Source: Candidatus Methanohalarchaeum thermophilum | GTDB taxonomy: Archaea > Halobacteriota > Methanonatronarchaeia > Methanonatronarchaeales > Methanonatronarchaeaceae | Assembly: GCA_001914405.1 (NCBI GenBank) | Contig: MSDW01000001.1 | Span: 1,178,001 to 1,242,000 of the forward strand | Direction of reading: 5' to 3' | Length of the DNA stretch: 64,000 bases | Shown here: one piece after another, positions 1-64,000 of the stretch | Numbering within the stretch: position 1 is the stretch's first letter | How the letters are laid out: every line of letters begins with the position of its first letter | Notes under the pieces: model-generated | Databases searched by the model: none | Seen by the model: the letters and a program-made list of their open reading frames with translations, nothing else | What the model was told of the DNA's origin: nothing | Program-made: the position numbers and the translations under genes

Positions 1-112
1 CATCAACTAAATCCTTTATGTCATCTATGATATCTCTGGATTTGGGTACTTCAAGAGGAGAACCTTCCTCTACAAAATCTTTCAACATATCTATAACTAG
101 GACAGCCATCAT
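1..112 (-). CDS. Isochorismatase-family cysteine hydrolase, N-terminal fragment (runs off the window)
   Basis: Reading leftward from ATG at 112 (a second ATG at 109 is equally possible) the frame stays open to the window edge. It gives a protein beginning MMAVLVIDMLKDFVEEG and continuing through SPLEVPKSRDI. A hydrophobic strand ending in VIDML-DFV, followed by a P-hydrophobic-x-VP stretch, is the first strand and catalytic-Asp region of the isochorismatase/nicotinamidase fold. Only about 37 residues are visible, so the catalytic Cys and Lys cannot be checked and the substrate is unknown. It starts beside a long gene-free stretch, which probably holds its promoter. Confidence 0.7.
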   Translation of the reverse strand, partial: MMAVLVIDMLKDFVEEGSPLEVPKSRDIIDDIKDLVD

Positions 113-1316
113 CTTCACATTTGTAAAAAAAGCTCTAAAAGCTATTAAATCTATTTAAAAAACCATTAAATACTAAAATTATCCAAAATTAATCCAAAAA
201 ATTAAAGATCCTAAAAAACTAAAAGACAATGTTAAAATATTATTTAATTACTTTTATTACTATCTTTTCATTAATTATCAGCCAATATTATTTTCTTATC
301 CTAAGAAAAGTTAATATTATTTTTTTGAGTTTTTAGGTTAGTCCCTATTAGGTTAAACCCTTTAAACTTAGTCAAAGTTAAAATCATAAGCATTTCAAAT
401 TGATATTAAGCCGACTGAAAAGAATGAAATAAATTCAATCGCATTTTTGGGTTAATTCAAAGCCGAAAAGTGAAAAATTGAAAATATAAGGATTTTAGAA
501 GAATTGATAATGTTAGTGCATAGCCCATATTTTTTACTGAATAAGAAATTTAATGAAAACCAGAGAGAAAAAACGACAACAAAACATAAACTACTGTTAA
601 ATTTGGTAGTGAAAAACTTAGGATCTCTGTAAACAGAATTAAATTTGATGAAATCTCCTTAAAATGTATAATAAACTAGCAATTGGTTTAGCAAATTAAA
701 GCATACAGCTCTACTAAAAATTGGGTTAAATCAGAGAAGACCACAACAGGACTAGATATAACCTTTTCTATATCTATGGGTTGGGAAAGCTAATTCGGCG
801 CAAGAAAAAGTCGTAATCAAGGCTTTTGGCCTATATTAAAGCAAATGCTACAATTGAACTTGAATCAATAATTTTAATGGCTAAGGTTAACAAAAAATTT
901 TTTTGGTCTATGATATCATTAATCGAAGGCGTAGCAGAATTAAGTATACTAAGTTTTCATCAAGATGAACTACTTCTAGCGGTAGAAGAATAATTAACAG
1001 ATATATTTTATAGAAAAATCGGTTCTAGATCTACTTAAAATATAAAAACCATAAAAAAGCCAGTAGAAAGCCTATATTTTTTCTTAACCTGATCTAATCT
1101 TGCTTGAGTAACAGTTTAGGTTAAAATAAGTGGGATATACTCTATTGTATTAAAATGTTTGATTTTTTATTATATTAAAATGGTTGGTTTTTATTGTTTT
1201 TTTTTTTGGATGAATGATATGTTTTTAACTTTGTTGATTTAGTTTTTAGTTTTTTTATTCTTAAAAGAAGAAAAAATATAAATGTTTTGGATAGATTATA
1301 GTTAAGTTGATCAGTA
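113..1316. other. Gene-free AT-rich stretch
   Basis: No supported gene was seen over about 1.2 kb. The DNA is very AT-rich and broken by stops in all frames. A short open stretch near 886-992 (about 35 codons) has no start signal or recognisable motif. The last 150 bases become GT-rich on the + strand. A TATA-like AAATATAAAT lies near 1273-1282, suitably placed for the gene starting at 1317. Confidence 0.5.
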
Positions 1317-2060
1317 ATGACAGAATTAAGGAATATTAAGGAGTATTTACGAAGAAGAACTGAAACTGATTATTTAATGCCTATCTGGTTACCTTTTCTC
1401 CCCTTCATATTGATTATAGTAGGATTATTCGGTTTTTTAGGAACAACTTTAATGGGTCAAGAATCAGTGCTACTCGGTGGCTGGCTCATGATGATGCTCC
1501 TAATACTCTCCGGAGCAATCATTAATCTATATGTTTTATATAAATGGCTAAAAAGAAGAAACGGCCATTTTAATAGACGACTAATGCTACACGACTCATT
1601 CCTAGACTACCTAAAAGAACTCTCACACAAAAAGGACATAGATATAACTGAGACAGTCTCAGACGCTAAAAGAGAAATAAGAGAAGCCCAAAGAGAAGAA
1701 ACCGAAAAAAACGCAGTACTATACCTAGCACTATACCTTGTCTTCCCACCAGTACTATTTTACATGTACCACTTCCTAAATAAAGATTTCCTAAAACACG
1801 CAAGAAGAGAAGAAACAATCATAGAGAAATTCAACGTAGCTCTTAACAAACTAGAAATAGACGAGCAAATCGAAAACTTCCAAAGAGACTACAACTACCC
1901 AGACAGAAACACAATAATCTACCTAGTACTAACACTAGTAACAGCAGGCCTATTTGGACTATACTGGATATATACACTAACAATGGACCCAAACAATCAC
2001 TTTGAACAACACCAAAAAATCGAAACAAATATGATAGAAACACTAAAAAACATCGAATAA
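1317..2060 (+). CDS. Four-helix membrane protein with two DUF4234-like segments
   Basis: This 247-residue protein has two N-terminal membrane helices (about residues 22-44 and 55-76), a charged central helical region, and two further hydrophobic segments (about 135-153 and 199-220). The last two segments are imperfect repeats of each other: each runs YL-L-LV, turns, gives an aromatic FYMYHF or LYWIYTL motif, then a charged His/Glu tail (LKHARREETI; HFEQHQKIE). That helix-turn-YWIY-charged pattern resembles DUF4234-type membrane proteins of methanogens and bacteria; the match is by eye. Function is unknown. Codon choice drifts from GT-rich at the start to AC-rich at the end. No partner gene is adjacent. 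Confidence 0.6.
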   Translation: MTELRNIKEYLRRRTETDYLMPIWLPFLPFILIIVGLFGFLGTTLMGQESVLLGGWLMMMLLILSGAIINLYVLYKWLKRRNGHFNRRLMLHDSFLDYLKELSHKKDIDITETVSDAKREIREAQREETEKNAVLYLALYLVFPPVLFYMYHFLNKDFLKHARREETIIEKFNVALNKLEIDEQIENFQRDYNYPDRNTIIYLVLTLVTAGLFGLYWIYTLTMDPNNHFEQHQKIETNMIETLKNIE

Positions 2061-2544
2061 AAAAACAAAAAAAGAAAAATACATTATCAAATAAAAAACA
2101 TTGGCGTAAAAAGACAAAGAACCAAATCAAAAAAACCAAGAAGCCACTAAAAACCCCTTTTCTTATATATTAAATTAGATAAAATTAGATTGGATTAAAT
2201 TAGATTTTGGGGGAGTTTTCTTTTGTTTTGCTATGTTTTTTTTATTGGATGTGATTAGTGGTAATTATTTGATTTCTTGTTTTTTAAGAGATTATGGGTT
2301 GTTTTTTCTGTAAATACCTTTGGATGGTAGAATTTTATTGGCTTGATTGGTTTAATTTATGTGTTTTGGAGTGTGGTTAATTGCTGTTTTGGGGTTTGGT
2401 TAATTTTTTATTTTTTGGTTTTTTGGTTGGTTGTGGTAAATGGATGTTGTTTTTATTTTTTTGGTGGTTTTGTTGTTTTTTTTTTGGAGTAATGTTTTAG
2501 AGTACATATGGATTTAGATTTATATGAATATAGGTTGAAGAGTT
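2061..2544. other. Gene-free spacer, A-rich then GT-rich
   Basis: After the stop at 2060 the + strand is A/C-rich, then from about 2190 to 2500 almost purely T and G (long TTTTGG runs). No coding frame is supported. The GT-rich part immediately precedes the dead acr3 gene and matches the compositional signature seen upstream of other genes in the window. Confidence 0.5.
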
Positions 2545-3611
2545 ATGTCTCAGAGCAAAAGTGAAACTGAAAAAGAAACCAAAAATATAAAGAGAACTTA
2601 GTTTCTTCGAAAAATACCTGTCCATATAGGTAGCAGCATGAATAATCGCCGGAGTCACTTTAGGGAGAATGATTCCCGCCATACCAAATACCCTCGGAAA
2701 ACTTGAGTACGCACACATCAACATACCCATCGCAGTTCTGATCTGGTTCATGATCTATCCTACAATGGCCGAAATAAACTTCAAAAGCATCATAGAAGTA
2801 AAAAAAGACCCCAAGGCCTCATAGTAACCTGGACCTCCAACTGGCTCATAAAGCCATTCCTAATGTATGGAATCTTCAGGTTCTTCATGACAATAGCATT
2901 TAATGCCCTAACCTCACCGCAACTACAACTCCAGTACCTAGCAGGCGCAGAACTACTAGGATCAGCACCATGTACAACAATGGCCTTCGTATGGAGCTAT
3001 CTATTAGACGGGGACGCAGCGTACACACTTGTACAGGTCGCCACCAACGACCTAATCCTATTATTCGCTTATGTCCCACTAGTCACAATACTTCTCGGAA
3101 TAGGAGGAATCACCGTCCCCTATAAAACACTAATCTTCTCAGTATTGCTCTATGTCTAGGTTCCTCTAACAGCCGGATACATCTCCAGAACATATCTAAT
3201 ATCCAAAAAAGGAAAAGATTGGTTAGAAAATATCTACTTAAAAAAATTGGGAATTTAACAATCATAGGATTACTACTTACTCTCATCCTACTCTTCTCGT
3301 TCCAAGGAGACATCATACTCAACAATCCTCCTCATATTCTGCTGATTGCAATACCCTTAACATTACTGACCTTCACCATCTTCTCCATAGCCTACTGCTG
3401 GTTATACCTCTCGAACCTAGATTACAAAATCGCAGCTCCAGCAGCAGAAATAGGAGCAAGCAACTTCTTCGAACTCGCAGTATCTGTCGCAATCTCAGTC
3501 TTAGGAATAAACTCCGGAGCTGCCCTAACAACCGTAGTCGGAGTCCCAGTAGAAGTACCCCTAATGCTAACCCTAGTCGCCATAACAAATAAGACCAAAA
3601 AACACTTCTAG
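2545..3611 (+). pseudogene. acr3: Decayed ACR3-type arsenite efflux permease
   Basis: Conceptual translation across frames gives an ACR3-family protein of about 355 codons, the normal size. The best preserved piece (2863-3159) contains GSAPCTTMAFVWSYL with the ACR3 pore Cys, followed by TLVQVATNDLILLF. The last third (3219-3611) contains the conserved GASNFFELAVSVAI and the VGVPVEVPLML tail. Damage is extensive: stops at two Trp-like codons in the first helix (near 2615-2630), a frameshift between about 2560 and 2590, another near 2815, and TAG at 3157 plus a further shift before 3219. ACR3 exports arsenite across the cytoplasmic membrane. An arsR relic follows directly, so this was an arsenic-resistance operon that no longer functions. 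Confidence 0.85.
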
Positions 3612-3636
3612 ATACAATATCAGAGGAAGAATTAAA

Positions 3637-3935
3637 ATGGACAAAATAGAAGAAGACGAAATATAACTCCTCAAATGCGTCAGCAACGGAATCCGATACA
3701 AGATCCTCCCGCTAGTAAAAACAGAAGAAAAATGCGTAAGCGAAGTCATAGAAACCTTAGACCAAGAACAATCCTTAATCTCCCACCACCTCCAAAGCCT
3801 ACACGAATGTGGACTAGTAAACAAAGAAAAAAAGGCAGAAATATGATCTACAAAATAAACGACCCAAATGTCCTAGAATTCATGAAAAAAGTTAAAGAAC
3901 TCTCCAAAACAAAATGCAAAGAAGATAAAAACTAA
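3637..3935 (+). pseudogene. arsR: Decayed ArsR-family repressor
   Basis: It starts at ATG 3637, 25 bases after the acr3 relic. Codon 10 is TAA (3664). The frame then encodes a winged helix, with RYKILPLV, SEVIETL and the recognition helix QSLISHHLQSLHECGLV, matching ArsR/SmtB repressors. A frameshift near 3835 moves the reading to the tail RNMIYKINDPNVLEFM, a typical ArsR wing and C-terminal helix. Such repressors release DNA when bound to As(III) and control ars operons. With a nonsense codon and a frameshift it should be dead. Loss of both permease and regulator suggests relaxed selection for arsenic export here. Confidence 0.75.
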
Positions 3936-4588
3936 CTACACGATCCCTATATTTTAATCAAGTAAGTATTTATTAAGCTTTTTATTTAAGTAATATTTAG
4001 TTTAACAGAAATAAAACCCATTAATTCATAAAGTTAATCTATGCATCACTTAAACAGATTACTTAAATACCTAAACTATGCAAAGCGAAGTCCCCTCCTC
4101 CCTTAATAAAATAGATCTTACCTAACCACTGAGATCTAAGATAATACTAACTTGCTTTAATGCCTAAATAAGTAACTAAAAGAAAAAAACCTAGAAAATT
4201 ACTATTTAACAGATTCTGTAATCGGTATTTACTGTTAATAAGTTTTTAATCCATTGAATCTAAAAAACTTAATTTAAAAAACTTAAAAACCCGTTTTGTC
4301 TTCAATCAAATATAACTAAATAGAGTATTTCACTTTCCAGATGCGATATAATTATTTTAGCCGATATCACTCTTATAGAAAGTTAATAGTGGTCTTTATT
4401 TTGCCTTTACCGTAAAGAAAAAAATTTAGCAAAAAATTATCTCTAAAGATGTAATCTTGGAGAATAATATAAATATTTGAATTTATTGTATTTTCTTAGG
4501 TTATCTTGACTTGGTTGTTTTATAACTGGTTCTACTGGTTTAATTAGTTGTCTTTGTTTAGGTTTTTTGTTTTTTGGTTTTTTGTTGT
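3936..4588. other. Gene-free AT-rich stretch
   Basis: No gene is supported. Near 4084-4125 a C-rich segment (GAAGTCCCCTCCTCCC then AGATCTTACC) loosely resembles the palindromic ends of the IS605-like elements elsewhere in the window, but without a partner end it is too weak to call. From about 4500 the DNA becomes GT-rich on the + strand, as expected beyond the 3' end of the leftward gene that follows. Confidence 0.4.
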
Positions 4589-5335
4589 TCAGTCGATATA
4601 GATTTTTCCTAGTTTTTTTATTTTTATTTGTAGTCGTCTGTTTTGTCTTTCTGTGGATATTAGGCCATCTTTTTCTAGGTTTTTGATTCTGTATTGGATT
4701 GTAGATCTTTTTGTTTCTTTTTGGGTTCTTTCTTCTAGTTTATTTTTTAGTTCTGATATTGATTTAGCTTCCTTGTTTTTAAGGACTTTGAGTATTTTTT
4801 TGTCTATTTCTTTTATGTTTTTTATTGGGAAGACTGGGATCTCTTCATATCCTGTTTTTCCCTTGGCAAATCCATGTTCTAGAAATTCGTTTTTTATTTT
4901 TTCAATATCTCCGTCATCTGTTATTTGTTTTAGCATTTTTGGGAGAAGGTATTCTTGTGGCTTTAAGTAAAAGATTTCCATATTTTTTCTTTTGTTTAGG
5001 TATGCTGCAGATATCATTGCCACTAAAGATAGTTTTGGAGCCGTTGAAATGTTAATGTATATGGGTTGGTTTTGGTTTTCTTGGATTATTTGTGCTGTTT
5101 CTTCGAAGACTTCTTGGAAATTATATATGTCTAGTTCTTTTGTTTGAACTTCTACTCTTAGTTCTTCCTTGATTTTTTGGACAAAGTGTTTGGCTAATTT
5201 ATTTCCGCCGCTGTATTTTGTCTGGTTTGCTCCTAGAATGTACATTTTCTCTATAGGATAGTCATATATTGGTTCTATTGCTCTGTCTAATTCGAAGCCT
5301 TCTGCTACTATGTGGATCCCTTTTTCTTTTGTCAT
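4589..5335 (-). CDS. CARF-like sensor with C-terminal winged-helix domain (DUF6293/Csa3-like regulator), copy 1
   Basis: This 248-residue protein is probably a ligand-sensing transcription regulator. Residues 1-140 look like a Rossmann-type CARF domain: an opening strand GIHIVAEGFELDR, then YPIEKMYIL, and the loop YINISTAPKLSLVAMISAA, which sits where CARF proteins place their N-x-T/S-GG-K-like ligand loop. Residues 175-248 form a winged helix (IDKKILKVL, SISELKNKL, TIQYRIKNLEKDGLI). Haloarchaeal HFX_2341-type and Csa3 proteins share this layout. A clear paralogue lies at 8550-9347. A near-perfect palindrome precedes the gene at 5414-5431. A role in cyclic-oligonucleotide or CRISPR-linked control is inferred; no ligand is proven. 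Confidence 0.65.
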   Translation of the reverse strand: MTKEKGIHIVAEGFELDRAIEPIYDYPIEKMYILGANQTKYSGGNKLAKHFVQKIKEELRVEVQTKELDIYNFQEVFEETAQIIQENQNQPIYINISTAPKLSLVAMISAAYLNKRKNMEIFYLKPQEYLLPKMLKQITDDGDIEKIKNEFLEHGFAKGKTGYEEIPVFPIKNIKEIDKKILKVLKNKEAKSISELKNKLEERTQKETKRSTIQYRIKNLEKDGLISTERQNRRLQIKIKKLGKIYID

Positions 5336-5413
5336 TTTAGTTTATTTAAGATTTGTTGGAATTAACTTTTTTGTATCAAACAAAACTTTTAAGTAATAAT
5401 TAAAATTAATTAG

Positions 5414-5431
5414 TAACAAAATAATTTGTTA
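5414..5431. promoter_or_regulatory. Operator-like palindrome upstream of the CARF-like regulator
   Basis: TAACAAAAT/AATTTGTTA is an 18-bp inverted repeat with one mismatch. It lies about 20 bp upstream of a TATA-like ACTTAAAAG (near 5386-5394, minus strand) for the regulator at 4589-5335. Two closely related 18-mers lie upstream of the paralogous regulator (9389 and 9439). The same motif before both paralogues suggests a self-recognised operator; this is inference. Confidence 0.55.
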
Positions 5432-5464
5432 TAAAATAAGTAGTTTTAACAATAAACAAAAATT

Positions 5465-5555
5465 ACCTGGAAAACAGGTTAGCTAAAATACATTAAATTG
5501 GAACTAGAGACCGAGGGTGCAATTCCCTCATCCAATTTCAGCGGTTAAAAACCGC
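5465..5555 (+). promoter_or_regulatory. Multi-hairpin 5' leader of the secreted-protein gene
   Basis: Three consecutive hairpins precede the start at 5570. The first is ACCTG-GAAAA-CAGGT (5465-5479). The second is a long stem AAATTGGA/TCCAATTT (5495-5502 with 5531-5538) that encloses GAGGG-TGCAATT-CCCTC (5513-5529), whose 5-bp stem and 7-base loop resemble a tRNA T-arm. The third is GCGGTT-AAA-AACCGC (5541-5555). A GAGGT ribosome site follows at 5558-5562. The arrangement could be a regulatory leader, a processed small RNA or a protein-binding site. No known riboswitch class was recognised. Confidence 0.5.
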
Positions 5556-5569
5556 AAGAGGTAGAAAAA

Positions 5570-6511
5570 ATGGATATAATAAAAAAACTAACTAAAAAAA
5601 GAAAAGGAATACCCGCAGCACTAGCACTACTACTAATAATAGGAATAGTGACATCAGGCGCAGCAGCATACACAATAACCACATACGCAACACAAACACA
5701 AGATGTAACCTACAAACAAGCTGTCGTCTTTGATGACGGCTCAATAGAGAAAAAACATGAACTTAGTTTAGTAGGAGGAGAAACAGCAATCAGCTCACTT
5801 ATTATAAAGAACAAAAACACTGAGAAACCAGCACCATTTGCTCTGAGTACATCTTATTCAGATGGCTCTGGATTAGATACTACTTATAATGTGGGCAAAG
5901 AAATGACAGTCAATTTCCAAGAAACAGGTGGAGATGAAGATCCTAAATTCAAGAGTTGGACTTTAAGCACTGAGTTAAGTGGTCAATCAATTTTGTATAA
6001 GATGGATTTCCCAAGACCCTTTGATGAATCAATTGTTGCAGATAATGTCGACTTAGAGATTGACTTAGAAAGTGATGGAGTAGCTGATTTCCATGTCAAA
6101 TACAAGCCAAGCAAAGCAGGAGATACTGGCTTCAATAGCGATGGTTGGACAGTTAAGTTATACAACGAAGACGGAACAGGAATAACTGAAAACAAAGAAC
6201 CAAGTGAAGTTACCGAAGTCAAATACGTCTCAGCAAACGATGGATTAGTGAAGATTAAGGTAGCTGGACTCAATCAACAATTCGAGATAAGAGGAGCAAT
6301 GGGAAACGACGATGATGGACAAAACGACTTCTTCACTTATCCAAGTGATGATATGGAGTACTTCGGTAACTGTGATGCTGACCCTCTCCAACCAATAACA
6401 GAAGGAACTCTTCAACCCGGTGAGTCTATGACGATAGTCAAGAAGACAACGTCAAAAGTAAACTTAGGTCCTGATGATTACACAATTAAGACACAGATAA
6501 ACCAAAATTAA
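5570..6511 (+). CDS. Secreted or surface protein with N-terminal signal anchor
   Basis: This is a 313-residue protein. After a basic N-terminus (KKLTKKRKG) a single hydrophobic segment (about residues 16-36, ending SGAAAYTITTYA) acts as signal peptide or anchor. The rest is acidic, polar and Thr/Ser/Asp-rich, as in exported proteins of salt-loving archaea, and ends in a beta-rich region (LQPGESMTIVKKTT). The start resembles SipW/TasA-like secreted proteins (helix then AAY-TTYAT) but the body is not recognised. Asp/Gly clusters (DDDGQND) could bind Ca2+. It has a strong GAGGT site and the structured leader at 5465-5555. It stands alone; the neighbouring genes give no functional clue. Confidence 0.6.
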   Translation: MDIIKKLTKKRKGIPAALALLLIIGIVTSGAAAYTITTYATQTQDVTYKQAVVFDDGSIEKKHELSLVGGETAISSLIIKNKNTEKPAPFALSTSYSDGSGLDTTYNVGKEMTVNFQETGGDEDPKFKSWTLSTELSGQSILYKMDFPRPFDESIVADNVDLEIDLESDGVADFHVKYKPSKAGDTGFNSDGWTVKLYNEDGTGITENKEPSEVTEVKYVSANDGLVKIKVAGLNQQFEIRGAMGNDDDGQNDFFTYPSDDMEYFGNCDADPLQPITEGTLQPGESMTIVKKTTSKVNLGPDDYTIKTQINQN

Positions 6512-6609
6512 GTATAGGTGTTGTTTAAACAAATTAGAGATTTTATGGGGTTCGGAGTGGTTGAAGAATTGATTACAGTCCTTTTTTTCCCTTTTATTTT
6601 TTTTGGGGG

Positions 6610-6834
6610 ATGGGGGTGTGTTTGATTATTAGAGATTATTATTTGACTCCTCAAAAGATGAATCTTAATGAAGATTTGAAAGAGTTGCTTGAAGAGGTTG
6701 TCAGTGAATCAGATAAGTTTAATTCATCATCTGAAGCACTAAATTATGCTGTCAGAGAATTTTTAACCAAAGAACAGATTGAAAAATATAAAGAAGACGG
6801 CAAAATAAAACTAAAACAACCAAGAAAAAAATAA
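6610..6834 (+). CDS. Small ribbon-helix-helix-like protein
   Basis: This is a protein of up to 74 residues; the in-frame ATG at 6658 (MNLNEDLKELLEEVV) is an equally likely start giving 58 residues. The segment LNEDLKELLEEVV...FNSSSEALNYAVREFL follows the strand-helix-turn-SxSEA-helix pattern of CopG/ribbon-helix-helix DNA-binding proteins, with a Lys-rich tail (KIKLKQPRKK). Such proteins are usually dimeric repressors, but no partner toxin or target gene is adjacent. A pair of terminator-like hairpins follows the stop. The call is by pattern only. Confidence 0.5.
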   Translation: MGVCLIIRDYYLTPQKMNLNEDLKELLEEVVSESDKFNSSSEALNYAVREFLTKEQIEKYKEDGKIKLKQPRKK

Positions 6835-6861
6835 ACTATTAAAGAACAGGGTAAGGCAACT

Positions 6862-6908
6862 AAAAAGGTTTTTCCTTTTTATTTGATTTAATAGACTAAA
6901 TTCAGTCT
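6862..6908 (+). terminator. Two terminator-like hairpins
   Basis: AAAAAGG-TTTTT-CCTTTTT (6862-6880) is followed by AGACT-AAATTC-AGTCT (6893-6908) and a T-rich run. It lies 28 bases past the stop at 6834 and probably ends that transcript. Confidence 0.45.
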
Positions 6909-7204
6909 TTTATTCCTTTTTTTTATTTATTTAAAAAATTAAATCTGAGTAGTTTTCGTTAAGTTTTATCATCGGCTTAAGCTAGTTTTCTGTCAATAAG
7001 ATGAAATAAGATAAGATAGGATAAGATAGGTGATGGAAAATTATTTTGGGTTGATTAAAGTAGAAAGAGAGAAATAGTTTGGTTATTTTTTAAGGTATGT
7101 TGTGTGTTGGGTTTTGGTGGTTTGGTTTTGTTTTGGTTTTTTAGTAAAGTGTTTTAGGTTGTGGGGTGTGTGGAGTGAAAGTGTTTTTTGGGTTGATTTG
7201 GTTT

Positions 7205-8548
7205 TTATTTTTTTGTTTGTTTTGGTGTTTTTATTTTGCATTTTAGGTTTGAGATGTATTTTTTTAGTTGGTTTGGTCTTTCTGTGTGGACTGGTATTAG
7301 TTTTTTTGGTTGTATTTGTTTTATTGTGTTTTTTAGTTGGCATGGGCCTATGTGTCCTGAGGCGTGTGCTTGGTATTGTGGTAGTCCCATGTGTTCACAC
7401 CAGTTTAGTAGGCGTTTGTGTTGGATTTCTCCTTCTTCGTCGAAGGCTTCGGATTGGGATGATATGAAGGTGCTGCCTGGTTGGGGGTTTATTTTCATTA
7501 TTTCATTCATGTCGTAGTAGGAAGCGACTAGGACCGTTTGTTCCTGTATTTTGTTTAACTCTTTTCCGTTGTATGTTTTGGTTTTTTCGTGGATTTCTTG
7601 TTCCCATGCTTGGGTTCTTTTTCGGTTTTTGCTGAAGACTAGGATGTTGTCGTTTGTTATGTCGAATATGTCTAGGTGTTTGTCTTTGGTTATTTCTTGT
7701 AGTAAGAATGCTTGTTTTGTTGAGATAACTAGTTTTCTGCCATTTATTTTAGCTGCTTTGTAGGCGGTTCTCAAGCGATCTATGTCTCTGTTATTGAAGT
7801 TAGTTATTACTAGGCCATTTGTTTCGCCAATTATTTGGGTTAAATCTTTTCGTACGTCTTTTTCTGTTCGGGTGTCTGCTCCTACAATGTTTGTTGCTTC
7901 AGTGATTAATGTATCGATTTCTGCTGACTTGGCTCTGTAAATAAAGTCTTCTGTTAGGTCTGATCTTGGGCCATGTAGGCGATAATCTCCTGTGTATGCG
8001 ATTGTTTCTTTTGGTGTATGGATTATGTAAGCGTAGGCACCTGGAATAGAATGGTCTACGTGGATAGGTTCAATAGATAAATCGTCAAACTCTATTTTGT
8101 CTCCTGTCCTGAATGTCTGAAAATCTCTGTAAACTTTTCTGCCTTTGCTTTTGGTTAGATTGCCGATGTAATATTTCTTTGAGGGAGCACAGCTACCTGA
8201 ATATTCGTAGTTTAATATCATGTCCTTGGTTGTTTCGCCGCAGTACAGTGGAATATCGTTATCTAGGTAACAACAATATCCCCAGTGGTCCAGATGTGGA
8301 TGGGTTATCATAACTCCATCGATCTCTGGTTCTTCATCGTTTTTGTATAGAGAGGAAATGTCTGGTAGGAGACCTAGTTCTTGCAGTTGCTCTGGATCTC
8401 TGGGCGTTAGATAGGGGTTATCGTAGTATTGTTTTTCTCCTCCGAAGCTACGGCCAAAATCTAAGAAAAGAGATGTATCTTCCGTTTTTAGATGAATCTT
8501 GTTTCCACCTATCTCTCCAGCTCCTCCATAAACTTTAATCGAAGCCAT
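7205..8548 (-). CDS. RNase J-like metallo-beta-lactamase/beta-CASP hydrolase
   Basis: This protein of about 447 residues is probably a metal-dependent nuclease. From the ATG at 8548 it opens ASIKVYGGAGEIGGNK, the RNase J-type first motif. It then shows THPHLDHWGY (residues about 82-91, HxHxDH zinc site), HVDHSIPGA, TGDYRLHGP (motif 4), and near the C-terminus HASGHIG and LIPVHTE, the beta-CASP His motifs. The tail is Lys/Thr-rich. ATG 8548 is preferred over an upstream TTG at 8563 because GGAG sits just before it and the upstream gene's TAA ends one base earlier. It is therefore translationally coupled to the CARF-like regulator at 8550-9347, which suggests a ligand-controlled RNA-processing or decay module. 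Confidence 0.85.
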   Translation of the reverse strand: MASIKVYGGAGEIGGNKIHLKTEDTSLFLDFGRSFGGEKQYYDNPYLTPRDPEQLQELGLLPDISSLYKNDEEPEIDGVMITHPHLDHWGYCCYLDNDIPLYCGETTKDMILNYEYSGSCAPSKKYYIGNLTKSKGRKVYRDFQTFRTGDKIEFDDLSIEPIHVDHSIPGAYAYIIHTPKETIAYTGDYRLHGPRSDLTEDFIYRAKSAEIDTLITEATNIVGADTRTEKDVRKDLTQIIGETNGLVITNFNNRDIDRLRTAYKAAKINGRKLVISTKQAFLLQEITKDKHLDIFDITNDNILVFSKNRKRTQAWEQEIHEKTKTYNGKELNKIQEQTVLVASYYDMNEIMKINPQPGSTFISSQSEAFDEEGEIQHKRLLNWCEHMGLPQYQAHASGHIGPCQLKNTIKQIQPKKLIPVHTERPNQLKKYISNLKCKIKTPKQTKK

Positions 8549-8549
8549 C

Positions 8550-9347
8550 TTATCTCCACTCAAACCTTTTGATATATAGTTCGCCTAGTCTCTCTATTTT
8601 GATCTTTGTTTCTCTGTTTTCTCTCTTTGTTCTTATGAGGTTTTTTTCTTTGAGTTTGTTTAGCCTGTATTGTATACTGGTCCTTTTAACCTCTTCTTCG
8701 GTTTCCTCAAGATTTTTTATTAATTTGCTTATTGATTTAATTTCTTTTCTTTCGTTCAGTACTTTCAGTATCTTTTTGTCGATATCTTTTATTTTTTCAA
8801 CAGGGAACATTGGTATCTGTTCAAGGGAATTTATGCCTTTTCCAAAGCCTGAATCTTTGAATTTAGTCATAAGTTCATTTAACTCTTTGATAACTGTTTT
8901 TTCTTCTTTTTTATGGGCTTCATCTAGTTTTACTAGCATCTTTGGAAGCAGGTATTCTTTGGGAGATGCATAAAATATTTCAACATCAGAGTTATTTGAG
9001 AGAAAGGCTGCAGATATCATAGCTACTAAGGCAAGTTTGGGGGCGGAGGAGATGTTTAGGTAAACGGGTTTTTCTGTTGCTGAATGTTCTTCTATTGATT
9101 CGAGTGTTTTTTTAAAAACCTCTTCAAAGTCGTATATATCAATTTCTTCAATAACTACTTCTTTTTTGACATTTTTCTCTAGTTTCTTAGTGAAGTGGTC
9201 TGCTAGTTTTTGAGGTTCTTTGTAGTCGGAAACTCCTCTTAGAATAACAAGGTTATCAATGGGATAGTCTCCAAACATGGGTTCAAATAATCTATCATAT
9301 TCCAGTCCTCCAGCTATGATATGGGTTCCAGCTTGTTTTTGGGGCAT
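8550..9347 (-). CDS. CARF-like sensor with C-terminal winged-helix domain, copy 2
   Basis: This 265-residue protein is a paralogue of 4589-5335, with the same landmarks in the same order: GTHIIAGGLEYDR, YPIDNLVIL, the loop VYLNISSAPKLALVAMISAA, EYLLPKML, then IDKKILKVL and a winged helix with SIQYRLNKLKEKNLI. The sensor half resembles CARF domains and the C-terminal half a DNA-binding winged helix. The start ATG at 9347 has no clear ribosome site. A TATA-like TTTATAAAA lies about 20-30 bases upstream, so translation may be leaderless. It shares an operon with the RNase J-like gene. Two copies of the operator-like 18-mer sit between it and the divergent small gene at 9476. Family assignment is moderate; the ligand is unknown. 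Confidence 0.65.
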   Translation of the reverse strand: MPQKQAGTHIIAGGLEYDRLFEPMFGDYPIDNLVILRGVSDYKEPQKLADHFTKKLEKNVKKEVVIEEIDIYDFEEVFKKTLESIEEHSATEKPVYLNISSAPKLALVAMISAAFLSNNSDVEIFYASPKEYLLPKMLVKLDEAHKKEEKTVIKELNELMTKFKDSGFGKGINSLEQIPMFPVEKIKDIDKKILKVLNERKEIKSISKLIKNLEETEEEVKRTSIQYRLNKLKEKNLIRTKRENRETKIKIERLGELYIKRFEWR

Positions 9348-9388
9348 ATTACAAATTCCCTATAACATTTTATAAATATTTCTGTTAT

Positions 9389-9456
9389 TAACAAAATTAT
9401 CCGTTACATTTTTAACTGTCCAAAATAAACTGAATTATTAACAAAAAATTCTGTTA
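9389..9456. promoter_or_regulatory. Pair of operator-like 18-mers between divergent genes
   Basis: TAACAAAATTATCCGTTA (9389-9406) and TAACAAAAAATTCTGTTA (9439-9456) are 50 bp apart, about five helical turns, and both match the palindrome at 5414-5431 in their outer TAACAAA and GTTA arms. The first lies about 11 bp upstream of the regulator's TATA element (minus strand). The second lies 20 bp before the small + strand gene at 9476. A further partial palindrome, CTGTTATATAACGG, overlaps the second copy. Confidence 0.55.
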
Positions 9457-9475
9457 TATAACGGAGAAAAATAAC

Positions 9476-9607
9476 ATGAACTTTTTTATGATAAACCACT
9501 TCAGAAACCAGTTTCTACCTAAAGAAATAGAGATCTCTGATGTATCTCTAGAAAACCTGGAAAATGTTAAAAGAAGAAACATGTTTTTTTTCGGGAAAAC
9601 TAAATAG
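9476..9607 (+). CDS. Putative 43-residue protein divergent from the CARF-like regulator
   Basis: ATG 9476 follows CGGAG at 9462-9466 with suitable spacing. The open frame encodes MNFFMINHFRNQFLPKE, then an acidic helix-like stretch (EIEISDVSLENLENV), and ends at TAG 9605. No family is recognised. It is kept because it has a ribosome site and because an operator-like 18-mer lies directly in its promoter region, so it may be under control of the neighbouring regulator. It could also be spurious. Confidence 0.35.
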   Translation: MNFFMINHFRNQFLPKEIEISDVSLENLENVKRRNMFFFGKTK

Positions 9608-9703
9608 AGAGATAAACTGTTTAATTGGCTCAGAAATTTAAATTATAAGACATAAATGAATTAGTTGGGAGTAAAAGAATTTAGGGTATTTTGGTGGAAA
9701 TAA

Positions 9704-10813
9704 ATGAATAATGATGTATTAGAAGAACTTGTGAAGGATTTGAATGATAGTCTAAAGGTTGAGGATGTGGGAGACCCTCAGTTCCGTGATGATAGATACC
9801 ATGAGAAGCCACTTGAGGAAGATAACTTTAACTCTATTCCAAAAGGTTCTGAGGATAGAACTGTTTCTTATATAGATGGCGGGAACAAGGAGCTTTATTC
9901 TTCTCCAACATTTTCAATTCATCTTGTGAGAGTTTATTTTAATTTATTTGAAAGCGGGAACCGTAAAGATCCTGTACAGATCCCTCAGAAAATCGATTTT
10001 TATACTTTGGCCAAGGCTTATCGAAAGAATGATGAGATATATTATAAAGGAAAAATATATCCTTTAAAGGAAGAAGAAGAGAGATTTTTACCTAGTGAAG
10101 AGGATTTAGACTTTAATTCATTTGATAAGAGCTTCAGGAGTGGGATTTATAGAGGACCTATTAATAAATTGTGTAGGTCTGCGAGGAGGTTTGCAGAGTG
10201 GAAGATTGCAGGGGAAATTGCAGAAAAGGAGTTGAGTGAAGGCGATATGGTTGTGGGTGATGGGATTCTTCATACTTCGGTTCCGAATGAAGCTATATAT
10301 GCAAGTGAAGCTTACGAGAAAGGAATGGAAAACGGGGTTGTTGTTTCAAAACTAGCTAAAACTACTAAACTTTACACAACCACCGGAAAAAACCTAGTAA
10401 AAGCTATTAAAGACCTGGGAGATAATTTTCTACCTGAACAAGAATGGTATTATTATCCAGTAGCTGAAAACGAGCATCCTAGCCATAAAGCTGAAATCTA
10501 TTTTGTTAAGCTTTACAAGAATTCTGATTATGTGTTTAGATACGAAATTTATAGGGATTGGGCCAGAGAAGCTAATAAAAAAGAAATAGAGTCTGTTATA
10601 AGTTCGATTTCAGAGAACTCAAAGGACATAAAGTTCCCTGGTTATCCCTATGGCCTTGTTGACGCTGATAAGATGGCAAGTATTTCGGAAAAAGAGGCAG
10701 AAAGATATAGAGCCATGCTAAAAGCACATGCTTCAGGGAATAAATACTGGGAAGAAATAGAAAAACATCTTACTACCACGAACGCTCACGAAAAACTAGA
10801 TAAATTTAAATAA
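9704..10813 (+). CDS. nurA: NurA 5'-3' nuclease
   Basis: NurA is a ssDNA endonuclease and 5'-3' exonuclease that works on a HerA hexamer to resect double-strand breaks. This 369-residue copy has the first catalytic motif SYIDGGNKEL (Asp near residue 58), the second acidic motif VVGDGIL (near residue 184), and the C-terminal signature YPYGLVDADKMASI (near 312). The family usually runs 300-450 residues. It is the first gene of a tight operon: herA starts 12 bases after its stop, then mre11 and rad50. The protein is rich in Glu/Lys and lacks Cys-based metal sites, as usual for NurA. Confidence 0.9.
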   Translation: MNNDVLEELVKDLNDSLKVEDVGDPQFRDDRYHEKPLEEDNFNSIPKGSEDRTVSYIDGGNKELYSSPTFSIHLVRVYFNLFESGNRKDPVQIPQKIDFYTLAKAYRKNDEIYYKGKIYPLKEEEERFLPSEEDLDFNSFDKSFRSGIYRGPINKLCRSARRFAEWKIAGEIAEKELSEGDMVVGDGILHTSVPNEAIYASEAYEKGMENGVVVSKLAKTTKLYTTTGKNLVKAIKDLGDNFLPEQEWYYYPVAENEHPSHKAEIYFVKLYKNSDYVFRYEIYRDWAREANKKEIESVISSISENSKDIKFPGYPYGLVDADKMASISEKEAERYRAMLKAHASGNKYWEEIEKHLTTTNAHEKLDKFK

Positions 10814-10825
10814 AGGTGCTTTAAG

Positions 10826-12427
10826 ATGTCAAATATAATTGGAAGAATAGTTAGTGGAGATTTTGAAGACATATTAATTAGACAGAAGGTAGATGAAGAA
10901 ATAGAGATGGGAGACCTGTTAGTAGCTGAAGCAGAAGAATCATATTCCCTTCTACAGGTTTTCGACTTAACATATGGATCCCAGATCTCAGATAAAGAAA
11001 AAAACCTAATAGCTGGCATGAAACTAGAAGGACATGGAGAAGAGCTAGATTTCACCGAACCCGAACTAAGCAACTACATAATAGGACACGCGAAAAACCT
11101 AGTCACGGTAAAAGACCAAAATAATAATGAAACACCTTATTCGCCAAAGAAACTTCCTGGGTTCTTCTCAGAGCTCCGAAGAATCAAGGAAGAGGACCTT
11201 AAGTTCATGGAAAATCAAGATAGAGCCGAAAAAAACGATAGAGCTCTTACAACTGGTAAGATTAGGTCTGGGTCAAAGGTATTGGATGTAGATGTTAACT
11301 TACCTGGAGAGGATGTGCTGCGCCATCATATCTTGATCCCAGCTTCAACTGGAAAGGGTAAATCAAATCTAGTCAAAGTTATGATTCACGATCTACTAGA
11401 TGAAGACTATTGTGGTTTCCTTGTGATCGACCCGCACGGAGAGTATTACGGTGAAGAGAGCAGCAACCCAGGTCTTTCAGATCACCCAAAATCTGCTGAC
11501 TACCTGAGCCTTTACTCCCCTGATCCACCGGCAGGAGAGTCTAGTCTTATAATAAATATCAACCAGCTAAGGCCCAGCGATTTAAGGAATGTCATGGACC
11601 TTTCAGATGCTCAGAACGAAGCAATAGCCGCTTACTTCCAAGATGATGAAGAGAACTGGCTCGAAAACCTAGTTACAGGAAAGGATATTAAGGGAGTTAG
11701 AGATAGCACTCTGTCCGCACTTCAAAGAAAAATATATGTTTACTTAAGTGTCTCAAAGGAAAACGGCGACCTAAACTGTGAGGGAATGTTCAGATCAGAA
11801 GGCGGCGAATCCACGATAGACGATATTTTGAGCGATTTAGAGGATAGCAAAGCAGTTGTTCTGGATACTTCTAACCTAGAGGACCGGGTCGAGTTATTGG
11901 TTGGCTCAATGGTAGCCAACCGCATCTTCAATCAGTACAAAAACTACAAGAATTCTGGAGACCTAGACGAAAACCCCGTGATTTCCACCGTTCTTGAAGA
12001 AGCACCAAGGGTAATAGGGGAAAATTCGATGATAAGATCAGGAAATGTCTTTGAAAAAATAGCTAGAGAAGGCAGAAAATTCAAAATAGGTTTAACAGCT
12101 ATAACCCAGCTACCAAGCGTCATCCCAAAAGAAATACTCGCAAACATGAATACCAAAATACTTTTGGGCATGGAAATGAACACGGAAAGAAAATCTCTAG
12201 TGGACAGCGCATCCCAAGACCTCTCAAAAGACGAAAGAAACATAGCAAGCCTCGATATAGGAGAAGCTATCATCACTTCAACATTCACAAACTTTGCAGT
12301 ACCAATCAAGATCCCCTTATTCGAAGAAACCATAACAGAAAGTGACAATGATGAAGATAAATATAGAGATGAAGATAAGGGAGAGGAGGTTCGAACTGAG
12401 CATTTAGGGATTAATATGGAGGATTAA
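10826..12427 (+). CDS. herA: HerA DNA translocase/helicase
   Basis: HerA is a hexameric FtsK/VirB4-like ATPase that drives DNA into the NurA nuclease during archaeal end resection. This 533-residue protein has an N-terminal HAS-barrel-like region (about 1-100), a Walker A ASTGKGKS (near 173-180), a Walker [11 protein letters not shown] (near 198-207), and a C-terminal RecA-like core containing [30 protein letters not shown] and the tail [14 protein letters not shown] negatively charged stretch ([16 protein letters not shown]) precedes the end. It lies 12 bases after nurA and ends 7 bases before mre11, so all four repair genes are probably co-transcribed. Confidence 0.92.
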
Positions 12428-12434
12428 TAGGAAA

Positions 12435-13682
12435 ATGAAGTTTGCTCATATGGCTGATACGCATCTGGGAGCTTGGAGTTCGCAAGAGATGAAGAAACTG
12501 GTATCAAAGGCCTTTGAAAAGGCAATAGATAGATGTATTGGAAATAACGTGGACTTTATATTAATCTCTGGTGATTTGCTTGAAACTAGTAGACCATCTA
12601 CTGGTGCTTTGTCCACTGCTGCTAAAAAACTGAGAGAAGTGAATGATGCAGGGATTGATGTTTATTTGGTTCCTGGGTCTCATGATTTTTCGCCTTCCGG
12701 AAACACGATGCTAAATGTTCTTCAATCTGCTGATTTAATAGAAAATGTGGTAAGAGGAAAACCAACAGACGATGGCAAACTCTTGTTGAAGTTTACTAGG
12801 GCCAGGGAAGAAGTAAAGATAACTGGAATGCCTGGGAGAAAAAGGTCCCTAGAATCTAAAAGCTACGAAGAACTAGATAGAGAGGGATTAGAGAAGGAGG
12901 ATGGTTTTAAGGTCTTTATGTTTCATTCTGCATTGGATGAATATAAGCCCGAAATATACAAAGAAATGGACTCTTTACCTCTTTCACTATTACCAAAAAA
13001 CTTTGATTACTATGCTGGAGGACATGTCCATAAGAAAGGTGTCTTCGAAGAAGACAGATACCCGAAGATAGTTTTTCCAGGATCTCTTTTCCCAGTTAAC
13101 TTCAAAGAACTCGAGGAATTTGAAAACGGTGGATTTTACATAGTGGAGGTAAACAATGGCGAATTAGATATAAGTAGAGAAGAGATTGAAGTCTGTGATA
13201 TAGTCTCAAAAAAGTTTGATGCACAAAATAAGAGCCCTGAAGAAATAAACAACCAGATAAAGAACACGATGAAGGATCTAGATGTCAGAGGAAAGGTTGT
13301 CACTATAAGAGTTAAGGGGACTTTAAAATCTGGTAGAACAACCGAACTAAACTTAGGTAAAATAAAAAGTATATTAATAGATAGAGGCGCAGTTTCAGTT
13401 AAATCTAATACTCGTAAGCTTTCAACCAAGGAATATGAAGAGGTAAAGGTAAAAGCAGACGACAAAAATGAACTGGAGGACAAATTAATAAAAGAAAATA
13501 TCGGTCAATTTGAACTCGAGGATTATTCAAAACAGGAAAAAGTTGAACTCGCCAAGAATCTGTATCAAGAGCTATCGGATGAGAGAAATGAAGGAGAGAA
13601 GAAAAAGGACTACAGAAGCAGGGTCGCCGAAAATGTGATCCAGACATTAGACCTCAAACAAAAGATGGAGCAAATACTATGA
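12435..13682 (+). CDS. mre11: Mre11 double-strand-break nuclease
   Basis: Mre11 is the Mn-dependent nuclease subunit of the Mre11-Rad50 complex. The 415-residue protein shows the phosphoesterase motifs in order: HMADTHLG (D8, H10), LISGDLLE (D47), PGSHD (H83, D84; Ser replaces the more usual Asn), MFHSALDEY (H164) and GGHVHKKG (H197, H199). The C-terminal third is a charged, helical Rad50-binding region (QKMEQIL at the end). Its stop overlaps the rad50 start by four bases (ATGA at 13679), typical of translational coupling between the two subunits. Confidence 0.93.
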   Translation: MKFAHMADTHLGAWSSQEMKKLVSKAFEKAIDRCIGNNVDFILISGDLLETSRPSTGALSTAAKKLREVNDAGIDVYLVPGSHDFSPSGNTMLNVLQSADLIENVVRGKPTDDGKLLLKFTRAREEVKITGMPGRKRSLESKSYEELDREGLEKEDGFKVFMFHSALDEYKPEIYKEMDSLPLSLLPKNFDYYAGGHVHKKGVFEEDRYPKIVFPGSLFPVNFKELEEFENGGFYIVEVNNGELDISREEIEVCDIVSKKFDAQNKSPEEINNQIKNTMKDLDVRGKVVTIRVKGTLKSGRTTELNLGKIKSILIDRGAVSVKSNTRKLSTKEYEEVKVKADDKNELEDKLIKENIGQFELEDYSKQEKVELAKNLYQELSDERNEGEKKKDYRSRVAENVIQTLDLKQKMEQIL

Positions 13683-15862
13683 AGGTAAACTGGATACAAC
13701 TCAAGAACATAAGAAGCTACGATGAAGAAAGAGTACAGTTCCCAAATGGCCCTGTTTTACTCTCCGGAGATGTTGGACACGGCAAGTCTTCCCTATTGAT
13801 GGGTTTAGAGTTTGCGTTATTCGGTCTAAGAGGAAAACAATTAACCAGTGAAGATCTTCTAAGAGAAGGAGAGAAAAGAGCAGAAGTTAAAGCAAATTTT
13901 TCAGTAAACGACAAAAACTATACAATAAAAAGAGGATTGAAGAGAGGAAATAAGAGAATAAGCCAAGTAACTGGATACATAAAAACCGAAGGAACTAAGA
14001 AAGAACTCTCTCCTAGGGATTTAAAAAGAGAAATATTTAAGATTCTAGGATACCCAATGGAGATGGTCGCAAAAAGAAAATCTTTGATCTACAGATACAC
14101 CGTGTATACGCCGCAGGAAGAAATGAAAGAAATTGTCAAAGCTGATGCAGATGACAGATTAAACACGCTTAGAAAAGTAATCGGAATCAACAAATACAAG
14201 AGAATCAGAGAAAACATATCAGAAATTAAAAATACATTAAGAGATCCCAAGAAAAAACTATCAGGCATATATAACGACCTAGAACAAAAAAAGGAAAACA
14301 AACAGGAACTCGAAAACGAAGTAAAAAACCTAAAAAATAAACTAAAAAACCTAAGAGAAAAAAGAGATAACAAAAATAAAAAACTCGATGAATGGAAAGA
14401 GAAAAAAGAAGAAATCGAAGAAAAAATCGAAGCATTTCACAAGCTTGACAAACAAAAAAATAACCTAAAAAACGAAATCAAAAACAAAGAAAATAAAATC
14501 AAGGAATTAGAGAAAAAAGAAAAAACCCTAAAAAAAGAAGTCGATGAATTTAAAAAACTCGACCGCCCAACCTCCAAAAAACTAGATGAAATAAAAGAAA
14601 AAATCAAAGAACTCGAAGAAAAGAAAGAAAACTACCTAAAATCAAAAAAAGACATATCAGAAAAAATAAATAACCTATTAAGAAATAAAAAAGAACTCGA
14701 AGAAGAAATAAAAGATATTAAAAAAGAAATTGACGAAAAAATAGCAGAAAAAAAGACAATAAGAAAAAACCTAAATGACCTAAAAGAAGCACAATCAGAA
14801 TGCCCCGTATGTGGCCACACACTCACCAAACAACACAGAAAAAACGAGATAAAACAAAAGAAAAAACAAATCAAAAACCTCCAAAAAGACCAAAAACAAC
14901 TAAAAAACAAAAAAGAAAACAAAAACACCCAAAAACAAGAAATTCAAACCAAAATAAAAGAAAAACAACAAAAAGCAATAAAAGAAACCAAAAAACAAAT
15001 AAAAACACTAAAAAAAGAAAAAGAAAACCTAAGAAAATACAAAGAAAAGAAAAAAACAGCCCAAGACAAAAAAGAAAAAATCAAAGAAAACAAACAAAAA
15101 ACAAAAAACCTAAAAAAAGAAAAACAAAAAGTAACCAAAAAACTACAAGAAACAAAAGAAAAACTCCAAGAACTAAAAGATATAAAAGAAAAACAAGAAA
15201 AAATCAACAAAAAACTAGAAAAAACCAGAGAAGAACTAAAAAACATAGAAAAAGACATAAGCTCCAAAAAAAGCGAACACAAAACAAAAACAAAAACCCT
15301 AAAAAAACACAAAAAAGAAATAAAAGAAAAAGAAAAAGCCAAATCCCTAGAAAAAGAAATCAACAAAAAAGAAGAATGGCTCAAAAACCTAGGAACACTA
15401 TCATCCACCATAGAAAGCCAATTCATGCTAAAACTACAAAAACAATTCAATTCAATATTCAACAACTGGTTCAACACACTAGTAGAAGAAGACGAACTCG
15501 ATGTTAGAGTAAACGAAAAATTCACCCCCATCATCGAAAGAAGAGGAGAAGACACAAAATACAGAAAACTATCAGGAGGAGAAAGAACATCAGTAGCCCT
15601 CGCATACAGACTAGCCCTAAACAGCGTAATAAACTCACTAATAGAAGACATAAACACACAAAACTTCATCATCCTAGACGAACCAACAGACGGATTCAGC
15701 ACCGAACAACTAGACAAAATAAGAGACATAATAAACCAACTAAAAATGAACCAAATAATAATAGTCTCCCACGAACCAAAAATCGAAAGCTACGTAGACA
15801 ACGTAATCAACATCTACAAACAAAACGGAACCTCAACCACAAAACAACAAAAAAACCTCTAA
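13679..15862 (+). CDS. rad50: Rad50 ATPase with zinc hook
   Basis: Rad50 is the SMC-like ATPase partner of Mre11. The 727-residue protein has a Walker A GDVGHGKSS (about 30-38), a Q-loop region near 140, a zinc hook CPVCG (C375, C378) flanked by two coiled-coil arms, the ABC signature LSGGERTS (near 631), Walker B FIILDEPTDG and the H-loop VSHEP. Each arm is only about 180-200 residues, shorter than in many archaeal Rad50 proteins of 850-900 residues. The coiled-coil DNA from about 14280 to 15400 is extremely A-rich, almost all Lys, Glu, Gln and Asn codons, and shifts from mixed to AC-rich codon choice. It is the last gene of the repair operon. Confidence 0.93.
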   Translation: MKVNWIQLKNIRSYDEERVQFPNGPVLLSGDVGHGKSSLLMGLEFALFGLRGKQLTSEDLLREGEKRAEVKANFSVNDKNYTIKRGLKRGNKRISQVTGYIKTEGTKKELSPRDLKREIFKILGYPMEMVAKRKSLIYRYTVYTPQEEMKEIVKADADDRLNTLRKVIGINKYKRIRENISEIKNTLRDPKKKLSGIYNDLEQKKENKQELENEVKNLKNKLKNLREKRDNKNKKLDEWKEKKEEIEEKIEAFHKLDKQKNNLKNEIKNKENKIKELEKKEKTLKKEVDEFKKLDRPTSKKLDEIKEKIKELEEKKENYLKSKKDISEKINNLLRNKKELEEEIKDIKKEIDEKIAEKKTIRKNLNDLKEAQSECPVCGHTLTKQHRKNEIKQKKKQIKNLQKDQKQLKNKKENKNTQKQEIQTKIKEKQQKAIKETKKQIKTLKKEKENLRKYKEKKKTAQDKKEKIKENKQKTKNLKKEKQKVTKKLQETKEKLQELKDIKEKQEKINKKLEKTREELKNIEKDISSKKSEHKTKTKTLKKHKKEIKEKEKAKSLEKEINKKEEWLKNLGTLSSTIESQFMLKLQKQFNSIFNNWFNTLVEEDELDVRVNEKFTPIIERRGEDTKYRKLSGGERTSVALAYRLALNSVINSLIEDINTQNFIILDEPTDGFSTEQLDKIRDIINQLKMNQIIIVSHEPKIESYVDNVINIYKQNGTSTTKQQKNL

Positions 15863-16332
15863 CAACCCCCAAACAACAAAAACAAACCAACAACAACCAA
15901 AAACTTACACCCCCAATCAAAACAAAACAGAAACCAAAACCACACAAACCAAAAACACAAAACACTTCAAAAAACACATCCTCTTCAAAAACTTCTCTTC
16001 ACTCATTTAAGATGACCCCAACAAAAAGAGAAACTAATAAAAATAAGTGCAAAACTAATTCTTTTCTTATCTTATTCTTCTACGATATGTCATCAGAATT
16101 TTTCTAAAAATGATACATTACGTTTTGTTTATTTACCATATTTATTAATAATCCCTCCCATTTTTGAGTTGCTACTTTTTATTTATTCTCTGTTTTCTAT
16201 GCTTTTTTTCAACTAATGGTTTTTTTGATTTGAAGATTAATGTTTACAGCCTCTAATTCCACTTAAAACTATTATAAACTGCTTTCTATTAGTAAAAATT
16301 AGGTGTAAAGAAATATAATAGTTTAAATAGTT
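15863..16332. other. Gene-free spacer, AC-rich then AT-rich
   Basis: For about 150 bases after rad50 the + strand is nearly pure A and C with no open frame of note, then AT-rich. No gene, terminator hairpin or repeat is convincing. A TATA-like AATATAATAG near 16312-16321 probably serves the next gene, whose ATG is about 20 bases downstream (leaderless arrangement). Confidence 0.45.
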
Positions 16333-16569
16333 ATGAAAGTTGAATTAGTTGAAGAAATTAATGGTGGTAGGCTCACACCAGCTGCTGAGCATGAGCTGGT
16401 AACTTCCTTTGCCAAAAACTTAAAAGATATCTTGCAAAGATTTCACCGAGATGAGACTGACAAAATGAATAAGAGATTTACTGAGTTCATTTTGATCGAG
16501 TCCGTGAGAGCGCTTCTAGGTCTTCCTCCGATAACTTTTTACAATTTTTTACGAAGTAACAAGAAATAG
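16333..16569 (+). CDS. Hypothetical 78-residue protein
   Basis: ATG 16333 lies just after a TATA-like element. The protein begins MKVELVEEINGGRLTPAAEHELV and continues with mixed helices (SFAKNLKDILQRF, FTEFILIESVRALLGL) to the end FLRSNKK. It is not recognised. The sequence downstream is a stop-riddled continuation, so it could be the surviving N-terminus of a longer gene or of a transposase. The mixed, less skewed codon choice resembles the neighbouring insertion-sequence debris more than the repair operon. Confidence 0.35.
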   Translation: MKVELVEEINGGRLTPAAEHELVTSFAKNLKDILQRFHRDETDKMNKRFTEFILIESVRALLGLPPITFYNFLRSNKK

Positions 16570-17430
16570 AGAAGCACTATATGCTTAAGGCATTTGAAGA
16601 GATTGGAAAGCTGTATGGACTTTAACAGAGAAGCGTAAAAGGCTCTTCTGTTCAATCCAAAGATGTTCCTAATTCGAAACTTTGACGGTAAATCGGGACG
16701 AAGTCTATGCACTAGGGCAACTATTAAGATCGAAGTGGACCTAAACAAGAAGTAGGAGTGGGAAAAAGATTAAACAAGAGGGTTTTGACGCCAAATTCCA
16801 ACACTCGACGACTAAAGGCACTATTTAGGTTTCAAGCTACTCTAGCTAATTAATCTCTCCAAATTCTCCCTACAGAAGCTAGAAATATACTTTGCCGGAT
16901 ACTGATATAAAGAATATTTGGGATGAGATGATTCTAGGGCACCTTAGGAACAAACAGGAAAGACAAGAAGAACGTTATCGCCGATGGAGGGTTTTTCTCA
17001 CCACGATAACTACCTCAACCTCATGAGACAAAGGATTGTTTCGATAATCAATCCACGGTCCGGATTGGAGGAAAAGGTGAAAGAGAAACTTGAAAAAGCT
17101 TCTGTAAATATTAAATGGTTCGACTCACAAAACTCAAAACAGTTTGAGGAATTACTGAAAGAGTTTGAGGAAAGTAGTGGATGGAAGCTATCAAAAAACC
17201 CTAAACTACGACGATTTCAAACTGAAGAGATCAAAGATAAAGCATATATTCAAAGTAGCTAAGGAGATATCTTGGAATGAAGGATCTACATATCTATAGT
17301 GAGAAAACCGGCTTCTATGGAAAGCGATTGCAAGCAGTATTGTGTTTCCACGCTCTCTTTACCAATTCCTAGGGCGAAATAAAATCAATCCACATAGAGC
17401 GATAGGGCTTTTAAGCCATAAAAAGGACAC
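16570..17430 (+). pseudogene. Stop-riddled former coding region, possibly a transposase
   Basis: The base composition is coding-like, unlike the GT/AC spacers, but all frames are broken. One open piece (16984-17262, 92 codons) encodes helical sequence with EEKVKEKLEKA and FEELLKEFEESSG. Near 17300-17425 another frame reads FLGRNKINPHRAIGLL, which resembles the C-terminal tail of integrase-core DDE transposases (RPHRALG). Adjacent IS5 debris makes an insertion-sequence origin plausible. The family cannot be named. Confidence 0.3.
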
Positions 17431-17659
17431 ATGGTGAATCCCTCACCCCAAGAAAACCCCCCTAACCAAAAACAAAACAAAAAACCCATCAAACAACTAA
17501 AAGACAAAACCAAAAATGGGAAGGGTTATTACTATTAAGAAATCGTTGCCCAGAGTGTAACTCCAAAATAAAACTTTTTCTTCTTTTTTTAAAAAATTAG
17601 GCTCTTTTGCAATCCTTCTCGGAACCTTCTTAACTTTTCGGTAAAAAGGGGTTTTGGGG

Positions 17660-18510
17660 ATGGGATAGCTGCAGTTGGAGATAGATCTAGATGAGTTCCC
17701 GGAGACAGAGCTTAATGGATTCGTTAAAGAGATCGAACTTTTGGTAGCTAGGGAGGAGCCAAGGTATTTATACAAGTATTATAGGAATGAATATAGCTTA
17801 AGGTAGCATTAATGTTCTTGTATGCCTGAAGGTAAAGAAAAAAGACACATACAGAGAGATCATTGACGAGGCTGTGGATATGGTGCGTATTAGAAGAGGA
17901 ACTCAACCTAAGCAAAGCCCCCTCACCTCTTCGACACTTTGTAGAGCGTCCACAAGCTTTCGATAGGGGGTTTAGAGGTCTCTCTTAAAATTCTCCATCA
18001 AAATAGCTGGATATCACCGGATTTGCAGGCAATTGATACTCTTAAGGGTTAGTGAGGAGCCTGCGCATCACGCTAATTACACAAAGAGAAGTAGAAATGA
18101 AGTTGAGTTCGTTGAAGACAACATTACTCGTAGATGCAAGTGGAGCGATAGTCGACCTTCATATAACCACAACCAGGAAGATATGACACAAAGATATCTC
18201 CACAAATCGTTAGAAGGAACTTAAAACACCTCAACGCACTCTTAGGAGACAAAAAATACGATAACCAAAATTTAAGGAGTTATACTTCAAGAGAGACATA
18301 AAGCCAATAATCGGGTATAAAGAGGTTACTGAGGACCATAATAAACTTAATCAAGGGCTTTGGGGGCTAGGAGAAGAGAAACATGAACGAGAGCCTTAAT
18401 CCCTCATTGAAGAGGAAGTACAGCTCTCACGTCTCTTCTAGGGGCTTGGTGGAAACAGTTCAGAGAAATAACAGTAAAATGCCTAGTACAAAATGTAGTA
18501 AAAAAATAAA
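17660..18510 (+). pseudogene. Decayed IS5-family DDE transposase
   Basis: Reading across at least three frameshifts gives an IS5-type transposase. It opens LQLEIDLDEFPETEL near 17670, then a YTKRSRNEVEFVED region and the DDE-strand VDASGAIVDLHITTTRK near 18140. A later segment reads SYTSREDIKPIIGYKE (near 18270), followed by the C-terminal SLNPSLKRKYSSHV and WWKQFREITVKCLVQNV (near 18390-18505), the E-containing region of IS5-like enzymes. Internal stops and shifts make it non-functional. No terminal inverted repeats could be placed with confidence. It is separate from the other IS5-like relics at 20.3 and 38.3 kb. Confidence 0.65.
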
Positions 18511-18608
18511 TTGAATTATTTCGCCCTGTTAAACCTTAAGACGTTAATTAGGTTCAAGAGAACTGCAGTGTAGCCGATAATTTAAAAGGAGTAAAGGAAA
18601 AAGTGTTC

Positions 18609-18995
18609 TTATTCAGTGAGTTCACCGAGTTTTTCTTCTACCGACTCTAGCCTCTTTTCTAGTTCCTCGAAATAAGCTTTTAGATCTTCGATTTCGTCTT
18701 CTTTAGTATAATCCCTATAGTAGGGGTCCTCTCTTTTATATGTACTTGATCTTCCATAAACTGGTGCGGACCTTTGAACTGGAACTCTTCTTACTGGCAC
18801 TCTTCTAAATTCTTGACCTATTTTTCCCTCTAAAACCTCTCGCAAGGCCTATACCAATGTTGCGGCCATATCCTCTTGCGAGCGTGTGACCGCCTGCTTT
18901 AGTGTAACCGGGGTTGGATAACCTGTACGGTATCTTAGAGTTCTTCCTGTCATTGAACCTAAACCTTTAGGACCTTTTTCATCCTCTTTTAGCAT
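18609..18995 (-). pseudogene. DUF5320-like protein broken by two frameshifts
   Basis: From ATG 18995 the product begins MLKEDEKGPKGLGSMTGR, the typical DUF5320 opening (GPxGxGxMTGRG). After a one-base loss near 18910 the next frame gives GYTKAGGHTLARGYGRN and GLARGFRG, the Gly/Arg-rich centre. A second shift near 18815-18840 leads to the last 70 residues, which include VYGRSSTYKREDPYYRDY and end in a coiled coil (YFEELEKRLESVEEKL). All DUF5320 parts are present in order, but in three frames. Such small proteins commonly accompany DUF89 and NifX/NifB-like metal-cofactor genes. The damage could be real decay or sequencing error. Confidence 0.7.
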
Positions 18996-19124
18996 ATTAT
19001 TACATTTATATTTATACCTATATAGGAATAAGTATTTAAAGTCTTTTTTACCAGTGTGTAAAAATTTATCTAGTCCAATTAACCCAAATTGATTTATTTA
19101 TACATTATTCAACGCAATGACTGT

Positions 19125-19982
19125 TCATGAGTGTTTTAGGATTATATCTCCTTCTTCTGCGTCTAGTTTTTCAGCAATAATCGAGCATTTAGCCATTAAA
19201 AGAAAGAAAATATCTGATATCTCACTTAGTCCTTCGTAGTTGCCCTGTCCTTTACTGATTATGACATCACCTTTATTTAGGATTCTTTTTAACTCTTCGC
19301 TACCTCTTTCTGGTCCGGTACGGGGTTCTCCGTTACTGACTTCGAAAAATTCTACAGGATCCAACTTGTCTAAACCGACATACAGGGCATCTTCTTTGGT
19401 AGCGTCGTTTATTATTGGTCCGCCTTTAACTCCTATCGATATTTTTTTTATATCGAACATTTGAAGAATAGTTTCTAGGAATAATTTATCGAGAACAATC
19501 TCTCCGCAGTTATCAACCAAATAAACTATTGTACTGCCTTTTTCCAATTTTTGTCGCAGCTTCTTCGAATCATCGATCGAAAATTTCTGTTCCAGTACTT
19601 CATCGATGGTTTCGTCTAGATCAAAATCTTCATTAGCTCCAAAATCGATTATATTTCCGGCTATAGCCAGTCTAACTGCAGTCTCGAAAGAATCATTAGC
19701 TTCTTCAATTAAATTCTTCAAATCATCGTATTTTTCCATCGCAATATCATTGTCTCGCTTTTTCACCTTGCTGTAAGGATCGTTGGAATCTACTTTTTCT
19801 CTAACTATACTGTGCACGGCGAGTGACATCTTGGGAGGATCTGTATTCCATTCGGTGCTCATTAGTTCTGACATGACTTCTCTGAGTATCTCCTCCTGGG
19901 TACACTCATCTTTGGTGATGAACCTAGCTGCTTGGAGCGCCTGCCTCTGAAAACACGGTATACAATCTAAATTAACTTCCAT
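19125..19982 (-). CDS. DUF89 / ARMT1-like damage-control phosphatase
   Basis: The 285-residue protein starts MEVNLDCIPCFQRQALQAAR, the CxxC-containing opening of prokaryotic DUF89 proteins. It carries the family core motifs AIAGNIIDFG (near 110), VYLVDNCGEIVLDKLF (D and N metal ligands, near 155), VKGGPIINDAT (near 185) and a late ISKGQGNYEGLS (near 245). DUF89 enzymes are metal-dependent phosphatases that hydrolyse damaged or surplus phosphometabolites; the natural substrate of archaeal members is not settled. A GGAG site precedes the ATG. It lies between the damaged DUF5320 and zinc-ribbon genes, all on the same strand. Confidence 0.88.
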   Translation of the reverse strand: MEVNLDCIPCFQRQALQAARFITKDECTQEEILREVMSELMSTEWNTDPPKMSLAVHSIVREKVDSNDPYSKVKKRDNDIAMEKYDDLKNLIEEANDSFETAVRLAIAGNIIDFGANEDFDLDETIDEVLEQKFSIDDSKKLRQKLEKGSTIVYLVDNCGEIVLDKLFLETILQMFDIKKISIGVKGGPIINDATKEDALYVGLDKLDPVEFFEVSNGEPRTGPERGSEELKRILNKGDVIISKGQGNYEGLSEISDIFFLLMAKCSIIAEKLDAEEGDIILKHS

Positions 19983-20060
19983 ATAATCTTCTCCTAGATA
20001 CTTATCCAGGTGTATCTCAATATTTTGAGGAAAAAATACAGTATTTAGTTTAGTTTTTAC

Positions 20061-20267
20061 CTATTTTCTAGTCATTTTAGTTCTGCATCCAGGACATTCC
20101 ATTTCATAACATGGCTGTCCTCTTTGATGATTGACTTAATAGCCACAGTTCGGGCAAACACATTTACCACTGGAACCTAGACCTCGTCCACCGGGCTGTT
20201 TGCTTCGTCCGCAGCTTTGACCTGAACCTCGTCCAGAACCTCTACCTTGACTTTTACCATTAGCCAT
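20061..20267 (-). pseudogene. Small Gly/Arg-rich zinc-ribbon protein interrupted by in-frame TAA
   Basis: From ATG 20267, behind a GGTGG ribosome site, the 68-codon frame encodes a Gly/Arg/Ser-rich N-terminus (GRGSGRGSG), then CVCPNCGY, a TAA at 20136-20138 (codon 44), and VNHQRGQPCYEMECPGCRTKM. The two CxxC pairs on either side of the stop form one zinc ribbon of a family found beside DUF5320/DUF89 genes, where the interrupted position is normally Lys (AAA or AAG), one substitution from TAA. As written, the protein would lose its second Cys pair. Confidence 0.65.
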
Positions 20268-20309
20268 ATTTCCACCTTATTTTCTTTTCATTTACTCAAA
20301 TGAGTAAAA

Positions 20310-20732
20310 AATATATGCTACAACCACAAGAAATAGATCACCCCCATTGATAAAAGTGTCTAGGGGAACAGTCATAATTCAAATCTGTTCGAGGAGACAG
20401 TGGAGAAAAATAAGGGATCAAAACAGGAGCCTGGTCCAAGGACAAAACCGAGGAAAATGTTAGCCAACTCAACATACGATACAAAGGAGATAAGGGATTA
20501 TTTGTGAAGAAGAGGCATAAGAGAGCAACATTCCAAAGAACAAAAGAAACAGGAAAGATAGAGACAGGGAAAAGCCAACCAGATCCGACTCAAATTCCTA
20601 CAAAGACAGAAGATCGGTCGAGAGATTCTTCGCCTGGCTGAGAAGCTTCAAGAGGATAGCATTAAGATATGAAAGACTGGTAAAAGTCTTCAAAGCATTC
20701 ATCCACTTGACATGCTTCCTCATACTATAGAG
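20310..20732 (+). pseudogene. C-terminal fragment of an IS5-family transposase
   Basis: Frames join to give LSIKVSRGNSHNSNLFEETVE-like sequence near 20315-20400, a basic KKRHKRATFQRTKE stretch, then RSVERFFAWLRSFKRIALRYERL and KAFIHLTCFLIL near 20605-20730. The VERFF-W...RYER...F-HL order is the C-terminal catalytic-Glu region of IS5/IS1031-type transposases. The N-terminal half is missing. The middle portion resembles the relic at 38.3-38.96 kb, suggesting two decayed copies of one insertion sequence. Confidence 0.6.
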
Positions 20733-20874
20733 GGTTTTGAAGTGAGTTCAATAAAATAAAATAAAATAAAATCTTTACATAGCTAATTATTGTGGCTTTT
20801 TCTATATGCTATATTAAATTTAATTTAACTTATGAAGTGGTTTTGGGGGAATTTTTTTTTATGATAATGTCTTA

Positions 20875-21759
20875 ATGGATTTAATTGATATGGTAGATGA
20901 AAAACAACTAAAAATAGCTAACAAATCTGGATCCATCCTATTTTGGTTAATTACATTTATTCTTGCCATAGGATCAGGGTATTTCCTATCTATTTTTTTT
21001 CGTTTCTTCTTCACTCCAATTATTTATGAGGTCACTGGTTCATTTGGAATGGGTTTAGCATTTCTTTTTTTAGTACCCTCTCTATTAATTATTAGTGTAG
21101 GTTTGATCTTTCTCTTCTTTTTTATCTATTACAAGGGTTCTATGTTTTTAAAGAAAAAATTTAGTCAAAAAAACACCAAAAAAGAAGATACAGATCAATT
21201 AACTCTAAACAAATACCTAGGAATCGTCTTGATCATAGTACTAGTAGCAACATCTATAGGAACAGCACTAAGATTGTATACTTATCAACCACCACCTCAA
21301 GGAACTGACAAATACAGCTTAGAAGTAGAATCAAATGACCATACAACGGTTTACGCCCCAATACCAAAGAAAAATGGGTCAGCGATAAACCAAGAACACA
21401 TAGAAATAGTAGATGGAAATGGATCCACACAAGTAATCCATACTAAATATGGAGAAATGCTAAAAGTAAAAACACCCAACAAAATCAAAATCAAAATACA
21501 CAAAGGATACAAAGAAACAAAATATGCATCTAAGTTCTTTTCCGCTCCCCTAACCACTTCAAACATAAGAATAGATTCTCATGGAAGCAATTCAGGTTCT
21601 CTTATGTTTTATAGAAAACCCAATTCTCCAGAAACACAAATAACACTAAACTTCAAAAGAAAAAGTTATTCCTGGGTAACAATGGATCCCCTTAGCTTAG
21701 AACTAGATAAAGGGTGGAACCAAATAAACACAACCTACACCTTCATGCATGTTGACTAG
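20875..21759 (+). CDS. Membrane-anchored protein with C-terminal exported domain, paralogue A
   Basis: This 294-residue protein has helices at about 19-45, 55-85 and 112-130, and then an exported, polar domain of about 155 residues with beta-rich character (VNTTYTFMHV-like end). Between helices 2 and 3 it carries YYKGSMFLKKKF, which recurs almost exactly in the next gene (YYEGSMFLKKKF). Both also share a SILFWLITFIL/ALFWLFTLIL first helix. The two genes are therefore a tandem duplication, with the second copy lacking the exported domain. No known family was recognised. It follows an IS5 relic and a GT-rich spacer. Confidence 0.55.
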   Translation: MDLIDMVDEKQLKIANKSGSILFWLITFILAIGSGYFLSIFFRFFFTPIIYEVTGSFGMGLAFLFLVPSLLIISVGLIFLFFFIYYKGSMFLKKKFSQKNTKKEDTDQLTLNKYLGIVLIIVLVATSIGTALRLYTYQPPPQGTDKYSLEVESNDHTTVYAPIPKKNGSAINQEHIEIVDGNGSTQVIHTKYGEMLKVKTPNKIKIKIHKGYKETKYASKFFSAPLTTSNIRIDSHGSNSGSLMFYRKPNSPETQITLNFKRKSYSWVTMDPLSLELDKGWNQINTTYTFMHVD

Positions 21760-21786
21760 AGATATTCCTCTGATTAGGTTTAAGAA

Positions 21787-22185
21787 ATGAATGAGAGATA
21801 TGAGAAGATACTAGAAAGGACAGGAACGGCCTTATTCTGGCTATTTACACTTATATTAACTGTTATCATCTTAATAGCAACATACCTTATTTCTTCTATA
21901 TCTATATTAATAATAATAATAATAATACATCCTCTACCTAATTTTATTTCTACTATTGGAGCTATCATCTTAATACTTGTTATTCTAATAGTTATGTCTT
22001 TGATTGCTTATCGGATATTTATTGCATATTATGAGGGATCTATGTTTTTGAAGAAAAAATTCACAGAAATAATACCTAAAAAAGAATACTCAAAAAACAA
22101 AAATCTCACTAAATTTTTAAAGATAGTTGGTGCTCTAGCAGCGATAATAATATTAACCATAGTTTCTGTGATTACATTAGTATAA
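21787..22185 (+). CDS. Membrane protein, shortened paralogue B of the preceding gene
   Basis: This 132-residue protein has three membrane helices (about 14-40, 50-80 and 108-131) and the shared motif YYEGSMFLKKKF. It corresponds to the membrane half of 20875-21759 and stops where the exported domain would begin. It starts 27 bases after that gene. The stop codon lies inside a 38-bp tandem duplication (22144-22222), so the C-terminus may have been created by that duplication. Confidence 0.5.
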   Translation: MNERYEKILERTGTALFWLFTLILTVIILIATYLISSISILIIIIIIHPLPNFISTIGAIILILVILIVMSLIAYRIFIAYYEGSMFLKKKFTEIIPKKEYSKNKNLTKFLKIVGALAAIIILTIVSVITLV

Positions 22186-22222
22186 TAATATTAACCATAG
22201 TTTCTGTGCTGTGATTACATTA
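22144..22222. repeat. Tandem duplication of about 38 bp across a stop codon
   Basis: ATAATAATATTAACCATAG with following TTTCTGTG occurs at 22144-22170 and again at 22182-22208. The trailing ATTACATTA is also duplicated (22171-22179 and 22214-22222), the second time after an extra CTGTG. The stop of the upstream gene falls in the second unit. It looks like a recent slippage duplication. Confidence 0.75.
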
Positions 22223-22708
22223 ATAATACATATCTAATTAAACCTAACAAAAGATGGTCCAAAGTAAGAATAATCAGGTTTTTTCATTCTTTTTCCAAAT
22301 CAACTATGACTTGATAATCACTTACTCTTAGAACCCGTTTCAAAGCCATTGAGATAGGGTATTTCCTAACTCCCACTCTGGGAATAAGAGGGCAGGTAAA
22401 GTTGGAGGTGCTTTTGTCTTTTGGAATGAGTACTTAGGTAGGTATTATATATTGAATTTAGATATGTTTCCTACTTTTCGAAATTATTTTTTAATGATTA
22501 CTTTATTTTAGTTGTTTAGAAGTGAGGAATCTGTTTAAAACTTGGTTATGCCAGAATACTGGGTTTAGAAGATATATTTTATTATTGTTTTGGTTTTATT
22601 AATTTAAAGGGAAATGATAGGATACTTTTTTTAAAATAGATATTAAGTGGATAGTTTTTAAGTTGGATCTCTTTATAATATTTTTTTATGACTTTATCTA
22701 TTTGACTG
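22223..22708. other. Gene-free AT-rich stretch
   Basis: No gene is supported. A C/G-rich patch near 22360-22415 contains CTCCCACTCTGGGA and later a GAGG-rich segment but forms no convincing repeat or RNA. The element end at 22709 follows. Confidence 0.4.
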
Positions 22709-24184
22709 AGAAGACACCTTGCTAAATCTTTTGATTTGGGTGGTGTGGTGGTTCAGTCTTCTATGAAAACTTTTAGATATACTAGTAAGCATTAGGTATA
22801 ATAGGATATAGTAGGATGAAGAAGTCGGTGAGACAGAATCCTACGTGGACTAACCAAAAAAGAATACGAAATACTAAAGAAGATGAGCCATAAATCCAAA
22901 GACCTATACAACGAAACACTCTACGAAAAGAGACAAATACTTCTTCAACAATGAAGAATACCTCAACTACTACAATGCCTACAAACGCCTAAAAAATGAA
23001 AGCGAAAACTACGAAGTCCTGCCCTCACAAGCATAACAACAAACGATGAACCACGTAGACAAAGCTTTCCAAAGCTTCTTCAAACCAATAGAGAAAAAAG
23101 AAAAGAGAAGGAAAATACGATGGCGAAACAAGTCCACACCGATACTTAGAAAAAGACGGACACTTTTCATTGATATTTCCTAAGTCAAAGCTTTCAGGTT
23201 AAAGAAGACCACATAAGAGTTGGTGCCCCAAGAAGTTTCAGAGAAAAATATGGGTACACCAAAAAAGAAATAAGGATTGATTTCACTTACGAGAAACTAA
23301 AACAGAGCCACATAGACATTAAGCAATTACATATAATTCCAGGGGCAAAAGCACAGTATTTTGAGTATAGGGTTGTTTATGAGGAGGAGAAGGAACCAGT
23401 TGAGACAAAGGAAGGTACTTGGTTAAGTATTGACTTGGGATTAGATAATTTAGCTACTTGTGTTGGCCATCTTGGACGCTCATTCATTTTAGATGGGCGA
23501 TTACTCATAATCGTACAACAGGTGGTGGAACAAAGAAATAGCTAAATTAAGTTACAATCCATTAAAGACAAACAAGGGATTAAGGGGAACACAAAGAGAA
23601 TAAATAAGTTATTCCGGGACCGAAAAAACTACGTGTATGATTACTTAGATAAGGCAACCAAGGCAATCGTTGACTACTGCAAAGAAAACAAAATCGAGAA
23701 AGTGTTCTGTGGTGATGGAAAGGGACTGGAAACAAGGAATAAGCTTAGGGGATAACAACAACCAGAATTTTGTGAAATTACCATTTGATAGGTTCAAGCA
23801 AAAACTCAAACACAAACTAGAATATTATAGCATTGAATTCATGTTAGTTAATGAAGCATACACAAGCAAATGCAACGCATTAGCCAACACTGAAGTAAAG
23901 AAAAAACCAAGTTATAGAGGAAAAAAAACAGAAAGAGGACTATACAAAACAAATAATGGCACACTAATCAATGCTGACTTAAATGGAGCTTTGAACATAG
24001 CTAAAAAGGGTATGTCCAAAACCAATTTAGAGTTGGGAGTAGGAAGTAGTAGCGGTGTGGACACGCCAAAAAGAATAAGGAAACCCCTTGGGTTAAGATG
24101 CGGCTCAGATATAAAAGTGAGAGCCTAATTCAAACTTCTCCTGAACCCCCTACCTAATCATTTGATTAGATAGGGGTAGTTCAC
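22709..24184 (+). mobile_element. IS605/IS1341-type element carrying a dead tnpB
   Basis: The left end is a palindrome GAGAAGACACC, then CTAAATC-TTTT-GATTTGG (about 22709-22747). The right end is CCCCCTACCTAATC-ATTT-GATTAGATAGGGG, ending AGTTCAC (about 24146-24184). These subterminal hairpins are typical of IS200/IS605 elements, which move as single strands. The only gene inside is a broken tnpB; no tnpA is present, so any movement would need a transposase in trans. The left-end sequence is shared with the non-coding elements at 30.2, 30.56, 36.4, 52.6 and 55.95 kb. Confidence 0.75.
22815..24128 (+). pseudogene. tnpB: Decayed TnpB RNA-guided nuclease
   Basis: Frames join to a TnpB of normal size. 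N-terminal pieces read [26 protein letters not shown] (near 22850), followed by [15 protein letters not shown]. The RuvC-I strand is [15 protein letters not shown] (near 23420-23460) with its catalytic Asp. The last 152 codons are open (23670-24128) and include NEAYTSKCNAL, GLYKTNNGTLINADLNGALNI (RuvC-III) and a degenerate zinc-ribbon region. At least four frameshifts or stops separate these parts. Intact TnpB uses an RNA from the element's right end to cut DNA; this one cannot be made as a full protein. Confidence 0.85.
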
Positions 24185-24317
24185 ATCTTATTCCAGTTTC
24201 TGTGATCCTATGCTTTTCCAGCACCAGCTTTTTCGTTCCATTAACTAGAACTAAATCATGTCTTCTTGGTGGCGTTTCTTCCTTAGAGAGTTTTTTAAAA
24301 ATTTCTTCAGCATCCAA
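24150..24317 (-). CDS. Small open frame truncated by the IS605 right end
   Basis: A TTG at 24317 follows a strong GAGGTGA ribosome site at 24323-24329. The frame encodes LDAEEIFKKLSKEETPPRR, HDLVLVNGTKKLVLEKHRIT and ends IRCELPLSNQMIR inside the palindrome of the element at 22709-24184. The last nine residues are therefore element sequence, and the original protein was probably longer. It follows the 24344-24784 gene on the same strand by 26 bases. No family is recognised. Confidence 0.45.
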   Translation of the reverse strand: MDAEEIFKKLSKEETPPRRHDLVLVNGTKKLVLEKHRITETGIRCELPLSNQMIR

Positions 24318-24343
24318 TATTTTTCACCTCACCTAATGCTCCT

Positions 24344-24784
24344 CTACTCTACTATACCAGATGCTTTGGTTCGTCCCTCTTTAACATCTCTGAGAATCCG
24401 GTAATCTGCAGGGAAATCTGATTCATGTATTTCCTCGCATTTTTCTAGGAGATTTCTTTGATGCCTGGTTGTATCGTTGAGTTGACCTATCTCATGGTTA
24501 CTGTTTCTAGACTTTATCAAATACTCTTTGTCATCTTTTTTGGTATCCTCTTTATTCTCTTCGCTAGTATAGTAGTCTGACTCAACAAAGAGGTGTCTTG
24601 GATTTCTAAACTCTTTTTCTCCTCTGATTCTTTTGTTCTTGGGTAGAGCTCCAAAAAACCTTTTAACTATAAGAACCCCATATTCTCCATCTAAAAATGA
24701 CTTTGCAACTATCGAAAACTTAAAATCCTCGTCATAAGTGGGATTATACTTTGTGCTTAGGACATAAGGATTATTCCTTTGCAT
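24344..24784 (-). CDS. Hypothetical 146-residue protein
   Basis: It has a very strong ribosome site (AGGAGGGAG) just before ATG 24784. The product begins MQRNNPYVLSTKYNPTYD and contains a beta-rich segment FKFSIVAKSFLDGEYGVLIVKRFFGAL with a phage- or metabolism-like look. Its charged, flexible C-terminal half includes SEENKEDTKKDDKEY and ends RTKASGIVE. No known domain was recognised. The downstream partner is cut by an IS605 element and upstream lies a startless remnant. All three lie on one strand and may be an eroding operon of linked small genes. Confidence 0.5.
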   Translation of the reverse strand: MQRNNPYVLSTKYNPTYDEDFKFSIVAKSFLDGEYGVLIVKRFFGALPKNKRIRGEKEFRNPRHLFVESDYYTSEENKEDTKKDDKEYLIKSRNSNHEIGQLNDTTRHQRNLLEKCEEIHESDFPADYRILRDVKEGRTKASGIVE

Positions 24785-24811
24785 CTTTTCTCCCTCCTAC
24801 CTACCTTCATC

Positions 24812-25023
24812 TTAATTTATAAAAGAAAAATATTCTGAAGCTATTTCACAAAATTCCTCAAATGAATCAAACCTTTCCGCCTCTTTCAATGCCTTTTCTC
24901 CTTGTATCCTATATCCTTGGTTTTCTTCAGACAAGTACCATGAACCTTTGGATTCTTTATTCTTATATTTATCGATTTTGTTTGGCGGGTTTTGTTGTTT
25001 CGTTAATTTTTTAAATCTGAGTT
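24812..25023 (-). pseudogene. Startless open frame, probable 5'-truncated gene
   Basis: This is an uninterrupted 70-codon frame with coding-like composition, including NKIDKYKNKESKGSWYLSEE and ALKEAERFDSFEEFCEIASEYF before TAA at 24812. No ATG, GTG or suitably placed TTG precedes it, and its upstream edge runs into the promoter of the kinase gene at 25040. It is most simply the remaining 3' part of a gene. The acidic/aromatic C-terminus is protein-like, but no family is recognised. Confidence 0.35.
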
Positions 25024-25039
25024 ATAATATTAAAACGTT

Positions 25040-28000
25040 ATGTTGGATATTCTTTTAATTGATGATGATTTGGGTTTTTTGGATTTAGCTGAGGATTATT
25101 TGGAAAGAGAAGATGGTTCTTTTGTTGTTAGGACGCAGTCTTCTTCTGAGAGAGCATTGGAGCAGATTGAGTCAAATAGTTTTGATTGTGTTGTTTGTGA
25201 TTATCAGATGCCTAGCTTAAATGGTTTGGAGGTATTGAAGAGGGTTAGAGGGGATGTTGGTAAGGGTGTTCCTTTTATTATGTTTACTGGTAAGGGCCGG
25301 GAAGAGGTTGCGATGGAGGCATTAAACAATGGGGCGGATCGTTATATAAAGAAAGGTGGTGATCCTAAGACTCAGTTTAAGGTTTTGGCTCAGGCTGTTA
25401 GGCAAGAGGTTAAGTATTATAGGTCGGAAAAGAAGTTTAAGGAACTTCAATCTTTGAGAAATACGATTTTAGAGATTAATCAGGAGCTTATTAGTGTTAA
25501 TGATTTGGAGGATGCGTGTAGGGAAACTGTTAAGTCGTTGGTGGATACTGAGGGATATTTAGAGGCTTCGATTTCCTTGGTTAGGGATCAGGAATTTGAG
25601 GATGTATTTGCGCATGGGGATCATGAGAGAGAAAGCTGGGTAATTGATTTAGAGGGTTTAAGTGTGGATGCAGGGTATTTAGGTGGTTTAAAGGATCAAG
25701 AGTCTCCTGATTGTTTTAAGGAGGTTCTTAGTTCAAAAGATGAGGTTATAATTGAGAGTAAGGATGAATCAAATTTGTGTAGTGGCTGTGATTATTGTAG
25801 TTATAGTGAGGATCATCAGTCGGTTAAGGTTCCTATTGGTAGTGACTTTTTAGATAACAGTTTCAAATTGAATGGTGTTCTCAGTATTTGTATGAGGAAG
25901 GATAGGGATATGGGTAATGATCTCCAATTGGTTAGAGAATTAGCACAGGATTTAAAACAGGAATTCGATAAAATAAGAGCTGAAAATGAGGTTTACAGGA
26001 TAAAAGAAAGGTATAAAAATATATTTGAAAGATATAATGATGGAGTAGGGATTATTTCTTTGGAAGATGGGTTTGGGGAAATACTTGATGCAAATGAGAC
26101 TTTTGCTGAGATGTTGGATTGTGAAACAAAGGAATTAATTGGTATGGATATTCATAGCTTCACAATAGAAGAAGAGGATAAAGACCCAAGAAATGAAAGA
26201 TATAAAGAGGAACTTAAGGATAGGGAAACTGTTAGGTTTATTGAAAGAAAGGAAACAGAGGCTGGGGACAGAATTTGGACAGAAGTGGTAGCGTCACCAA
26301 TTCGATATGATGATAAAAAAGCTTTTTTAGAAATAAATAGAGATATCACTGATCGAAAACAGAAGAAAGAGGATCTTCAGAAAGAACAGGAACGGAGGAA
26401 AGTTCTTCTTGATAATCTTCCTGGTTCTGCTTTGATCCTTAAGAAGGATACAAGGGAAATTGTTGCTTCAAATGAATTTGCGAAGAAAGCGGCGGGTGCT
26501 GTTCCTGGGGAAACCTGTTATGAAGCTGTTGCAGAAAGGAGTGATCCTTGTCCTTTTTGTTTAGCCCCAGAGCTCTGGGAAACTGAAGAACCTCAGGACC
26601 TTGAAGTTGAGTATAGAGGAAAACACTATCATGGGATATGGGTGCCATATACTGAAGATCTGTATGCACATTACATATTTGATATAACTGAACAGAAAGA
26701 GGCTGAAAAAGCTTATAGAGAAATGTTTGATAATGTTGCAGATGCAATAGCAGTTCATGACCCAAAAACAGGTGAAATAGTTAATGTCAACGAAGCTGGA
26801 TGTGAACTGTGGGGGTACTCTAGGGAAGAGTTAATAGGATCGAGTGTTGGCGAAATTGCACATACTAGATCTCCTTTTACTAAGGAAAAAGCTAGGAAAC
26901 TAATTAAAAAGGCAGCCAATGGAGATCCTCAGGTCTTTGAATGGAAAAACGAGAAAAAAGATGGTTCAGTATTCTGGGCTGAGGTTAGTCTAAAATTAGC
27001 TAAAGTAAGAGAAAAGGATAGAATAATAGCTTCAGTTAGAGATATCAGCGGAAGAAAGAAAAGGGAAAAAGAAATTCAAAGGGAGAGAAAAAGATTCAGA
27101 GAAATCTTCAACAATGCAAATGATGCAATCTACTTACATGAATTAACAGAAGACAATGAATTAGGTAGTTTTATAGAAGTGAATGAGGTAGCCACACAGA
27201 TGCTTGGCTACTCTAAAGAGGAATTACTAGAAAAGAATCCAAAAGAGATAAGTATCGGAAAAAAACTTGATAAAGTTTCTGAAATTATGCAGAAGTTAGT
27301 TGAGGAAGGAGATGTTCGTTTTGAGATGACCCATCAATCAAGAGATGGAACGAAGATCCCTGTTGAAATACATAGCCATTTATTTGAATTAGAGGGAAAA
27401 AAAAGGATTTTATCAATAGCAAGAGATATTACAGAGAAGAAAAGAGCTGAAAATGAAAAAGAATTACTTCTTGATAATATGGAAGATCATGTATGGTATT
27501 TAAAGGATCCAGAAACTTATGGTAAGGCCAACAAAACTCATGCAAACTTCTTTGGATTTGGACCAGAAGAGATGGAAGGTATGAGCCTTTATGAGATAAC
27601 AAGCTCTGAAGAAGAAGCCGAGCTATGTATCAAAGGTAATAAAGAGGTTTTTGAGAATAAAGAAACCATTCGAACAGAAGAATGGGTCAAGAATGATGAA
27701 AACGAGGAGAGGCTTCTTTCAATAACAAAAGCCCCTAAAATAGATAACGGAGAAGTCAATTATGTAGTTTGTTCGGCCAAAGACGTTACCGACCGAAAAA
27801 AAGCCGAAGAAAGAGAGGAATTCCTACATTCATTACTAAGACACGATGTCCTAAACAAGAACCAGATAGTGAAAGGATATCTAGATCTCTTAGATAACGA
27901 ACTAGATAAATCCAATAAATACTTAGAGAAGGCAAAACAAGCTTGTAAAACCAGTAAAGAAATTATTAAAAAAGTAAGAGATCTAAGAAAAGTGGAAAAC

Positions 28001-28444
28001 GAAACTATAAAAGAATTTGAACTAAAACCAATTATCCAAGAAGTTTCAAAAGAAAAAAAGAGTAAAGCCAAGAAAAATGGCTTTAAATTAATAGAAAACT
28101 GTAAAATAGGAAAAAGCAGAGTAAAAGCAGGAAAACTACTAAAAGAATTATTCAATAACCTGATCGAGAATGCGATAAAACATTCCAATGGAGACAAAAT
28201 AAAAATCAGCGCAAAACAAAAGAACGAACAAATAATCTGTTCTATCGAAGACAACGGGAATGGAATTTCAGAAAAAATAAAACCAAAAATCTTTGAAAAA
28301 GGATATAAACACGGCGGAACAGGGGAAACCGGACTAGGATTATACTTAGTAAAACAGATAGCTGAAAACTACGAAGCAAGAATAGAAGCCAAAGACTCAG
28401 AGCTAGGAGGAGCAAGATTCGATATCAAACTCCAAAAACCATAA
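25040..28444 (+). CDS. Multi-sensor histidine kinase: REC-GAF-PAS(x5)-HisKA-HATPase
   Basis: This is a soluble 1134-residue sensor kinase. Residues 1-125 form a receiver domain with acidic pair D8/D9, phospho-acceptor D54 (VVCDYQMP) and Lys104. A GAF-like region with a Cys cluster (CSGCDYCSY) spans about 140-315. Five PAS domains follow at about 325-440, 450-545, 555-670, 680-800 and 810-925; the second contains a CYE...CPFC Cys pair seen in some redox PAS domains. The H-box is SLLRHDVLNK (H935), then N-box NNLIENAIKHSN and G-boxes EDNGNGIS and GLGLYLVKQI. No membrane helices and no partner regulator are nearby, so output may be through phosphotransfer. Codons shift from GT-rich at the start to AC-rich at the end. 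Confidence 0.9.
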   Translation: MLDILLIDDDLGFLDLAEDYLEREDGSFVVRTQSSSERALEQIESNSFDCVVCDYQMPSLNGLEVLKRVRGDVGKGVPFIMFTGKGREEVAMEALNNGADRYIKKGGDPKTQFKVLAQAVRQEVKYYRSEKKFKELQSLRNTILEINQELISVNDLEDACRETVKSLVDTEGYLEASISLVRDQEFEDVFAHGDHERESWVIDLEGLSVDAGYLGGLKDQESPDCFKEVLSSKDEVIIESKDESNLCSGCDYCSYSEDHQSVKVPIGSDFLDNSFKLNGVLSICMRKDRDMGNDLQLVRELAQDLKQEFDKIRAENEVYRIKERYKNIFERYNDGVGIISLEDGFGEILDANETFAEMLDCETKELIGMDIHSFTIEEEDKDPRNERYKEELKDRETVRFIERKETEAGDRIWTEVVASPIRYDDKKAFLEINRDITDRKQKKEDLQKEQERRKVLLDNLPGSALILKKDTREIVASNEFAKKAAGAVPGETCYEAVAERSDPCPFCLAPELWETEEPQDLEVEYRGKHYHGIWVPYTEDLYAHYIFDITEQKEAEKAYREMFDNVADAIAVHDPKTGEIVNVNEAGCELWGYSREELIGSSVGEIAHTRSPFTKEKARKLIKKAANGDPQVFEWKNEKKDGSVFWAEVSLKLAKVREKDRIIASVRDISGRKKREKEIQRERKRFREIFNNANDAIYLHELTEDNELGSFIEVNEVATQMLGYSKEELLEKNPKEISIGKKLDKVSEIMQKLVEEGDVRFEMTHQSRDGTKIPVEIHSHLFELEGKKRILSIARDITEKKRAENEKELLLDNMEDHVWYLKDPETYGKANKTHANFFGFGPEEMEGMSLYEITSSEEEAELCIKGNKEVFENKETIRTEEWVKNDENEERLLSITKAPKIDNGEVNYVVCSAKDVTDRKKAEEREEFLHSLLRHDVLNKNQIVKGYLDLLDNELDKSNKYLEKAKQACKTSKEIIKKVRDLRKVENETIKEFELKPIIQEVSKEKKSKAKKNGFKLIENCKIGKSRVKAGKLLKELFNNLIENAIKHSNGDKIKISAKQKNEQIICSIEDNGNGISEKIKPKIFEKGYKHGGTGETGLGLYLVKQIAENYEARIEAKDSELGGARFDIKLQKP

Positions 28445-28929
28445 AAATAGAAATATAACCAAAATTCTCGTTATTAAGCCACCGAATTTTTCATATAACG
28501 ACACCTAAATAGAATAAGTATCCTATTTTTATAAAATAAGTATGACACTTTACTAAAATAAGTATAATAGACAAAACCACCTAAAAACATCAACCTCTTT
28601 CACTTGTAAATAAAATAACCCTCTAAAGAATAGAAAAAAATAAAAAACTCCCTAAGAAAAACTTAAGCATCTTAATTTATCTAGATATGTTGGTATAGAG
28701 ATATTACAATCTATTTAATTGATGGTTTTTAAAGGAATTTAGGAAAAACAAAGGAAGGATCTTCTATTGTAGAAATTAAGAAATCAAACAAAAGAAATAA
28801 GACGAATTAAGATAATTTTAACTAAAAAACCCTTAAACTACTACTTAATTTATGTTTTAATCTTTCTTGTATTTCTTGTAGTGTAAAACTAATATATAAT
28901 TAATTTTGTTTTTTTAGAGGTTTTGTGTT
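28445..28929. other. Gene-free AT-rich stretch
   Basis: No gene is supported. A run of near repeats AATAAGTATnnTA occurs near 28516-28568. Just before the next gene, ACTAATATATAATTAATTT (near 28887-28905) is a plausible promoter TATA region. Confidence 0.4.
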
Positions 28930-29625
28930 ATGATTGGGGCTAGAAAGAAATCGAGGAAAATAAAGAAGCAGGGGATGGCGTTATCTACAATAGGGTTTTT
29001 TGTTTGTTTGGCTGGTTATTTTTTTGATTTTCTTTGGTTTTTTCCGGTTGGTTTGCTTGGTTTTTTGTATGGTTTTTATTGGTATAAGAGATCTAAAACT
29101 TGGAGTATTGGTGCCAGAGGAGAAGAAAAAGTTATATAGGAGTTAAATGAGCTAAATAGTGATTACTGTGTTCTAAATGATTTAAAGATGATTGATGAAA
29201 AACAGAATATTGATCATGTAGTTGTTTCGAGGAGAGGAATTTGGGCGCTTGAGACAAAAAATATAGATGGTGTGATAACTTGTGAAGGTGATCAATGGAA
29301 TAGAACAAGGATAGGAAGTAAAGGAGAAGAGTATGAGGGTTATATTGGTTCTCCTAGTAAACAGGCCAAGTCAAATGCTATTAAAATAAAAAATTATTTG
29401 GAAAGACAATTACCAGATACATTCAAATCCCTAAAACTATATGTGGAACCAATAGTTATTATTGCAAACGAAGAAGCAGAACTAAACATAAAAAACCCCT
29501 CAACAGACATATACACTCACAAAGAAATAAAAAAACAAATAAAAAATAAAAACAACAATAAAAAAGAAATCTTCAACAAAAAAGAAATAAAAAACATCAT
29601 AAAAGAACTAAAAAAACTAAAATAA
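28930..29625 (+). pseudogene. Membrane-anchored NERD-domain protein interrupted by a single in-frame UAG
   Basis: One continuous frame of 231 codons is broken only by TAG at 29137-29139. Before it lie a basic N-terminus, two membrane helices (about residues 17-31 and 33-52) and GARGEEKVI. After it the NERD core continues in the same frame: ELNELNSDYCVLNDL, NIDHVVVSRRGIWALETKN with the Asp/Glu/Lys nuclease-like residues, and YVEPIVIIANEEAEL. NERD proteins have a PD-(D/E)XK-like fold and are often DNA-linked or signalling proteins. A Glu, Gln or Lys codon there is one change from TAG. It could be a nonsense mutation, a base error, or read-through by pyrrolysine tRNA if the host has one; nothing here proves that. 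Confidence 0.75.
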
Positions 29626-30236
29626 CCATAACCACCATAACAATAAACATTATCCAAACAATCTTCAAAATCATATTTAAAGCGAATAAGATCTTTTAGT
29701 TTTTACATCAATCTTCTACTAACCTAAATGTATTTTAGTGCATGTGACAAACATTAAACTACCATCCCATGTATTCTAGTTATAGCTAGGGCTGGAGAGG
29801 TTAGAATTTACCTAAAACTTCTTTAATCTTTTTTTAAAGAGTTATAAAAGTCTTTTTTTGGGTTCTATAGCCAATAAAGTAGAAAAATATAGCTTCTTAG
29901 TATACCTTTATTTCAAAATTAAATTGGAAATCTCTTTTATCTCTTAGTTAATTACTTTAAGGTTATTTAGTTCTCTTGTTTATATACTATGATACTTAAA
30001 CAGATATATTAAGATATTATTGATTTAATAAATTACTTAATCCTAAAAAAAGTATTAAAGTCTTTTAAATTGACTTATGTGATTAATAGTGTAGATTATT
30101 TTTTTATTTTGTTCTATTTTAGTTTGGTTCATTTTGGTTTAGGTTTTTTATTTTTAGTTTGAGTTGGTTAGGGTGTTGGTCTTTTATTTTTTTTCTTGGA
30201 GTAGGATCTATTTTATTTTGTTTTATCTTAGTGTTT
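29626..30236. other. Gene-free spacer, AC-rich then AT- and GT-rich
   Basis: The first 40 bases after the NERD gene are AC-rich. The rest is AT-rich with a GT-rich end from about 30100. No gene, RNA or repeat is supported. Confidence 0.4.
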
Positions 30237-30474
30237 GAGAAGACCCCTTACTTAATCTCTGAGTAGGGAAAAAGGAAGAAGTCACATATAGAGTTGTAGT
30301 CATAATCTCGTGCCTCTTAAGAGTAGTGGCTCTAAGTTTGGTGATGAGTTGTCTGCTAACACGCCAACTCAGCTCACGTTTACTGAATTAGTCTGCGTTT
30401 AATGTGGAGAAGTTAGAGAATTCAGAGAAAAAGACAACGAGATCACAATAAACAAAAAATAAAGAAACCAATAA
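30237..30474 (+). mobile_element. Decayed IS605-like element end
   Basis: GAGAAGACCCCTTACTTAATC, then CTGAGTAGGG, at 30237-30270 matches the left-end motif of the elements at 22709, 30559 and 36400. It is followed by about 200 bases with a short open frame reading GDELSANTPTQLTFTELVCV, a stop, then CGEVREF. That frame could be a TnpB tail remnant or chance. No matching right end was found. Confidence 0.4.
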
Positions 30475-30558
30475 AAACCATAAATCACATCTAAGTAGAT
30501 TCAAAAACCACCTAAATCCTTACCCTTTATTTTTTCTTATTTTATTTATCTAAATGGT

Positions 30559-30974
30559 TGAGAAGACACCTTCCTAAATCTGTGGTTTAGGTAGGTGATG
30601 AATCAACCGTAACACTTTATTTAGCTCCAGTACTAACTAAGGGTAATGGGCAGTTGGTTGGGAGTCTGCCTTTTTTTAAACAAAAAGCAGTCCCATCTAT
30701 AAAAATCTCTGGGTAAGCCTGAAACAGTTCTTGGATTAGGGGGTTTTAGTGGTTGGTGTGGAGCAGCCTTTGAGGAATAAGAGGAACCATCTAGGGTTAG
30801 TATATGGGAAAACTGTTCCTTAATCCAGACTTCACTCGGAGCAATAGGTTCCCTGTTGACGGTGTGAATGAGACAAGGCACCGTGGAAAACAAACTCCCT
30901 TTCGAGGATAAGGCCTCACAGGGAAGCCTCTCTCCTCACCGAATGGATATGAGGTTAGGCAGGGGTCACTTCAC
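30559..30974 (+). mobile_element. Non-coding IS605-derived (PATE-like) element, B family copy 1
   Basis: The left end is GAGAAGACACCTTCCTAAATC-TGTG-GATTTAGG-like hairpin (30559-30600). The right end is GCCTCTCTCCTCACC...GGGGTCACTTCAC (to 30974). No coding frame is credible inside. Blocks shared with the copies at 47837-48230 and 51722-52182 are AGTTGGTTGG, AACAAAAAGC, TAGTGGTTGGTGTGGAGCA, GTTAGTATATGG and TCGGAGCA, in the same order and spacing. Palindrome-ended non-autonomous derivatives of IS605 elements (PATEs) are known from Haloquadratum. Conservation of internal blocks amid divergence suggests a folded RNA. Confidence 0.65.
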
Positions 30975-31111
30975 AGTGTGAGGTATATAGTTAATTGTCT
31001 TTGGTTTGGTGTTGGTTTGTTGGGTGTTTGGTGTTGTTTTAGGTTTTTTTGGGGGTTGGTTTGTTGGTTTTTGTTTGTGGTGTTGGTTTTTTCTTTGTTT
31101 GAGGTGGTTTT

Positions 31112-32161
31112 GTGGATATTGGTGATCTTGCTGAGAGTATTAAAGAGAGGTTGGGTGTTGATAGGGAGGTTGTTGATGATGAGGAAGAGGCTTCTATTAG
31201 GTCTTCGAAGGTTGTTAGGGGTGATTTGTGTGATGCTAGGGAGTTGAGGGATCGTTTGGTTGATGAGTATTGTGGTTGTGATTTGGAGGAGGTTTTTGGT
31301 TGTAGTTTGGTTGAGAATGGTTATGGGGAGTTTTTTCATAAGGAGGAGGTGGTTGATAGTTGTTTGTGTTGTCCTAGTTGTAGTGTGGAGGATGTTTTGT
31401 GTGATTTGAAGTTGGTTTATGGTATTGGTGTGTCTAGGGAACGTGAGTTGAAGGAGGAGGGTTATGAGTCGATACGGGAGTTGATTGATCATGATAGGTG
31501 GGGTGGAAGAGCTAGGGAGACTTTGGAGAAGTTTGATTCTGGTGGTTTGGATAGTGGTTTGGATGTTATTTCTAGGTGGAAGTCTTCTTCTGATCCGTTG
31601 TTTTTGAAGTATTCTGGGTTTTATGATGTGGGGGATTTTGGTATTTTGGATATTGAGACGATGGGGTTAGGGGCTCAGCCTGTAATCTTAATTGGTTTGG
31701 GTTTGCCGATGGATGGGTGTATTGAGTTTCATCAGTTTCTTCTTAAGGATTTTGATCAGGAGTTAGCAGCTTTGAAGTCTTTTTATGATAAGATTAGGGA
31801 TAGGAAAGCGGTTTTAACTTTTAATGGTAAGAGCTTTGATGTTCCGTTTCTTGAGAGGAGGTTTAGTTTTTATGGCGAAGATTGGTCATTGGATCAATCT
31901 CATTTTGATTTGTATCATTTTTCTAAGAGAGCTTTTGGAGATGAATTACCGAATTATAAATTAAATACAATTGAACGAGAGGTTTTGGGAATTGAGAGGG
32001 ATATAGATGTACCGAGTTCTATGGTTCCAGAGTTCTATAAGACTTATAGAGAAGAAGATAATCCAGGGCCACTAATTCCTATTCTTAGACACAATAAACA
32101 AGATATATTAACTCTGAATAGTTTGTTAAGTGAATTAAAAGAGGAATTAGTTGATGAATAA
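31112..32161 (+). CDS. mrfB: MrfB/YprB-like DEDD exonuclease with helix-hairpin-helix
   Basis: This 349-residue protein belongs to the YprB (RNase H-like) exonuclease family. GTG 31112 is chosen because GAGGTGG lies four bases upstream. Residues 1-85 are acidic and Cys-rich (CLCCPSCS). A helix-hairpin-helix-like segment follows (VYGIGVSRERELKEEGYESI, near 103-122). The nuclease core has FGILDIETMGLG (DxE, near 170), LTFNGKSFDVPFLERRF (near 235-251), FDLYHFSKR and the late HNKQDILTLNSLL, giving the DEDD set. In Bacillus, MrfB acts with the MrfA helicase in mitomycin-damage excision. Here the helicase gene overlaps it by eight bases, so the pair is almost certainly a unit. Confidence 0.82.
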   Translation: MDIGDLAESIKERLGVDREVVDDEEEASIRSSKVVRGDLCDARELRDRLVDEYCGCDLEEVFGCSLVENGYGEFFHKEEVVDSCLCCPSCSVEDVLCDLKLVYGIGVSRERELKEEGYESIRELIDHDRWGGRARETLEKFDSGGLDSGLDVISRWKSSSDPLFLKYSGFYDVGDFGILDIETMGLGAQPVILIGLGLPMDGCIEFHQFLLKDFDQELAALKSFYDKIRDRKAVLTFNGKSFDVPFLERRFSFYGEDWSLDQSHFDLYHFSKRAFGDELPNYKLNTIEREVLGIERDIDVPSSMVPEFYKTYREEDNPGPLIPILRHNKQDILTLNSLLSELKEELVDE

Positions 32162-34406
32162 GGTTCAGCAGACGGATAAAATAATGGATGCTATCGAGGG
32201 GGTTAGAGGTAGTGGTTGGTATCGGGAGCAGATCGAGGAAATAAGAGAATTACCTGGTGAAGAACCAGAGTTTGAAGAAGTAGAGCTGAAAGATGAGATC
32301 AGAGAGTATCTCGATAGAAATGGGATTGATCTGTACACTCATCAAGCTAGGTGTATTGAGGAGGTTCGTGGTGGTAAGGATGTTGTTTTGTCTACTCCTA
32401 CTGCTTCTGGTAAGACTCTAGCTTTTAATATCCCTGTTTTTGAGGACTTGATTGAGGACAAGGATGCTAGGGCTCTTTATATCTATCCTACTAAGGCCTT
32501 ATCTAATGATCAACTTGAGAGCATCAAAGAGATGGATGATGAACTTGGTTTGGATGTTGACCCCGGTGTCTATGATGGGGATACATCTCGAGGTGCTAAG
32601 AGAAAGATCCGTGAGAGTTCTAGGGTTATTTTGACTAATCCTTATGGCTTGCATCACTATCTACCTTGGCATAATAAGTGGAAAAATGTGTTTAAAAACT
32701 TAGAGTACATAGTTCTAGATGAGGTCCATCAATATAGAGGAGTTTTCGGTTCTAATATCGCTTTTTTAGTTAGACGATTAAAGAGAGTTGTAGAACACTA
32801 TGGTGGAAGCCCTCAGTTTATTCTGTCTTCTGCCACTATAGCTAATCCAGGCGAGTTCTCGAAGAAACTAGTTGGAAGAGATTTTGAAGTAGTTTCTAGG
32901 GATGGTTCTGGATCTGGAAAAAAGTATTTTGTTTTCTGGAATCCCCTAGAATACGAAGATCAATCGATTCATGTTCAAACAAGTAACTTGTTGTCTTACA
33001 TGGTTGATGGTGGACTGCAGACACTTTGTTTCACGGTTTCTAGGAAGATGGCTGAGTTAATCTCGAAGTGGAGTGATGAAAGCAGTGATAAAAAGATAAT
33101 GGCCTATAGAGCTGGTTACAAACCAAGGGAGCGAAGAATAATTGAACAGGGCCTTAGAGAGGGAGAGGTCAGAGGAGTAGCTTCTACTAATGCGCTGGAG
33201 GTTGGTGTTGATATTGGTGGCTTGGATGTTGTCTTGATGTCAGGGTATCCTGGGACTATGATTTCGACCTGGCAGCAGGCAGGAAGAGCAGGCAGAGGAA
33301 ACGATGCTTCAGCGGCTTTCTTAATAGCGTTTGAAAACCCCTTAGACCAATATTACATGAATCACCCGGATAGGTTCTTTGAAAAATCACATGAACATGC
33401 AATAATAGACTTAGACAACTCTAACATAGCAATAGGTCACTTACTCTGCGCAGCATCAGAATTACCACTAAAAGAAAACGAATGGCTAACACAAAACAAC
33501 CAAGAAGAATTAAACCACCTAAAAAATGAAGATATACTACATGAAACCCCGAACGGTGTTGTATATGGCGGTGAAAAAAGACCAGCAGAGATCGTTGAAT
33601 TAAACAACATCAGCCAAGACATCATAAAAATAATATTAAATGGTAAACTGCTTGGTACAATGGATAGAGCACAAGCGTATAGAGAAGCACACGAAAACGC
33701 TGTATACATGCACCAAGGAGAAACATATGTAGTCCAAGAACTAGACCTCGATGACAAAGTAGCATATGTCAAAAAAAGAGAAGTAGACTACTACACGGAA
33801 CCCCAATCCCAGACAGACATCAAAATAAACGAAAAACAAGAAACAAAAACACACAAAAACCTAAAAATCAACCTGGGCAATGTAGAAGTCTCAGAATTCT
33901 ACTTAAAATACAAAATAATGGAAAACGACAAAGTAATCGCAACTGAACCACTAGACCTGCCTCCAATAAACTTCAAAACCGAATCAACCTGGATAACAAT
34001 ACCAAAAGAAACAATAAGAGAACTAGAAGAAAAAGACATGGACATCGAAGGAGGCCTACACGCAATAGAACACGCAATGATCGCAATGGCCCCATACCAC
34101 GCCATGTGCGACAGATGGGACCTAGGCGGAGTATCCACCAAAAACCACACAGACACACAAAAACCCACAATATTCCTATACGACGCATATGAAGGAGGAA
34201 TAGGAATAACCGAAAAATGCTACCAACTAATCAACGAACTACTACAAACAACCTACGAACTAATAAAAGACTGCGACTGCGAAAACGGCTGCCCATCCTG
34301 CATATACTCGCCAAAATGCGGAAACGACAACGAACCACTAGACAAACAAACAGCACTAACAATACTAAAAAAACTAACCAAAAACCAAAACAAAAAAACT
34401 ACCTAA
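32154..34406 (+). CDS. mrfA: MrfA/YprA-like DEAD/H-box helicase with DUF1998 Cys cluster
   Basis: This superfamily 2 helicase of about 750 residues has a Q-motif region (LYTHQARCIE), motif I TPTASGKT (near 81-88), motif II LDEVHQYRG, motif III LSSATIANP, and motifs IV-VI ending STNALEVGVDIG and QAGRAGRG. The C-terminal DUF1998-type region ends CDCENGCPSCIYSPKCGN, a four-Cys zinc or Fe-S site seen in MrfA and Hrq1-like helicases. ATG 32154 fits the GAGGAA site better than the in-frame TTG three bases earlier, and gives an eight-base overlap with mrfB. Known MrfA is a 3'-5' helicase in excision repair of mitomycin lesions. Codon choice swings from GT-rich early to strongly AC-rich late. Confidence 0.88.
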   Translation: MNKVQQTDKIMDAIEGVRGSGWYREQIEEIRELPGEEPEFEEVELKDEIREYLDRNGIDLYTHQARCIEEVRGGKDVVLSTPTASGKTLAFNIPVFEDLIEDKDARALYIYPTKALSNDQLESIKEMDDELGLDVDPGVYDGDTSRGAKRKIRESSRVILTNPYGLHHYLPWHNKWKNVFKNLEYIVLDEVHQYRGVFGSNIAFLVRRLKRVVEHYGGSPQFILSSATIANPGEFSKKLVGRDFEVVSRDGSGSGKKYFVFWNPLEYEDQSIHVQTSNLLSYMVDGGLQTLCFTVSRKMAELISKWSDESSDKKIMAYRAGYKPRERRIIEQGLREGEVRGVASTNALEVGVDIGGLDVVLMSGYPGTMISTWQQAGRAGRGNDASAAFLIAFENPLDQYYMNHPDRFFEKSHEHAIIDLDNSNIAIGHLLCAASELPLKENEWLTQNNQEELNHLKNEDILHETPNGVVYGGEKRPAEIVELNNISQDIIKIILNGKLLGTMDRAQAYREAHENAVYMHQGETYVVQELDLDDKVAYVKKREVDYYTEPQSQTDIKINEKQETKTHKNLKINLGNVEVSEFYLKYKIMENDKVIATEPLDLPPINFKTESTWITIPKETIRELEEKDMDIEGGLHAIEHAMIAMAPYHAMCDRWDLGGVSTKNHTDTQKPTIFLYDAYEGGIGITEKCYQLINELLQTTYELIKDCDCENGCPSCIYSPKCGNDNEPLDKQTALTILKKLTKNQNKKTT

Positions 34407-34518
34407 AGAAAAATAAATTTATTCTTTAGATTACTGATTTATTTTAATTAGTCACTTTTTTATTTTATCACTAATGCTTTTAATTAGCTACCTTAACTTT
34501 AGTTGTTTGGAAACTGCG

Positions 34519-34544
34519 AAAACCTATGTGTAGGTTTTTTATTT
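34519..34544 (+). terminator. Terminator-like hairpin
   Basis: AAAACCTA-TGTG-TAGGTTTT (34519-34538) runs into TTATTT. It lies about 110 bases after mrfA and 20 before the next gene, and could end the mrfBA transcript. Confidence 0.5.
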
Positions 34545-34563
34545 ACTGAAACTAGATTTTTTT

Positions 34564-35100
34564 ATGGGAGAGATATTGAGTGATAATCTTCCAAATAACC
34601 TTGTTATAGGGTTTATAGCGTTAGTTATATTGGTTATAGTTGTTGTTGGAGTTTTTTTCATACTTCCAGGTGATAATGGAGAACCAGACGGAAATAATGG
34701 AATCGGTGAGATAAGCAGTGTTGATCTTGAGATGAGGGGATTTGAAGGTGGTATGCTTGGAGGGGAACTTCGTTGCAGGGTTAAGGATGCTGGTACCGAT
34801 GAGATTAAAATAAGGTTCGACAAGATAGGAGCCGAGGATGTTTTGATTTTCAACAATGAAGAAAATGCTGAATACGCCTATGATGGGGATTCCTGGATGA
34901 AAATCCCACTAGACCAAAACACATCATATTACAAGATGCCTTTCGAGGAATGGGCTAAAAAAGGACCTGGAACCTATACATTCAGTTATCAAGAATTCAG
35001 TCTAGAAGTAACAATCAAAGAAGTAAACCCAGATCTATCAGACACCCTATTCAAGCCCCCAAAAAACGCTTCAATCCACGAATTAGAAAAAACAAATTAA
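34564..35100 (+). CDS. Single-pass membrane-anchored exported protein
   Basis: The 178-residue protein has one membrane helix (about residues 12-35, IGFIALVILVIVVVGVFFIL) followed by a Gly/Asp/Asn linker (PGDNGEPDGNNGIGE) and a beta-rich exported domain of about 125 residues. The C-terminus is polar. No known domain was recognised. The linker and acidic surface fit an archaeon with an N-anchored surface protein. The ATG at 34564 follows a T-run without a clear ribosome site. It stands alone between the repair pair and the methyltransferase relic. Confidence 0.55.
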   Translation: MGEILSDNLPNNLVIGFIALVILVIVVVGVFFILPGDNGEPDGNNGIGEISSVDLEMRGFEGGMLGGELRCRVKDAGTDEIKIRFDKIGAEDVLIFNNEENAEYAYDGDSWMKIPLDQNTSYYKMPFEEWAKKGPGTYTFSYQEFSLEVTIKEVNPDLSDTLFKPPKNASIHELEKTN

Positions 35101-35358
35101 CCAAAACCAATCCAAAGAAAAAAAAGAAATAAAAATCTATCGGTGAATGCAATCCCTACATCAATTCTTTAAAATCGCTTTAATCAATAACTTAAAAACC
35201 ATTCTTTAATATATTTAAATAAATCCCTGGAAATCAACGATTATACAAAAATTTCCTATATTAGACTCTATTCCATAGGCCTTAATAGCTTTTTTAATTA
35301 ATCTCATAAATGTTCTAATATGCCTATTCTAAATAAAATTTAAAATGGATGGATTTTG

Positions 35359-36048
35359 ATGGGCTTTGCTGGTTTTAGATCTGAGCGGGAGAAAATGTGG
35401 GAGGAGGTTCTTTCTGATCTTGAGGTTGAGGGATGTAAGGTTATCGATGTAGGTGTGGGTGAGTCTACGGAGAAATTAGTTGAGGCTGGTGCTCAGGTGG
35501 TTGGTGTTGATACAGATATTGAGAAGTTGAAGGGATGTGAGTTGGATGTGCCATTAATTAAATGCGATATACTTAATTTTCCTTTCGAAAGACGGATAGC
35601 TGATCTTACTTTCTTTAATTTTATTCTTCATGAAATTAATCCTCAGAAACATTCGGAGGCTATACGTTTGGCATCGCATATATCTCCTGAGATAGCTGTG
35701 ATTGAACCTTCACCAGAGGTTGGTTCAGTATATCAGAGATTCAATGAATTACAACAGGAGATAATCGAAAGTCTTGGTGGGTATGAAGAATATTGATCTC
35801 TTTCTTATTGGAAGGATTTAGTAAGAACTGGGGGATTTGAGATAACAACTGCAAAGAAAATAGAACCAAAAACTAGGATTCCTTCATCAGTTATTGAAGA
35901 TATAAAACAGGATAAGATTAAAGATTTGAAGGAGAAGGATGTTGAAAGGGAATATATTCAAGAGATGAAAGAGATCCTGGAAGAAGCTGAAGAAAAAGGG
36001 ATGCAGTGGTTTCCACGGCTAGTAGTTTTAGGAAAATACCCACATTAA
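35359..36048 (+). pseudogene. SAM-dependent methyltransferase interrupted by in-frame UGA
   Basis: A single frame runs from ATG 35359 (a TTG lies at 35356) to TAA 36046 with one interruption, TGA at 35794-35796. Before it are the class I methyltransferase motifs: CKVIDVGVGESTEKL (SAM loop), VVGVDTDIEKL, ADLTFFNFILHEI and AVIEPSPEVG. After it the same frame continues SLSYWKDLVRTGGFEI, the usual late strand and helix, and ends RLVVLGKYPH. The interrupted codon fits Trp (TGG to TGA). Without read-through the enzyme loses its last 84 residues. The substrate is unknown. Confidence 0.7.
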
Positions 36049-36383
36049 AAAAATAAAAAGTTTTTAACTTTACTGACTTTAAAAAAATTATATATTGACC
36101 CTTTTTTTAGATTATGTCACTAATTAAAGCTCTTGAAAAGACTAAATAGTTTTTACTTTATTTTTTCTTCGGTTAATTACTTTATTTTTGGTAAATTAGT
36201 TTATTTTGATCTATTTTTAATCGATTAAAATAGTTTTTTCATGTAAAATTTATTGTAAACTATTAACTTTTTTAAAGGGTTCAGTAGTTTATTTTATTTG
36301 ATCTTGTTTTCTATGTGTTTCTTTGTTTTCGGGTTTTTTAATGGAATTTGTATTGTTATTTGAAAATGGATTTATTTGGGTTT
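36049..36383. other. Gene-free AT-rich stretch
   Basis: No gene is supported. The DNA is AT-rich, becoming T/G-rich from about 36290 up to the element end at 36384. Confidence 0.4.
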
Positions 36384-36797
36384 TTTAACCTATTAACCAA
36401 GAAGTCACCTTCCTGAATCTTTGATTTAGGTGGGTGATGAATTGGGGTTGTTTTATGTAGTAGAGAAACAAAATATTCTATTGCTTAGAGAGGTTCCAGG
36501 TCTATATGTCGAGTTTGAACGGCCGAGTGTTTGGGCAATAGGCTCTTCCGCAATGGATACGTGGGAAGACTTGGAACGGGGTTCAAGTGACCGAACCCTA
36601 AACCCGGGCAGAAAATAGTGATGGATATAGGTGATGAGTCCTGAAAATAAGTGTAAGCCTTGGGAACCTGCAAGGAATGGCGAACCGTGTTCGCCTTGGA
36701 AGACTATCGTGCAACAAGGCACTAATCTCGGATGCCGGTCTTGTGAATGGATAGAAGCACCTTCCAAAATCTTGATTTTAGTAGGTGAGGAGGTCAC
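36384..36797 (+). mobile_element. Non-coding PATE-like element, A family copy 1
   Basis: This element of about 414 bp has IS605-like ends. The left end is AAGAAGTCACCTTCC with a TGAATC-TTT-GATTTAGG hairpin. The right end is GAAGCACCTTCC with AAAATC-TT-GATTTT, ending GGAGGTCAC. The interior has no credible gene but several hairpins, for example GGGTTC-AAGTGACC-GAACCC near 36571-36590, and a RUGAUGA/CUGA-like pair close together near 36630-36643. A nearly identical copy lies inverted at 52194-52608. Both copies also share the 14 bases outside the left hairpin (TTAACCTATTAACC), so these may belong to the element. Confidence 0.75.
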
Positions 36798-38339
36798 ACA
36801 AAAGTAGGTATTTTGGCTTCTTTTTTTGATTTGGTGTTTTTTCTATTTTTTTAATTTAAGTGATTTTGTTGGTTTAGTTGTTTTATTGTTGTTTTCTTGG
36901 AATTTTTCGGTTTTTTTTGGGTGTTTGTTTTCTTTTGTTTTTTGGTGTTTTGGTGTGGGGTTTTTGTTTTGTTTTTGGTTTTGTGGGTTTTTTTTGGGGG
37001 GTCTTTGTTTTTTTGGTTTTTGTTATTTTCGGATGGGTGTCTCACTTTTTGTTGGTTTTGGTTTGGTGGTAATCTTTTTTTTATTTCAATTTTTTATATG
37101 TTTTTTATTATATGTAATTTATTAATAATAATTATTTACATGTAATAAAATTATAGTAATTAATTACATGTTTTATTTTATAGGTAATATTTTACAAGTT
37201 TATCTGTGGTTCTTGGAAATTTGAAAAGTTATTTTTAGGTTAAGAAATTTGTATTATGCTAACTTAGTTGGGGGTTGTTTTTGTGGGTTTTTGGTGCTTT
37301 TAGGTATGGGGTTTTGACCGGTGATTGCCTAAAAACGCATACCTTATTTTGGGGATTTTAGGTGGGTTTTTTGGGGAATATTTGGGTTATTTCATTTTTG
37401 TTGTAATGGTTTTGTTTTTGGTGGATTTTTGTTCGTTTGTGGTAGTACATCTATTCCAACTTTATTATGAATATGGGGGTTGTTGTGTGTTTAGTGGGGA
37501 TTAAACCCAAAAACCATTAAAAAAACACAGAACCCATAAACAACACACACCTCATTACACCAATATTGTAACAAAAACCAATCCCCTCCCAAACATCAAC
37601 TACCAAAAAACAAAAAACCAAAAACCCACCAAAACAAAAACACCAAAAACAAACAAAAACAAAAAAACAAAAAAACCAGAAGCAAACACACCTCCACCAC
37701 ACCATCTACCCTTACCTAACACCAGATATATAGATAACAACAGATACTAAATAAATTCCATTAACCATCTATAGATACATCACCCTATCTATCAGAGATA
37801 AAACCAAAACCCCAATAAAACAGAAAAACCACACCTGGTAAATAACAAAAATAAAAAAGTGAGGGGGTAGACCGAAAATAGAGAACAAACCAATTAAAAA
37901 AGCACAAAACACAGACAAAAACCAAAAAATCAAACCACTTATATAACAATTAAAACTACTTATATACCCAATGTAAAACAAAAAAATCTCTTATAAACCA
38001 CGAACTTATAAATAACAAGATCCCAAAAAACAAACTTAAATTCTTAAAAAATTTTAAAAAAATAACCAAATATTAAAAAGCACTAAAAAAGGTTTTTTAA
38101 CACTATTTTTTAACCAAAACAAAATATATCTAGTTAAATAACTTCTCTAACTAAAAAAATAGATATCATTAAACTAAGTGTATAACTGGATATTTCCTGT
38201 TTCTAAAGTTTTTTTCTGTATTCCCCACCTAAAGAAAAGATATCTTAGAAGAATGAACAATATAAAAAAACCTAATCAATTAATCATAGAACTCATATCA
38301 AAAGTGTAAAGTAGCCCATGTTCTTAAGTTGTTTGTGGG
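36798..38339. other. 1.5-kb gene-free block, GT-rich then AC-rich
   Basis: The + strand is dominated by T and G from about 36830 to 37500, then by A and C to about 38050, then AT-rich. Open frames here are products of the low-complexity composition and show no protein-like features. A possible pair of competing stems lies at 37298-37344: TTTTAGG with CCTAAAA, or AGGTATG with CATACCT. The AT-rich palindromic patch ATTTACATGTAAT lies near 37131-37143. The GT-to-AC order is what flanks a rightward gene elsewhere in the window. Confidence 0.5.
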
Positions 38340-38960
38340 GGATGGAATTGAGGTTTGAAGAGTTAAAAGATGAAAAATGGAAGTTTATATACATGTTCTT
38401 CCTGATCAGCCATAAACCAGTAGAACCATAACCAAAAACAGGAAAACGAAACAATCAATAGAATACTTTACGTTCTACTAATTGGATATAAATGGAGCAA
38501 ATGTGCCTAAGAAGTACGAATCATACGTCACAGCATATAGACTCCCTAAAAGAGATGGCAAAAGGAAGACATCTTGAAACAGATAGTAAAAAAGCTTCAG
38601 GAAAAAACATACAGAGAAGGAGAAATAAAACTCGATAAGGCAGCATATAGAATCAACAACCATGGAGACAAAAAAGCGGACAAAAAGTAGGGTATCAGCG
38701 GATACAAAAACAGGAAAGGATCCAAAATTCACGCCGTAACCACAAAGAAAAGGCTGCCCTTATCAATAAAAGTATCCAAGGGTAACAAGCATGACTCAAA
38801 CCTGTTCAAACAAACATTAGAGAACATAGAGATCAGAACAGGATCCTAGGTCTAGAACCCGACCAGGCGAGGAGCTAGCAAATTCATCTAAGACAAAAAA
38901 GATAAGAAAGTATTTGAAAAATAGAAGCATTAAGAGTAATCTTCCTAAAAATAAGAAGAA
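38340..38960 (+). pseudogene. Decayed IS5-family transposase
   Basis: Frames join to a typical IS5 enzyme: an N-terminal MELRFEELKDEKWKFI and IGYKWSKC (near 38345-38500), then KKYESYVTAYRL, a TYREGEIKLDKAAY stretch, and TTMETKKADKK and GYKNRKGSKIHAVTTKKRLPL near 38655-38765. The segment SIKVSKGNKHDSNLF follows; its D is the second DDE residue. The C-terminal part is missing or unreadable. At least four stops or shifts are present. The SIKVS-GN-H-SNLF segment also occurs in the fragment at 20310, so the two probably descend from the same insertion sequence. Confidence 0.65.
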
Positions 38961-39182
38961 CAAGAAAGATAGAGTACCACATTTTTAAAAGCTTTAATAT
39001 CTATATATGGCGATGCAAAGTTATTAATAGTTTTGACAAAAATGTTTTGAAATAAAAAATTAGACCTTTCTTACAACATTATAAACCAATAATTCATTTA
39101 TAACGATTTTAAAAATTTCAGAAAATAACCTAAGCCAATATTAGAAGTTCGAATATATCAACACACCTAAACATACAAGAAA

Positions 39183-41714
39183 TTAGATTTGGAAAATATC
39201 TTTTTTCTCTAAATCAAACTGAACTCCTGTTTGTTCATCATAGAAACCAGATTCAGCATCCAAACAGATAATTCCATTACACTCTACTGTACCTATATTT
39301 TGATCTGATTCAACACCTACCTTTGATTTAAAATCAACTAATTCTTGTTTGGAATTAACCTTTAAAGTCACAACTTGCCTATTAAAATCCTTTTTAATCT
39401 TAGAAAACTCTTTTTTTCTTTCTAAATAATCTTCAAAAGACCCAATACCCCTACTAAAGATATCAATATATCTCTCCCACAAATTCCTACTTTTGGTATC
39501 ATCTAAAACAAAAATTGATACCTCAGGAAGATTATCTTCGATTAATTTGAAGTGATTTTCAATAGTCCTATAATTTAAATTTTTAATTTCTTGATTTAAA
39601 TCTATTTCATTTCCCGAAGTGGTTGTTTTAACTCCTTGAGCCTTATCATCAACAACTTCTCCAAAATAATTAGGCAAATATTCCTCAACAAGCTCTCTCT
39701 CACTAAACTCGTTTTTCTTTTTCAAAAATTTCCGAGTCTTCTCCAATAATATCTCACCATAGATGTATTTACTAAAAGGATAATCATTATTTTCTTTATC
39801 GACTAAATTGAGGATATGAATTTCTGAAAAATCTTTTTCGTTGTTCCTATTAGTTCTACCGGCTGTTTGAACTAGATTATCTAAAGGAGCTAAATCTCTG
39901 TAAATTTTGTCCACAGATATATCTACACCAGCCTCTATTAACTGTGTAGTAATTAAAATAAATTTTTTATTATTTCCTATGTAGTCTTTAGCTTTTTTTA
40001 TTCTCTCTAATCGCTCACCAGGAGGTATATTAGTTGACAAATAGATAATTTCGAAACCATTAAAGTCATTTTTTTTATTAAATTTAGAAAAAAGCTTTTT
40101 GGTGCTGTCAATAGTGTTTAATACAACCATTAAGTTATCAAAACCACTATCGTGGTTTATTAAATCATAAAGTTCTTCTAGATTTGTTTTTTCGTTTATC
40201 AAGTTTGTCTTTACCTTATACCTATTGAAGAATTTGTTTATCTTTTTATTTGAAAGAGATGAATAATCTCTTGGAGAAAATAGTTTTGTAGAATCTAATC
40301 TTTTTTCTTTTTGTTCATTAGTTGAATTCAATTTAGGTTGTGTAGCAGTTGCTAAAATGATATAAGAATCGAATTTTTCAGTCAAAATTTTAAAACAATC
40401 TCGAATTGGTGTGATTAAACTTGGGGGAATAGCTTGAATCTCATCTATTAAAATGATAGAGTTTGTTAACTTGTTATATTTTTTTAACAAATGGTTTTTG
40501 TTAGTAAAAATTGATTTAAAGACTTGAAAAAAAGTTGTAACAACAATATCAGAATACCAATTTTCAATTAAAAATGAACTCTTATCGTAACCAAGTTCTT
40601 CTCCGTCTTTATTAAATACCTCATTCGATAGGTGATGATGTTCTAATAATTTATTATTATCAATTTCATCATATCTGGTATTAAGAACATTTTTAAAAAC
40701 TTCATAGTTCTGTTCGATTATAGATATATATGGTAAAGCATAGATTATACTCGGTTCTTTGTTTTCACTTTCTTTTAAGTGGTTTCTTAATTTTAAAGCG
40801 TTGCCTAATAAAGTCAGTGTTTTCCCAGAGCCAGTTGGGGCATCAATTTCAAAAAATCTATCATTGGATTCTTTTAGAGCTGCTTCTAAATTTTCAGCGG
40901 TTTCTTGATATATCGCTTCTCTAACTTTGTTGAATTCATCTGTTTGATCAAATCCTTTCTTGTAAGATTCCAACATCTCTATTGGATAAGAATAATCTTC
41001 TTTTGTCTTTTCTACTTCGCTAGCGCTTTTTTTGTCAGATTCTAATAATATAGAATAAACTAGATTAAATAAATAAAAATAAAAAATATCATCATTAAAC
41101 TCGGTGAACCTAACTAAACCAGGAATAATAATCTCATTATCCTTTTTTTGGGCGGTTATTTTTCCCAGGTAATCTTTAAATTCTTCAAGGTAGTCAATAT
41201 CTTTAGTTTCTAATAACAGGTTATAGATTTTATTTACTCTAGGTTTATGTTTTTCAATATTTTCGTAGATTTTTCTAGTGTCCTTATAAGAACTCTCTTT
41301 AGAATCGGTTTCGTATTTAATTGTTTTTTCTAAATTTTCAAGATCACCATGATGATGCTTTATCGAATTAAAAACAACAGCATTCACAAAACCCCTCTCA
41401 ATTTCATCAAATTCAAATCTTTCGGCTAGGAATAATCCAAATAAAGAAGATATTAATCCATGTCTTTCGTATTTTTCTTCTGAAGAATTATTCCTAATTT
41501 TCTTTTGGAAGTAATCAGAAAATTTTCCGAAATCATGAGAAACAGAAACTATTTTTATCACTCTTTCAAGGTCTTCTTTTTTAGATATGTCCAAGTTATC
41601 AATTATCGAAAATGAATTGGATTTAACTTCTTCTAGATGATCTTTTAATTTTTTGTTCTCGTGAGATAAGAATCTAGAATAAGACAATTTGACTTCCTCT
41701 CGTAGTTTCACCAC
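39183..41714 (-). CDS. cas3: Cas3 HD nuclease-helicase (type I-B)
   Basis: Cas3 unwinds and degrades target DNA recruited by Cascade. This 843-residue protein has an N-terminal HD domain with SVSHDFGKF (H60-D61) and KHHHGDL, a Walker A DAPTGSGKT (near 290-300), a DExH-type box LIDEIQAIPP, motif III ATATQP, and motifs ITTQLIEAGVDIS and QTAGRTNR. The C-terminal 200 residues are charged and less conserved, as is usual. It overlaps cas5 by 41 bases, implying coupling. An internal start a few codons later is possible. It is the last gene of the leftward effector operon cas6-cas8b-cas7-cas5-cas3. Confidence 0.93.
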   Translation of the reverse strand: MVKLREEVKLSYSRFLSHENKKLKDHLEEVKSNSFSIIDNLDISKKEDLERVIKIVSVSHDFGKFSDYFQKKIRNNSSEEKYERHGLISSLFGLFLAERFEFDEIERGFVNAVVFNSIKHHHGDLENLEKTIKYETDSKESSYKDTRKIYENIEKHKPRVNKIYNLLLETKDIDYLEEFKDYLGKITAQKKDNEIIIPGLVRFTEFNDDIFYFYLFNLVYSILLESDKKSASEVEKTKEDYSYPIEMLESYKKGFDQTDEFNKVREAIYQETAENLEAALKESNDRFFEIDAPTGSGKTLTLLGNALKLRNHLKESENKEPSIIYALPYISIIEQNYEVFKNVLNTRYDEIDNNKLLEHHHLSNEVFNKDGEELGYDKSSFLIENWYSDIVVTTFFQVFKSIFTNKNHLLKKYNKLTNSIILIDEIQAIPPSLITPIRDCFKILTEKFDSYIILATATQPKLNSTNEQKEKRLDSTKLFSPRDYSSLSNKKINKFFNRYKVKTNLINEKTNLEELYDLINHDSGFDNLMVVLNTIDSTKKLFSKFNKKNDFNGFEIIYLSTNIPPGERLERIKKAKDYIGNNKKFILITTQLIEAGVDISVDKIYRDLAPLDNLVQTAGRTNRNNEKDFSEIHILNLVDKENNDYPFSKYIYGEILLEKTRKFLKKKNEFSERELVEEYLPNYFGEVVDDKAQGVKTTTSGNEIDLNQEIKNLNYRTIENHFKLIEDNLPEVSIFVLDDTKSRNLWERYIDIFSRGIGSFEDYLERKKEFSKIKKDFNRQVVTLKVNSKQELVDFKSKVGVESDQNIGTVECNGIICLDAESGFYDEQTGVQFDLEKKDIFQI

Positions 41715-42405
41715 TTAGATACTTCGAGTTATCTTTAATTTTTAATGGACTATCTTTAGAGATTGCTATCGATTTAAATTTTGGAGAAGACCTATCTTCT
41801 TCCATTTTAACAGGTAAGCGTTCATTATATATTTTTCCTTCTATCTCAGATCCATCAATTATCTCTGCAGGTGCAGCGGTTTCCGAATAACCGACTTCTT
41901 TTTCATTAAGCTCGGTTTTATAAAAATCACCAAAATTTGCAAACAAATTCACTTGACCCAAATATGGTGGAAAGACACACTTATTTTTCCTCAAAAAATC
42001 ACCTAATTCCCTTTTTATTTTTTTGTCTTTTAGGTATAGGTAAATTCTGTACTCTGGGTTCCTTATGAACTCTAATCTAGTGGGAGATAGCGCTCCTTTC
42101 CCACTGGGGTTTCTATAAGGATTTGATAGATCTTTTGTTTTTTTATCTAAGTTTTTTCCATGCATAAAGTTGTATCCATGCAGCTCTTTTCCACCAAAAC
42201 TTTTTAGATTAATTCCTGTTTTTATTTCATCAAAACCGAGTTCTTCTAAATATTCTTCTTTCCCATAGCCTAATATCGATCCGATTAGGCCAAACAAAGA
42301 TGTTTTTGGAGGAATTAAATAGGATTGCTGTTCTCTATTACACCAAGGCTTTGTATAAAGAGCATAATCCCCCCAAAGTCTAAAAGACAAGATTTCTTTT
42401 GACAT
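41674..42405 (-). CDS. cas5: Cas5 (type I-B Cascade subunit)
   Basis: Cas5 caps the 5' handle of the crRNA in Cascade. The 243-residue protein opens EILSFRLWGDYALYTKPWC, then SYLIPPKTSLFGLIGSILGY, the conserved Cas5 RAMP start and P-x-T-x-x-G-helix. A basic/Gly-rich central stretch (SNPYRNPSGKGALSPTRLEF) and FPPYLGQVNLFANF match I-B Cas5 (Cas5h). Its ATG is one base after the cas7 stop (TAG-T-ATG), and it overlaps cas3. No anomaly was seen. Confidence 0.88.
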   Translation of the reverse strand: MSKEILSFRLWGDYALYTKPWCNREQQSYLIPPKTSLFGLIGSILGYGKEEYLEELGFDEIKTGINLKSFGGKELHGYNFMHGKNLDKKTKDLSNPYRNPSGKGALSPTRLEFIRNPEYRIYLYLKDKKIKRELGDFLRKNKCVFPPYLGQVNLFANFGDFYKTELNEKEVGYSETAAPAEIIDGSEIEGKIYNERLPVKMEEDRSSPKFKSIAISKDSPLKIKDNSKYLSGETTRGSQIVLF

Positions 42406-42406
42406 A

Positions 42407-43369
42407 CTAGAAACCTAATTTTTCGATTCTTACTTCATTAACATCCTTTAGTTTATTGATAAACTCAAGTGTGTTTTCATAATCTTGGGTTTCATCGATT
42501 TTGTATTCGATTGAATCAAGCTTATCACTATTTTTGTTAACTGCCTCTACCAAGGGATTAAAGTCTAAGTCTTCTTCAATTTCACTGAATTCTCGATAAT
42601 CCTGTTCTTCATTTGAATCTACTTTAACCAATTTTTCGATATCACTCATTTTGGAAACGCCATCGCTGTAATTAATTTTTAACAATAATCTAGAGGTTTG
42701 ACCAGCTTTTGATCGAGTATTTATTAAATTAATTTTGTTCCATAGTGCTTCTAGCATTAAATAAATGTCTTTTTGCTTGGTTCCATTAATTTCTGCTGTT
42801 TTTGGATTAATGTATCCTATCGTTGAGAACAATGCATATGGAACTTGACTATTAGTTGCTATTGCTCCTTGTGTTTTTTCTTCTCCTGATTTCATAACAC
42901 TCGTGTTTTGGAGAGGATTTAGTTCAACTTTATTTATGCTTCTATTCATGTTCTTGAACTGAACCGTTCCCGTAAGATCAATATTATTACCTTCTTCTGC
43001 TAAAACACAACCAAACAATCGAATATCAATACATTTCTCTAATAAATCCGTAGAATCATCCTTGTCGACGATTTCGCTAAGACTCTCTCTTCTCTGGCCC
43101 ACTGTCTGAGTGTCACCTTTTGAAGAATAAAACACTATCTTAGACTTATTTTCAGTATCTGAGTCCTCATCACTTTCGTATTCATCTATATAGTCCCTAA
43201 TATATCTCTTTAATCTTACATCTGATACCATTGCTTTTTGAGTGTTTTCATCAAACCTAGGTTCTCCAGTGAAAGGATCGCCATTAGGATCACAGTCCTT
43301 AGCATCGTATAAAAACAATATCTCTGATCTATTCACTATATCCGTTTCTAGATTTTTCGTTTCATTCAT
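42407..43369 (-). CDS. cas7: Cas7/Csh2 Cascade backbone (type I-B)
   Basis: Cas7 polymerises along the crRNA as the Cascade backbone. ATG 43369 is chosen because AGGAGGG lies seven bases upstream. The longer frame from 43429 merely runs into cas8b. The 320-residue protein opens NRSEILFLYDAKDCDPNGDP, the Csh2 N-terminus, and has DVRLKRYIRDYI, a RRESLSEI region, FGCVLAEEGNNIDLTGTVQF and the basic NTRSKAGQTSRLLL. The start overlaps the cas8b stop by eight bases. Confidence 0.9.
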   Translation of the reverse strand: MNETKNLETDIVNRSEILFLYDAKDCDPNGDPFTGEPRFDENTQKAMVSDVRLKRYIRDYIDEYESDEDSDTENKSKIVFYSSKGDTQTVGQRRESLSEIVDKDDSTDLLEKCIDIRLFGCVLAEEGNNIDLTGTVQFKNMNRSINKVELNPLQNTSVMKSGEEKTQGAIATNSQVPYALFSTIGYINPKTAEINGTKQKDIYLMLEALWNKINLINTRSKAGQTSRLLLKINYSDGVSKMSDIEKLVKVDSNEEQDYREFSEIEEDLDFNPLVEAVNKNSDKLDSIEYKIDETQDYENTLEFINKLKDVNEVRIEKLGF

Positions 43370-45251
43370 TATTATTCCCTCCTGAGGAAGTATCCGGGTT
43401 AGTAAATTTGTCTGATAAAGAATAACCAATAAACATTCCGAAAATAAAATCGTTCTCTGAGAAATTTTCTTTTTCTAATAGTTCTCCAATATTATTGAAT
43501 AGTGAGGAAACTATGGGTTGATTTGATATCTCATGTATTGTTGCTTTTTCCTCAACTTCGTTTATAAATTTTCTTAAGCTATCTTTATCATTGATTCTTT
43601 TTCTAGCATATCCCAACATTCTTTTTTCATAATTATTTATTTCGTAGGATAGCCTTGCGATAGTAACTCCTAGGGGAATTCCCGTTCTGATTTCTGGTGT
43701 CTCTGCAAAGAATTTGTTTTCTGAAATAAAGTTCTCCATTTTTTCTAAACCGCTTTCTCCTTTGATTTCTTCATTAAATTTATTCATAACTATATCCGCT
43801 CCGTTTTCTTCAAAATTAATGGAAATTAAATTTGAGAAGAGATTACAATTTAACTTAGAAAGTAATTCTAAAAACCGAATATGGTTCTTAGTAAAATTAG
43901 AAGCATTAGAAGCTTCGTATTCATTAGGACCTTGGTTTCTAAGCTTGTAAGATATTTTATTAATAAATCTTTCCTGTAAGTGATCATAGTTTATTGGTGT
44001 ATCAAGAAGTATTTTTTCAAGCAAACCTATTCTTTGTTTTATTAATAAGTCATAGTCCTCGCTCCTATTTGAGCTAAATAGTTCAATTAAATAACCATTA
44101 AAACTAAAACCGGTTATTTCTTCATTTTTCTCAAGTAATTCTAATATACGATTTGGATAAATGTCTTTGATAAATTTAACAACTCTAATTCCATTATCAT
44201 ATACATAAAAAAATAAATCCACTCCAATTTTTTCTTGATTACCTAAGTTTGCTAAATCCATTAACAGATAATAACGGTCATTGAGCCTTTTTCTAAGTTC
44301 TTTTAGTTCTTCACTGGAGTAAATTTTAGAGAAGTTCTGATTTTTGAAAGATTCTAGTAATTTATCATAGTTCTTATTTTCATTAAAATTGAGTAGAGAG
44401 AAATATTTGACTCCAAGAATCTTTTTTTGTAGATAACTTTCTATAAATTTTTTTCCTTTATTAAAATCGCCAAAGCAATCGTCACAAATAATTAATTGTT
44501 TTTTTATGTTATCCTCGTTTAGTCCATAAAATCCAGTTTTTTGGTCAAAGGTAAATGAATAATAAAAAGTTGCTTTAGTTGGGGAAAATAAGTTTTCTTC
44601 TTTACCACAGAAAGAACAACTAGATAAATCATTATTTACAGAAATGGAAGTTTCAGAAGGTATAAATTTTTTAAAAACTTCTAGTGTTTCTTTAATCTCT
44701 CCAAGGTAATAGTAATCCTTTTCCAGATTTACATTTAAATTGAATCTATCTATTATGTTGAATCCAATTTTGAAAACAAATATTAGGTCTCTTAAATCGC
44801 TCTTAGATAAATCAATTAAATGACTCTTCTTTTCCTCATAGATCTCTTCGATAAATTTTGATTCATCTTTTAAAACAAAAGAATAAAATTTTTCTAAATA
44901 TTCCTTTGTGGATTTTTTTAGGTCAAGATTTAGATAAAAATCTTTAGTATTGTTAAAATTTCTATGTATTTTTTCGTTTTCGATTTTATTGTTTTTGCCT
45001 ATTGCTGATCCTCCTAAAGTAAAATCATGTGGGTAATAATGACGGTTTTTACCACTATTAATTGTTTTAGTGGGCTGGATATAGAATAGGTCTCTTTCTC
45101 CGGCTTCAACTAAATTAACATCGGATAAATAAAAATTATTGTTTTCATCGAGATTAAGTTCCATTTCTAATATTTTTTGGCTTTTTGATACATCTTGGCT
45201 AAAAGGAACAATTTCTGTGTTTCGTCCCAATTTAATTAGGTTACTAATCAT
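43362..45251 (-). CDS. cas8b: Cas8b/Csh1 large Cascade subunit
   Basis: Cas8b recognises the PAM and recruits Cas3. The 629-residue protein has a strand-rich N-terminus, then a zinc-binding pair CSFCGKE (near 212) and ICDDCFGDF (near 255), followed by FNKGKKFIESYLQKK. This arrangement is characteristic of Cas8b/Csh1. The second half is mostly helical and ends in the small-subunit-like NFSENDFIFGMFIGYSLSDKF. It starts 14 bases after cas6 and overlaps cas7. The subtype I-B call rests on cas8b with csh2-type cas7. Confidence 0.88.
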   Translation of the reverse strand: MISNLIKLGRNTEIVPFSQDVSKSQKILEMELNLDENNNFYLSDVNLVEAGERDLFYIQPTKTINSGKNRHYYPHDFTLGGSAIGKNNKIENEKIHRNFNNTKDFYLNLDLKKSTKEYLEKFYSFVLKDESKFIEEIYEEKKSHLIDLSKSDLRDLIFVFKIGFNIIDRFNLNVNLEKDYYYLGEIKETLEVFKKFIPSETSISVNNDLSSCSFCGKEENLFSPTKATFYYSFTFDQKTGFYGLNEDNIKKQLIICDDCFGDFNKGKKFIESYLQKKILGVKYFSLLNFNENKNYDKLLESFKNQNFSKIYSSEELKELRKRLNDRYYLLMDLANLGNQEKIGVDLFFYVYDNGIRVVKFIKDIYPNRILELLEKNEEITGFSFNGYLIELFSSNRSEDYDLLIKQRIGLLEKILLDTPINYDHLQERFINKISYKLRNQGPNEYEASNASNFTKNHIRFLELLSKLNCNLFSNLISINFEENGADIVMNKFNEEIKGESGLEKMENFISENKFFAETPEIRTGIPLGVTIARLSYEINNYEKRMLGYARKRINDKDSLRKFINEVEEKATIHEISNQPIVSSLFNNIGELLEKENFSENDFIFGMFIGYSLSDKFTNPDTSSGGNNNE

Positions 45252-45265
45252 ATTTTATCACTCTA

Positions 45266-46006
45266 TTAATTTGATATGGCTTTTAGGCATCCGAATCCTT
45301 GGTTGTTTCTTTCACCCAAACCAGTATAGTAAATAAATCGGTTTATTTGTTCAGTTGCGTTGATTTCGAATTTCATTTGTGTGCTCATCTGCCAAGTGTC
45401 CTTTATCTTTAATCTCTTTGGCTTAGAATCTATAAATCTAAAATCTAATTCATTTAGGTCTTTTTTAGGTTCTTTGTCATAGTAGTCTTTGTATCTGTTG
45501 ATTAGGTTTTGGAAGAGGTTGTCGTAAAATTTTTTGGAGTTTGGTCTTAGATCTATGGTTTTTAGTTCTCCATCACCGTTTTTTGTTTGTGTTCTGACTG
45601 CGATTGGTGTTATTGTTTCAAAAACCATTTTTTCTTCAAATTTTGGTTCTTCAAGGGATTGTATCGAATCTAATTTGAATTTAATATCTTTTTGTTTTTT
45701 TATTGTGAGTTCTGGGTTTTCTAGGAAGCCTTCTACAAAAGATTTAGTTAATTCCTTTTTTGGTGAGGAGAAATAGTAATTTGCTTTACTGTTTTTTGGG
45801 GTAATTCCATGTTTATCAGTTTTTTTAACATCCACATTAATCCAAGAAAGATTATATGGCTTATATTTTGGCTTCTCATGATATTTATATGCTAAATCTG
45901 GCGAAACCTCTCCAATCTTATTTAAAGAAGCACTCATTAATTCAAACAAATGATTATATGGTACCTTACTTATTTCCTCAAATCTTAAATTTGCTTTAAC
46001 CCTCAT
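45266..46006 (-). CDS. cas6: Cas6 pre-crRNA endoribonuclease
   Basis: Cas6 cuts the repeat to leave an 8-nt 5' handle. The 246-residue RAMP protein begins MRVKANLRFEEISKVPYNH and ends with the diagnostic Gly-rich loop GLGERNNQGFGCLKAI. A His-containing N-terminal helix (YNHLFELMSASLNKI) could supply the active site. It is the first effector gene after the array, with its start 82 bases beyond the terminal repeat on the same strand, so it may be transcribed with the array or from its own promoter between them. Confidence 0.9.
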   Translation of the reverse strand: MRVKANLRFEEISKVPYNHLFELMSASLNKIGEVSPDLAYKYHEKPKYKPYNLSWINVDVKKTDKHGITPKNSKANYYFSSPKKELTKSFVEGFLENPELTIKKQKDIKFKLDSIQSLEEPKFEEKMVFETITPIAVRTQTKNGDGELKTIDLRPNSKKFYDNLFQNLINRYKDYYDKEPKKDLNELDFRFIDSKPKRLKIKDTWQMSTQMKFEINATEQINRFIYYTGLGERNNQGFGCLKAISN

Positions 46007-46088
46007 ACACCTAATAACCTAAATTTCTTAATAAACTGATTTTCCTAAACTTAGTTAATTAATTAAAGTACATAAAACTTAGCCCCAA

Positions 46089-47472
46089 ACCTCAATCCTA
46101 TTTTAGTCTGATTAAGACCTACGTAAGCTCTTTCTGTTATCACTTCTGTTGAATATTTCAATCCTATTTTAGTCTGATTAAGACAATACTCTTATATCTG
46201 TTTCATTATCTATGTGAACATATTTCAATCCTATTTTAGTCTGATTAAGACCCAACTGGTGACTACGGAGGCAGTATCCTAAGAGAATTTCAATCCTATT
46301 TTAGTCTGATTAAGACGGAGATCCGGCGACAGCTATATACCTTAGAGGGTAGTCATTTCAATCCTATTTTAGTCTGATTAAGACATGGGACGCAACAGGG
46401 AGAATATAAGGCAACTGCAAGTGAATTTCAATCCTATTTTAGTCTGATTAAGACCACTCACTAATCGGTCGTTGTTGTCGTAAGCTGTTTCATTTCAATC
46501 CTATTTTAGTCTGATTAAGACTTGGCAAGACCTCCATAACTACGACTTAATGTGTCTATTTCAATCCTATTTTAGTCTGATTAAGACGGCGGATGAATTG
46601 GACTCTAAACCACCTCATCTATTTCAAGAGTGAACTTATTTCAATCCTATTTTAGTCTGATTAAGACTAACAGGATCCTGAATTAACAGGGCCTCAGGTG
46701 TATATTTCAATCCTATTTTAGTCTGATTAAGACCGAAGAGAGAATGATTTACTTGATAGGTTGCAGGAAGATTTCAATCCTATTTTAGTCTGATTAAGAC
46801 CTCATGATACCCTAAATCATTTTTTTCTATGTACTCGATATTTCAATCCTATTTTAGTCTGATTAAGACAGTTAAGCATGTAGAGGGTTTTGACCGTTTG
46901 TTTTTATTTCAATCCTATTTTAGTCTGATTAAGACAAATTAGTAAATCTAACACCTCACCCAGTAAAGGTGTATTTCAATCCTATTTTAGTCTGATTAAG
47001 ACGGTAGATATAGTCTATTCGAGGCTATAGGGAATCAATATTTCAATCCTATTTTAGTCTGATTAAGACTTGAGTTGATGAGATCTAAGAACAAGATCAA
47101 GGAAGTTCGATTTCAATCCTATTTTAGTCTGATTAAGACATAAACCATTCTTCGCAAATTATCCCTAGATAAAACCATTTCAATCCTATTTTAGTCTGAT
47201 TAAGACTTATATTAAGAAATGCGTTATGGGCAACATCTATAAATTTCAATCCTATTTTAGTCTGATTAAGACACATCTAACTGATCAATCTGACTAAGAT
47301 CCCGTGATATTTCAATCCTATTTTAGTCTGATTAAGACATTGGTTTGGGGATGTTTTTGTTGAGTGGAGTAGGGCATTTCAATCCTATTTTAGTCTGATT
47401 AAGACCACACAAATCCCCTCGTAAAACAACTTTAATATCCGCATTTCAATCCTATTTTAGTCTGATTAAGAC
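46089..47472 (-). CRISPR. CRISPR array: 21 repeats, 20 spacers, transcribed leftward
   Basis: The repeat is 30 bp; on the + strand it begins ATTTCAATCCTATTTTAG and ends TCTGATTAAGAC. Read on the minus strand it ends GGATTGAAAT, giving the type I-B crRNA handle ATTGAAAT, so transcription and the leader come from the right. Repeat starts are 46089, 46155, 46222, 46287, 46355, 46425, 46492, 46558, 46638, 46704, 46771, 46840, 46906, 46973, 47040, 47110, 47177, 47243, 47309, 47376 and 47443. The leftmost copy is degenerate in its first bases (ACCTC for ATTTC), as expected at the old end. Spacers are 35-40 bp except one of 50 bp (46588-46637). The other repeats look identical, so the array is well kept. 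Confidence 0.97.
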
Positions 47473-47836
47473 AGGAGGGTTATATTGGTTTATTGTGTCT
47501 TTTTTTGTATTAAATTGTTGCATTTTGGGGTTGTTTTCTGGGATCCCCGATAATGAATCTCTTTTATATAGATGTACAATCTGGTTTTTGTGGTTTTTTG
47601 TTTTTGTGGGTTTTGTTTTGGATGTTTTTTTATGGTTGGTGTGTTTTTTGTTTTCGATTTTGTTTTTTTGGTGATTAGGTTGTTTTATTGTTGGTTTTGA
47701 GTGGTTTTTGGTTTTTGGTTTTGTTTGATCTTTTTGTTGATTTTGGTGGTGTACGAGTTGCTATACTGAATTTTTTTAAGAAATAGAGAGTTTTTGGTTT
47801 TTTATTTTATAAATTGGCGTTTTTTTGTGTGGATTT
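47473..47836 (-). promoter_or_regulatory. CRISPR leader region
   Basis: This stretch lies upstream of the first-transcribed repeat (47443-47472). It is GT-rich on the + strand, hence AC-rich on the transcribed strand, with GGATCCCC near 47539-47547 and a TATATAGA-like element near 47565. No gene is present. The leader is limited on its far side by the non-coding element at 47837. Its AC-rich composition also fits the 3' flank of cas2. Confidence 0.55.
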
Positions 47837-48230
47837 TCATAGTAGGGTAAGGTAGAAAACCCTACGGCTTTTTGTGAGGATGAATGTATTACCACTTAAA
47901 TAATAGTTTCTATATTTTTTGGAAGTTAAACTGTAGTTGGTTGGCTTTTGTCGGCCTTTTTTGAACAAAAAGCGATCTCGGGTCTTAGAGATATCTGGTT
48001 AAAGGTTCCAGATCCCTATATCGAAGGTGTATGATGCTAGCTAAAAAAGTAATTTCTTTGGTTAGAGAGGGTTCTAGTGGTTGGTGGAGGAGTATATCAA
48101 AACGAATATGAATAAGCGGTTGAATTGTATGTTAGTATATGGCTAGATCCTGTTCCAATTTCTCCTCTCGGAGCTTGAGTTCCATGTCGACTGGCTGCAT
48201 GCGAGAAGTCCATTGTATAAGCCGAGAATC
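47837..48230 (+). mobile_element. Non-coding element, B family copy 2, between cas2 and the array
   Basis: It opens with TTCATAGTAGGGTAAGGTAG and hairpin GTAGGGT...ACCCTAC, an opening shared with the copy at 51722-52182. It then has the family blocks AGTTGGTTGG, AACAAAAAGCGATCTC, TAGTGGTTGGTGGAGGAG, AAGCGGTTGAAT, GTTAGTATATGG and CTCTCGGAGC. No coding frame is credible. Its ends are less clear than those of copy 1. It separates the adaptation genes from the leader and array and could place a new transcript or terminator there. Confidence 0.55.
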
Positions 48231-48296
48231 TTTTTTTTTTTGGTTTGGGGTAGGGGTTCTATTGTAGGTTCCTTAGCTTCTATGGGGGTTGTTACT

Positions 48297-48560
48297 TCAA
48301 ATTATGTTGTCTGTTTTTTCTTTTTCTTGTCCGATTGTGGTTTTTTCTAGGGCTTTTTTGTTTCTGAGTTTATAGATTATTATTGAGTCGTGTGATTGGT
48401 TTATGATTTTTTTGATTCCTTGTTTGACTTCTTTTAGTTCACTTTTGGTTAGGTTTCCTTCGAATACACTGTTTTGTATCCAGTTGAGGTATTTTCGGAG
48501 GAATTTTTTTACTTTGTTTACTCTTTTTACTCCTACATCGTAGACTATTATGAAATACAA
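48297..48560 (-). CDS. cas2: Cas2 adaptation subunit
   Basis: Cas2 is the dimeric scaffold of the Cas1-Cas2 spacer integrase. The 87-residue protein opens YFIIVYDVGVKRVNKVKKFL, with the Cas2 first strand and Asp, and continues LNWIQNSVFEGNLTKSELK and DSIIIYKLRN. The start is TTG at 48560, supported by GGTGG upstream and by family alignment. The three-base gap to the restored cas1 stop at 48564 points to coupled translation. The C-terminal tail is Lys/Glu-rich. Confidence 0.9.
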   Translation of the reverse strand: MYFIIVYDVGVKRVNKVKKFLRKYLNWIQNSVFEGNLTKSELKEVKQGIKKIINQSHDSIIIYKLRNKKALEKTTIGQEKEKTDNII

Positions 48561-48563
48561 CTT

Positions 48564-49542
48564 TTACCACCATATCTGAAATGGTTCGTATTCTTGTTGT
48601 TCTAGTATATGTTTTACTATTTTATAGCACTCTAGTCTTATTAAACGTTGGTATGAGACATTTTTTTTGGATTTCTCGGTGTTTGATTGTTCTATTTAGT
48701 GTTTTCTCGTATCTTTTTTCGAATTTTTTTCTTCCTTCTTCATTTAGTAGGCATTTATTGAGATCGTCGTCGAAGTGTTTTTTGTCTAACATTCCTTTGT
48801 TAGTTAGGTAAAAGATTGTTCTATCTACTATTAGTGGTTTAAATACATCTGCTATATCTAATGCTAGGGAAAATCTTCTTTCTCTTGGTTCGTGGAGGTA
48901 AGATATTGTTGGATCTAGTTGGGAGTTGTATATTTCACTTATTGTAGTTGAATATAGTAGTGAGTTTCCAAAACTTAGCAGACAGTTGACCATGTTTTTA
49001 GGTGGTTGGCGGCTTCTAGAGGTATATTTAAACTTTTCTGGTAGTATTTCATCGAAGGATTTGTAGTAAGTGCTTCTGCATCTTCCTTCTATGTTCATAA
49101 CTTCTGTTACTTTTTGAGTATCTTTTAGTTCATTTTTGATATCTTCGATAACTTCTAGTTTTTTATTTTTATTGTATCTTTTTAGGTTGCTCTTGATGTT
49201 TTCGATACTTCCTTTTACGAATTTTTTAGCTAGTTCAAGTCTTTTTTCTTGTTTTAAGTAATGTTCAGCTTGGTTAACAGTTACTTTTCCTGATAGATAG
49301 GTTTCTTTAGGATAAAATGAGCCATCATAGTATCCGTAGTAATTAAAGAAGTGAATTGGGACTCCTTCTTTAGCTAATAAGTGGGTACACTGGGATGTAT
49401 ATGTCAGAGACCCGTATGAGTAAATAGAATAAATTTTTTCAATGGGGATCGGTTTTTGATCTCCATCTTCATTTATATGATAGACTGTGTTTTCTTTTCT
49501 TCTTAATTTTCCATCACTGTTTATATAGAAATTCCTTTTCAT
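48564..49542 (-). pseudogene. cas1: Cas1 integrase, frameshifted at an A8 run near its 3' end
   Basis: The first 293 codons are intact: MNIEGRCRSTYY carries the catalytic Glu (near 152), and LHEPRERRFSLALDIADVFKP carries the His and Asp ligands (near 217-232). After [11 protein letters not shown] the coding strand has eight A residues (48661-48668). As written the frame ends at 48622 with an unrelated tail ([12 protein letters not shown]). Removing one A restores the normal Cas1 ending, [20 protein letters not shown] and EYEPFQIWW, with TAA at 48564-48566, four bases before cas2. So the gene has lost its true C-terminus, or slippage or frameshifting restores it, or the base count is wrong. 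Confidence 0.8.
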
Positions 49543-49610
49543 ATCTTCTAAAAATATTTTTCTTGGTCATGTAAGAAATATCCTTTGTTTTTTAGATTAG
49601 TTAAAATAGG

Positions 49611-50123
49611 TTAGCTAAAGCAGAATTCGCGGTATGCACATTTTTTGCAGATCTTTTTCCAGTTTGGACTAGGAAAAGTGTCCTTATTGAGAATTTCTCT
49701 TATTTCTTTGATTAGTGTTTTTATTTCTTTTTTGTCAGAGTCAGTTAATTTGATTTTTTCTTTTTCTTTTATTTTTGGATACTCTAAGATACCATGAGCT
49801 TTTATTCCTAATTGATCAAGGTAGTAAAGATAATATAATATTTGATACTTATGTGATTTTTTCATCTTTTTTGATTTTTTGACTTCATGAATCTCTAAAC
49901 ATTCTTTTCTTTTCACAAAATCAAATTTAATTGGACCTAAATTAACTTCTTTTTCTTCTCTATTGTAAGAACTTTGATGAGTTAATTTACCCAACTTAAC
50001 TAATTCAGATTCCTCTTCCATCTTGATATAATTAGAAAACAACCATAATTTAGTCTTGCAAATAAAGTAATAATTTACTTGCACACCTGTAATATCCAAA
50101 TTATCGACATATATCTCATTCAT
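49611..50123 (-). CDS. cas4: Cas4 adaptation nuclease
   Basis: Cas4 trims and orients new spacers. ATG 50123 is chosen because GGAAGGG lies just upstream and the product then opens MNEIYVDNLDITGVQVNYYF, the normal Cas4 start; the longer frame to 50207 adds unrelated sequence. The 170-residue protein has an N-terminal Cys (FICKTKLWLF), FDFVKRKECLEIHEVKKSKK with the D and E-x-K nuclease core, YQILYYLYYL, and the C-terminal ICKKCAYREFCF, which completes the Fe-S ligands. It is the first gene of the leftward cas4-cas1-cas2 set. Confidence 0.88.
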   Translation of the reverse strand: MNEIYVDNLDITGVQVNYYFICKTKLWLFSNYIKMEEESELVKLGKLTHQSSYNREEKEVNLGPIKFDFVKRKECLEIHEVKKSKKMKKSHKYQILYYLYYLDQLGIKAHGILEYPKIKEKEKIKLTDSDKKEIKTLIKEIREILNKDTFPSPNWKKICKKCAYREFCFS

Positions 50124-50776
50124 AGTACCCTTCCAGTAAAATTCACTAAGAAATAATACAAAATAAAACTTATCTATTAAAATAGAACCAGTAAACATAA
50201 TGATCAATCCCGAGACTATACATTTCTAAAGATTAAATAAATAAGTAAAAAAAAGAAATTTGATTCCTTTAATTAATTATACTATAATTATTTTTTTCAC
50301 CTTTGAATAGACTAGCCTTAAGAGATGTTAAAAAATATGTCTTTAATTGGTATTTATCTTACCTTATTTAGTTTTACTTAGATGTTTATTATTTTATTAA
50401 GTTTTATGTTTTAATTGAATATTAGTTTTTGTAGAAGTTAAGAATCTTTTATAGTTTTTTCTTGTTTTCATTTATTTTTATGTCATTAATTCTGGTTCTA
50501 GTTGGGTTTAAGACTTTGATTTTTAGGTTTATTTGAATTTAGATTTTTTTGTTTTTTGGTTTTTGATAAGTTGAGTATGTTGGTTTTTTGTTTAGTTTTT
50601 GTTGTCTGATTTTTGTTGTTTTTTGTTTTTTTGTTGTGGTTTTGTTGGGTAACTTTTAAGTGTTTGTTTATAGGATTATGTGGAGATATTATTAGGTTGA
50701 AAATGATGTTTAAGGTTGTATTGAGGAAGTTTTTTGGGTTGTTTTCTGTAAATTGGTTGTGTAGGGGTGTTAGTTT
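50124..50776. other. Gene-free spacer, AT-rich then GT-rich
   Basis: The DNA between divergent cas4 and the PiT transporter is AT-rich to about 50500 and then T/G-rich on the + strand up to the transporter start. No gene or repeat is supported. Promoters for both genes must lie here. Confidence 0.45.
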
Positions 50777-51715
50777 TTGATTTTGGTGGTTTTGGTTTTT
50801 GTTTCGGCTGTGTTTATGTCTTTGTCGATCGGTTCTTCTTCTATTCCTCCTGCTTTTGGCCCGGTTAGTTTCTCGAGGGAGATTGGGGTTTTAAGGTCAG
50901 CTTTTTTTGGTGGTTTAGCTGGTTTATTGGGAGCTTTTTTACAGGGTTCTTCCGTTAGTTCTACGGTTGGTTCAGGTATGGTTGTTGGAGAGCTTGTTAT
51001 CTTACAGGCTTTTATCATTTTGTTTGTTTCTTCAACATTGGTTATTGTTAGTAATATCCTGAAGTATCCTATGCCAACAGCGTTCACTGTTATTGGAGCA
51101 GTTTTAGGGACTGGAACTAGCTTTAATCCAGGTATTTTATGGAGTAATGTGAATAATGTTCTTTTCTATTGGTCAATTATTCCATTTCTAGCAATAACCA
51201 TTGCATTTAGCCTTTCTAAGATCTTAACTTTTATTATTCCATCTGACTACCATAAAAACAAAATTAATTATTTAAACTTTGGAATAGGTTTATTTGTAGC
51301 CTATACAGCAGGTGCAAACTCTGTTGGATTAGCTATTGGACCACTTTATTCACTTGGATATAATTTAAACTACTTATTGCTTTTAGGTGGTTTTTCTATT
51401 TTACTTGGGGCTTGGTTACTTTCTCCTAGAATTATCCACACGGTTTCATTTGAATACTCAAATATAGGTCCAAGGAGATCGATCTCCGCTCTAGGTACCC
51501 CAGCAATATTAGCACAGATCGGTATACATTTTGGAATACCTATATCATTCAGTGAAGCAATAATTTTCTCAATGATTGGAAGTGGATTGGTTTTAGGAAA
51601 AAGCAACATTGGTAAAAAAAAGTTAGCTTACACCATAGGAGCTTGGATATTCGCTTTCGCACTATCAATAAGTATCTCCTTCCTCCTATCCGAAATCACT
51701 AGAGGAATCCTGTAA
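50777..51715 (+). CDS. PiT-family phosphate (or anion) transporter
   Basis: This is a 312-residue membrane protein with about nine helices. Both halves carry the PiT repeat signature: near the start SIGSSSIPPAFGPV (degenerate for GANDVANAFGPV), and near the middle YTAGANSVGLAIGPL. PiT carriers import inorganic phosphate with Na+ or H+. The first copy's loss of the Asn-Asp pair might alter ion coupling. The start is TTG 50777, behind GGGGTG; no upstream ATG fits. It is smaller than bacterial PiT but close to haloarchaeal forms. A hairpin CACAGC-AAA-GCTGTG four bases past the stop may terminate it. Confidence 0.75.
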   Translation: MILVVLVFVSAVFMSLSIGSSSIPPAFGPVSFSREIGVLRSAFFGGLAGLLGAFLQGSSVSSTVGSGMVVGELVILQAFIILFVSSTLVIVSNILKYPMPTAFTVIGAVLGTGTSFNPGILWSNVNNVLFYWSIIPFLAITIAFSLSKILTFIIPSDYHKNKINYLNFGIGLFVAYTAGANSVGLAIGPLYSLGYNLNYLLLLGGFSILLGAWLLSPRIIHTVSFEYSNIGPRRSISALGTPAILAQIGIHFGIPISFSEAIIFSMIGSGLVLGKSNIGKKKLAYTIGAWIFAFALSISISFLLSEITRGIL

Positions 51716-51721
51716 AATGAC

Positions 51722-52182
51722 TACACAGCAAAGCTGTGGGACTTCCATGTGAGCCTTATCTGGAGTGGGGTCTGCTTTTTTCCATCCGGGGGGTTTTTCT
51801 CTTACTGCATCCTAATCGTCATCGGGATTCTTTGCTCCAAGAGAAGAATAGGATCAGGGCAAACACAAAAACCCATATATTAACTTAACTCTTAGGATGG
51901 TTCCCTTAATTCATCCTTGGTTGCTCCTACATCAGCCACTAGGACTCACCCACAAAGGTTTCGAGTTCCCCAAATACACCTTATTCGATTTAGTGTCTTG
52001 GGGCTTTTAACTTAGCCATAATACCTCAAGAGACATGGAAATCGCTTTTTGATAGAGCAACCAATCCAACCAACTTCCAATTACCCCCAACCAGTTAATA
52101 ATACCCTTTAAGTGTTATTTAAGGCATTCACCCCAAAAGGAAGAGCCGCGAGGATCTTCTGCCATACCCTACTATAAAAGTC
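51722..52182 (-). mobile_element. Non-coding element, B family copy 3
   Basis: On the minus strand it opens TATAGTAGGGTATGGCAGAAG and has the family blocks AGTTGGTTGG, CAAAAAGCGATTTC, CTAGTGGCTGATGTAGGAGCA, GTTAATATATGGG and CTTGGAGCA, ordered as in copies at 30559 and 47837. It ends near the hairpin CACAGC-TTT-GCTGTG beside the PiT stop. Overall identity to the other copies is low outside the blocks. It lies immediately inside the A-family element at 52194-52608 in the same orientation. Confidence 0.55.
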
Positions 52183-52193
52183 TATTCATGTAG

Positions 52194-52608
<415 letters not shown>

Positions 52609-53066
52609 TTAAATGCAAGTCAATTAAATAGAGATATCGTACTACCTCATGGTTATTAATTAATTGAATTTGAAATTAGAGAGATATCACTCAAATAAAA
52701 TTTTATAGGTTTGAATAGGTTTAAGGTAGATTAAATTATTGTATGTGTTGCTTATGATAGAGGAGAAACCCTAGTTTTTCGTTTAAAGTTGAATATAGTT
52801 GTTTTAAAATAAATAAATTAATCTATATGTGGCGTATTCTGGGATCTAGTATTGGTTCTTGTATAATATATTAGATTATTTTTTTGTTCTTATTTAGTTT
52901 TGTAATATTTAGTTTTGTTATATTTATTTTTGAGGGTTTTTTGTTTTCTTATGGGGTTTTTTGTGTGTTTTTTGTTTATTTTGAACTGGATTAGGTTTTT
53001 TTGGGTTTTTTTGATGTAAGGCTTTTGTGGTTTTGGGTTTAATGTTTTGTTATAGAGGTTGATTTA
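52609..53066. other. Gene-free spacer, AT-rich then GT-rich
   Basis: No gene is supported. The last 200 bases are T/G-rich on the + strand leading into the lipoprotein gene, whose ribosome site GAGGTTGA is at 53055-53062. Confidence 0.45.
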
Positions 53067-53906
53067 ATGGATTTTAAAAAAATTTCTGTTGCTTTGTTGG
53101 TGACTGGTTTGTTATTAATCTCTCTTGGTTGTACGACAACTGATAACCAAGCTGAGGTTTCTGCCGGGGAGTTAGAGAGTAAGGTTGTTTCTGCGTCTAG
53201 TAATGTTTCGTCTTACGAGTTCGTGATGAATACTGATGTTTCGATGGCTGCTAATGGGATGAATATGACTGTTTCCATTGGTGGGGATGGTGTTGTTTCG
53301 GTTGAGGACAAGGAAATGCATTTTAATATGGAAACAGGGGAGAACGAGTTTGAAGCATATTTAGTAGATGGATTATTGTATGAAAATGTGGAATTTGGAA
53401 ATACTTCAAAGTGGATTAAAATAAATTTGAGTGAAAATTACTCAGATCAATGGAGTTCAAGTAATCAATTAGATCAAATGAGAAAACTGATAGAGTCCTC
53501 TGATATTGAGGTAGTTGGAACCGAAGAAATAGATGGAACTGAATGTTATAAAGTAGAGGTATATCCTAGTTTAGAAGAGTATTGGAGTATATTGGAGAAT
53601 ACATCGAGCCTTGGTTCAAGCCAGCAATCTCTTACTGGTGAATTAAATGTTTCGGCTATGGAGGATGCAATAGAGGAGTTTAACGCTACATACTGGATAT
53701 CAAAAGACAGCTATTTACCACAGAAGACTACGTTGGAAATGGATATGTCAATTAATCAGGAGCAGTTAGATATTAACTACAACATGTCTATTATATCATC
53801 AGTTTCCTTTGAATCTTATAATCAACCGGTTGATGTAGTTCTGTCGGAGGATGCGGAAAACGCAGTTCCTCTAGAAAATTTCACAATAAATGGATCTGGA
53901 AGCTAA
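53067..53906 (+). CDS. Exported lipoprotein, LppX/LolA-like (DUF6612-type)
   Basis: The 279-residue protein has a signal peptide with a lipobox (ISVALLVTGLLLISLGC, Cys at residue 22) and then a Thr/Asp linker. The mature domain alternates strands typical of the LolA/LppX fold: SSYEFVMNTDVSM, a FEAYLVDGLLYENVE strand pair, then GTEEIDGTECYKVEVYP and ATYWISKDSYLPQKTTLEM. Many N-x-S/T sequons suggest surface glycosylation. Family members bind lipids or act as surface chaperones, but no specific ligand can be given. The start ATG has a good GAGGTTGA site. Confidence 0.7.
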   Translation: MDFKKISVALLVTGLLLISLGCTTTDNQAEVSAGELESKVVSASSNVSSYEFVMNTDVSMAANGMNMTVSIGGDGVVSVEDKEMHFNMETGENEFEAYLVDGLLYENVEFGNTSKWIKINLSENYSDQWSSSNQLDQMRKLIESSDIEVVGTEEIDGTECYKVEVYPSLEEYWSILENTSSLGSSQQSLTGELNVSAMEDAIEEFNATYWISKDSYLPQKTTLEMDMSINQEQLDINYNMSIISSVSFESYNQPVDVVLSEDAENAVPLENFTINGSGS

Positions 53907-54014
53907 GAGAAGAAAAAACTTAAAAATATTTTTTTATTTCTATTTTTTTATTTAAATTTAATTTTGATGTTTCAATTTCTTTTTTGGTTTTTTAATGAAG
54001 TGGAATTTTGGTTT

Positions 54015-54641
54015 TTAGTTATTTCTCCATTTTTGCATTATTTCTATTACTTCTTGGTCTGTTACATCATGCCAGTTTTGGTAGACTTGTGCTACTGCTC
54101 TAAAACGATCCGGGGTCTCTAGGATATGGACATCGTCTACGAGGTCTTCGAATTCTCGTTTAGCCTCTGAGCTTGAGACTGGAGAGGTGACTACTATTTT
54201 TTTTGGGTTATTTTTCTTACAGTATTGAACTGCTGCTTTCATAGTTGAACCTGTTGCAATACCATCGTCAACCAATATAACCGTTTTGTCTTCTAATTTT
54301 GGAATTGGGCTATCTCTTAATTTTTTTAATCTTCTTTTGATCTCTTCTCTTTGTTTTTCTTTGATTTCGTTGATCTTATTTTGAGAAAAGGGGCCTTGAA
54401 CCAATACCTCGGTTCCGTCTTCTGCTATAGCTCCGAAACCGGCCTCAGGGTTATAGGGAAAAGGCAGCTTTCTAATAACTAAAATAGAGAAATCAGCTTT
54501 TAGAGCTTTAGCTATTTCGTAACCTACTCTGGTCCCACCTTTAGCTATAGCCAAAACTACTACATCACCATCTTCTTCTCTGTATTCTTCTAGTTTCTTT
54601 GCAAGGGTTTTACCTGCATGTTCTCTATCTTTAAACATCAT
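54015..54641 (-). CDS. Phosphoribosyltransferase
   Basis: This protein of about 208 residues has a type I PRTase fold. The PRPP-binding loop is VILVDDGIATGSTMKAA, preceded by a VVVLAIAKGGTRVGYEIAKAL strand and the flexible hood FPYNPEAGFGAIAEDG. Such free-standing archaeal PRTases resemble ComF/hypoxanthine-type enzymes; the base is unknown. The frame extends to 54662, but a TATA-like TATATATTT lies at about 54661-54669, so that ATG would precede the transcript. ATG 54641 or 54638 fits leaderless initiation about 25-28 bases downstream. Confidence 0.85.
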   Translation of the reverse strand: MMFKDREHAGKTLAKKLEEYREEDGDVVVLAIAKGGTRVGYEIAKALKADFSILVIRKLPFPYNPEAGFGAIAEDGTEVLVQGPFSQNKINEIKEKQREEIKRRLKKLRDSPIPKLEDKTVILVDDGIATGSTMKAAVQYCKKNNPKKIVVTSPVSSSEAKREFEDLVDDVHILETPDRFRAVAQVYQNWHDVTDQEVIEIMQKWRNN

Positions 54642-55293
54642 AAATAAATTAGAAGCATTCAAATATATACTTTAATCATTCGGTAATTAAAATCAATTGA
54701 AAAATGAAAAGTGTTTACATTTATTCTGAAAAACAAGTAGGGTTCAAGTTATGTAGAAATGTTTTATGCTTTAATTATTTTAAATAAATTTATAAATAAT
54801 TACTTAAATCAAGGTGTTTTTATTTAATCTGGGTTGATTTATGCCGAGAATTAGTTTTTATTTTTTTTTAATTTTGTATATATCTTGTTCAATAAAATTA
54901 AAAATATTTTTTAGGGAATTAAATTTTTAGAAAAAATTAAAGTTGTTTCTATATTTTTATTTTGTGTATTTTTGTTTTTAAGTGTTTATATTTGGATTTT
55001 TTAGGTTTTGTTCTGGGTTTAGTGGTTGATTATTTTGGTTATTGGTTTTATTAAGTTGTTTTACTTTTTTGTGTTCTTAGCGTTCTTAGTTCTAATAATT
55101 AAACCTTTCTTTTTTAAGGTAACAATGTTTTTTGTTATTTGGAGTTGGTTAGATTGAAAGAAAAAAATCCCATTTTACATTAAATTAAATAACATAACAT
55201 AATCAGATTCCTACTCAGGTAAAAGAAAAGTATAGTGGCATTGAAATCTTTTTTATCAATAACTTTTACATTAATCTTAGTTTCCTTTCTTTA
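54642..55293. other. Gene-free AT-rich stretch with GT-rich centre
   Basis: No gene is supported. It contains the PRTase promoter at its left edge (TATATATTT on the minus strand near 54661-54669) and a T/G-rich section from about 54880 to 55140. Confidence 0.4.
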
Positions 55294-55494
55294 TTATTTA
55301 AGTAATAAATCTATTAGAAACATAATAATGGTTATTGCTATTAGTATGGGAGAAGTAACAAAAATAAATCCATTGCTTCTGTAAACATAAATTAACCAAC
55401 TCGGTATATTTTCAAGAGAAATTAAATTCCCTATAACTGGCAAAATAACAAAAATTAAGCCCAATATTATTAACAAAAAACCGATATAGGTCAT
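55294..55494 (-). CDS. Small two-helix membrane protein, DUF2905-like
   Basis: This protein of about 66 residues has two hydrophobic segments (YIGFLLIILGLIFVILPVIG and a second ending SPILIAITIIMFLIDLLL) joined by NIPSWLIYVYRSNGFIFVT. The LGLI-V...G...P-W...FIF-SPI layout is that of DUF2905 proteins, which are unstudied small membrane proteins. ATG 55494 is preceded by GAGGTC; the in-frame GTG 55503 is an alternative start. Confidence 0.5.
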   Translation of the reverse strand: MTYIGFLLIILGLIFVILPVIGNLISLENIPSWLIYVYRSNGFIFVTSPILIAITIIMFLIDLLLK

Positions 55495-55639
55495 TGACCT
55501 CACTTTTATCCGTCACTCCTAACCTAAATAGTATCTATGATCTTTATCAAATTAAAAATTTTAGATTTAAATCCAGAATATACAAAAAACCAAGAAATAT
55601 TAAAAACCATATAAAGCGTTGAACTCAATTAATTAAGAA

Positions 55640-55955
55640 GTGAATTCCTCCCCTACCAAAACTAGAGATCTTGGAAGGAGGGTTCCAGAGTTCAGGGAGT
55701 TTTACTTCTTGCCACCGTCAAATCATCTCCGTTCAGGGCCAGGGTTATCCAAGAAGCTTTATTCGGGGAGGTTCCCTGGCTCAGCCAAGGAAATATACAC
55801 CCAAAAACGGGTACAGAGGCTTCAATCTGTCCACGGGCTATTGGTTCGGTTACAACCCCTGGCTACATCAAAAACTTGGAGCATTGAGCCATTTAAGCAT
55901 TATAGGTTGATTCATTTCTCTATCAAAATCAAAGATTTTAGGAGGGGTCTTCTTT
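55640..55955 (-). mobile_element. Non-coding PATE-like element, C type
   Basis: On the minus strand the left end is AAGAAGACCCCTCCTAAAATC-TTT-GATTTTGATAG (55955-55920). The right end is CCTTCCAAGATC-TCT-AGTTTTGGTAGGGG followed by GAATTCAC (to 55640). Both ends match the IS605-like palindromes of the tnpB element, including the TTCAC terminus. The interior of about 240 bp has no credible gene and does not resemble A- or B-type interiors by eye. A longer frame on the + strand (55640-56173) simply reads through it. Confidence 0.6.
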
Positions 55956-55966
55956 ACTCAAAAAGG

Positions 55967-56173
55967 ATAAAAGATAGGTTTGATTTAGAGAAATTAACTG
56001 TTCGTACTCCTATGTTATTTGATAATCTATTAGTTGGTTTATTGGATTCAGATGAAGAGTTTGTTTCGTTAGGGGTTTTAGAGAAAATTGATTTAATGGA
56101 TTTTGAGGCTGAAATTAGATTACCAAGTTTTTCAGATGACTTTAAAATTATTCAGTCTGGTCGATTAGAGTAA
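55967..56173 (+). pseudogene. Gene fragment adjoining the C-type element
   Basis: Sixty-odd codons directly right of the element encode RFDLEKLTVRTPMLFDNLLVG, a DSDEEFVSLGVLEKID stretch and FEAEIRLPSFSDDFKIIQSG. The composition and hydrophobic pattern look genuinely coding. There is no start of its own; the open frame continues only into element sequence. The likely explanation is a gene whose 5' part was replaced or displaced by the insertion. The family is not recognised. Confidence 0.4.
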
Positions 56174-56310
56174 GTAGAGATGGAAGGGAGCTTGAAAAGG
56201 TTAAGATTACTTAGCGAGGAAAGTCCAACTGATTTTATCTTATATTTTTGAAACTGGATTCGGTTACTGACAGGTAAAGGATTAATGATTTGTTTTAGAT
56301 TAGTTTTAGA

Positions 56311-57144
56311 TTATTTTTTTCTTGTTTCTTTTATTCCTTTGATCCAGCTGTTTATTATTTGTATGAGTATTTCTGCGAATCCTGTTTCTTTACTCCAGAA
56401 TGCTACTTCTCTTTGGTTGCTTTCTTTTTTGTTTATGTTTATTAGGACAGTTTTGTTGTCTGATATTACTATTCTTTTTTTGTACCCTTTTTGGGGTATT
56501 TCTTCTAGATCTAGAGCTTCTTTAGGATGTATTTTTTTGGCTTCTTCGATTAATTCGATGTTTTTTTGGTTTGTTAGGTTTTTAAATTCTTTTTCTGTGT
56601 TTTCCCATGGTATTATTTTGGTTTTTACTTGTCTTTGGGCTGCTTTTTTTATTGCATCTTGTATTTCATTGTTTAGGTAATCTATGCTTGGTGTTCCTAG
56701 TATCAGTTTGTCTTCTGAATCTAATATGAGTTGTTTTATTCTTCTGTTAATTGCTTGTTTTCCCTTTATTGTCCAGATTTCTTCTTTTTCTATTTCTTGG
56801 GTTTTTTCTGTTTTTATTTTTTTTAGGTTTTTGAATGCAGTTTTTTCTTTAGTTTTGATTCTCTTTTTTAGGATTTCTCGGCACTCTTTTAGTGATGTTG
56901 CTCTGTATTTTATTGGATTGGATTTTTGGATTTCGATTAATCCTTTTTCCTTTAGTTTTTCTGCTGTTCCATATATTTGTGATCGGGGTATATTTGATAT
57001 GTTGCTAATTTCTCTTACTTTTGCTTTTCCGAGTTTTTGGATTCCTATTAAAACCTTTGCTTCGTATTCAGATAGCCCGAGATACATTAGTGAGTCTATT
57101 ATCTCGTTTTCTCTTTTTTCCTGTTCTTTTTTTTGTTTCTCCAT
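56311..57144 (-). CDS. TrmB-family transcription regulator
   Basis: The 277-residue protein has an N-terminal winged helix (LMYLGLSEYEAKVLIGIQKLGKAKVREI, then SQIYGTAEKLKEKGLIEI, residues about 18-75), a helical linker (ILKKRIKTKEKTAFKNLKKI), and a C-terminal phospholipase-D-like effector domain (SEDKLILGTPSIDYL, RIVISDNKTVLI, REVAFWSKETGFAEIL). TrmB-like proteins sense small molecules in archaea. It is divergent from the secreted protein and RND exporter at 57211-61298, with only 66 bases between, so it probably controls them. A TTAAAATATTTAA palindrome-like element lies at 57169-57181. Confidence 0.82.
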   Translation of the reverse strand: MEKQKKEQEKRENEIIDSLMYLGLSEYEAKVLIGIQKLGKAKVREISNISNIPRSQIYGTAEKLKEKGLIEIQKSNPIKYRATSLKECREILKKRIKTKEKTAFKNLKKIKTEKTQEIEKEEIWTIKGKQAINRRIKQLILDSEDKLILGTPSIDYLNNEIQDAIKKAAQRQVKTKIIPWENTEKEFKNLTNQKNIELIEEAKKIHPKEALDLEEIPQKGYKKRIVISDNKTVLININKKESNQREVAFWSKETGFAEILIQIINSWIKGIKETRKK

Positions 57145-57210
57145 TGAAAACTATTTTCTTCCTTTTACCTTAAAATATTTAAGTGTTAGTATGTAAATAA
57201 CAACAAGTTC

Positions 57211-58821
57211 GTGGTATTAATGAATTCAACTAAAAAAACAATTATATTAACGCTGATCTTAGCTTCAATATTCTTAGTTGTAATATCACCTCAAGCTAAA
57301 GCTGCAGCCTATGAAGTTGCTGGAAATCCAGAAATAAAAGTTTATGCACCTGAAAACAATTTTTCAGCTGGTAAAACACTTGGATTACAAGTTTATTTAA
57401 ATAATGAGGGAGAAATAACCGATGATGGAGTTCAAGAATACGAACAAATAGTTAAAACAGCAGAAAACCCCGTAGTTAATCTAAAATCAGGTGATGCCCC
57501 AGTAATAGTTCATACCGATAAAATGCCCATACAAGATATAAGACCAGGATTAAATCAACCAATATCCTTTAAGATTACGTTAAAGGAAAATGCCAAACCA
57601 GGCCAATACCAATTACCCCTTATAATAGATTACAGCCACAAAGAAAAAGTCTACTACGGCTCAAATCAGATACCTGGCAGAAGTTTCACTGTTAAGGAAA
57701 GTAGAGATGTATCAGCAAAAAAAATGGTAGATATTACGATAAGAGAAGAAGCTAATTTTAAGGTCGTTGATGTATCTAATGATATACCAATTGGTGATAG
57801 TGGACAAGTAAACCTAAAAATAAAGAATATTGGAACTGAAAAAGCTCTAAATTCGACTATAGATATTCGATCAAGTGATCCAGCGTTTTCATTAGGTAAA
57901 TCATTAAGTACTAACTTTCATATAAAAAGCTGGGATGTAAATGAAACTAAGACTCTGAGTTTTAAGGCTTACTTCAGTGAAGATGCAATATTAAGAGAAT
58001 ACCCTATTTCAGCTAATATTTTATTCGAAGACATAAACCACATAAAAAGGTCTTCAAAAGAATTAAAAACACATATAATCCCTAAAAAAGAGCAGAGATT
58101 CAATTTAGAGACTCTTAGTAGTTCACTCAGAGTTGGAGAAGAAGGAAGCATACATGCAGCGATAACAAATAATGGTCCTCTAGATACGGAAAACTGCGTG
58201 ATTTTGTTTAATTCACAGAACCCTAACCTTACTCCGAAAGAAACTCAGGCCTATATAGGAGATCTAGGACAAAATAAAACAAAGGAATTTAATTTTACAA
58301 TAGATGTTAGTAGTAACAGCCAAAGAGGAATACATCAAATCACCTTCAACCTTAAATATGAGAAGCCTTCAGGGGACCAAAGATTAGAGAAAAACCTCAA
58401 TCTAGATGCTGTCTTTAAGGAAAAACAGACTGAGTTTAGTATCGAACCCGTAGAGAATCAAGTAAGAATCAATGATGAAGCAATGCTAAAACTAAAAATA
58501 ACCAACAACATGGATCAGGTCATAAGTAATGTTCAACCGATGGTATACACTGATAGTCCTCTATCAAGTGACAACGACAATGCCTTTATAGAGAAGATGG
58601 AACCGGGTGAATCAGAGGTAGTGACTATGGATATCAGTGCAGATTCTACGGCAATAGATAAAAAATATCCTGTAACTATAGATATCTCTTACGAAGAAGA
58701 AGACGGCGACACAAAGCTCTCAGATCTTTATAGGTTCCCGGTAGATGTACAGCCAAAGAAACCGTTCTTTATAACAGAGTTTTTCAATAACATCTTAGAC
58801 AAGATAAATTCCATATTTTAG
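57211..58821 (+). CDS. Exported protein with CARDB/COG1361-like beta repeats
   Basis: The protein of about 536 residues has a signal peptide (TIILTLILASIFLVVISPQAKA). Its body has at least three immunoglobulin-like repeats, at about 185-285, 300-400 and 410-510. Each opens with a phrase like NDIPIGDSGQVNLKIKNIG, SLRVGEEGSIHAAITNNGP or NQVRINDEAMLKLKITNNM. This is the COG1361/CARDB pattern of archaeal surface proteins. The frame allows GTG 57211 or ATG 57220; the ATG is favoured. It is followed after 47 bases by an RND exporter, a known pairing in archaea, so it may act as the extracellular partner of that pump. Confidence 0.75.
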   Translation: MVLMNSTKKTIILTLILASIFLVVISPQAKAAAYEVAGNPEIKVYAPENNFSAGKTLGLQVYLNNEGEITDDGVQEYEQIVKTAENPVVNLKSGDAPVIVHTDKMPIQDIRPGLNQPISFKITLKENAKPGQYQLPLIIDYSHKEKVYYGSNQIPGRSFTVKESRDVSAKKMVDITIREEANFKVVDVSNDIPIGDSGQVNLKIKNIGTEKALNSTIDIRSSDPAFSLGKSLSTNFHIKSWDVNETKTLSFKAYFSEDAILREYPISANILFEDINHIKRSSKELKTHIIPKKEQRFNLETLSSSLRVGEEGSIHAAITNNGPLDTENCVILFNSQNPNLTPKETQAYIGDLGQNKTKEFNFTIDVSSNSQRGIHQITFNLKYEKPSGDQRLEKNLNLDAVFKEKQTEFSIEPVENQVRINDEAMLKLKITNNMDQVISNVQPMVYTDSPLSSDNDNAFIEKMEPGESEVVTMDISADSTAIDKKYPVTIDISYEEEDGDTKLSDLYRFPVDVQPKKPFFITEFFNNILDKINSIF

Positions 58822-58868
58822 AGACACAAATAAAGAATTTAGAAAAATGAAATGGTGAAATAGGTAAT

Positions 58869-61298
58869 ATGGCTTCTTTAAAAGAAAAGATCATTGAATT
58901 CACTGTTTCGGAGCCCAAAAAGGTAATACTAATTTTCGGGGTTGTTACTCTATTATTAGCTCCGGGAGCTCTTGGACTAAAAATGGAGTCAGGCATGGGA
59001 CAGTACGCAGAGGGAATCGATGAGTATCAGACCTGGATATCAGTCAACAATAAGTTTTCGATGGATACAAGAACACAGACCGAGGTAACTCAGCTAATAC
59101 AGACAGGGAATAATGTATTATCCAAAAAGAGTTTACTGAATATCCTTGAGGTACAGGAAAAGATTAAGGAAAGAGAAACACTAAAAGCAGATTCAACTAG
59201 TAGTGCAGCATCTTTTATAGCCAAAACAATTGATCCAACCGCAGAAACAATAGAAGAACAAATAAACGCTATAAAAGGATCATCATCAACAAAAATCAAA
59301 GAAGCTATCAAAAAAGCAGCTGAATTCGAAGGCTTCAGGTCAATGCTGAGCCGTGATTTCTCTAAAAAAGAAGCATCGGCAACAGCAACTATAGCTACCA
59401 TAGGACATAACTTCCCTAGGGAAGAACCAAGCTTATCAGGAGGAAGTCGTCCTACCCTAACAGATATCCAGACAAAAATAAAAACAATAACCCAAACCTC
59501 AGAAGGAAATATACAGGTCTTTGGAACTGGAATAATCTCCGAAGAATTCAATACAATAATAATTGATACACTTAAAATAGTAGTTCCTGCAGCAATCCTA
59601 TTTACACTATTCTTTTTAATATTAGCCTATAGAGATCCAATCGATCTCTTCCTCTCCTTAGCCTGCCTATCATTAATCCTAATATGGACCTTTGGAGTAC
59701 TAGGATGGCTAAACATATCATTCACACAGATGCTAATAACAGTTCCAGTACTACTCGTAGCAGTCGGAATAGACTTCGGAATACATGTAACCAATAGATA
59801 CCGAGAAGAAGACCCATGCGAAAAGATACAAGAATCAATGAGAACCACATTAAATCAACTAATAATTGCCTTCTTTTTAGTTACATCTACTACAATAATA
59901 GGGTTTATAGCAAATTTAATAAGCCCAGTAGGACCAATAAAGGACTTCGGACTCGCAGCAGGAATTGGAGTAATATTTACATTCTTCATCTTTGGTATAC
60001 TTTTCCCAGCGCTTAAAATATGCTTAGACAATATAAGAAAAAAAAGAAACATCCCCAGATTTTGCGTTAAACCACTCGGAACAGAACAATCCTACCTCGG
60101 AAAAACTCTAATATTCGGCGAAAAATTAACTACAAAATTCCCTATAATATTCCTAATAATCTTATTACTCTCTTCAGCATACCTAGGTTACCAATCAAAG
60201 GACATGAAAGGAACATTCGAACAAGAAGACTTTCTCCCACCCGAAAACCTACCAAAATACGTAGACTATTTACCAGAATTCCTCAAACCAAACGAATACA
60301 CCATAACAAAGATAACAAATTTCCTAGAGCAAAAATTCCAATCTGCAACCGACCAAATAACCATAATTGTACATGGAAACCTGGAAAGAAATTATGCACT
60401 AGAGATGATAGACCGCACTAACCAAAACCCACCCGAATCCTTCGTAAAAATAGACAACAAAGCAGAAACACAAAGCATCTTAACCCTAATAGAAACAGCC
60501 AAAGAAAAATCCCCCAAAATAAACCAATTAATCGAAAAAAACGACCCAGACAACGATGGAATACCAGAAAGAGATCTAGAAACAATATACGACACCCTTT
60601 TAACCTCAAGATTCGAAGACCAAACAAAAAGATACCTAACCGAAACAAGGAGACACACCCAGATAATCTACACGGTAAAAGAAGATGTATCTAATACAAA
60701 AGTAAGAGAAGACGCAAAAAAACTAGCACAAAACTACAGATACAACGCAGACTCAACAGGTTCAATAATAGTAACACAAGCAGTCTCAGACCTCATAATA
60801 AACTCAGCAATAAAAAGCCTAATCTTAGCATTAACCCTCGCAGGATTATTCCTAATAATAGCCTATAAATTCATAGAAAAAAACCTAGCAATGGGCATAA
60901 TCAACCTAATACCAATAGCAATAGCAGTAGCCTTCGTCGTAGGAACAATGAAAGCAATAAACATGTCATTCAACCCAGCAACAGCAACAATACTATCACT
61001 AACAATAGGCCTAGGAGTAGACTACACAGTTCACACCACACATAGATTTATAGACGAATACAAAAAAGACCAAAACATCAAAAAAAGCACCAGAAAAATG
61101 CTAATGGGAACTGGAGGAGCCCTAACCGGAAGCATGCTAACAACAACACTAGGAATAGGAACACTAATACTATCAATAACACCCGTCCTAAAAGACTTCG
61201 GAATAATCATGGCAATAAGCATCTTCTACTGCTACCTAAGCTCAATACTAGTACTACCAACAACAATAGCAGTATGGGAAAAAATAACAAAAAAATAA
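58869..61298 (+). CDS. RND-superfamily (MMPL-type) exporter
   Basis: The 809-residue protein has the duplicated RND layout. A first helix (KKVILIFGVVTLLLAPGALGL) leads to a large exported loop (about 55-230) and five helices (about 240-395). A second half repeats this with helix 7 near 430, a loop to about 640 and helices to the end. Each half has the fourth-helix region with the proton-relay Asp: VAVGIDFGIHVTNRYREE and GLGVDYTVHTTHRFIDE. Substrates of archaeal members are unknown; sterol-, lipid- or hydrophobe-like compounds are typical. It lies 47 bases after the CARDB-like gene, and a divergent TrmB regulator precedes both. Codons are AC-rich toward the end. Confidence 0.88.
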   Translation: MASLKEKIIEFTVSEPKKVILIFGVVTLLLAPGALGLKMESGMGQYAEGIDEYQTWISVNNKFSMDTRTQTEVTQLIQTGNNVLSKKSLLNILEVQEKIKERETLKADSTSSAASFIAKTIDPTAETIEEQINAIKGSSSTKIKEAIKKAAEFEGFRSMLSRDFSKKEASATATIATIGHNFPREEPSLSGGSRPTLTDIQTKIKTITQTSEGNIQVFGTGIISEEFNTIIIDTLKIVVPAAILFTLFFLILAYRDPIDLFLSLACLSLILIWTFGVLGWLNISFTQMLITVPVLLVAVGIDFGIHVTNRYREEDPCEKIQESMRTTLNQLIIAFFLVTSTTIIGFIANLISPVGPIKDFGLAAGIGVIFTFFIFGILFPALKICLDNIRKKRNIPRFCVKPLGTEQSYLGKTLIFGEKLTTKFPIIFLIILLLSSAYLGYQSKDMKGTFEQEDFLPPENLPKYVDYLPEFLKPNEYTITKITNFLEQKFQSATDQITIIVHGNLERNYALEMIDRTNQNPPESFVKIDNKAETQSILTLIETAKEKSPKINQLIEKNDPDNDGIPERDLETIYDTLLTSRFEDQTKRYLTETRRHTQIIYTVKEDVSNTKVREDAKKLAQNYRYNADSTGSIIVTQAVSDLIINSAIKSLILALTLAGLFLIIAYKFIEKNLAMGIINLIPIAIAVAFVVGTMKAINMSFNPATATILSLTIGLGVDYTVHTTHRFIDEYKKDQNIKKSTRKMLMGTGGALTGSMLTTTLGIGTLILSITPVLKDFGIIMAISIFYCYLSSILVLPTTIAVWEKITKK

Positions 61299-61631
61299 AA
61301 AACCAAAACAAACCAAATAAAAAAGCCAACAAAAAAACATAAACCAAAAGGTAACACAAACCAAACAAAGAAAACCTCAAAAAAACCTACTTCCTCCATT
61401 AACTTCAATATTCAAGAACCAAAAAAACAACTTTAAACTAAATTCTTCTCTTAATAAATAATTTAATCAATCTTAATAAATAATTCAATCAATTATCTAA
61501 TATCTATATCAATTCCTTTATTTTATTTTTTTAATCATGGAGATTTAACTTCGGTAATTTATTTCCTTGATTGTTTTTTCTTTTTAATTCTTTTATCTGA
61601 TCTAAGATCTGTTTTCTTTAAATAGAAAAGG
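61299..61631. other. Gene-free spacer between convergent genes
   Basis: AC-rich for about 130 bases past the exporter stop, then AT-rich, then T-rich near azlD. An 18-base direct repeat, TTAATAAATAATTTAATC and TTAATAAATAATTCAATC, occurs near 61452-61493. No gene is supported. Confidence 0.45.
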
Positions 61632-61943
61632 TTAAGCTAGGTTTATTATTGCCATTGATATAATTCCAGTTAAAACTGTTTTTATTAGGCTTTCTGTTTT
61701 TATTGCTACTAATATAGTTGGTAAAGCGGCTAATATCATCTTGTTGTTTAAGTTATAGCTATTTTGGCCGTAGACTACCATATTAAGTGTTAATAGAGCT
61801 GTTAAGATTGCTATTGGGATATTATTTAACCAAGATTCGAGATAATTTGGTAAATCTATTTTTGATATAACTACTAGAGGAATCATTCTAGGGATGTAGG
61901 TTACTAAAGACATTCCAATTATTATTGCGATTATGTCTTTCAT
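61632..61943 (-). CDS. azlD: AzlD-type branched-chain amino-acid exporter subunit
   Basis: The 103-residue protein has about four helices. It opens IIAIIIGMSLVTYIPRMIPLVV, with the conserved TYxPRxxP motif of AzlD, and has LPNYLESWLNNIPIAILTAL. AzlD is the small partner of AzlC; the pair exports branched-chain amino acids or analogues. Its start overlaps the azlC stop by four bases (ATGA-type coupling). No anomaly was seen. Confidence 0.85.
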   Translation of the reverse strand: MKDIIAIIIGMSLVTYIPRMIPLVVISKIDLPNYLESWLNNIPIAILTALLTLNMVVYGQNSYNLNNKMILAALPTILVAIKTESLIKTVLTGIISMAIINLA

Positions 61944-62632
61944 CTTTTTATCACGGCTCCTATAGTGGCTGCGAAGATTGTAGTAACAATTAATGTTAAT
62001 TCACTTCCTAGGTAAGGTAATAATGTAAGTATAGTTATCATTGAGGTTATGGCTACTGTTATGTCATTTTTATCTGTTATCTGAATTATTATTAAGGCTA
62101 GAAACATAGCTGGTAGTGCAAAATTTAGGCCCAATGCATTTGGATTTGTTACATAGTTTCCTAGATACGCTCCAATAGCTGTTGATGAAACCCATGCTAT
62201 GTACGCTGTTAAATGTACGCCTGCTATGTAATAGTGGTTTTTTGTTTGATCTTCTTTTAGTTCGACGCTATTCAACGCAAATGTTTCATCCGTAATCCCG
62301 AAGGATAGTAGACTCGATTTCCATGAGTTTATTTTCTGGAAATAAGGAGAAAGAGAGGCACTCATTAGTATGTGCCTACTGTTAACTAGAAAAGTTGTCA
62401 AGATAATTGAAAATGTAGTTATTCCTTTTTCAATTAATCCAATTGCTATGAATTGGCTTGCTCCAGCAAAAACCAATAAAGACATCAATAAGGAATTTAC
62501 TGGAGAAATTCCTGCATTATTAGCTAAGACTCCGAAAGCCAATCCAATCGGCAGGTATCCTAATAGTATAGGAATTGAATTTTGACATCCCTCAGTAAAC
62601 TGGTTTAATTGTATTTTTTGTTTTTCATTCAT
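61940..62632 (-). CDS. azlC: AzlC-type branched-chain amino-acid exporter subunit
   Basis: This protein of about 230 residues begins with a short polar N-terminus and then SIPILLGYLPIGLAFGVLANNAGI and SLLVFAGASQFIAIGLI, the AzlC signature (PIGxAFG, AGxSQF). A second conserved part is VNSRHILMSASLSPYF. The start is taken as ATG 62632, 10 bases after GAGGT; the GTG at 62641 sits too close to that site. It is co-transcribed with azlD. Substrate specificity cannot be told from sequence. Confidence 0.87.
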   Translation of the reverse strand: MNEKQKIQLNQFTEGCQNSIPILLGYLPIGLAFGVLANNAGISPVNSLLMSLLVFAGASQFIAIGLIEKGITTFSIILTTFLVNSRHILMSASLSPYFQKINSWKSSLLSFGITDETFALNSVELKEDQTKNHYYIAGVHLTAYIAWVSSTAIGAYLGNYVTNPNALGLNFALPAMFLALIIIQITDKNDITVAITSMITILTLLPYLGSELTLIVTTIFAATIGAVIKR

Positions 62633-62713
62633 ATGATTCACTTACCTCAATTATCTATGACATGGAAAATTACTTTCCTTATGGATCAAATCACTTGTAG
62701 GCCCTAGATAATT

Positions 62714-63928
62714 TTAAATTAGTTGATTTAGATAAAATATTATGAGGACTAAGGAAGAAATAAATCCACTAGTAGCCGTAATTGATATATTTCCTATATT
62801 TAGTGGAGCTTTAAATGTTTTTTCTCTATCTATTTTTTTGAATCTTAACTTTAGTAGCGATAGATTTATTATTGCAAAGACTATTAATAGAAAAAAGTTT
62901 GCTAATCCTGCTACCAAACCAATATCACCAAGCAAAACAAAGAAAATGGTTAAAGCACAAGTTCCCGCTACGGCTCGATAAGGTGTTTTTCTATTGGAGT
63001 GAATTTTAGAGAAGAAACTGGGAAATGACTTATATTCTTTCTTTGAAACTCCATAGAGTAATCTAGATGTCGATATTAGTATAATTAAAACTGTATTTGT
63101 TATAGCAAAAAGAGCTATTAACGAAATTGCAAAGGTTCCAGTTTCTCCCAAAACTCTACCTACAACTAAAGAAAGAGGAGATGTAGATTTACCGAGAACC
63201 TGCCAATCTACTATTGAAACAGAAGAAAAAGCTACTAAAATATAAAAAAAAGTTGTAATCAGTAAGGAAACAACTATTGCCTTTGGGATATTTTTATTAG
63301 CTTCTTTTGTTTCTTCGGATACATTAACAATAGATTCAAATCCAATATATGAAAAAAATATCAAAAACAATGATTTAACCAAACCAAGTGAACCAAAAGG
63401 AGTCTCAGTAATATCTACACTACCCCAATAACCCACACCCACAGAAATAACTATAACCAATCCAGCTAACTCAATTAAAGTAAATCCAATATTAATTTTA
63501 CTAGACAAATTTATACCAAAGTAATTAACGATAGAAAAAACCAAAACAACTCCAATCGCCACTGGTATCTCCGGAACCTCAATAAAAGTTGATAGGTAAC
63601 CGGGAAAAGATAATGCAACCGCTGCAGAAGAGATAACTCCAACTAAGATACGAAAAAGAGCAGTTATTTCAGCTAATTTTTTACTTTCAAATGCTCTTCT
63701 AACATAAATATACTCAGCCTCTCCTCTCGGATAAATTGAAGACAACTCAGCGTAACTTAACCCAGTCAAAGCCGCTAATAAAGCTGCAAAAATAAAAGCA
63801 AAAACAAGACTCGGCCCCGTTAAACCAGCAGCCTCACCTAAAATAACATAAATACCAGCACCCAAAATCAAACCAATACCATAAAAACAAACATCAAAAA
63901 AATCTAGTTCCTTCTTTAATTCAGCCAA
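62714..63928 (-). CDS. APC-superfamily amino-acid permease
   Basis: This permease of about 404 residues has about 12 membrane helices. The first conserved segment is FYGIGLILGAGIYVILGEAAG, the APC helix-1 unwinding GxGxxxGxGI motif. GLSYAELSSIYPRGEAEY follows, and later FLIFFSYIGFESIVNVSEETKEAN, the FxxYxGFE helix-6 region and E-x-x loop. The frame extends to ATG 63961, but TTG 63928 sits six bases after GGGAGGG and yields the usual short start (AELKKELDFFD), so it is preferred. It probably imports a cationic or neutral amino acid. Confidence 0.85.
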   Translation of the reverse strand: MAELKKELDFFDVCFYGIGLILGAGIYVILGEAAGLTGPSLVFAFIFAALLAALTGLSYAELSSIYPRGEAEYIYVRRAFESKKLAEITALFRILVGVISSAAVALSFPGYLSTFIEVPEIPVAIGVVLVFSIVNYFGINLSSKINIGFTLIELAGLVIVISVGVGYWGSVDITETPFGSLGLVKSLFLIFFSYIGFESIVNVSEETKEANKNIPKAIVVSLLITTFFYILVAFSSVSIVDWQVLGKSTSPLSLVVGRVLGETGTFAISLIALFAITNTVLIILISTSRLLYGVSKKEYKSFPSFFSKIHSNRKTPYRAVAGTCALTIFFVLLGDIGLVAGLANFFLLIVFAIINLSLLKLRFKKIDREKTFKAPLNIGNISITATSGFISSLVLIIFYLNQLI

Positions 63929-64000
63929 AAAAACCCTCCCTTCAGGATCACATAAACCCAAAACCCACCCAAACTACTACATAAATATTAACCATCCAAA

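Follow-up and report, generated by a model that had tools for sequence, protein, structure and literature searches.

Non-autonomous IS605-type elements of Candidatus Methanohalarchaeum thermophilum very probably carry expanded, stand-alone TnpB-type omegaRNAs

Guide RNAs encoded apart from a nuclease gene are known from stand-alone IscB omegaRNAs and HEARO RNAs, which resemble most of the elements described here in this respect, and guide-RNA-only derivatives of IS605 elements are known as well. The nuclease TnpB, from which Cas12 descends, is likewise directed by a guide RNA. Transposase-free IS605 elements (PATEs) have also been described (PMC3119063). The PATEs of Haloquadratum walsbyi resemble the present family in being archaeal elements that encode no protein, have IS605-type ends and near-terminal palindromes, and exist in many, diverged copies; they also insert without target duplication, for which the present family offers one diverged empty site with no duplication seen. 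The part of that source consulted describes no RNA for them, whereas in the present family the interior covaries and contains an RNA core that is linked to tnpB. OmegaRNAs have a hairpin loop that base-pairs with the terminus of the transposon (PMC12558985), and the IS200/IS605 omegaRNAs (sotRNAs) of Halobacterium salinarum reported in the same study share with the present family this loop-terminus pseudoknot, a right-end hairpin and a (here predicted) RNA end at the right end of the element. In contrast to these tnpB-linked sotRNAs, the present family is mostly stand-alone, adds a 5' module and a domain between core and right end, and matches no Rfam model. A PATE-like sequence of Halanaerobium hydrogeniformans (PMC7290912), composed over 271 nt of a left end, the last 58 nt of tnpB and a whole right end, would retain the omegaRNA region since it keeps both the tnpB end and the right end, but it represents a single deletion derivative, whereas the present family was amplified with added RNA domains. 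What is new here is that an amplified, guide-only family, whose TnpB-type RNA is expanded and covaries, coexists with a single intact nuclease gene of the cognate family; guide RNA and nuclease gene appear to be uncoupled at large scale, with the RNA structure kept in the absence of a linked gene.

The window analysed, a 64,000-nt stretch of contig MSDW01000001.1, contains three copies of the element (designated here as A, B and C) and one tnpB-bearing relative, with the following features:

22698-24184, + strand: tnpB-bearing relative with left-end hairpin, decayed tnpB (ORF remnant 23670-24128), predicted omegaRNA core (24019-24184) and terminus GTAGTTCAC
30550-30974, + strand: copy A, complete and stand-alone, preceded by TTTAT at 30545-30549
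30567-30598, + strand: copy A left-end hairpin CACCTTCCTAAATC..GGTTTAGGTAGGTG, then ATGAATC; matches the left-end profile upstream of IS605 tnpA genes
30649-30693, + strand: copy A 5' module, hairpin GGCAG..CTGCC, then the AAACAAAAAGC block
30711-30844, + strand: copy A predicted omegaRNA core S1-S5, S2 loop GTGGAG at 30758-30763; homologous to tnpB 3' ends
30847-30928, + strand: copy A domain S7/S6/S8, found in stand-alone copies only and lacking in tnpB-linked copies
30929-30974, + strand: copy A right-end hairpin and terminus GTCACTTCAC, of which CTTCAC (30969-30974) pairs with the S2 loop
47840-48230, + strand: copy B, AGTAGGG-type left end, diverged core, right end degenerate or non-canonical
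51712-52174, - strand: copy C, complete, AGTAGGG-type left end, terminus GTCATTTTAC

The first-pass annotation had reported three copies sharing conserved blocks in a fixed order, and all blocks were located where it had placed them; its limits (30559-30974, 47837-48230 and 51722-52182) pointed to the right places and were refined to 30550-30974, a start at 47840, and 52174-51712, respectively. It had assigned IS605-like ends to one copy, which proved too few, as copies A and C possess both ends, copy B a left end, and 75 genomic copies are complete, and it had overlooked the decayed tnpB relative with the same core within the window. A second IS605-type repeat of ~415 nt with palindromic ends occurs at 36384-36797 (+) and 52194-52608 (-), the two copies being 96% identical; the latter adjoins copy C and is a separate element without the RNA core. 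CRISPR-Cas genes (cas6, a TM1802-type cas8, cas1 and cas4) occupy positions 43362-50207, with copy B located between the cas6 and cas1 sides.

Across the family, the flank TTTAT is followed in 5' to 3' direction by a left-end hairpin and GATGAAT, an AT-rich stretch, the 5' module, in which hairpin GGCAG..CTGCC precedes AACAAAAAGC, a variable insert and the core hairpins S1-S5. In stand-alone copies the core is succeeded by a domain that is closed by stem S7 (TTCCCTG..CAGGGAA) and encompasses hairpins S6 and S8, and then by the right-end hairpin, GTCACTTCAC and unrelated flanking DNA; in copy A the putative guide starts at 30975, directly 3' of the terminus. Compared with the tnpB-linked form, the stand-alone RNAs are longer by the 5' module and the S6-S8 domain. 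The hairpin sequences at the left and right ends were shown to be swapped wholesale between subfamilies, with the core retained. One hybrid copy (contig C1 of the same genome, 307127, + strand) joins a stand-alone-type 5' module to a tnpB-type core and right end without S6-S8, with the loop GTGAAC and the terminus GTTCAC.

This anatomy was drawn by eye with counted pairs, the helix limits thus being approximate, and standard pairs were present in 83% of the cells. Cells changed on both sides numbered 67, compared with 30.1±4.4 in shuffles (none of 500 reached the observed value) and with 4-22 when the partners were slid, while the covariation score was 0.218 versus 0.134 in shuffles and 0.045-0.108 with slid partners. 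The best single stem was S6, represented for example by ACGGTG/CACCGT, ACCGAA/TTCGGT, ATTGGG/CCCGAT and ATCAAG/CTTGGT. Covariation of the stems thus supports a folded RNA, as the first-pass annotation had suspected, and compensatory changes in the stems, the evidence that it had asked covariance modelling to supply, are present; furthermore, the similarity extends beyond the transposition ends, as the interior core covaries and persists while the end hairpins change. RNAalifold, applied to the unrefined alignment, returned only -9.8 kcal/mol, a near-null result attributed to the variable inserts in that alignment, and the by-eye anatomy was used instead. The wobble count for strand amounted to 49 G-U versus 46 A-C. 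No Rfam family matched the element at either gathering or permissive thresholds.

The identity of this RNA is indicated by its linkage to tnpB. In this genome, ~15 copies belonging to a single tnpB family carry the core S1-S5 at their 3' end, where it is partly coding and partly located behind the stop codon, and is followed directly by the right-end hairpin and GTAGTTCAC. A profile derived from stand-alone copies alone matched 13 of the 16 listed tnpB loci (E-values of 6e-7 to 1e-13), and these 13 loci possess the same left end ~1.1 kb upstream. The S2 loop and the terminus were shown to form a pseudoknot in which 217 of 222 cells are paired (the maximum in 2000 shuffles being 209), and which reads GTGGAG/CTTCAC in stand-alone copies versus GTGGAC/GTTCAC in tnpB-linked copies, the sixth pair being swapped from G-C to C-G. 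TnpB homologues from other archaeal genera (28-62% identity) exhibit the same hairpin and pseudoknot arrangement at their end, with versions such as GTGAAC/GTTCAC, GTCAAC/GTTGAC and GTGGCA/TGTCAC; here 118 of 120 cells were paired (shuffled maximum 114), a count for which the motif strings were chosen by eye with their occurrence checked, and which excludes homologues without an evident match (e.g. L235-L238). The S6 loop was rejected as the pseudoknot partner because this hairpin is missing from tnpB-linked copies and compensatory changes agree with pairing of the S2 loop.

The homology to tnpB 3' ends, together with the covarying terminus pseudoknot, identifies the RNA as TnpB-type, consistent with the guide-like RNA that the first-pass annotation had envisaged; of the likeness to tnpB and iscB guide RNAs that it had put forward, the tnpB part held for the 3'-end core and the iscB/HEARO part did not, as the iscB loci examined gave no core match and Rfam no HEARO match. 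Features typical of TnpB omegaRNAs (RNA at the tnpB 3' end, with core and right end kept in gene-less copies, and a pseudoknot of loop and terminal motif next to a right-end hairpin) coincide with those of a PATE, namely IS605-like sub-terminal palindromes without a transposase gene. The elements are therefore very probably non-autonomous IS605 elements (PATEs) that carry expanded stand-alone omegaRNAs, and they represent naturally expanded TnpB guide-RNA scaffolds for which covariation data are available.

To determine the extent of the family, copy A was used as the sole BLASTN query, yielding 66 matches at ~41 places in its own 2.14-Mb genome; a few more turned up in one other genome of the host's family, and the remaining relatives searched gave no match. 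A covariance model, R1 (177 positions and 34 pairs, built from 34 sequences), yielded at E≤0.01 at least 149 matches in the own genome, a lower bound because 150 candidates were scored, another 10 in the sister genus, and no match among 392 further genomes of the phylum. Rfam does not recognize this omegaRNA, for which R1 now supplies an explicit model. A sequence profile located 154 cores in 0.73 Mb of DNA around the matches; 75 copies in this DNA are complete, with both ends, the 5' module and the core. No match was obtained when GTDB and IMG/VR, from which the own genome and its near relatives are possibly absent, were scanned for exact DNA patterns. Judged by these searches, the family seems to be confined to two genera among the genomes covered, the class of the host being represented by three genomes only. 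On contig C1 of the own genome, diverged copies lie mainly on the + strand (56 versus 20), whereas stronger copies are less skewed (39 versus 28); candidate causes are target-strand bias, strand-biased decay and detection bias.

The copies extend from an IS200/IS605-type left end, located 3' of TTTAT, to the right end GTCACTTCAC. The left flank conforms to TTTAT at 79-91% per base and the right flanks differ in 74 of 75 complete copies, a pattern that fits a TAM in the left flank and a guide in the right flank. A search for empty sites gave one informative case, the remaining matches being left-end hairpins: one element is inserted in a tnpB for which the sister genome harbours an uninterrupted homologue (57 versus 58 nt, a diverged empty site), and no target duplication was seen at this single, diverged site. 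IS605 tnpA genes, encoding Y1 transposases, are present in both the own and the sister genome, several with the same left-end hairpin directly upstream, and the elements are probably mobilised by TnpA in trans, as the first-pass annotation had considered possible.

In its own genome the cognate TnpB family is represented by one intact frame of 445 aa (contig C2, 143846-145180), which matches NCBIfam guided_TnpB at 185.8 bits as well as Pfam PF01385 and PF07282, the other listed copies being stop-interrupted or partial. Well over 100 elements alongside one intact tnpB of the matching family suggest that a single nuclease may be common to many guides. The RuvC-II segment of this protein reads FCGDGKGW and lacks the usual glutamate, which may be replaced by a conserved E in DESYTSK/NEANTTK; a glutamate rearrangement of this kind is known in TnpB and Fanzor. 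Another TnpB family of this genome shows the same RuvC-II change and has a candidate alternative glutamate. A single-sequence AlphaFold model of the TnpB had a pLDDT of 42 and was set aside.

We propose that the RNA would fold into several hairpins, with the S2 loop pairing with the six terminal nucleotides of the element, and that ~15-20 nt at the start of the right flank would act as guide. TnpA from other IS605 elements would transfer the element in single-stranded form, inserting it 3' of TTTAT; TnpB, loading the RNA in trans, would then cut the site emptied by excision, which corresponds to TTTAT followed by the guide, and repair would copy the element back, favouring its retention. Transcription, trans loading, cleavage and retention are steps that we infer. 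That the stand-alone RNA loads a TnpB in trans is slightly favoured by us over the opposite, and is the weakest step, because these RNAs have their own version of terminus and loop and two added domains. It is a tentative suggestion that the one intact TnpB serves more than 100 trans-acting guides and that the 5' module and S6-S8 are adaptations to life without a linked nuclease; on this view the added domains might stabilise the RNA, help it to compete with the cis omegaRNA or turn it towards regulation of the host. If true, an archaeon would possess a dispersed, mobile guide repertoire. The uncoupling of guide RNA and nuclease gene makes it directly testable whether many guide-only elements parasitise a single RNA-guided nuclease.

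The main competing possibility, unlikely though deserving consideration, is a true guide RNA whose partner is a different or extinct TnpB and not the family with the core in cis. The CTTCAC terminus and GTGGAG loop of stand-alone copies were absent from the tnpB-linked copies examined, which leaves room for a different or lost TnpB as the true partner, and this terminus/loop version together with S6-S8 occurs at no examined tnpB locus except beside C1:1500386, where the core starts ~90 nt downstream of an unrelated tnpB already complete with a 3' end of its own. Against such a partner, the one tnpB family is the closest match to the core S1-S5, and the remaining tnpB genes examined have unrelated 3' ends; the added domains, as far as can be read from sequence, may fit either use in trans or a lost TnpB. 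The elements might instead be MITEs derived from a tnpB insertion sequence, with the RNA a functionless relic and TnpA requiring the ends only, as left ends are common to tnpB elements, many copies are decayed and PATEs that arose by core deletion are known (PMC3119063). We regard this as improbable, given that the interior covaries across diverged stand-alone copies, including in S6-S8, which tnpB-linked copies lack, and that the core persists when left- and right-end hairpins are replaced between subfamilies.

TldR proteins are nuclease-dead TnpB relatives that repress genes, and the changed RuvC-II motif of the intact TnpB, as well as the presence of one protein with many guides, would suit a comparable role in which TnpB with stand-alone guides represses genes and the RNA is now a host regulator. 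However, guide targets did not exceed chance in the 0.73 Mb examined (13 versus 10.6), the copies bear hallmarks of ongoing transposition, and the RuvC-II change recurs in the other TnpB family with its candidate alternative glutamate, so that this role is rated as more improbable still than a relic. An IscB/HEARO omegaRNA was rejected, its probability being negligible: RRXRR (IscB-type) matches do occur (6 in the own and 12 in the sister genome), but the core matched none of the iscB loci examined, seven element loci compared with Rfam HEARO at E≤5, as the first-pass annotation had advised, gave no match, and the core is located at the tnpB 3' end with the right terminus as its pseudoknot partner. 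IS605-type left-end hairpins lie near some of the RRXRR loci of both genomes.

Sub-threshold matches to Rfam HgcC (RF00062; E-values of 4e-6 to 0.13) were observed at loci L177 (1532-1671), L101 (1312-1453) and L009 (2595-2730), those at L177 and L101 lying at or beside the conserved TNB domain that other tnpB genes encode at their 3' end, and HgcC itself may be a TnpB omegaRNA family. Furthermore, about a dozen tnpB remnants in the own genome (e.g. C1:1618545, C2:149188 and C1:482170) consist of an open frame of ~105-107 aa with the TNB domain only, and are perhaps further tnpB-end elements that keep an omegaRNA region.

Follow-up and report, generated by a model that had tools for sequence, protein, structure and literature searches.

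CRISPR loss through deletion of a single A in a cas gene has been documented in experiments (PMC3784566). In the laboratory CRISPR escapers of Staphylococcus epidermidis, obtained under plasmid selection, the genes whose function was abolished by single-base indels were type III interference genes (PMC3784566). For the AT-rich genome of Buchnera, slippage on poly(A) has been reported to rescue frameshifts lying beside such tracts (as cited in PMC2831843). The closest relative of the gene considered here is the cas1 of archaeon SCG-AAA382B04 (PZKD01000091.1), which belongs to the same family-level lineage. It encodes a Cas1b of 325 aa in a frame that is open through EAFQIWW, cas2 lies directly downstream, and the repeat is near-identical to the one described below.

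A window of 64,000 nucleotides from Candidatus Methanohalarchaeum thermophilum (contig MSDW01000001.1, positions 1,178,001 to 1,242,000) was analyzed; the source genome assembly comprises 2.14 Mb in four contigs. 'Candidatus Methanohalarchaeum thermophilum' HMET1 has been grown only as a mixed enrichment (PMC5852551). Two PylRS/tRNAPyl pairs have been described for it (PMC9071458), and two PylRS genes above the family cut-off were found in the source genome. The window harbors a type I-B set that is complete by content, i.e., cas6, cas8b, cas7, cas5, cas3, cas4, cas1 and cas2 plus an array (Table 1). As in archaeon SCG-AAA382B04, cas2 directly follows cas1, and cas1 contains the same run of eight A (A8), but its reading frame is broken by one base in the deposited sequence. 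Thus, the case resembles the S. epidermidis escapers in being a single-base indel in a cas gene, and differs from them in that an adaptation gene is affected and no selection is known.

Table 1. Features of the type I-B locus (positions in the window).
Feature	Position	Strand	Evidence
cas3 (HD + helicase), intact	39183..41714	-	TIGR01587, TIGR01596
cas5	41674..42405	-	TIGR02593 above cut-off, TIGR02592 just below
cas7 (csh2)	42407..43429	-	TIGR02590
cas8-like large subunit (TM1802 family)	43362..45251	-	TIGR02556, below curated cut-off
cas6	45266..46006	-	TIGR01877
CRISPR array	46089..47472	-	30-nt repeats, identical save leader-distal end copy
Leader region, cas2-to-array	47473..48296	-	leader alignment
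cas2, intact, TTG start	48297..48560	-	TIGR01573; 80% identical to relative
True Cas1 C-terminus, 32 aa + TAA, next frame	48564..48662	-	
cas1 (type I-B, Cas1b), frame-0 ORF	48622..49542	-	TIGR03641, 410.1 bits vs curated cut-off 304.1; 81% identical to relative
Frameshift site, coding-strand CC+A8; one surplus base, C or A	48661..48670	-	
cas4, intact	49611..50207	-	TIGR00372

The genome contains 53 copies of the I-B repeat, distributed over three arrays (at 783 kb, in the window and at 1634 kb). The first ~110 nt of the leader after the last repeat are common to the window array and the third I-B array of the genome, and the first ~22 nt are common to all three. Since the leaders share this conserved start, the three arrays probably depend on a single adaptation module. 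The spacers of the window array, searched against phage records in order to date recent acquisition, gave no match. One spacer of this array (46588-46638) is ~51 nt long, while all others in the window measure 36-41 nt. In the third I-B array (C1:1634010-1635720), one spacer matches host positions 31156-31179 within the ORF 31112-32161 at 22 of 24 bases, a partial match that may be due to chance. The start codon of cas2 (48558-48560) is TTG, and the same codon is ATG in the relative. Outside the locus, a repeat of ~410 bp was observed at window positions 52200-52608 and 36384-36797 (96-98% identical, at least 5 copies in 902 kb of the genome); inverted ends were not found for it, and it had no Rfam match. 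An Rfam search of the window as a whole gave no hits.

The frame-0 translation of cas1, from the ATG at 49542 to the stop at 48622, comprises 306 aa. Residues 1-293 are normal and are followed by 13 unrelated residues up to the TAA stop. The frame changes at coding-strand CC (48670-48669) and the A8 that comes after it (48661-48668, T8 on the plus strand), which begins at nt 875 of 979 of cas1, i.e., ~90% along the gene, within its last tenth. The C-terminus, including EYEPFQIWW, is whole in the next frame, and its stop codon (48564-48566) is separated by three bases from the cas2 start at 48560. The Cas1b block VSYxRLIRLExYKLxKH...Y.PF..WW is absent from frame 0 and was found in the next frame only. 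Since this tail of 32 aa shares 81% identity with its in-frame counterpart in the relative's Cas1 and the C-terminal motif occurs in nearly all type I-B Cas1 homologues compared, the next-frame tail is not a chance reading. Thus, the single-base frameshift of cas1 is genuine in the deposited sequence, and the original prediction of a broken cas1 whose conserved ending persists in the next frame was confirmed.

The break is derived in the source lineage, since the closest relative's cas1 is intact. Among 79 readable homologues, one was broken (~1.3%); this sole other broken cas1, that of the Clostridiales MAG GWE2_32_10 (L069 6286-7185), is interrupted after residue 57 by an in-frame stop. The next-frame tail showed 81% aa identity to the relative with a dN of 0.11, and the cas1 body and cas2 likewise each had a dN of 0.11. 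As judged from these divergences, selection acted on the Cas1 tail until very recently. Since the tail diverged exactly as the body did, the lesion is either very recent or an artefact, in agreement with the earlier expectation that any loss would be of recent date.

The lesion had been attributed to one extra A in the A8 tract. The comparison upheld a single surplus base at the CC+A8 junction; its identity as A was not established, because the relative carries an identical A8 in a cas1 that is intact. At this site, the relative reads GAC GTT AAA AAA AAT GTT TCT, with A8 in frame, and the window reads GAA ATC CAA AAA AAA TGT CTC, with an identical A8. When C is taken as surplus, the product is REIKKNVSY, a better match to the relative's RDVKKNVSY than the REIQKNVSY obtained when A is taken as surplus. 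The motif was readable in 70 homologues; at the site, 33 of them have G, 17 K, 10 N, 4 R and 1 Q. In 34 orthologue pairs, 504 AAA codons of the relative were aligned to the source genome, where 233 were AAA and 13 CAA; this codon evidence favours a surplus C by ~18:1. In near-identical repeats of the source genome, length changes were ~10-fold more frequent per run for runs of at least 6 bases than for dinucleotides, albeit with small counts, and this indel-proneness of A-runs favours a surplus A by ~10:1. Taken together, the two are near balance, with perhaps roughly 2:1 for C. The A8 itself is ancestral and harmless, since the relative's full-length cas1 has it in frame, and it is a by-product of conserved Lys-Lys-Asn codons (AAA AAA AAT in the relative). 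Thus, the A8 is not proven as the culprit, and the comparison illustrates that a homopolymer should not be blamed before a relative has been checked.

The preferred reading, to which we assign a probability of roughly 0.48, is a recent single-base insertion in cas1 of the type I-B adaptation operon that abolished I-B spacer acquisition. From the sequence, we infer both that the base is truly present in the cell and that function was lost. The main competing explanation is that cas1 is intact in the cell and that the draft carries one surplus base beside or within A8, which is a possibility to be taken seriously, if short of probable. Homopolymer junctions are typical sites of sequencing errors. 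Consistent with an error are also the constraint on the Cas1 tail, which equals that on the body, the intactness of cas2, cas4 and all effector genes, and the length variability of long runs noted above. A surplus C, however, would not sit in a long homopolymer, and A/T runs of eight wholly within ORFs of at least 200 aa are frequent (63 in 502 kb), which argues against an error at this one. The cas3 gene is intact despite its own in-frame A8.

In order to estimate how often clean frameshifts occur in the draft, 902 kb sampled from the source genome were set against the proteins encoded in 416 kb of one relative and 658 kb of another, yielding 242 conserved gene segments (198 kb). Among these, a clean frameshift in an otherwise intact, non-mobile gene was seen in cas1 alone; no second one was found in the remaining ~241 segments, which counts against an error and rules out poor draft quality in general. 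The other frame breaks fell in transposases (IS605, DDE type and a further transposase-like ORF), in an antisense shadow and in one 5'-truncated pseudogene. The last of these, a transglutaminase-like gene on the minus strand (C1:253868-254300; L122, about 13868-14300), has a one-base frameshift and lacks its 5' part, and owing to this truncation it was classed as a pseudogene. With zero clean frameshifts seen apart from cas1, the 95% bound is ~1.5 or fewer per 100 kb, so we judge the prior for an error in a 1-kb gene to be at most ~1.5%. In our judgement, this is of the same order as the prior for a true break (~1.3%). Since adaptation genes are dispensable, the balance tips slightly to a real, recent loss. 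Most likely, then, either the I-B Cas1 was recently lost or a sequencing slip occurred, with nearly equal weight for the two.

For a real, recent loss, the following course is proposed. Very recently, and perhaps in the culture that was sequenced, the cas1 gene of the cas4-cas1-cas2 operon would have gained one base at the CC+A8 junction. The last beta strand and the terminal helix of Cas1 would thereby be swapped for the 13 unrelated residues. According to the Cas1 alignment, the lost tail holds ~10 near-invariant positions, and in a confident model of the relative's Cas1 (mean pLDDT 91) the lost part corresponds to a short strand at residues 294-296 followed by the terminal helix at 297-312. 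E152, H217 and D229 (relative's numbering), the catalytic Glu, His and Asp of Cas1, are invariant in the alignment including the window Cas1 and are kept in the 306-aa product. This product should be inactive although the catalytic residues remain, since loss of the tail deprives it of both these structural elements and of the ~10 near-invariant residues. It would be expected to fold poorly or to assemble poorly with Cas2, so that the three I-B arrays should no longer gain spacers. I-B interference (cas6-cas8-cas7-cas5-cas3, all intact) would continue with the existing spacers.

A slippage-dependent Cas1 had also been considered in the original prediction. It is improbable that a fraction of the Cas1 is made at full length because RNA polymerase or the ribosome slips on A8. 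Such slippage agrees with the position of A8 exactly at the frame junction and with the rescue reported for Buchnera, in which the frameshift likewise lies beside poly(A) in an AT-rich genome. The present cas1 differs from the Buchnera cases, as far as these are cited in PMC2831843, in having no evidence of slippage and in that its tract is not conserved out of frame: in the sole close relative, tract length is equal and one open frame is present. A search for a stimulatory or regulatory RNA structure downstream of the frame junction found none (z = -0.14), and A8 runs are common and unremarkable in the source genome. On A runs, the usual ribosomal shift is -1. Restoration of the cas1 frame would need a +1 ribosomal shift, which speaks against slippage. 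A stricter version, in which full-length Cas1 is made solely via A8 slippage and spacer acquisition is thereby held low and stochastic, is a shade more improbable still.

Least probable of all, and hardly to be credited, is that cas1 is a phase-variable contingency gene switched by DNA slippage at A8: the tract has eight As and its switching would be reversible in principle, but it stems from conserved Lys-Lys-Asn codons, lies ~90% along the gene and not near the 5' end, and shares the locus with A-runs of at least 7 bases in most other cas genes. A bias toward the 5' ends of genes has been described for poly(A) tracts of 5-8 bases (PMC2831843). In the titles and abstracts searched, no report of a phase-variable or naturally frameshifted archaeal cas1 was found. 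Thus, the earlier suggestion of phase-variable or slippage-dependent expression gained no positive support, given the unconserved arrangement, the lack of RNA structure and the 3' position, and the case is ordinary either way, with nothing to suggest a novel form of regulation.

About 36 kb from the I-B locus, the genome encodes a complete type I-D CRISPR-Cas system (C1:1262590-1271978) with intact Cas1d, Cas2 and Cas4 and only two repeats (one spacer). Like the I-B Cas1, Cas1d (C1:1263098-1264099) is encoded next to Cas2 and Cas4; it differs from the I-B Cas1 in being intact, is only 28% identical to it, and is associated with a different repeat in a two-repeat array. If the surplus base is an error, the finding is relevant to annotation only. 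If the base is real, the main CRISPR system of this halophilic archaeon, with three arrays and about 50 repeats, would very recently have lost acquisition and kept interference. Even then, the cell has a further Cas1-Cas2-Cas4 set, the intact one of type I-D, and would provide a natural test case for whether the Cas1 of one system can serve the arrays of another.
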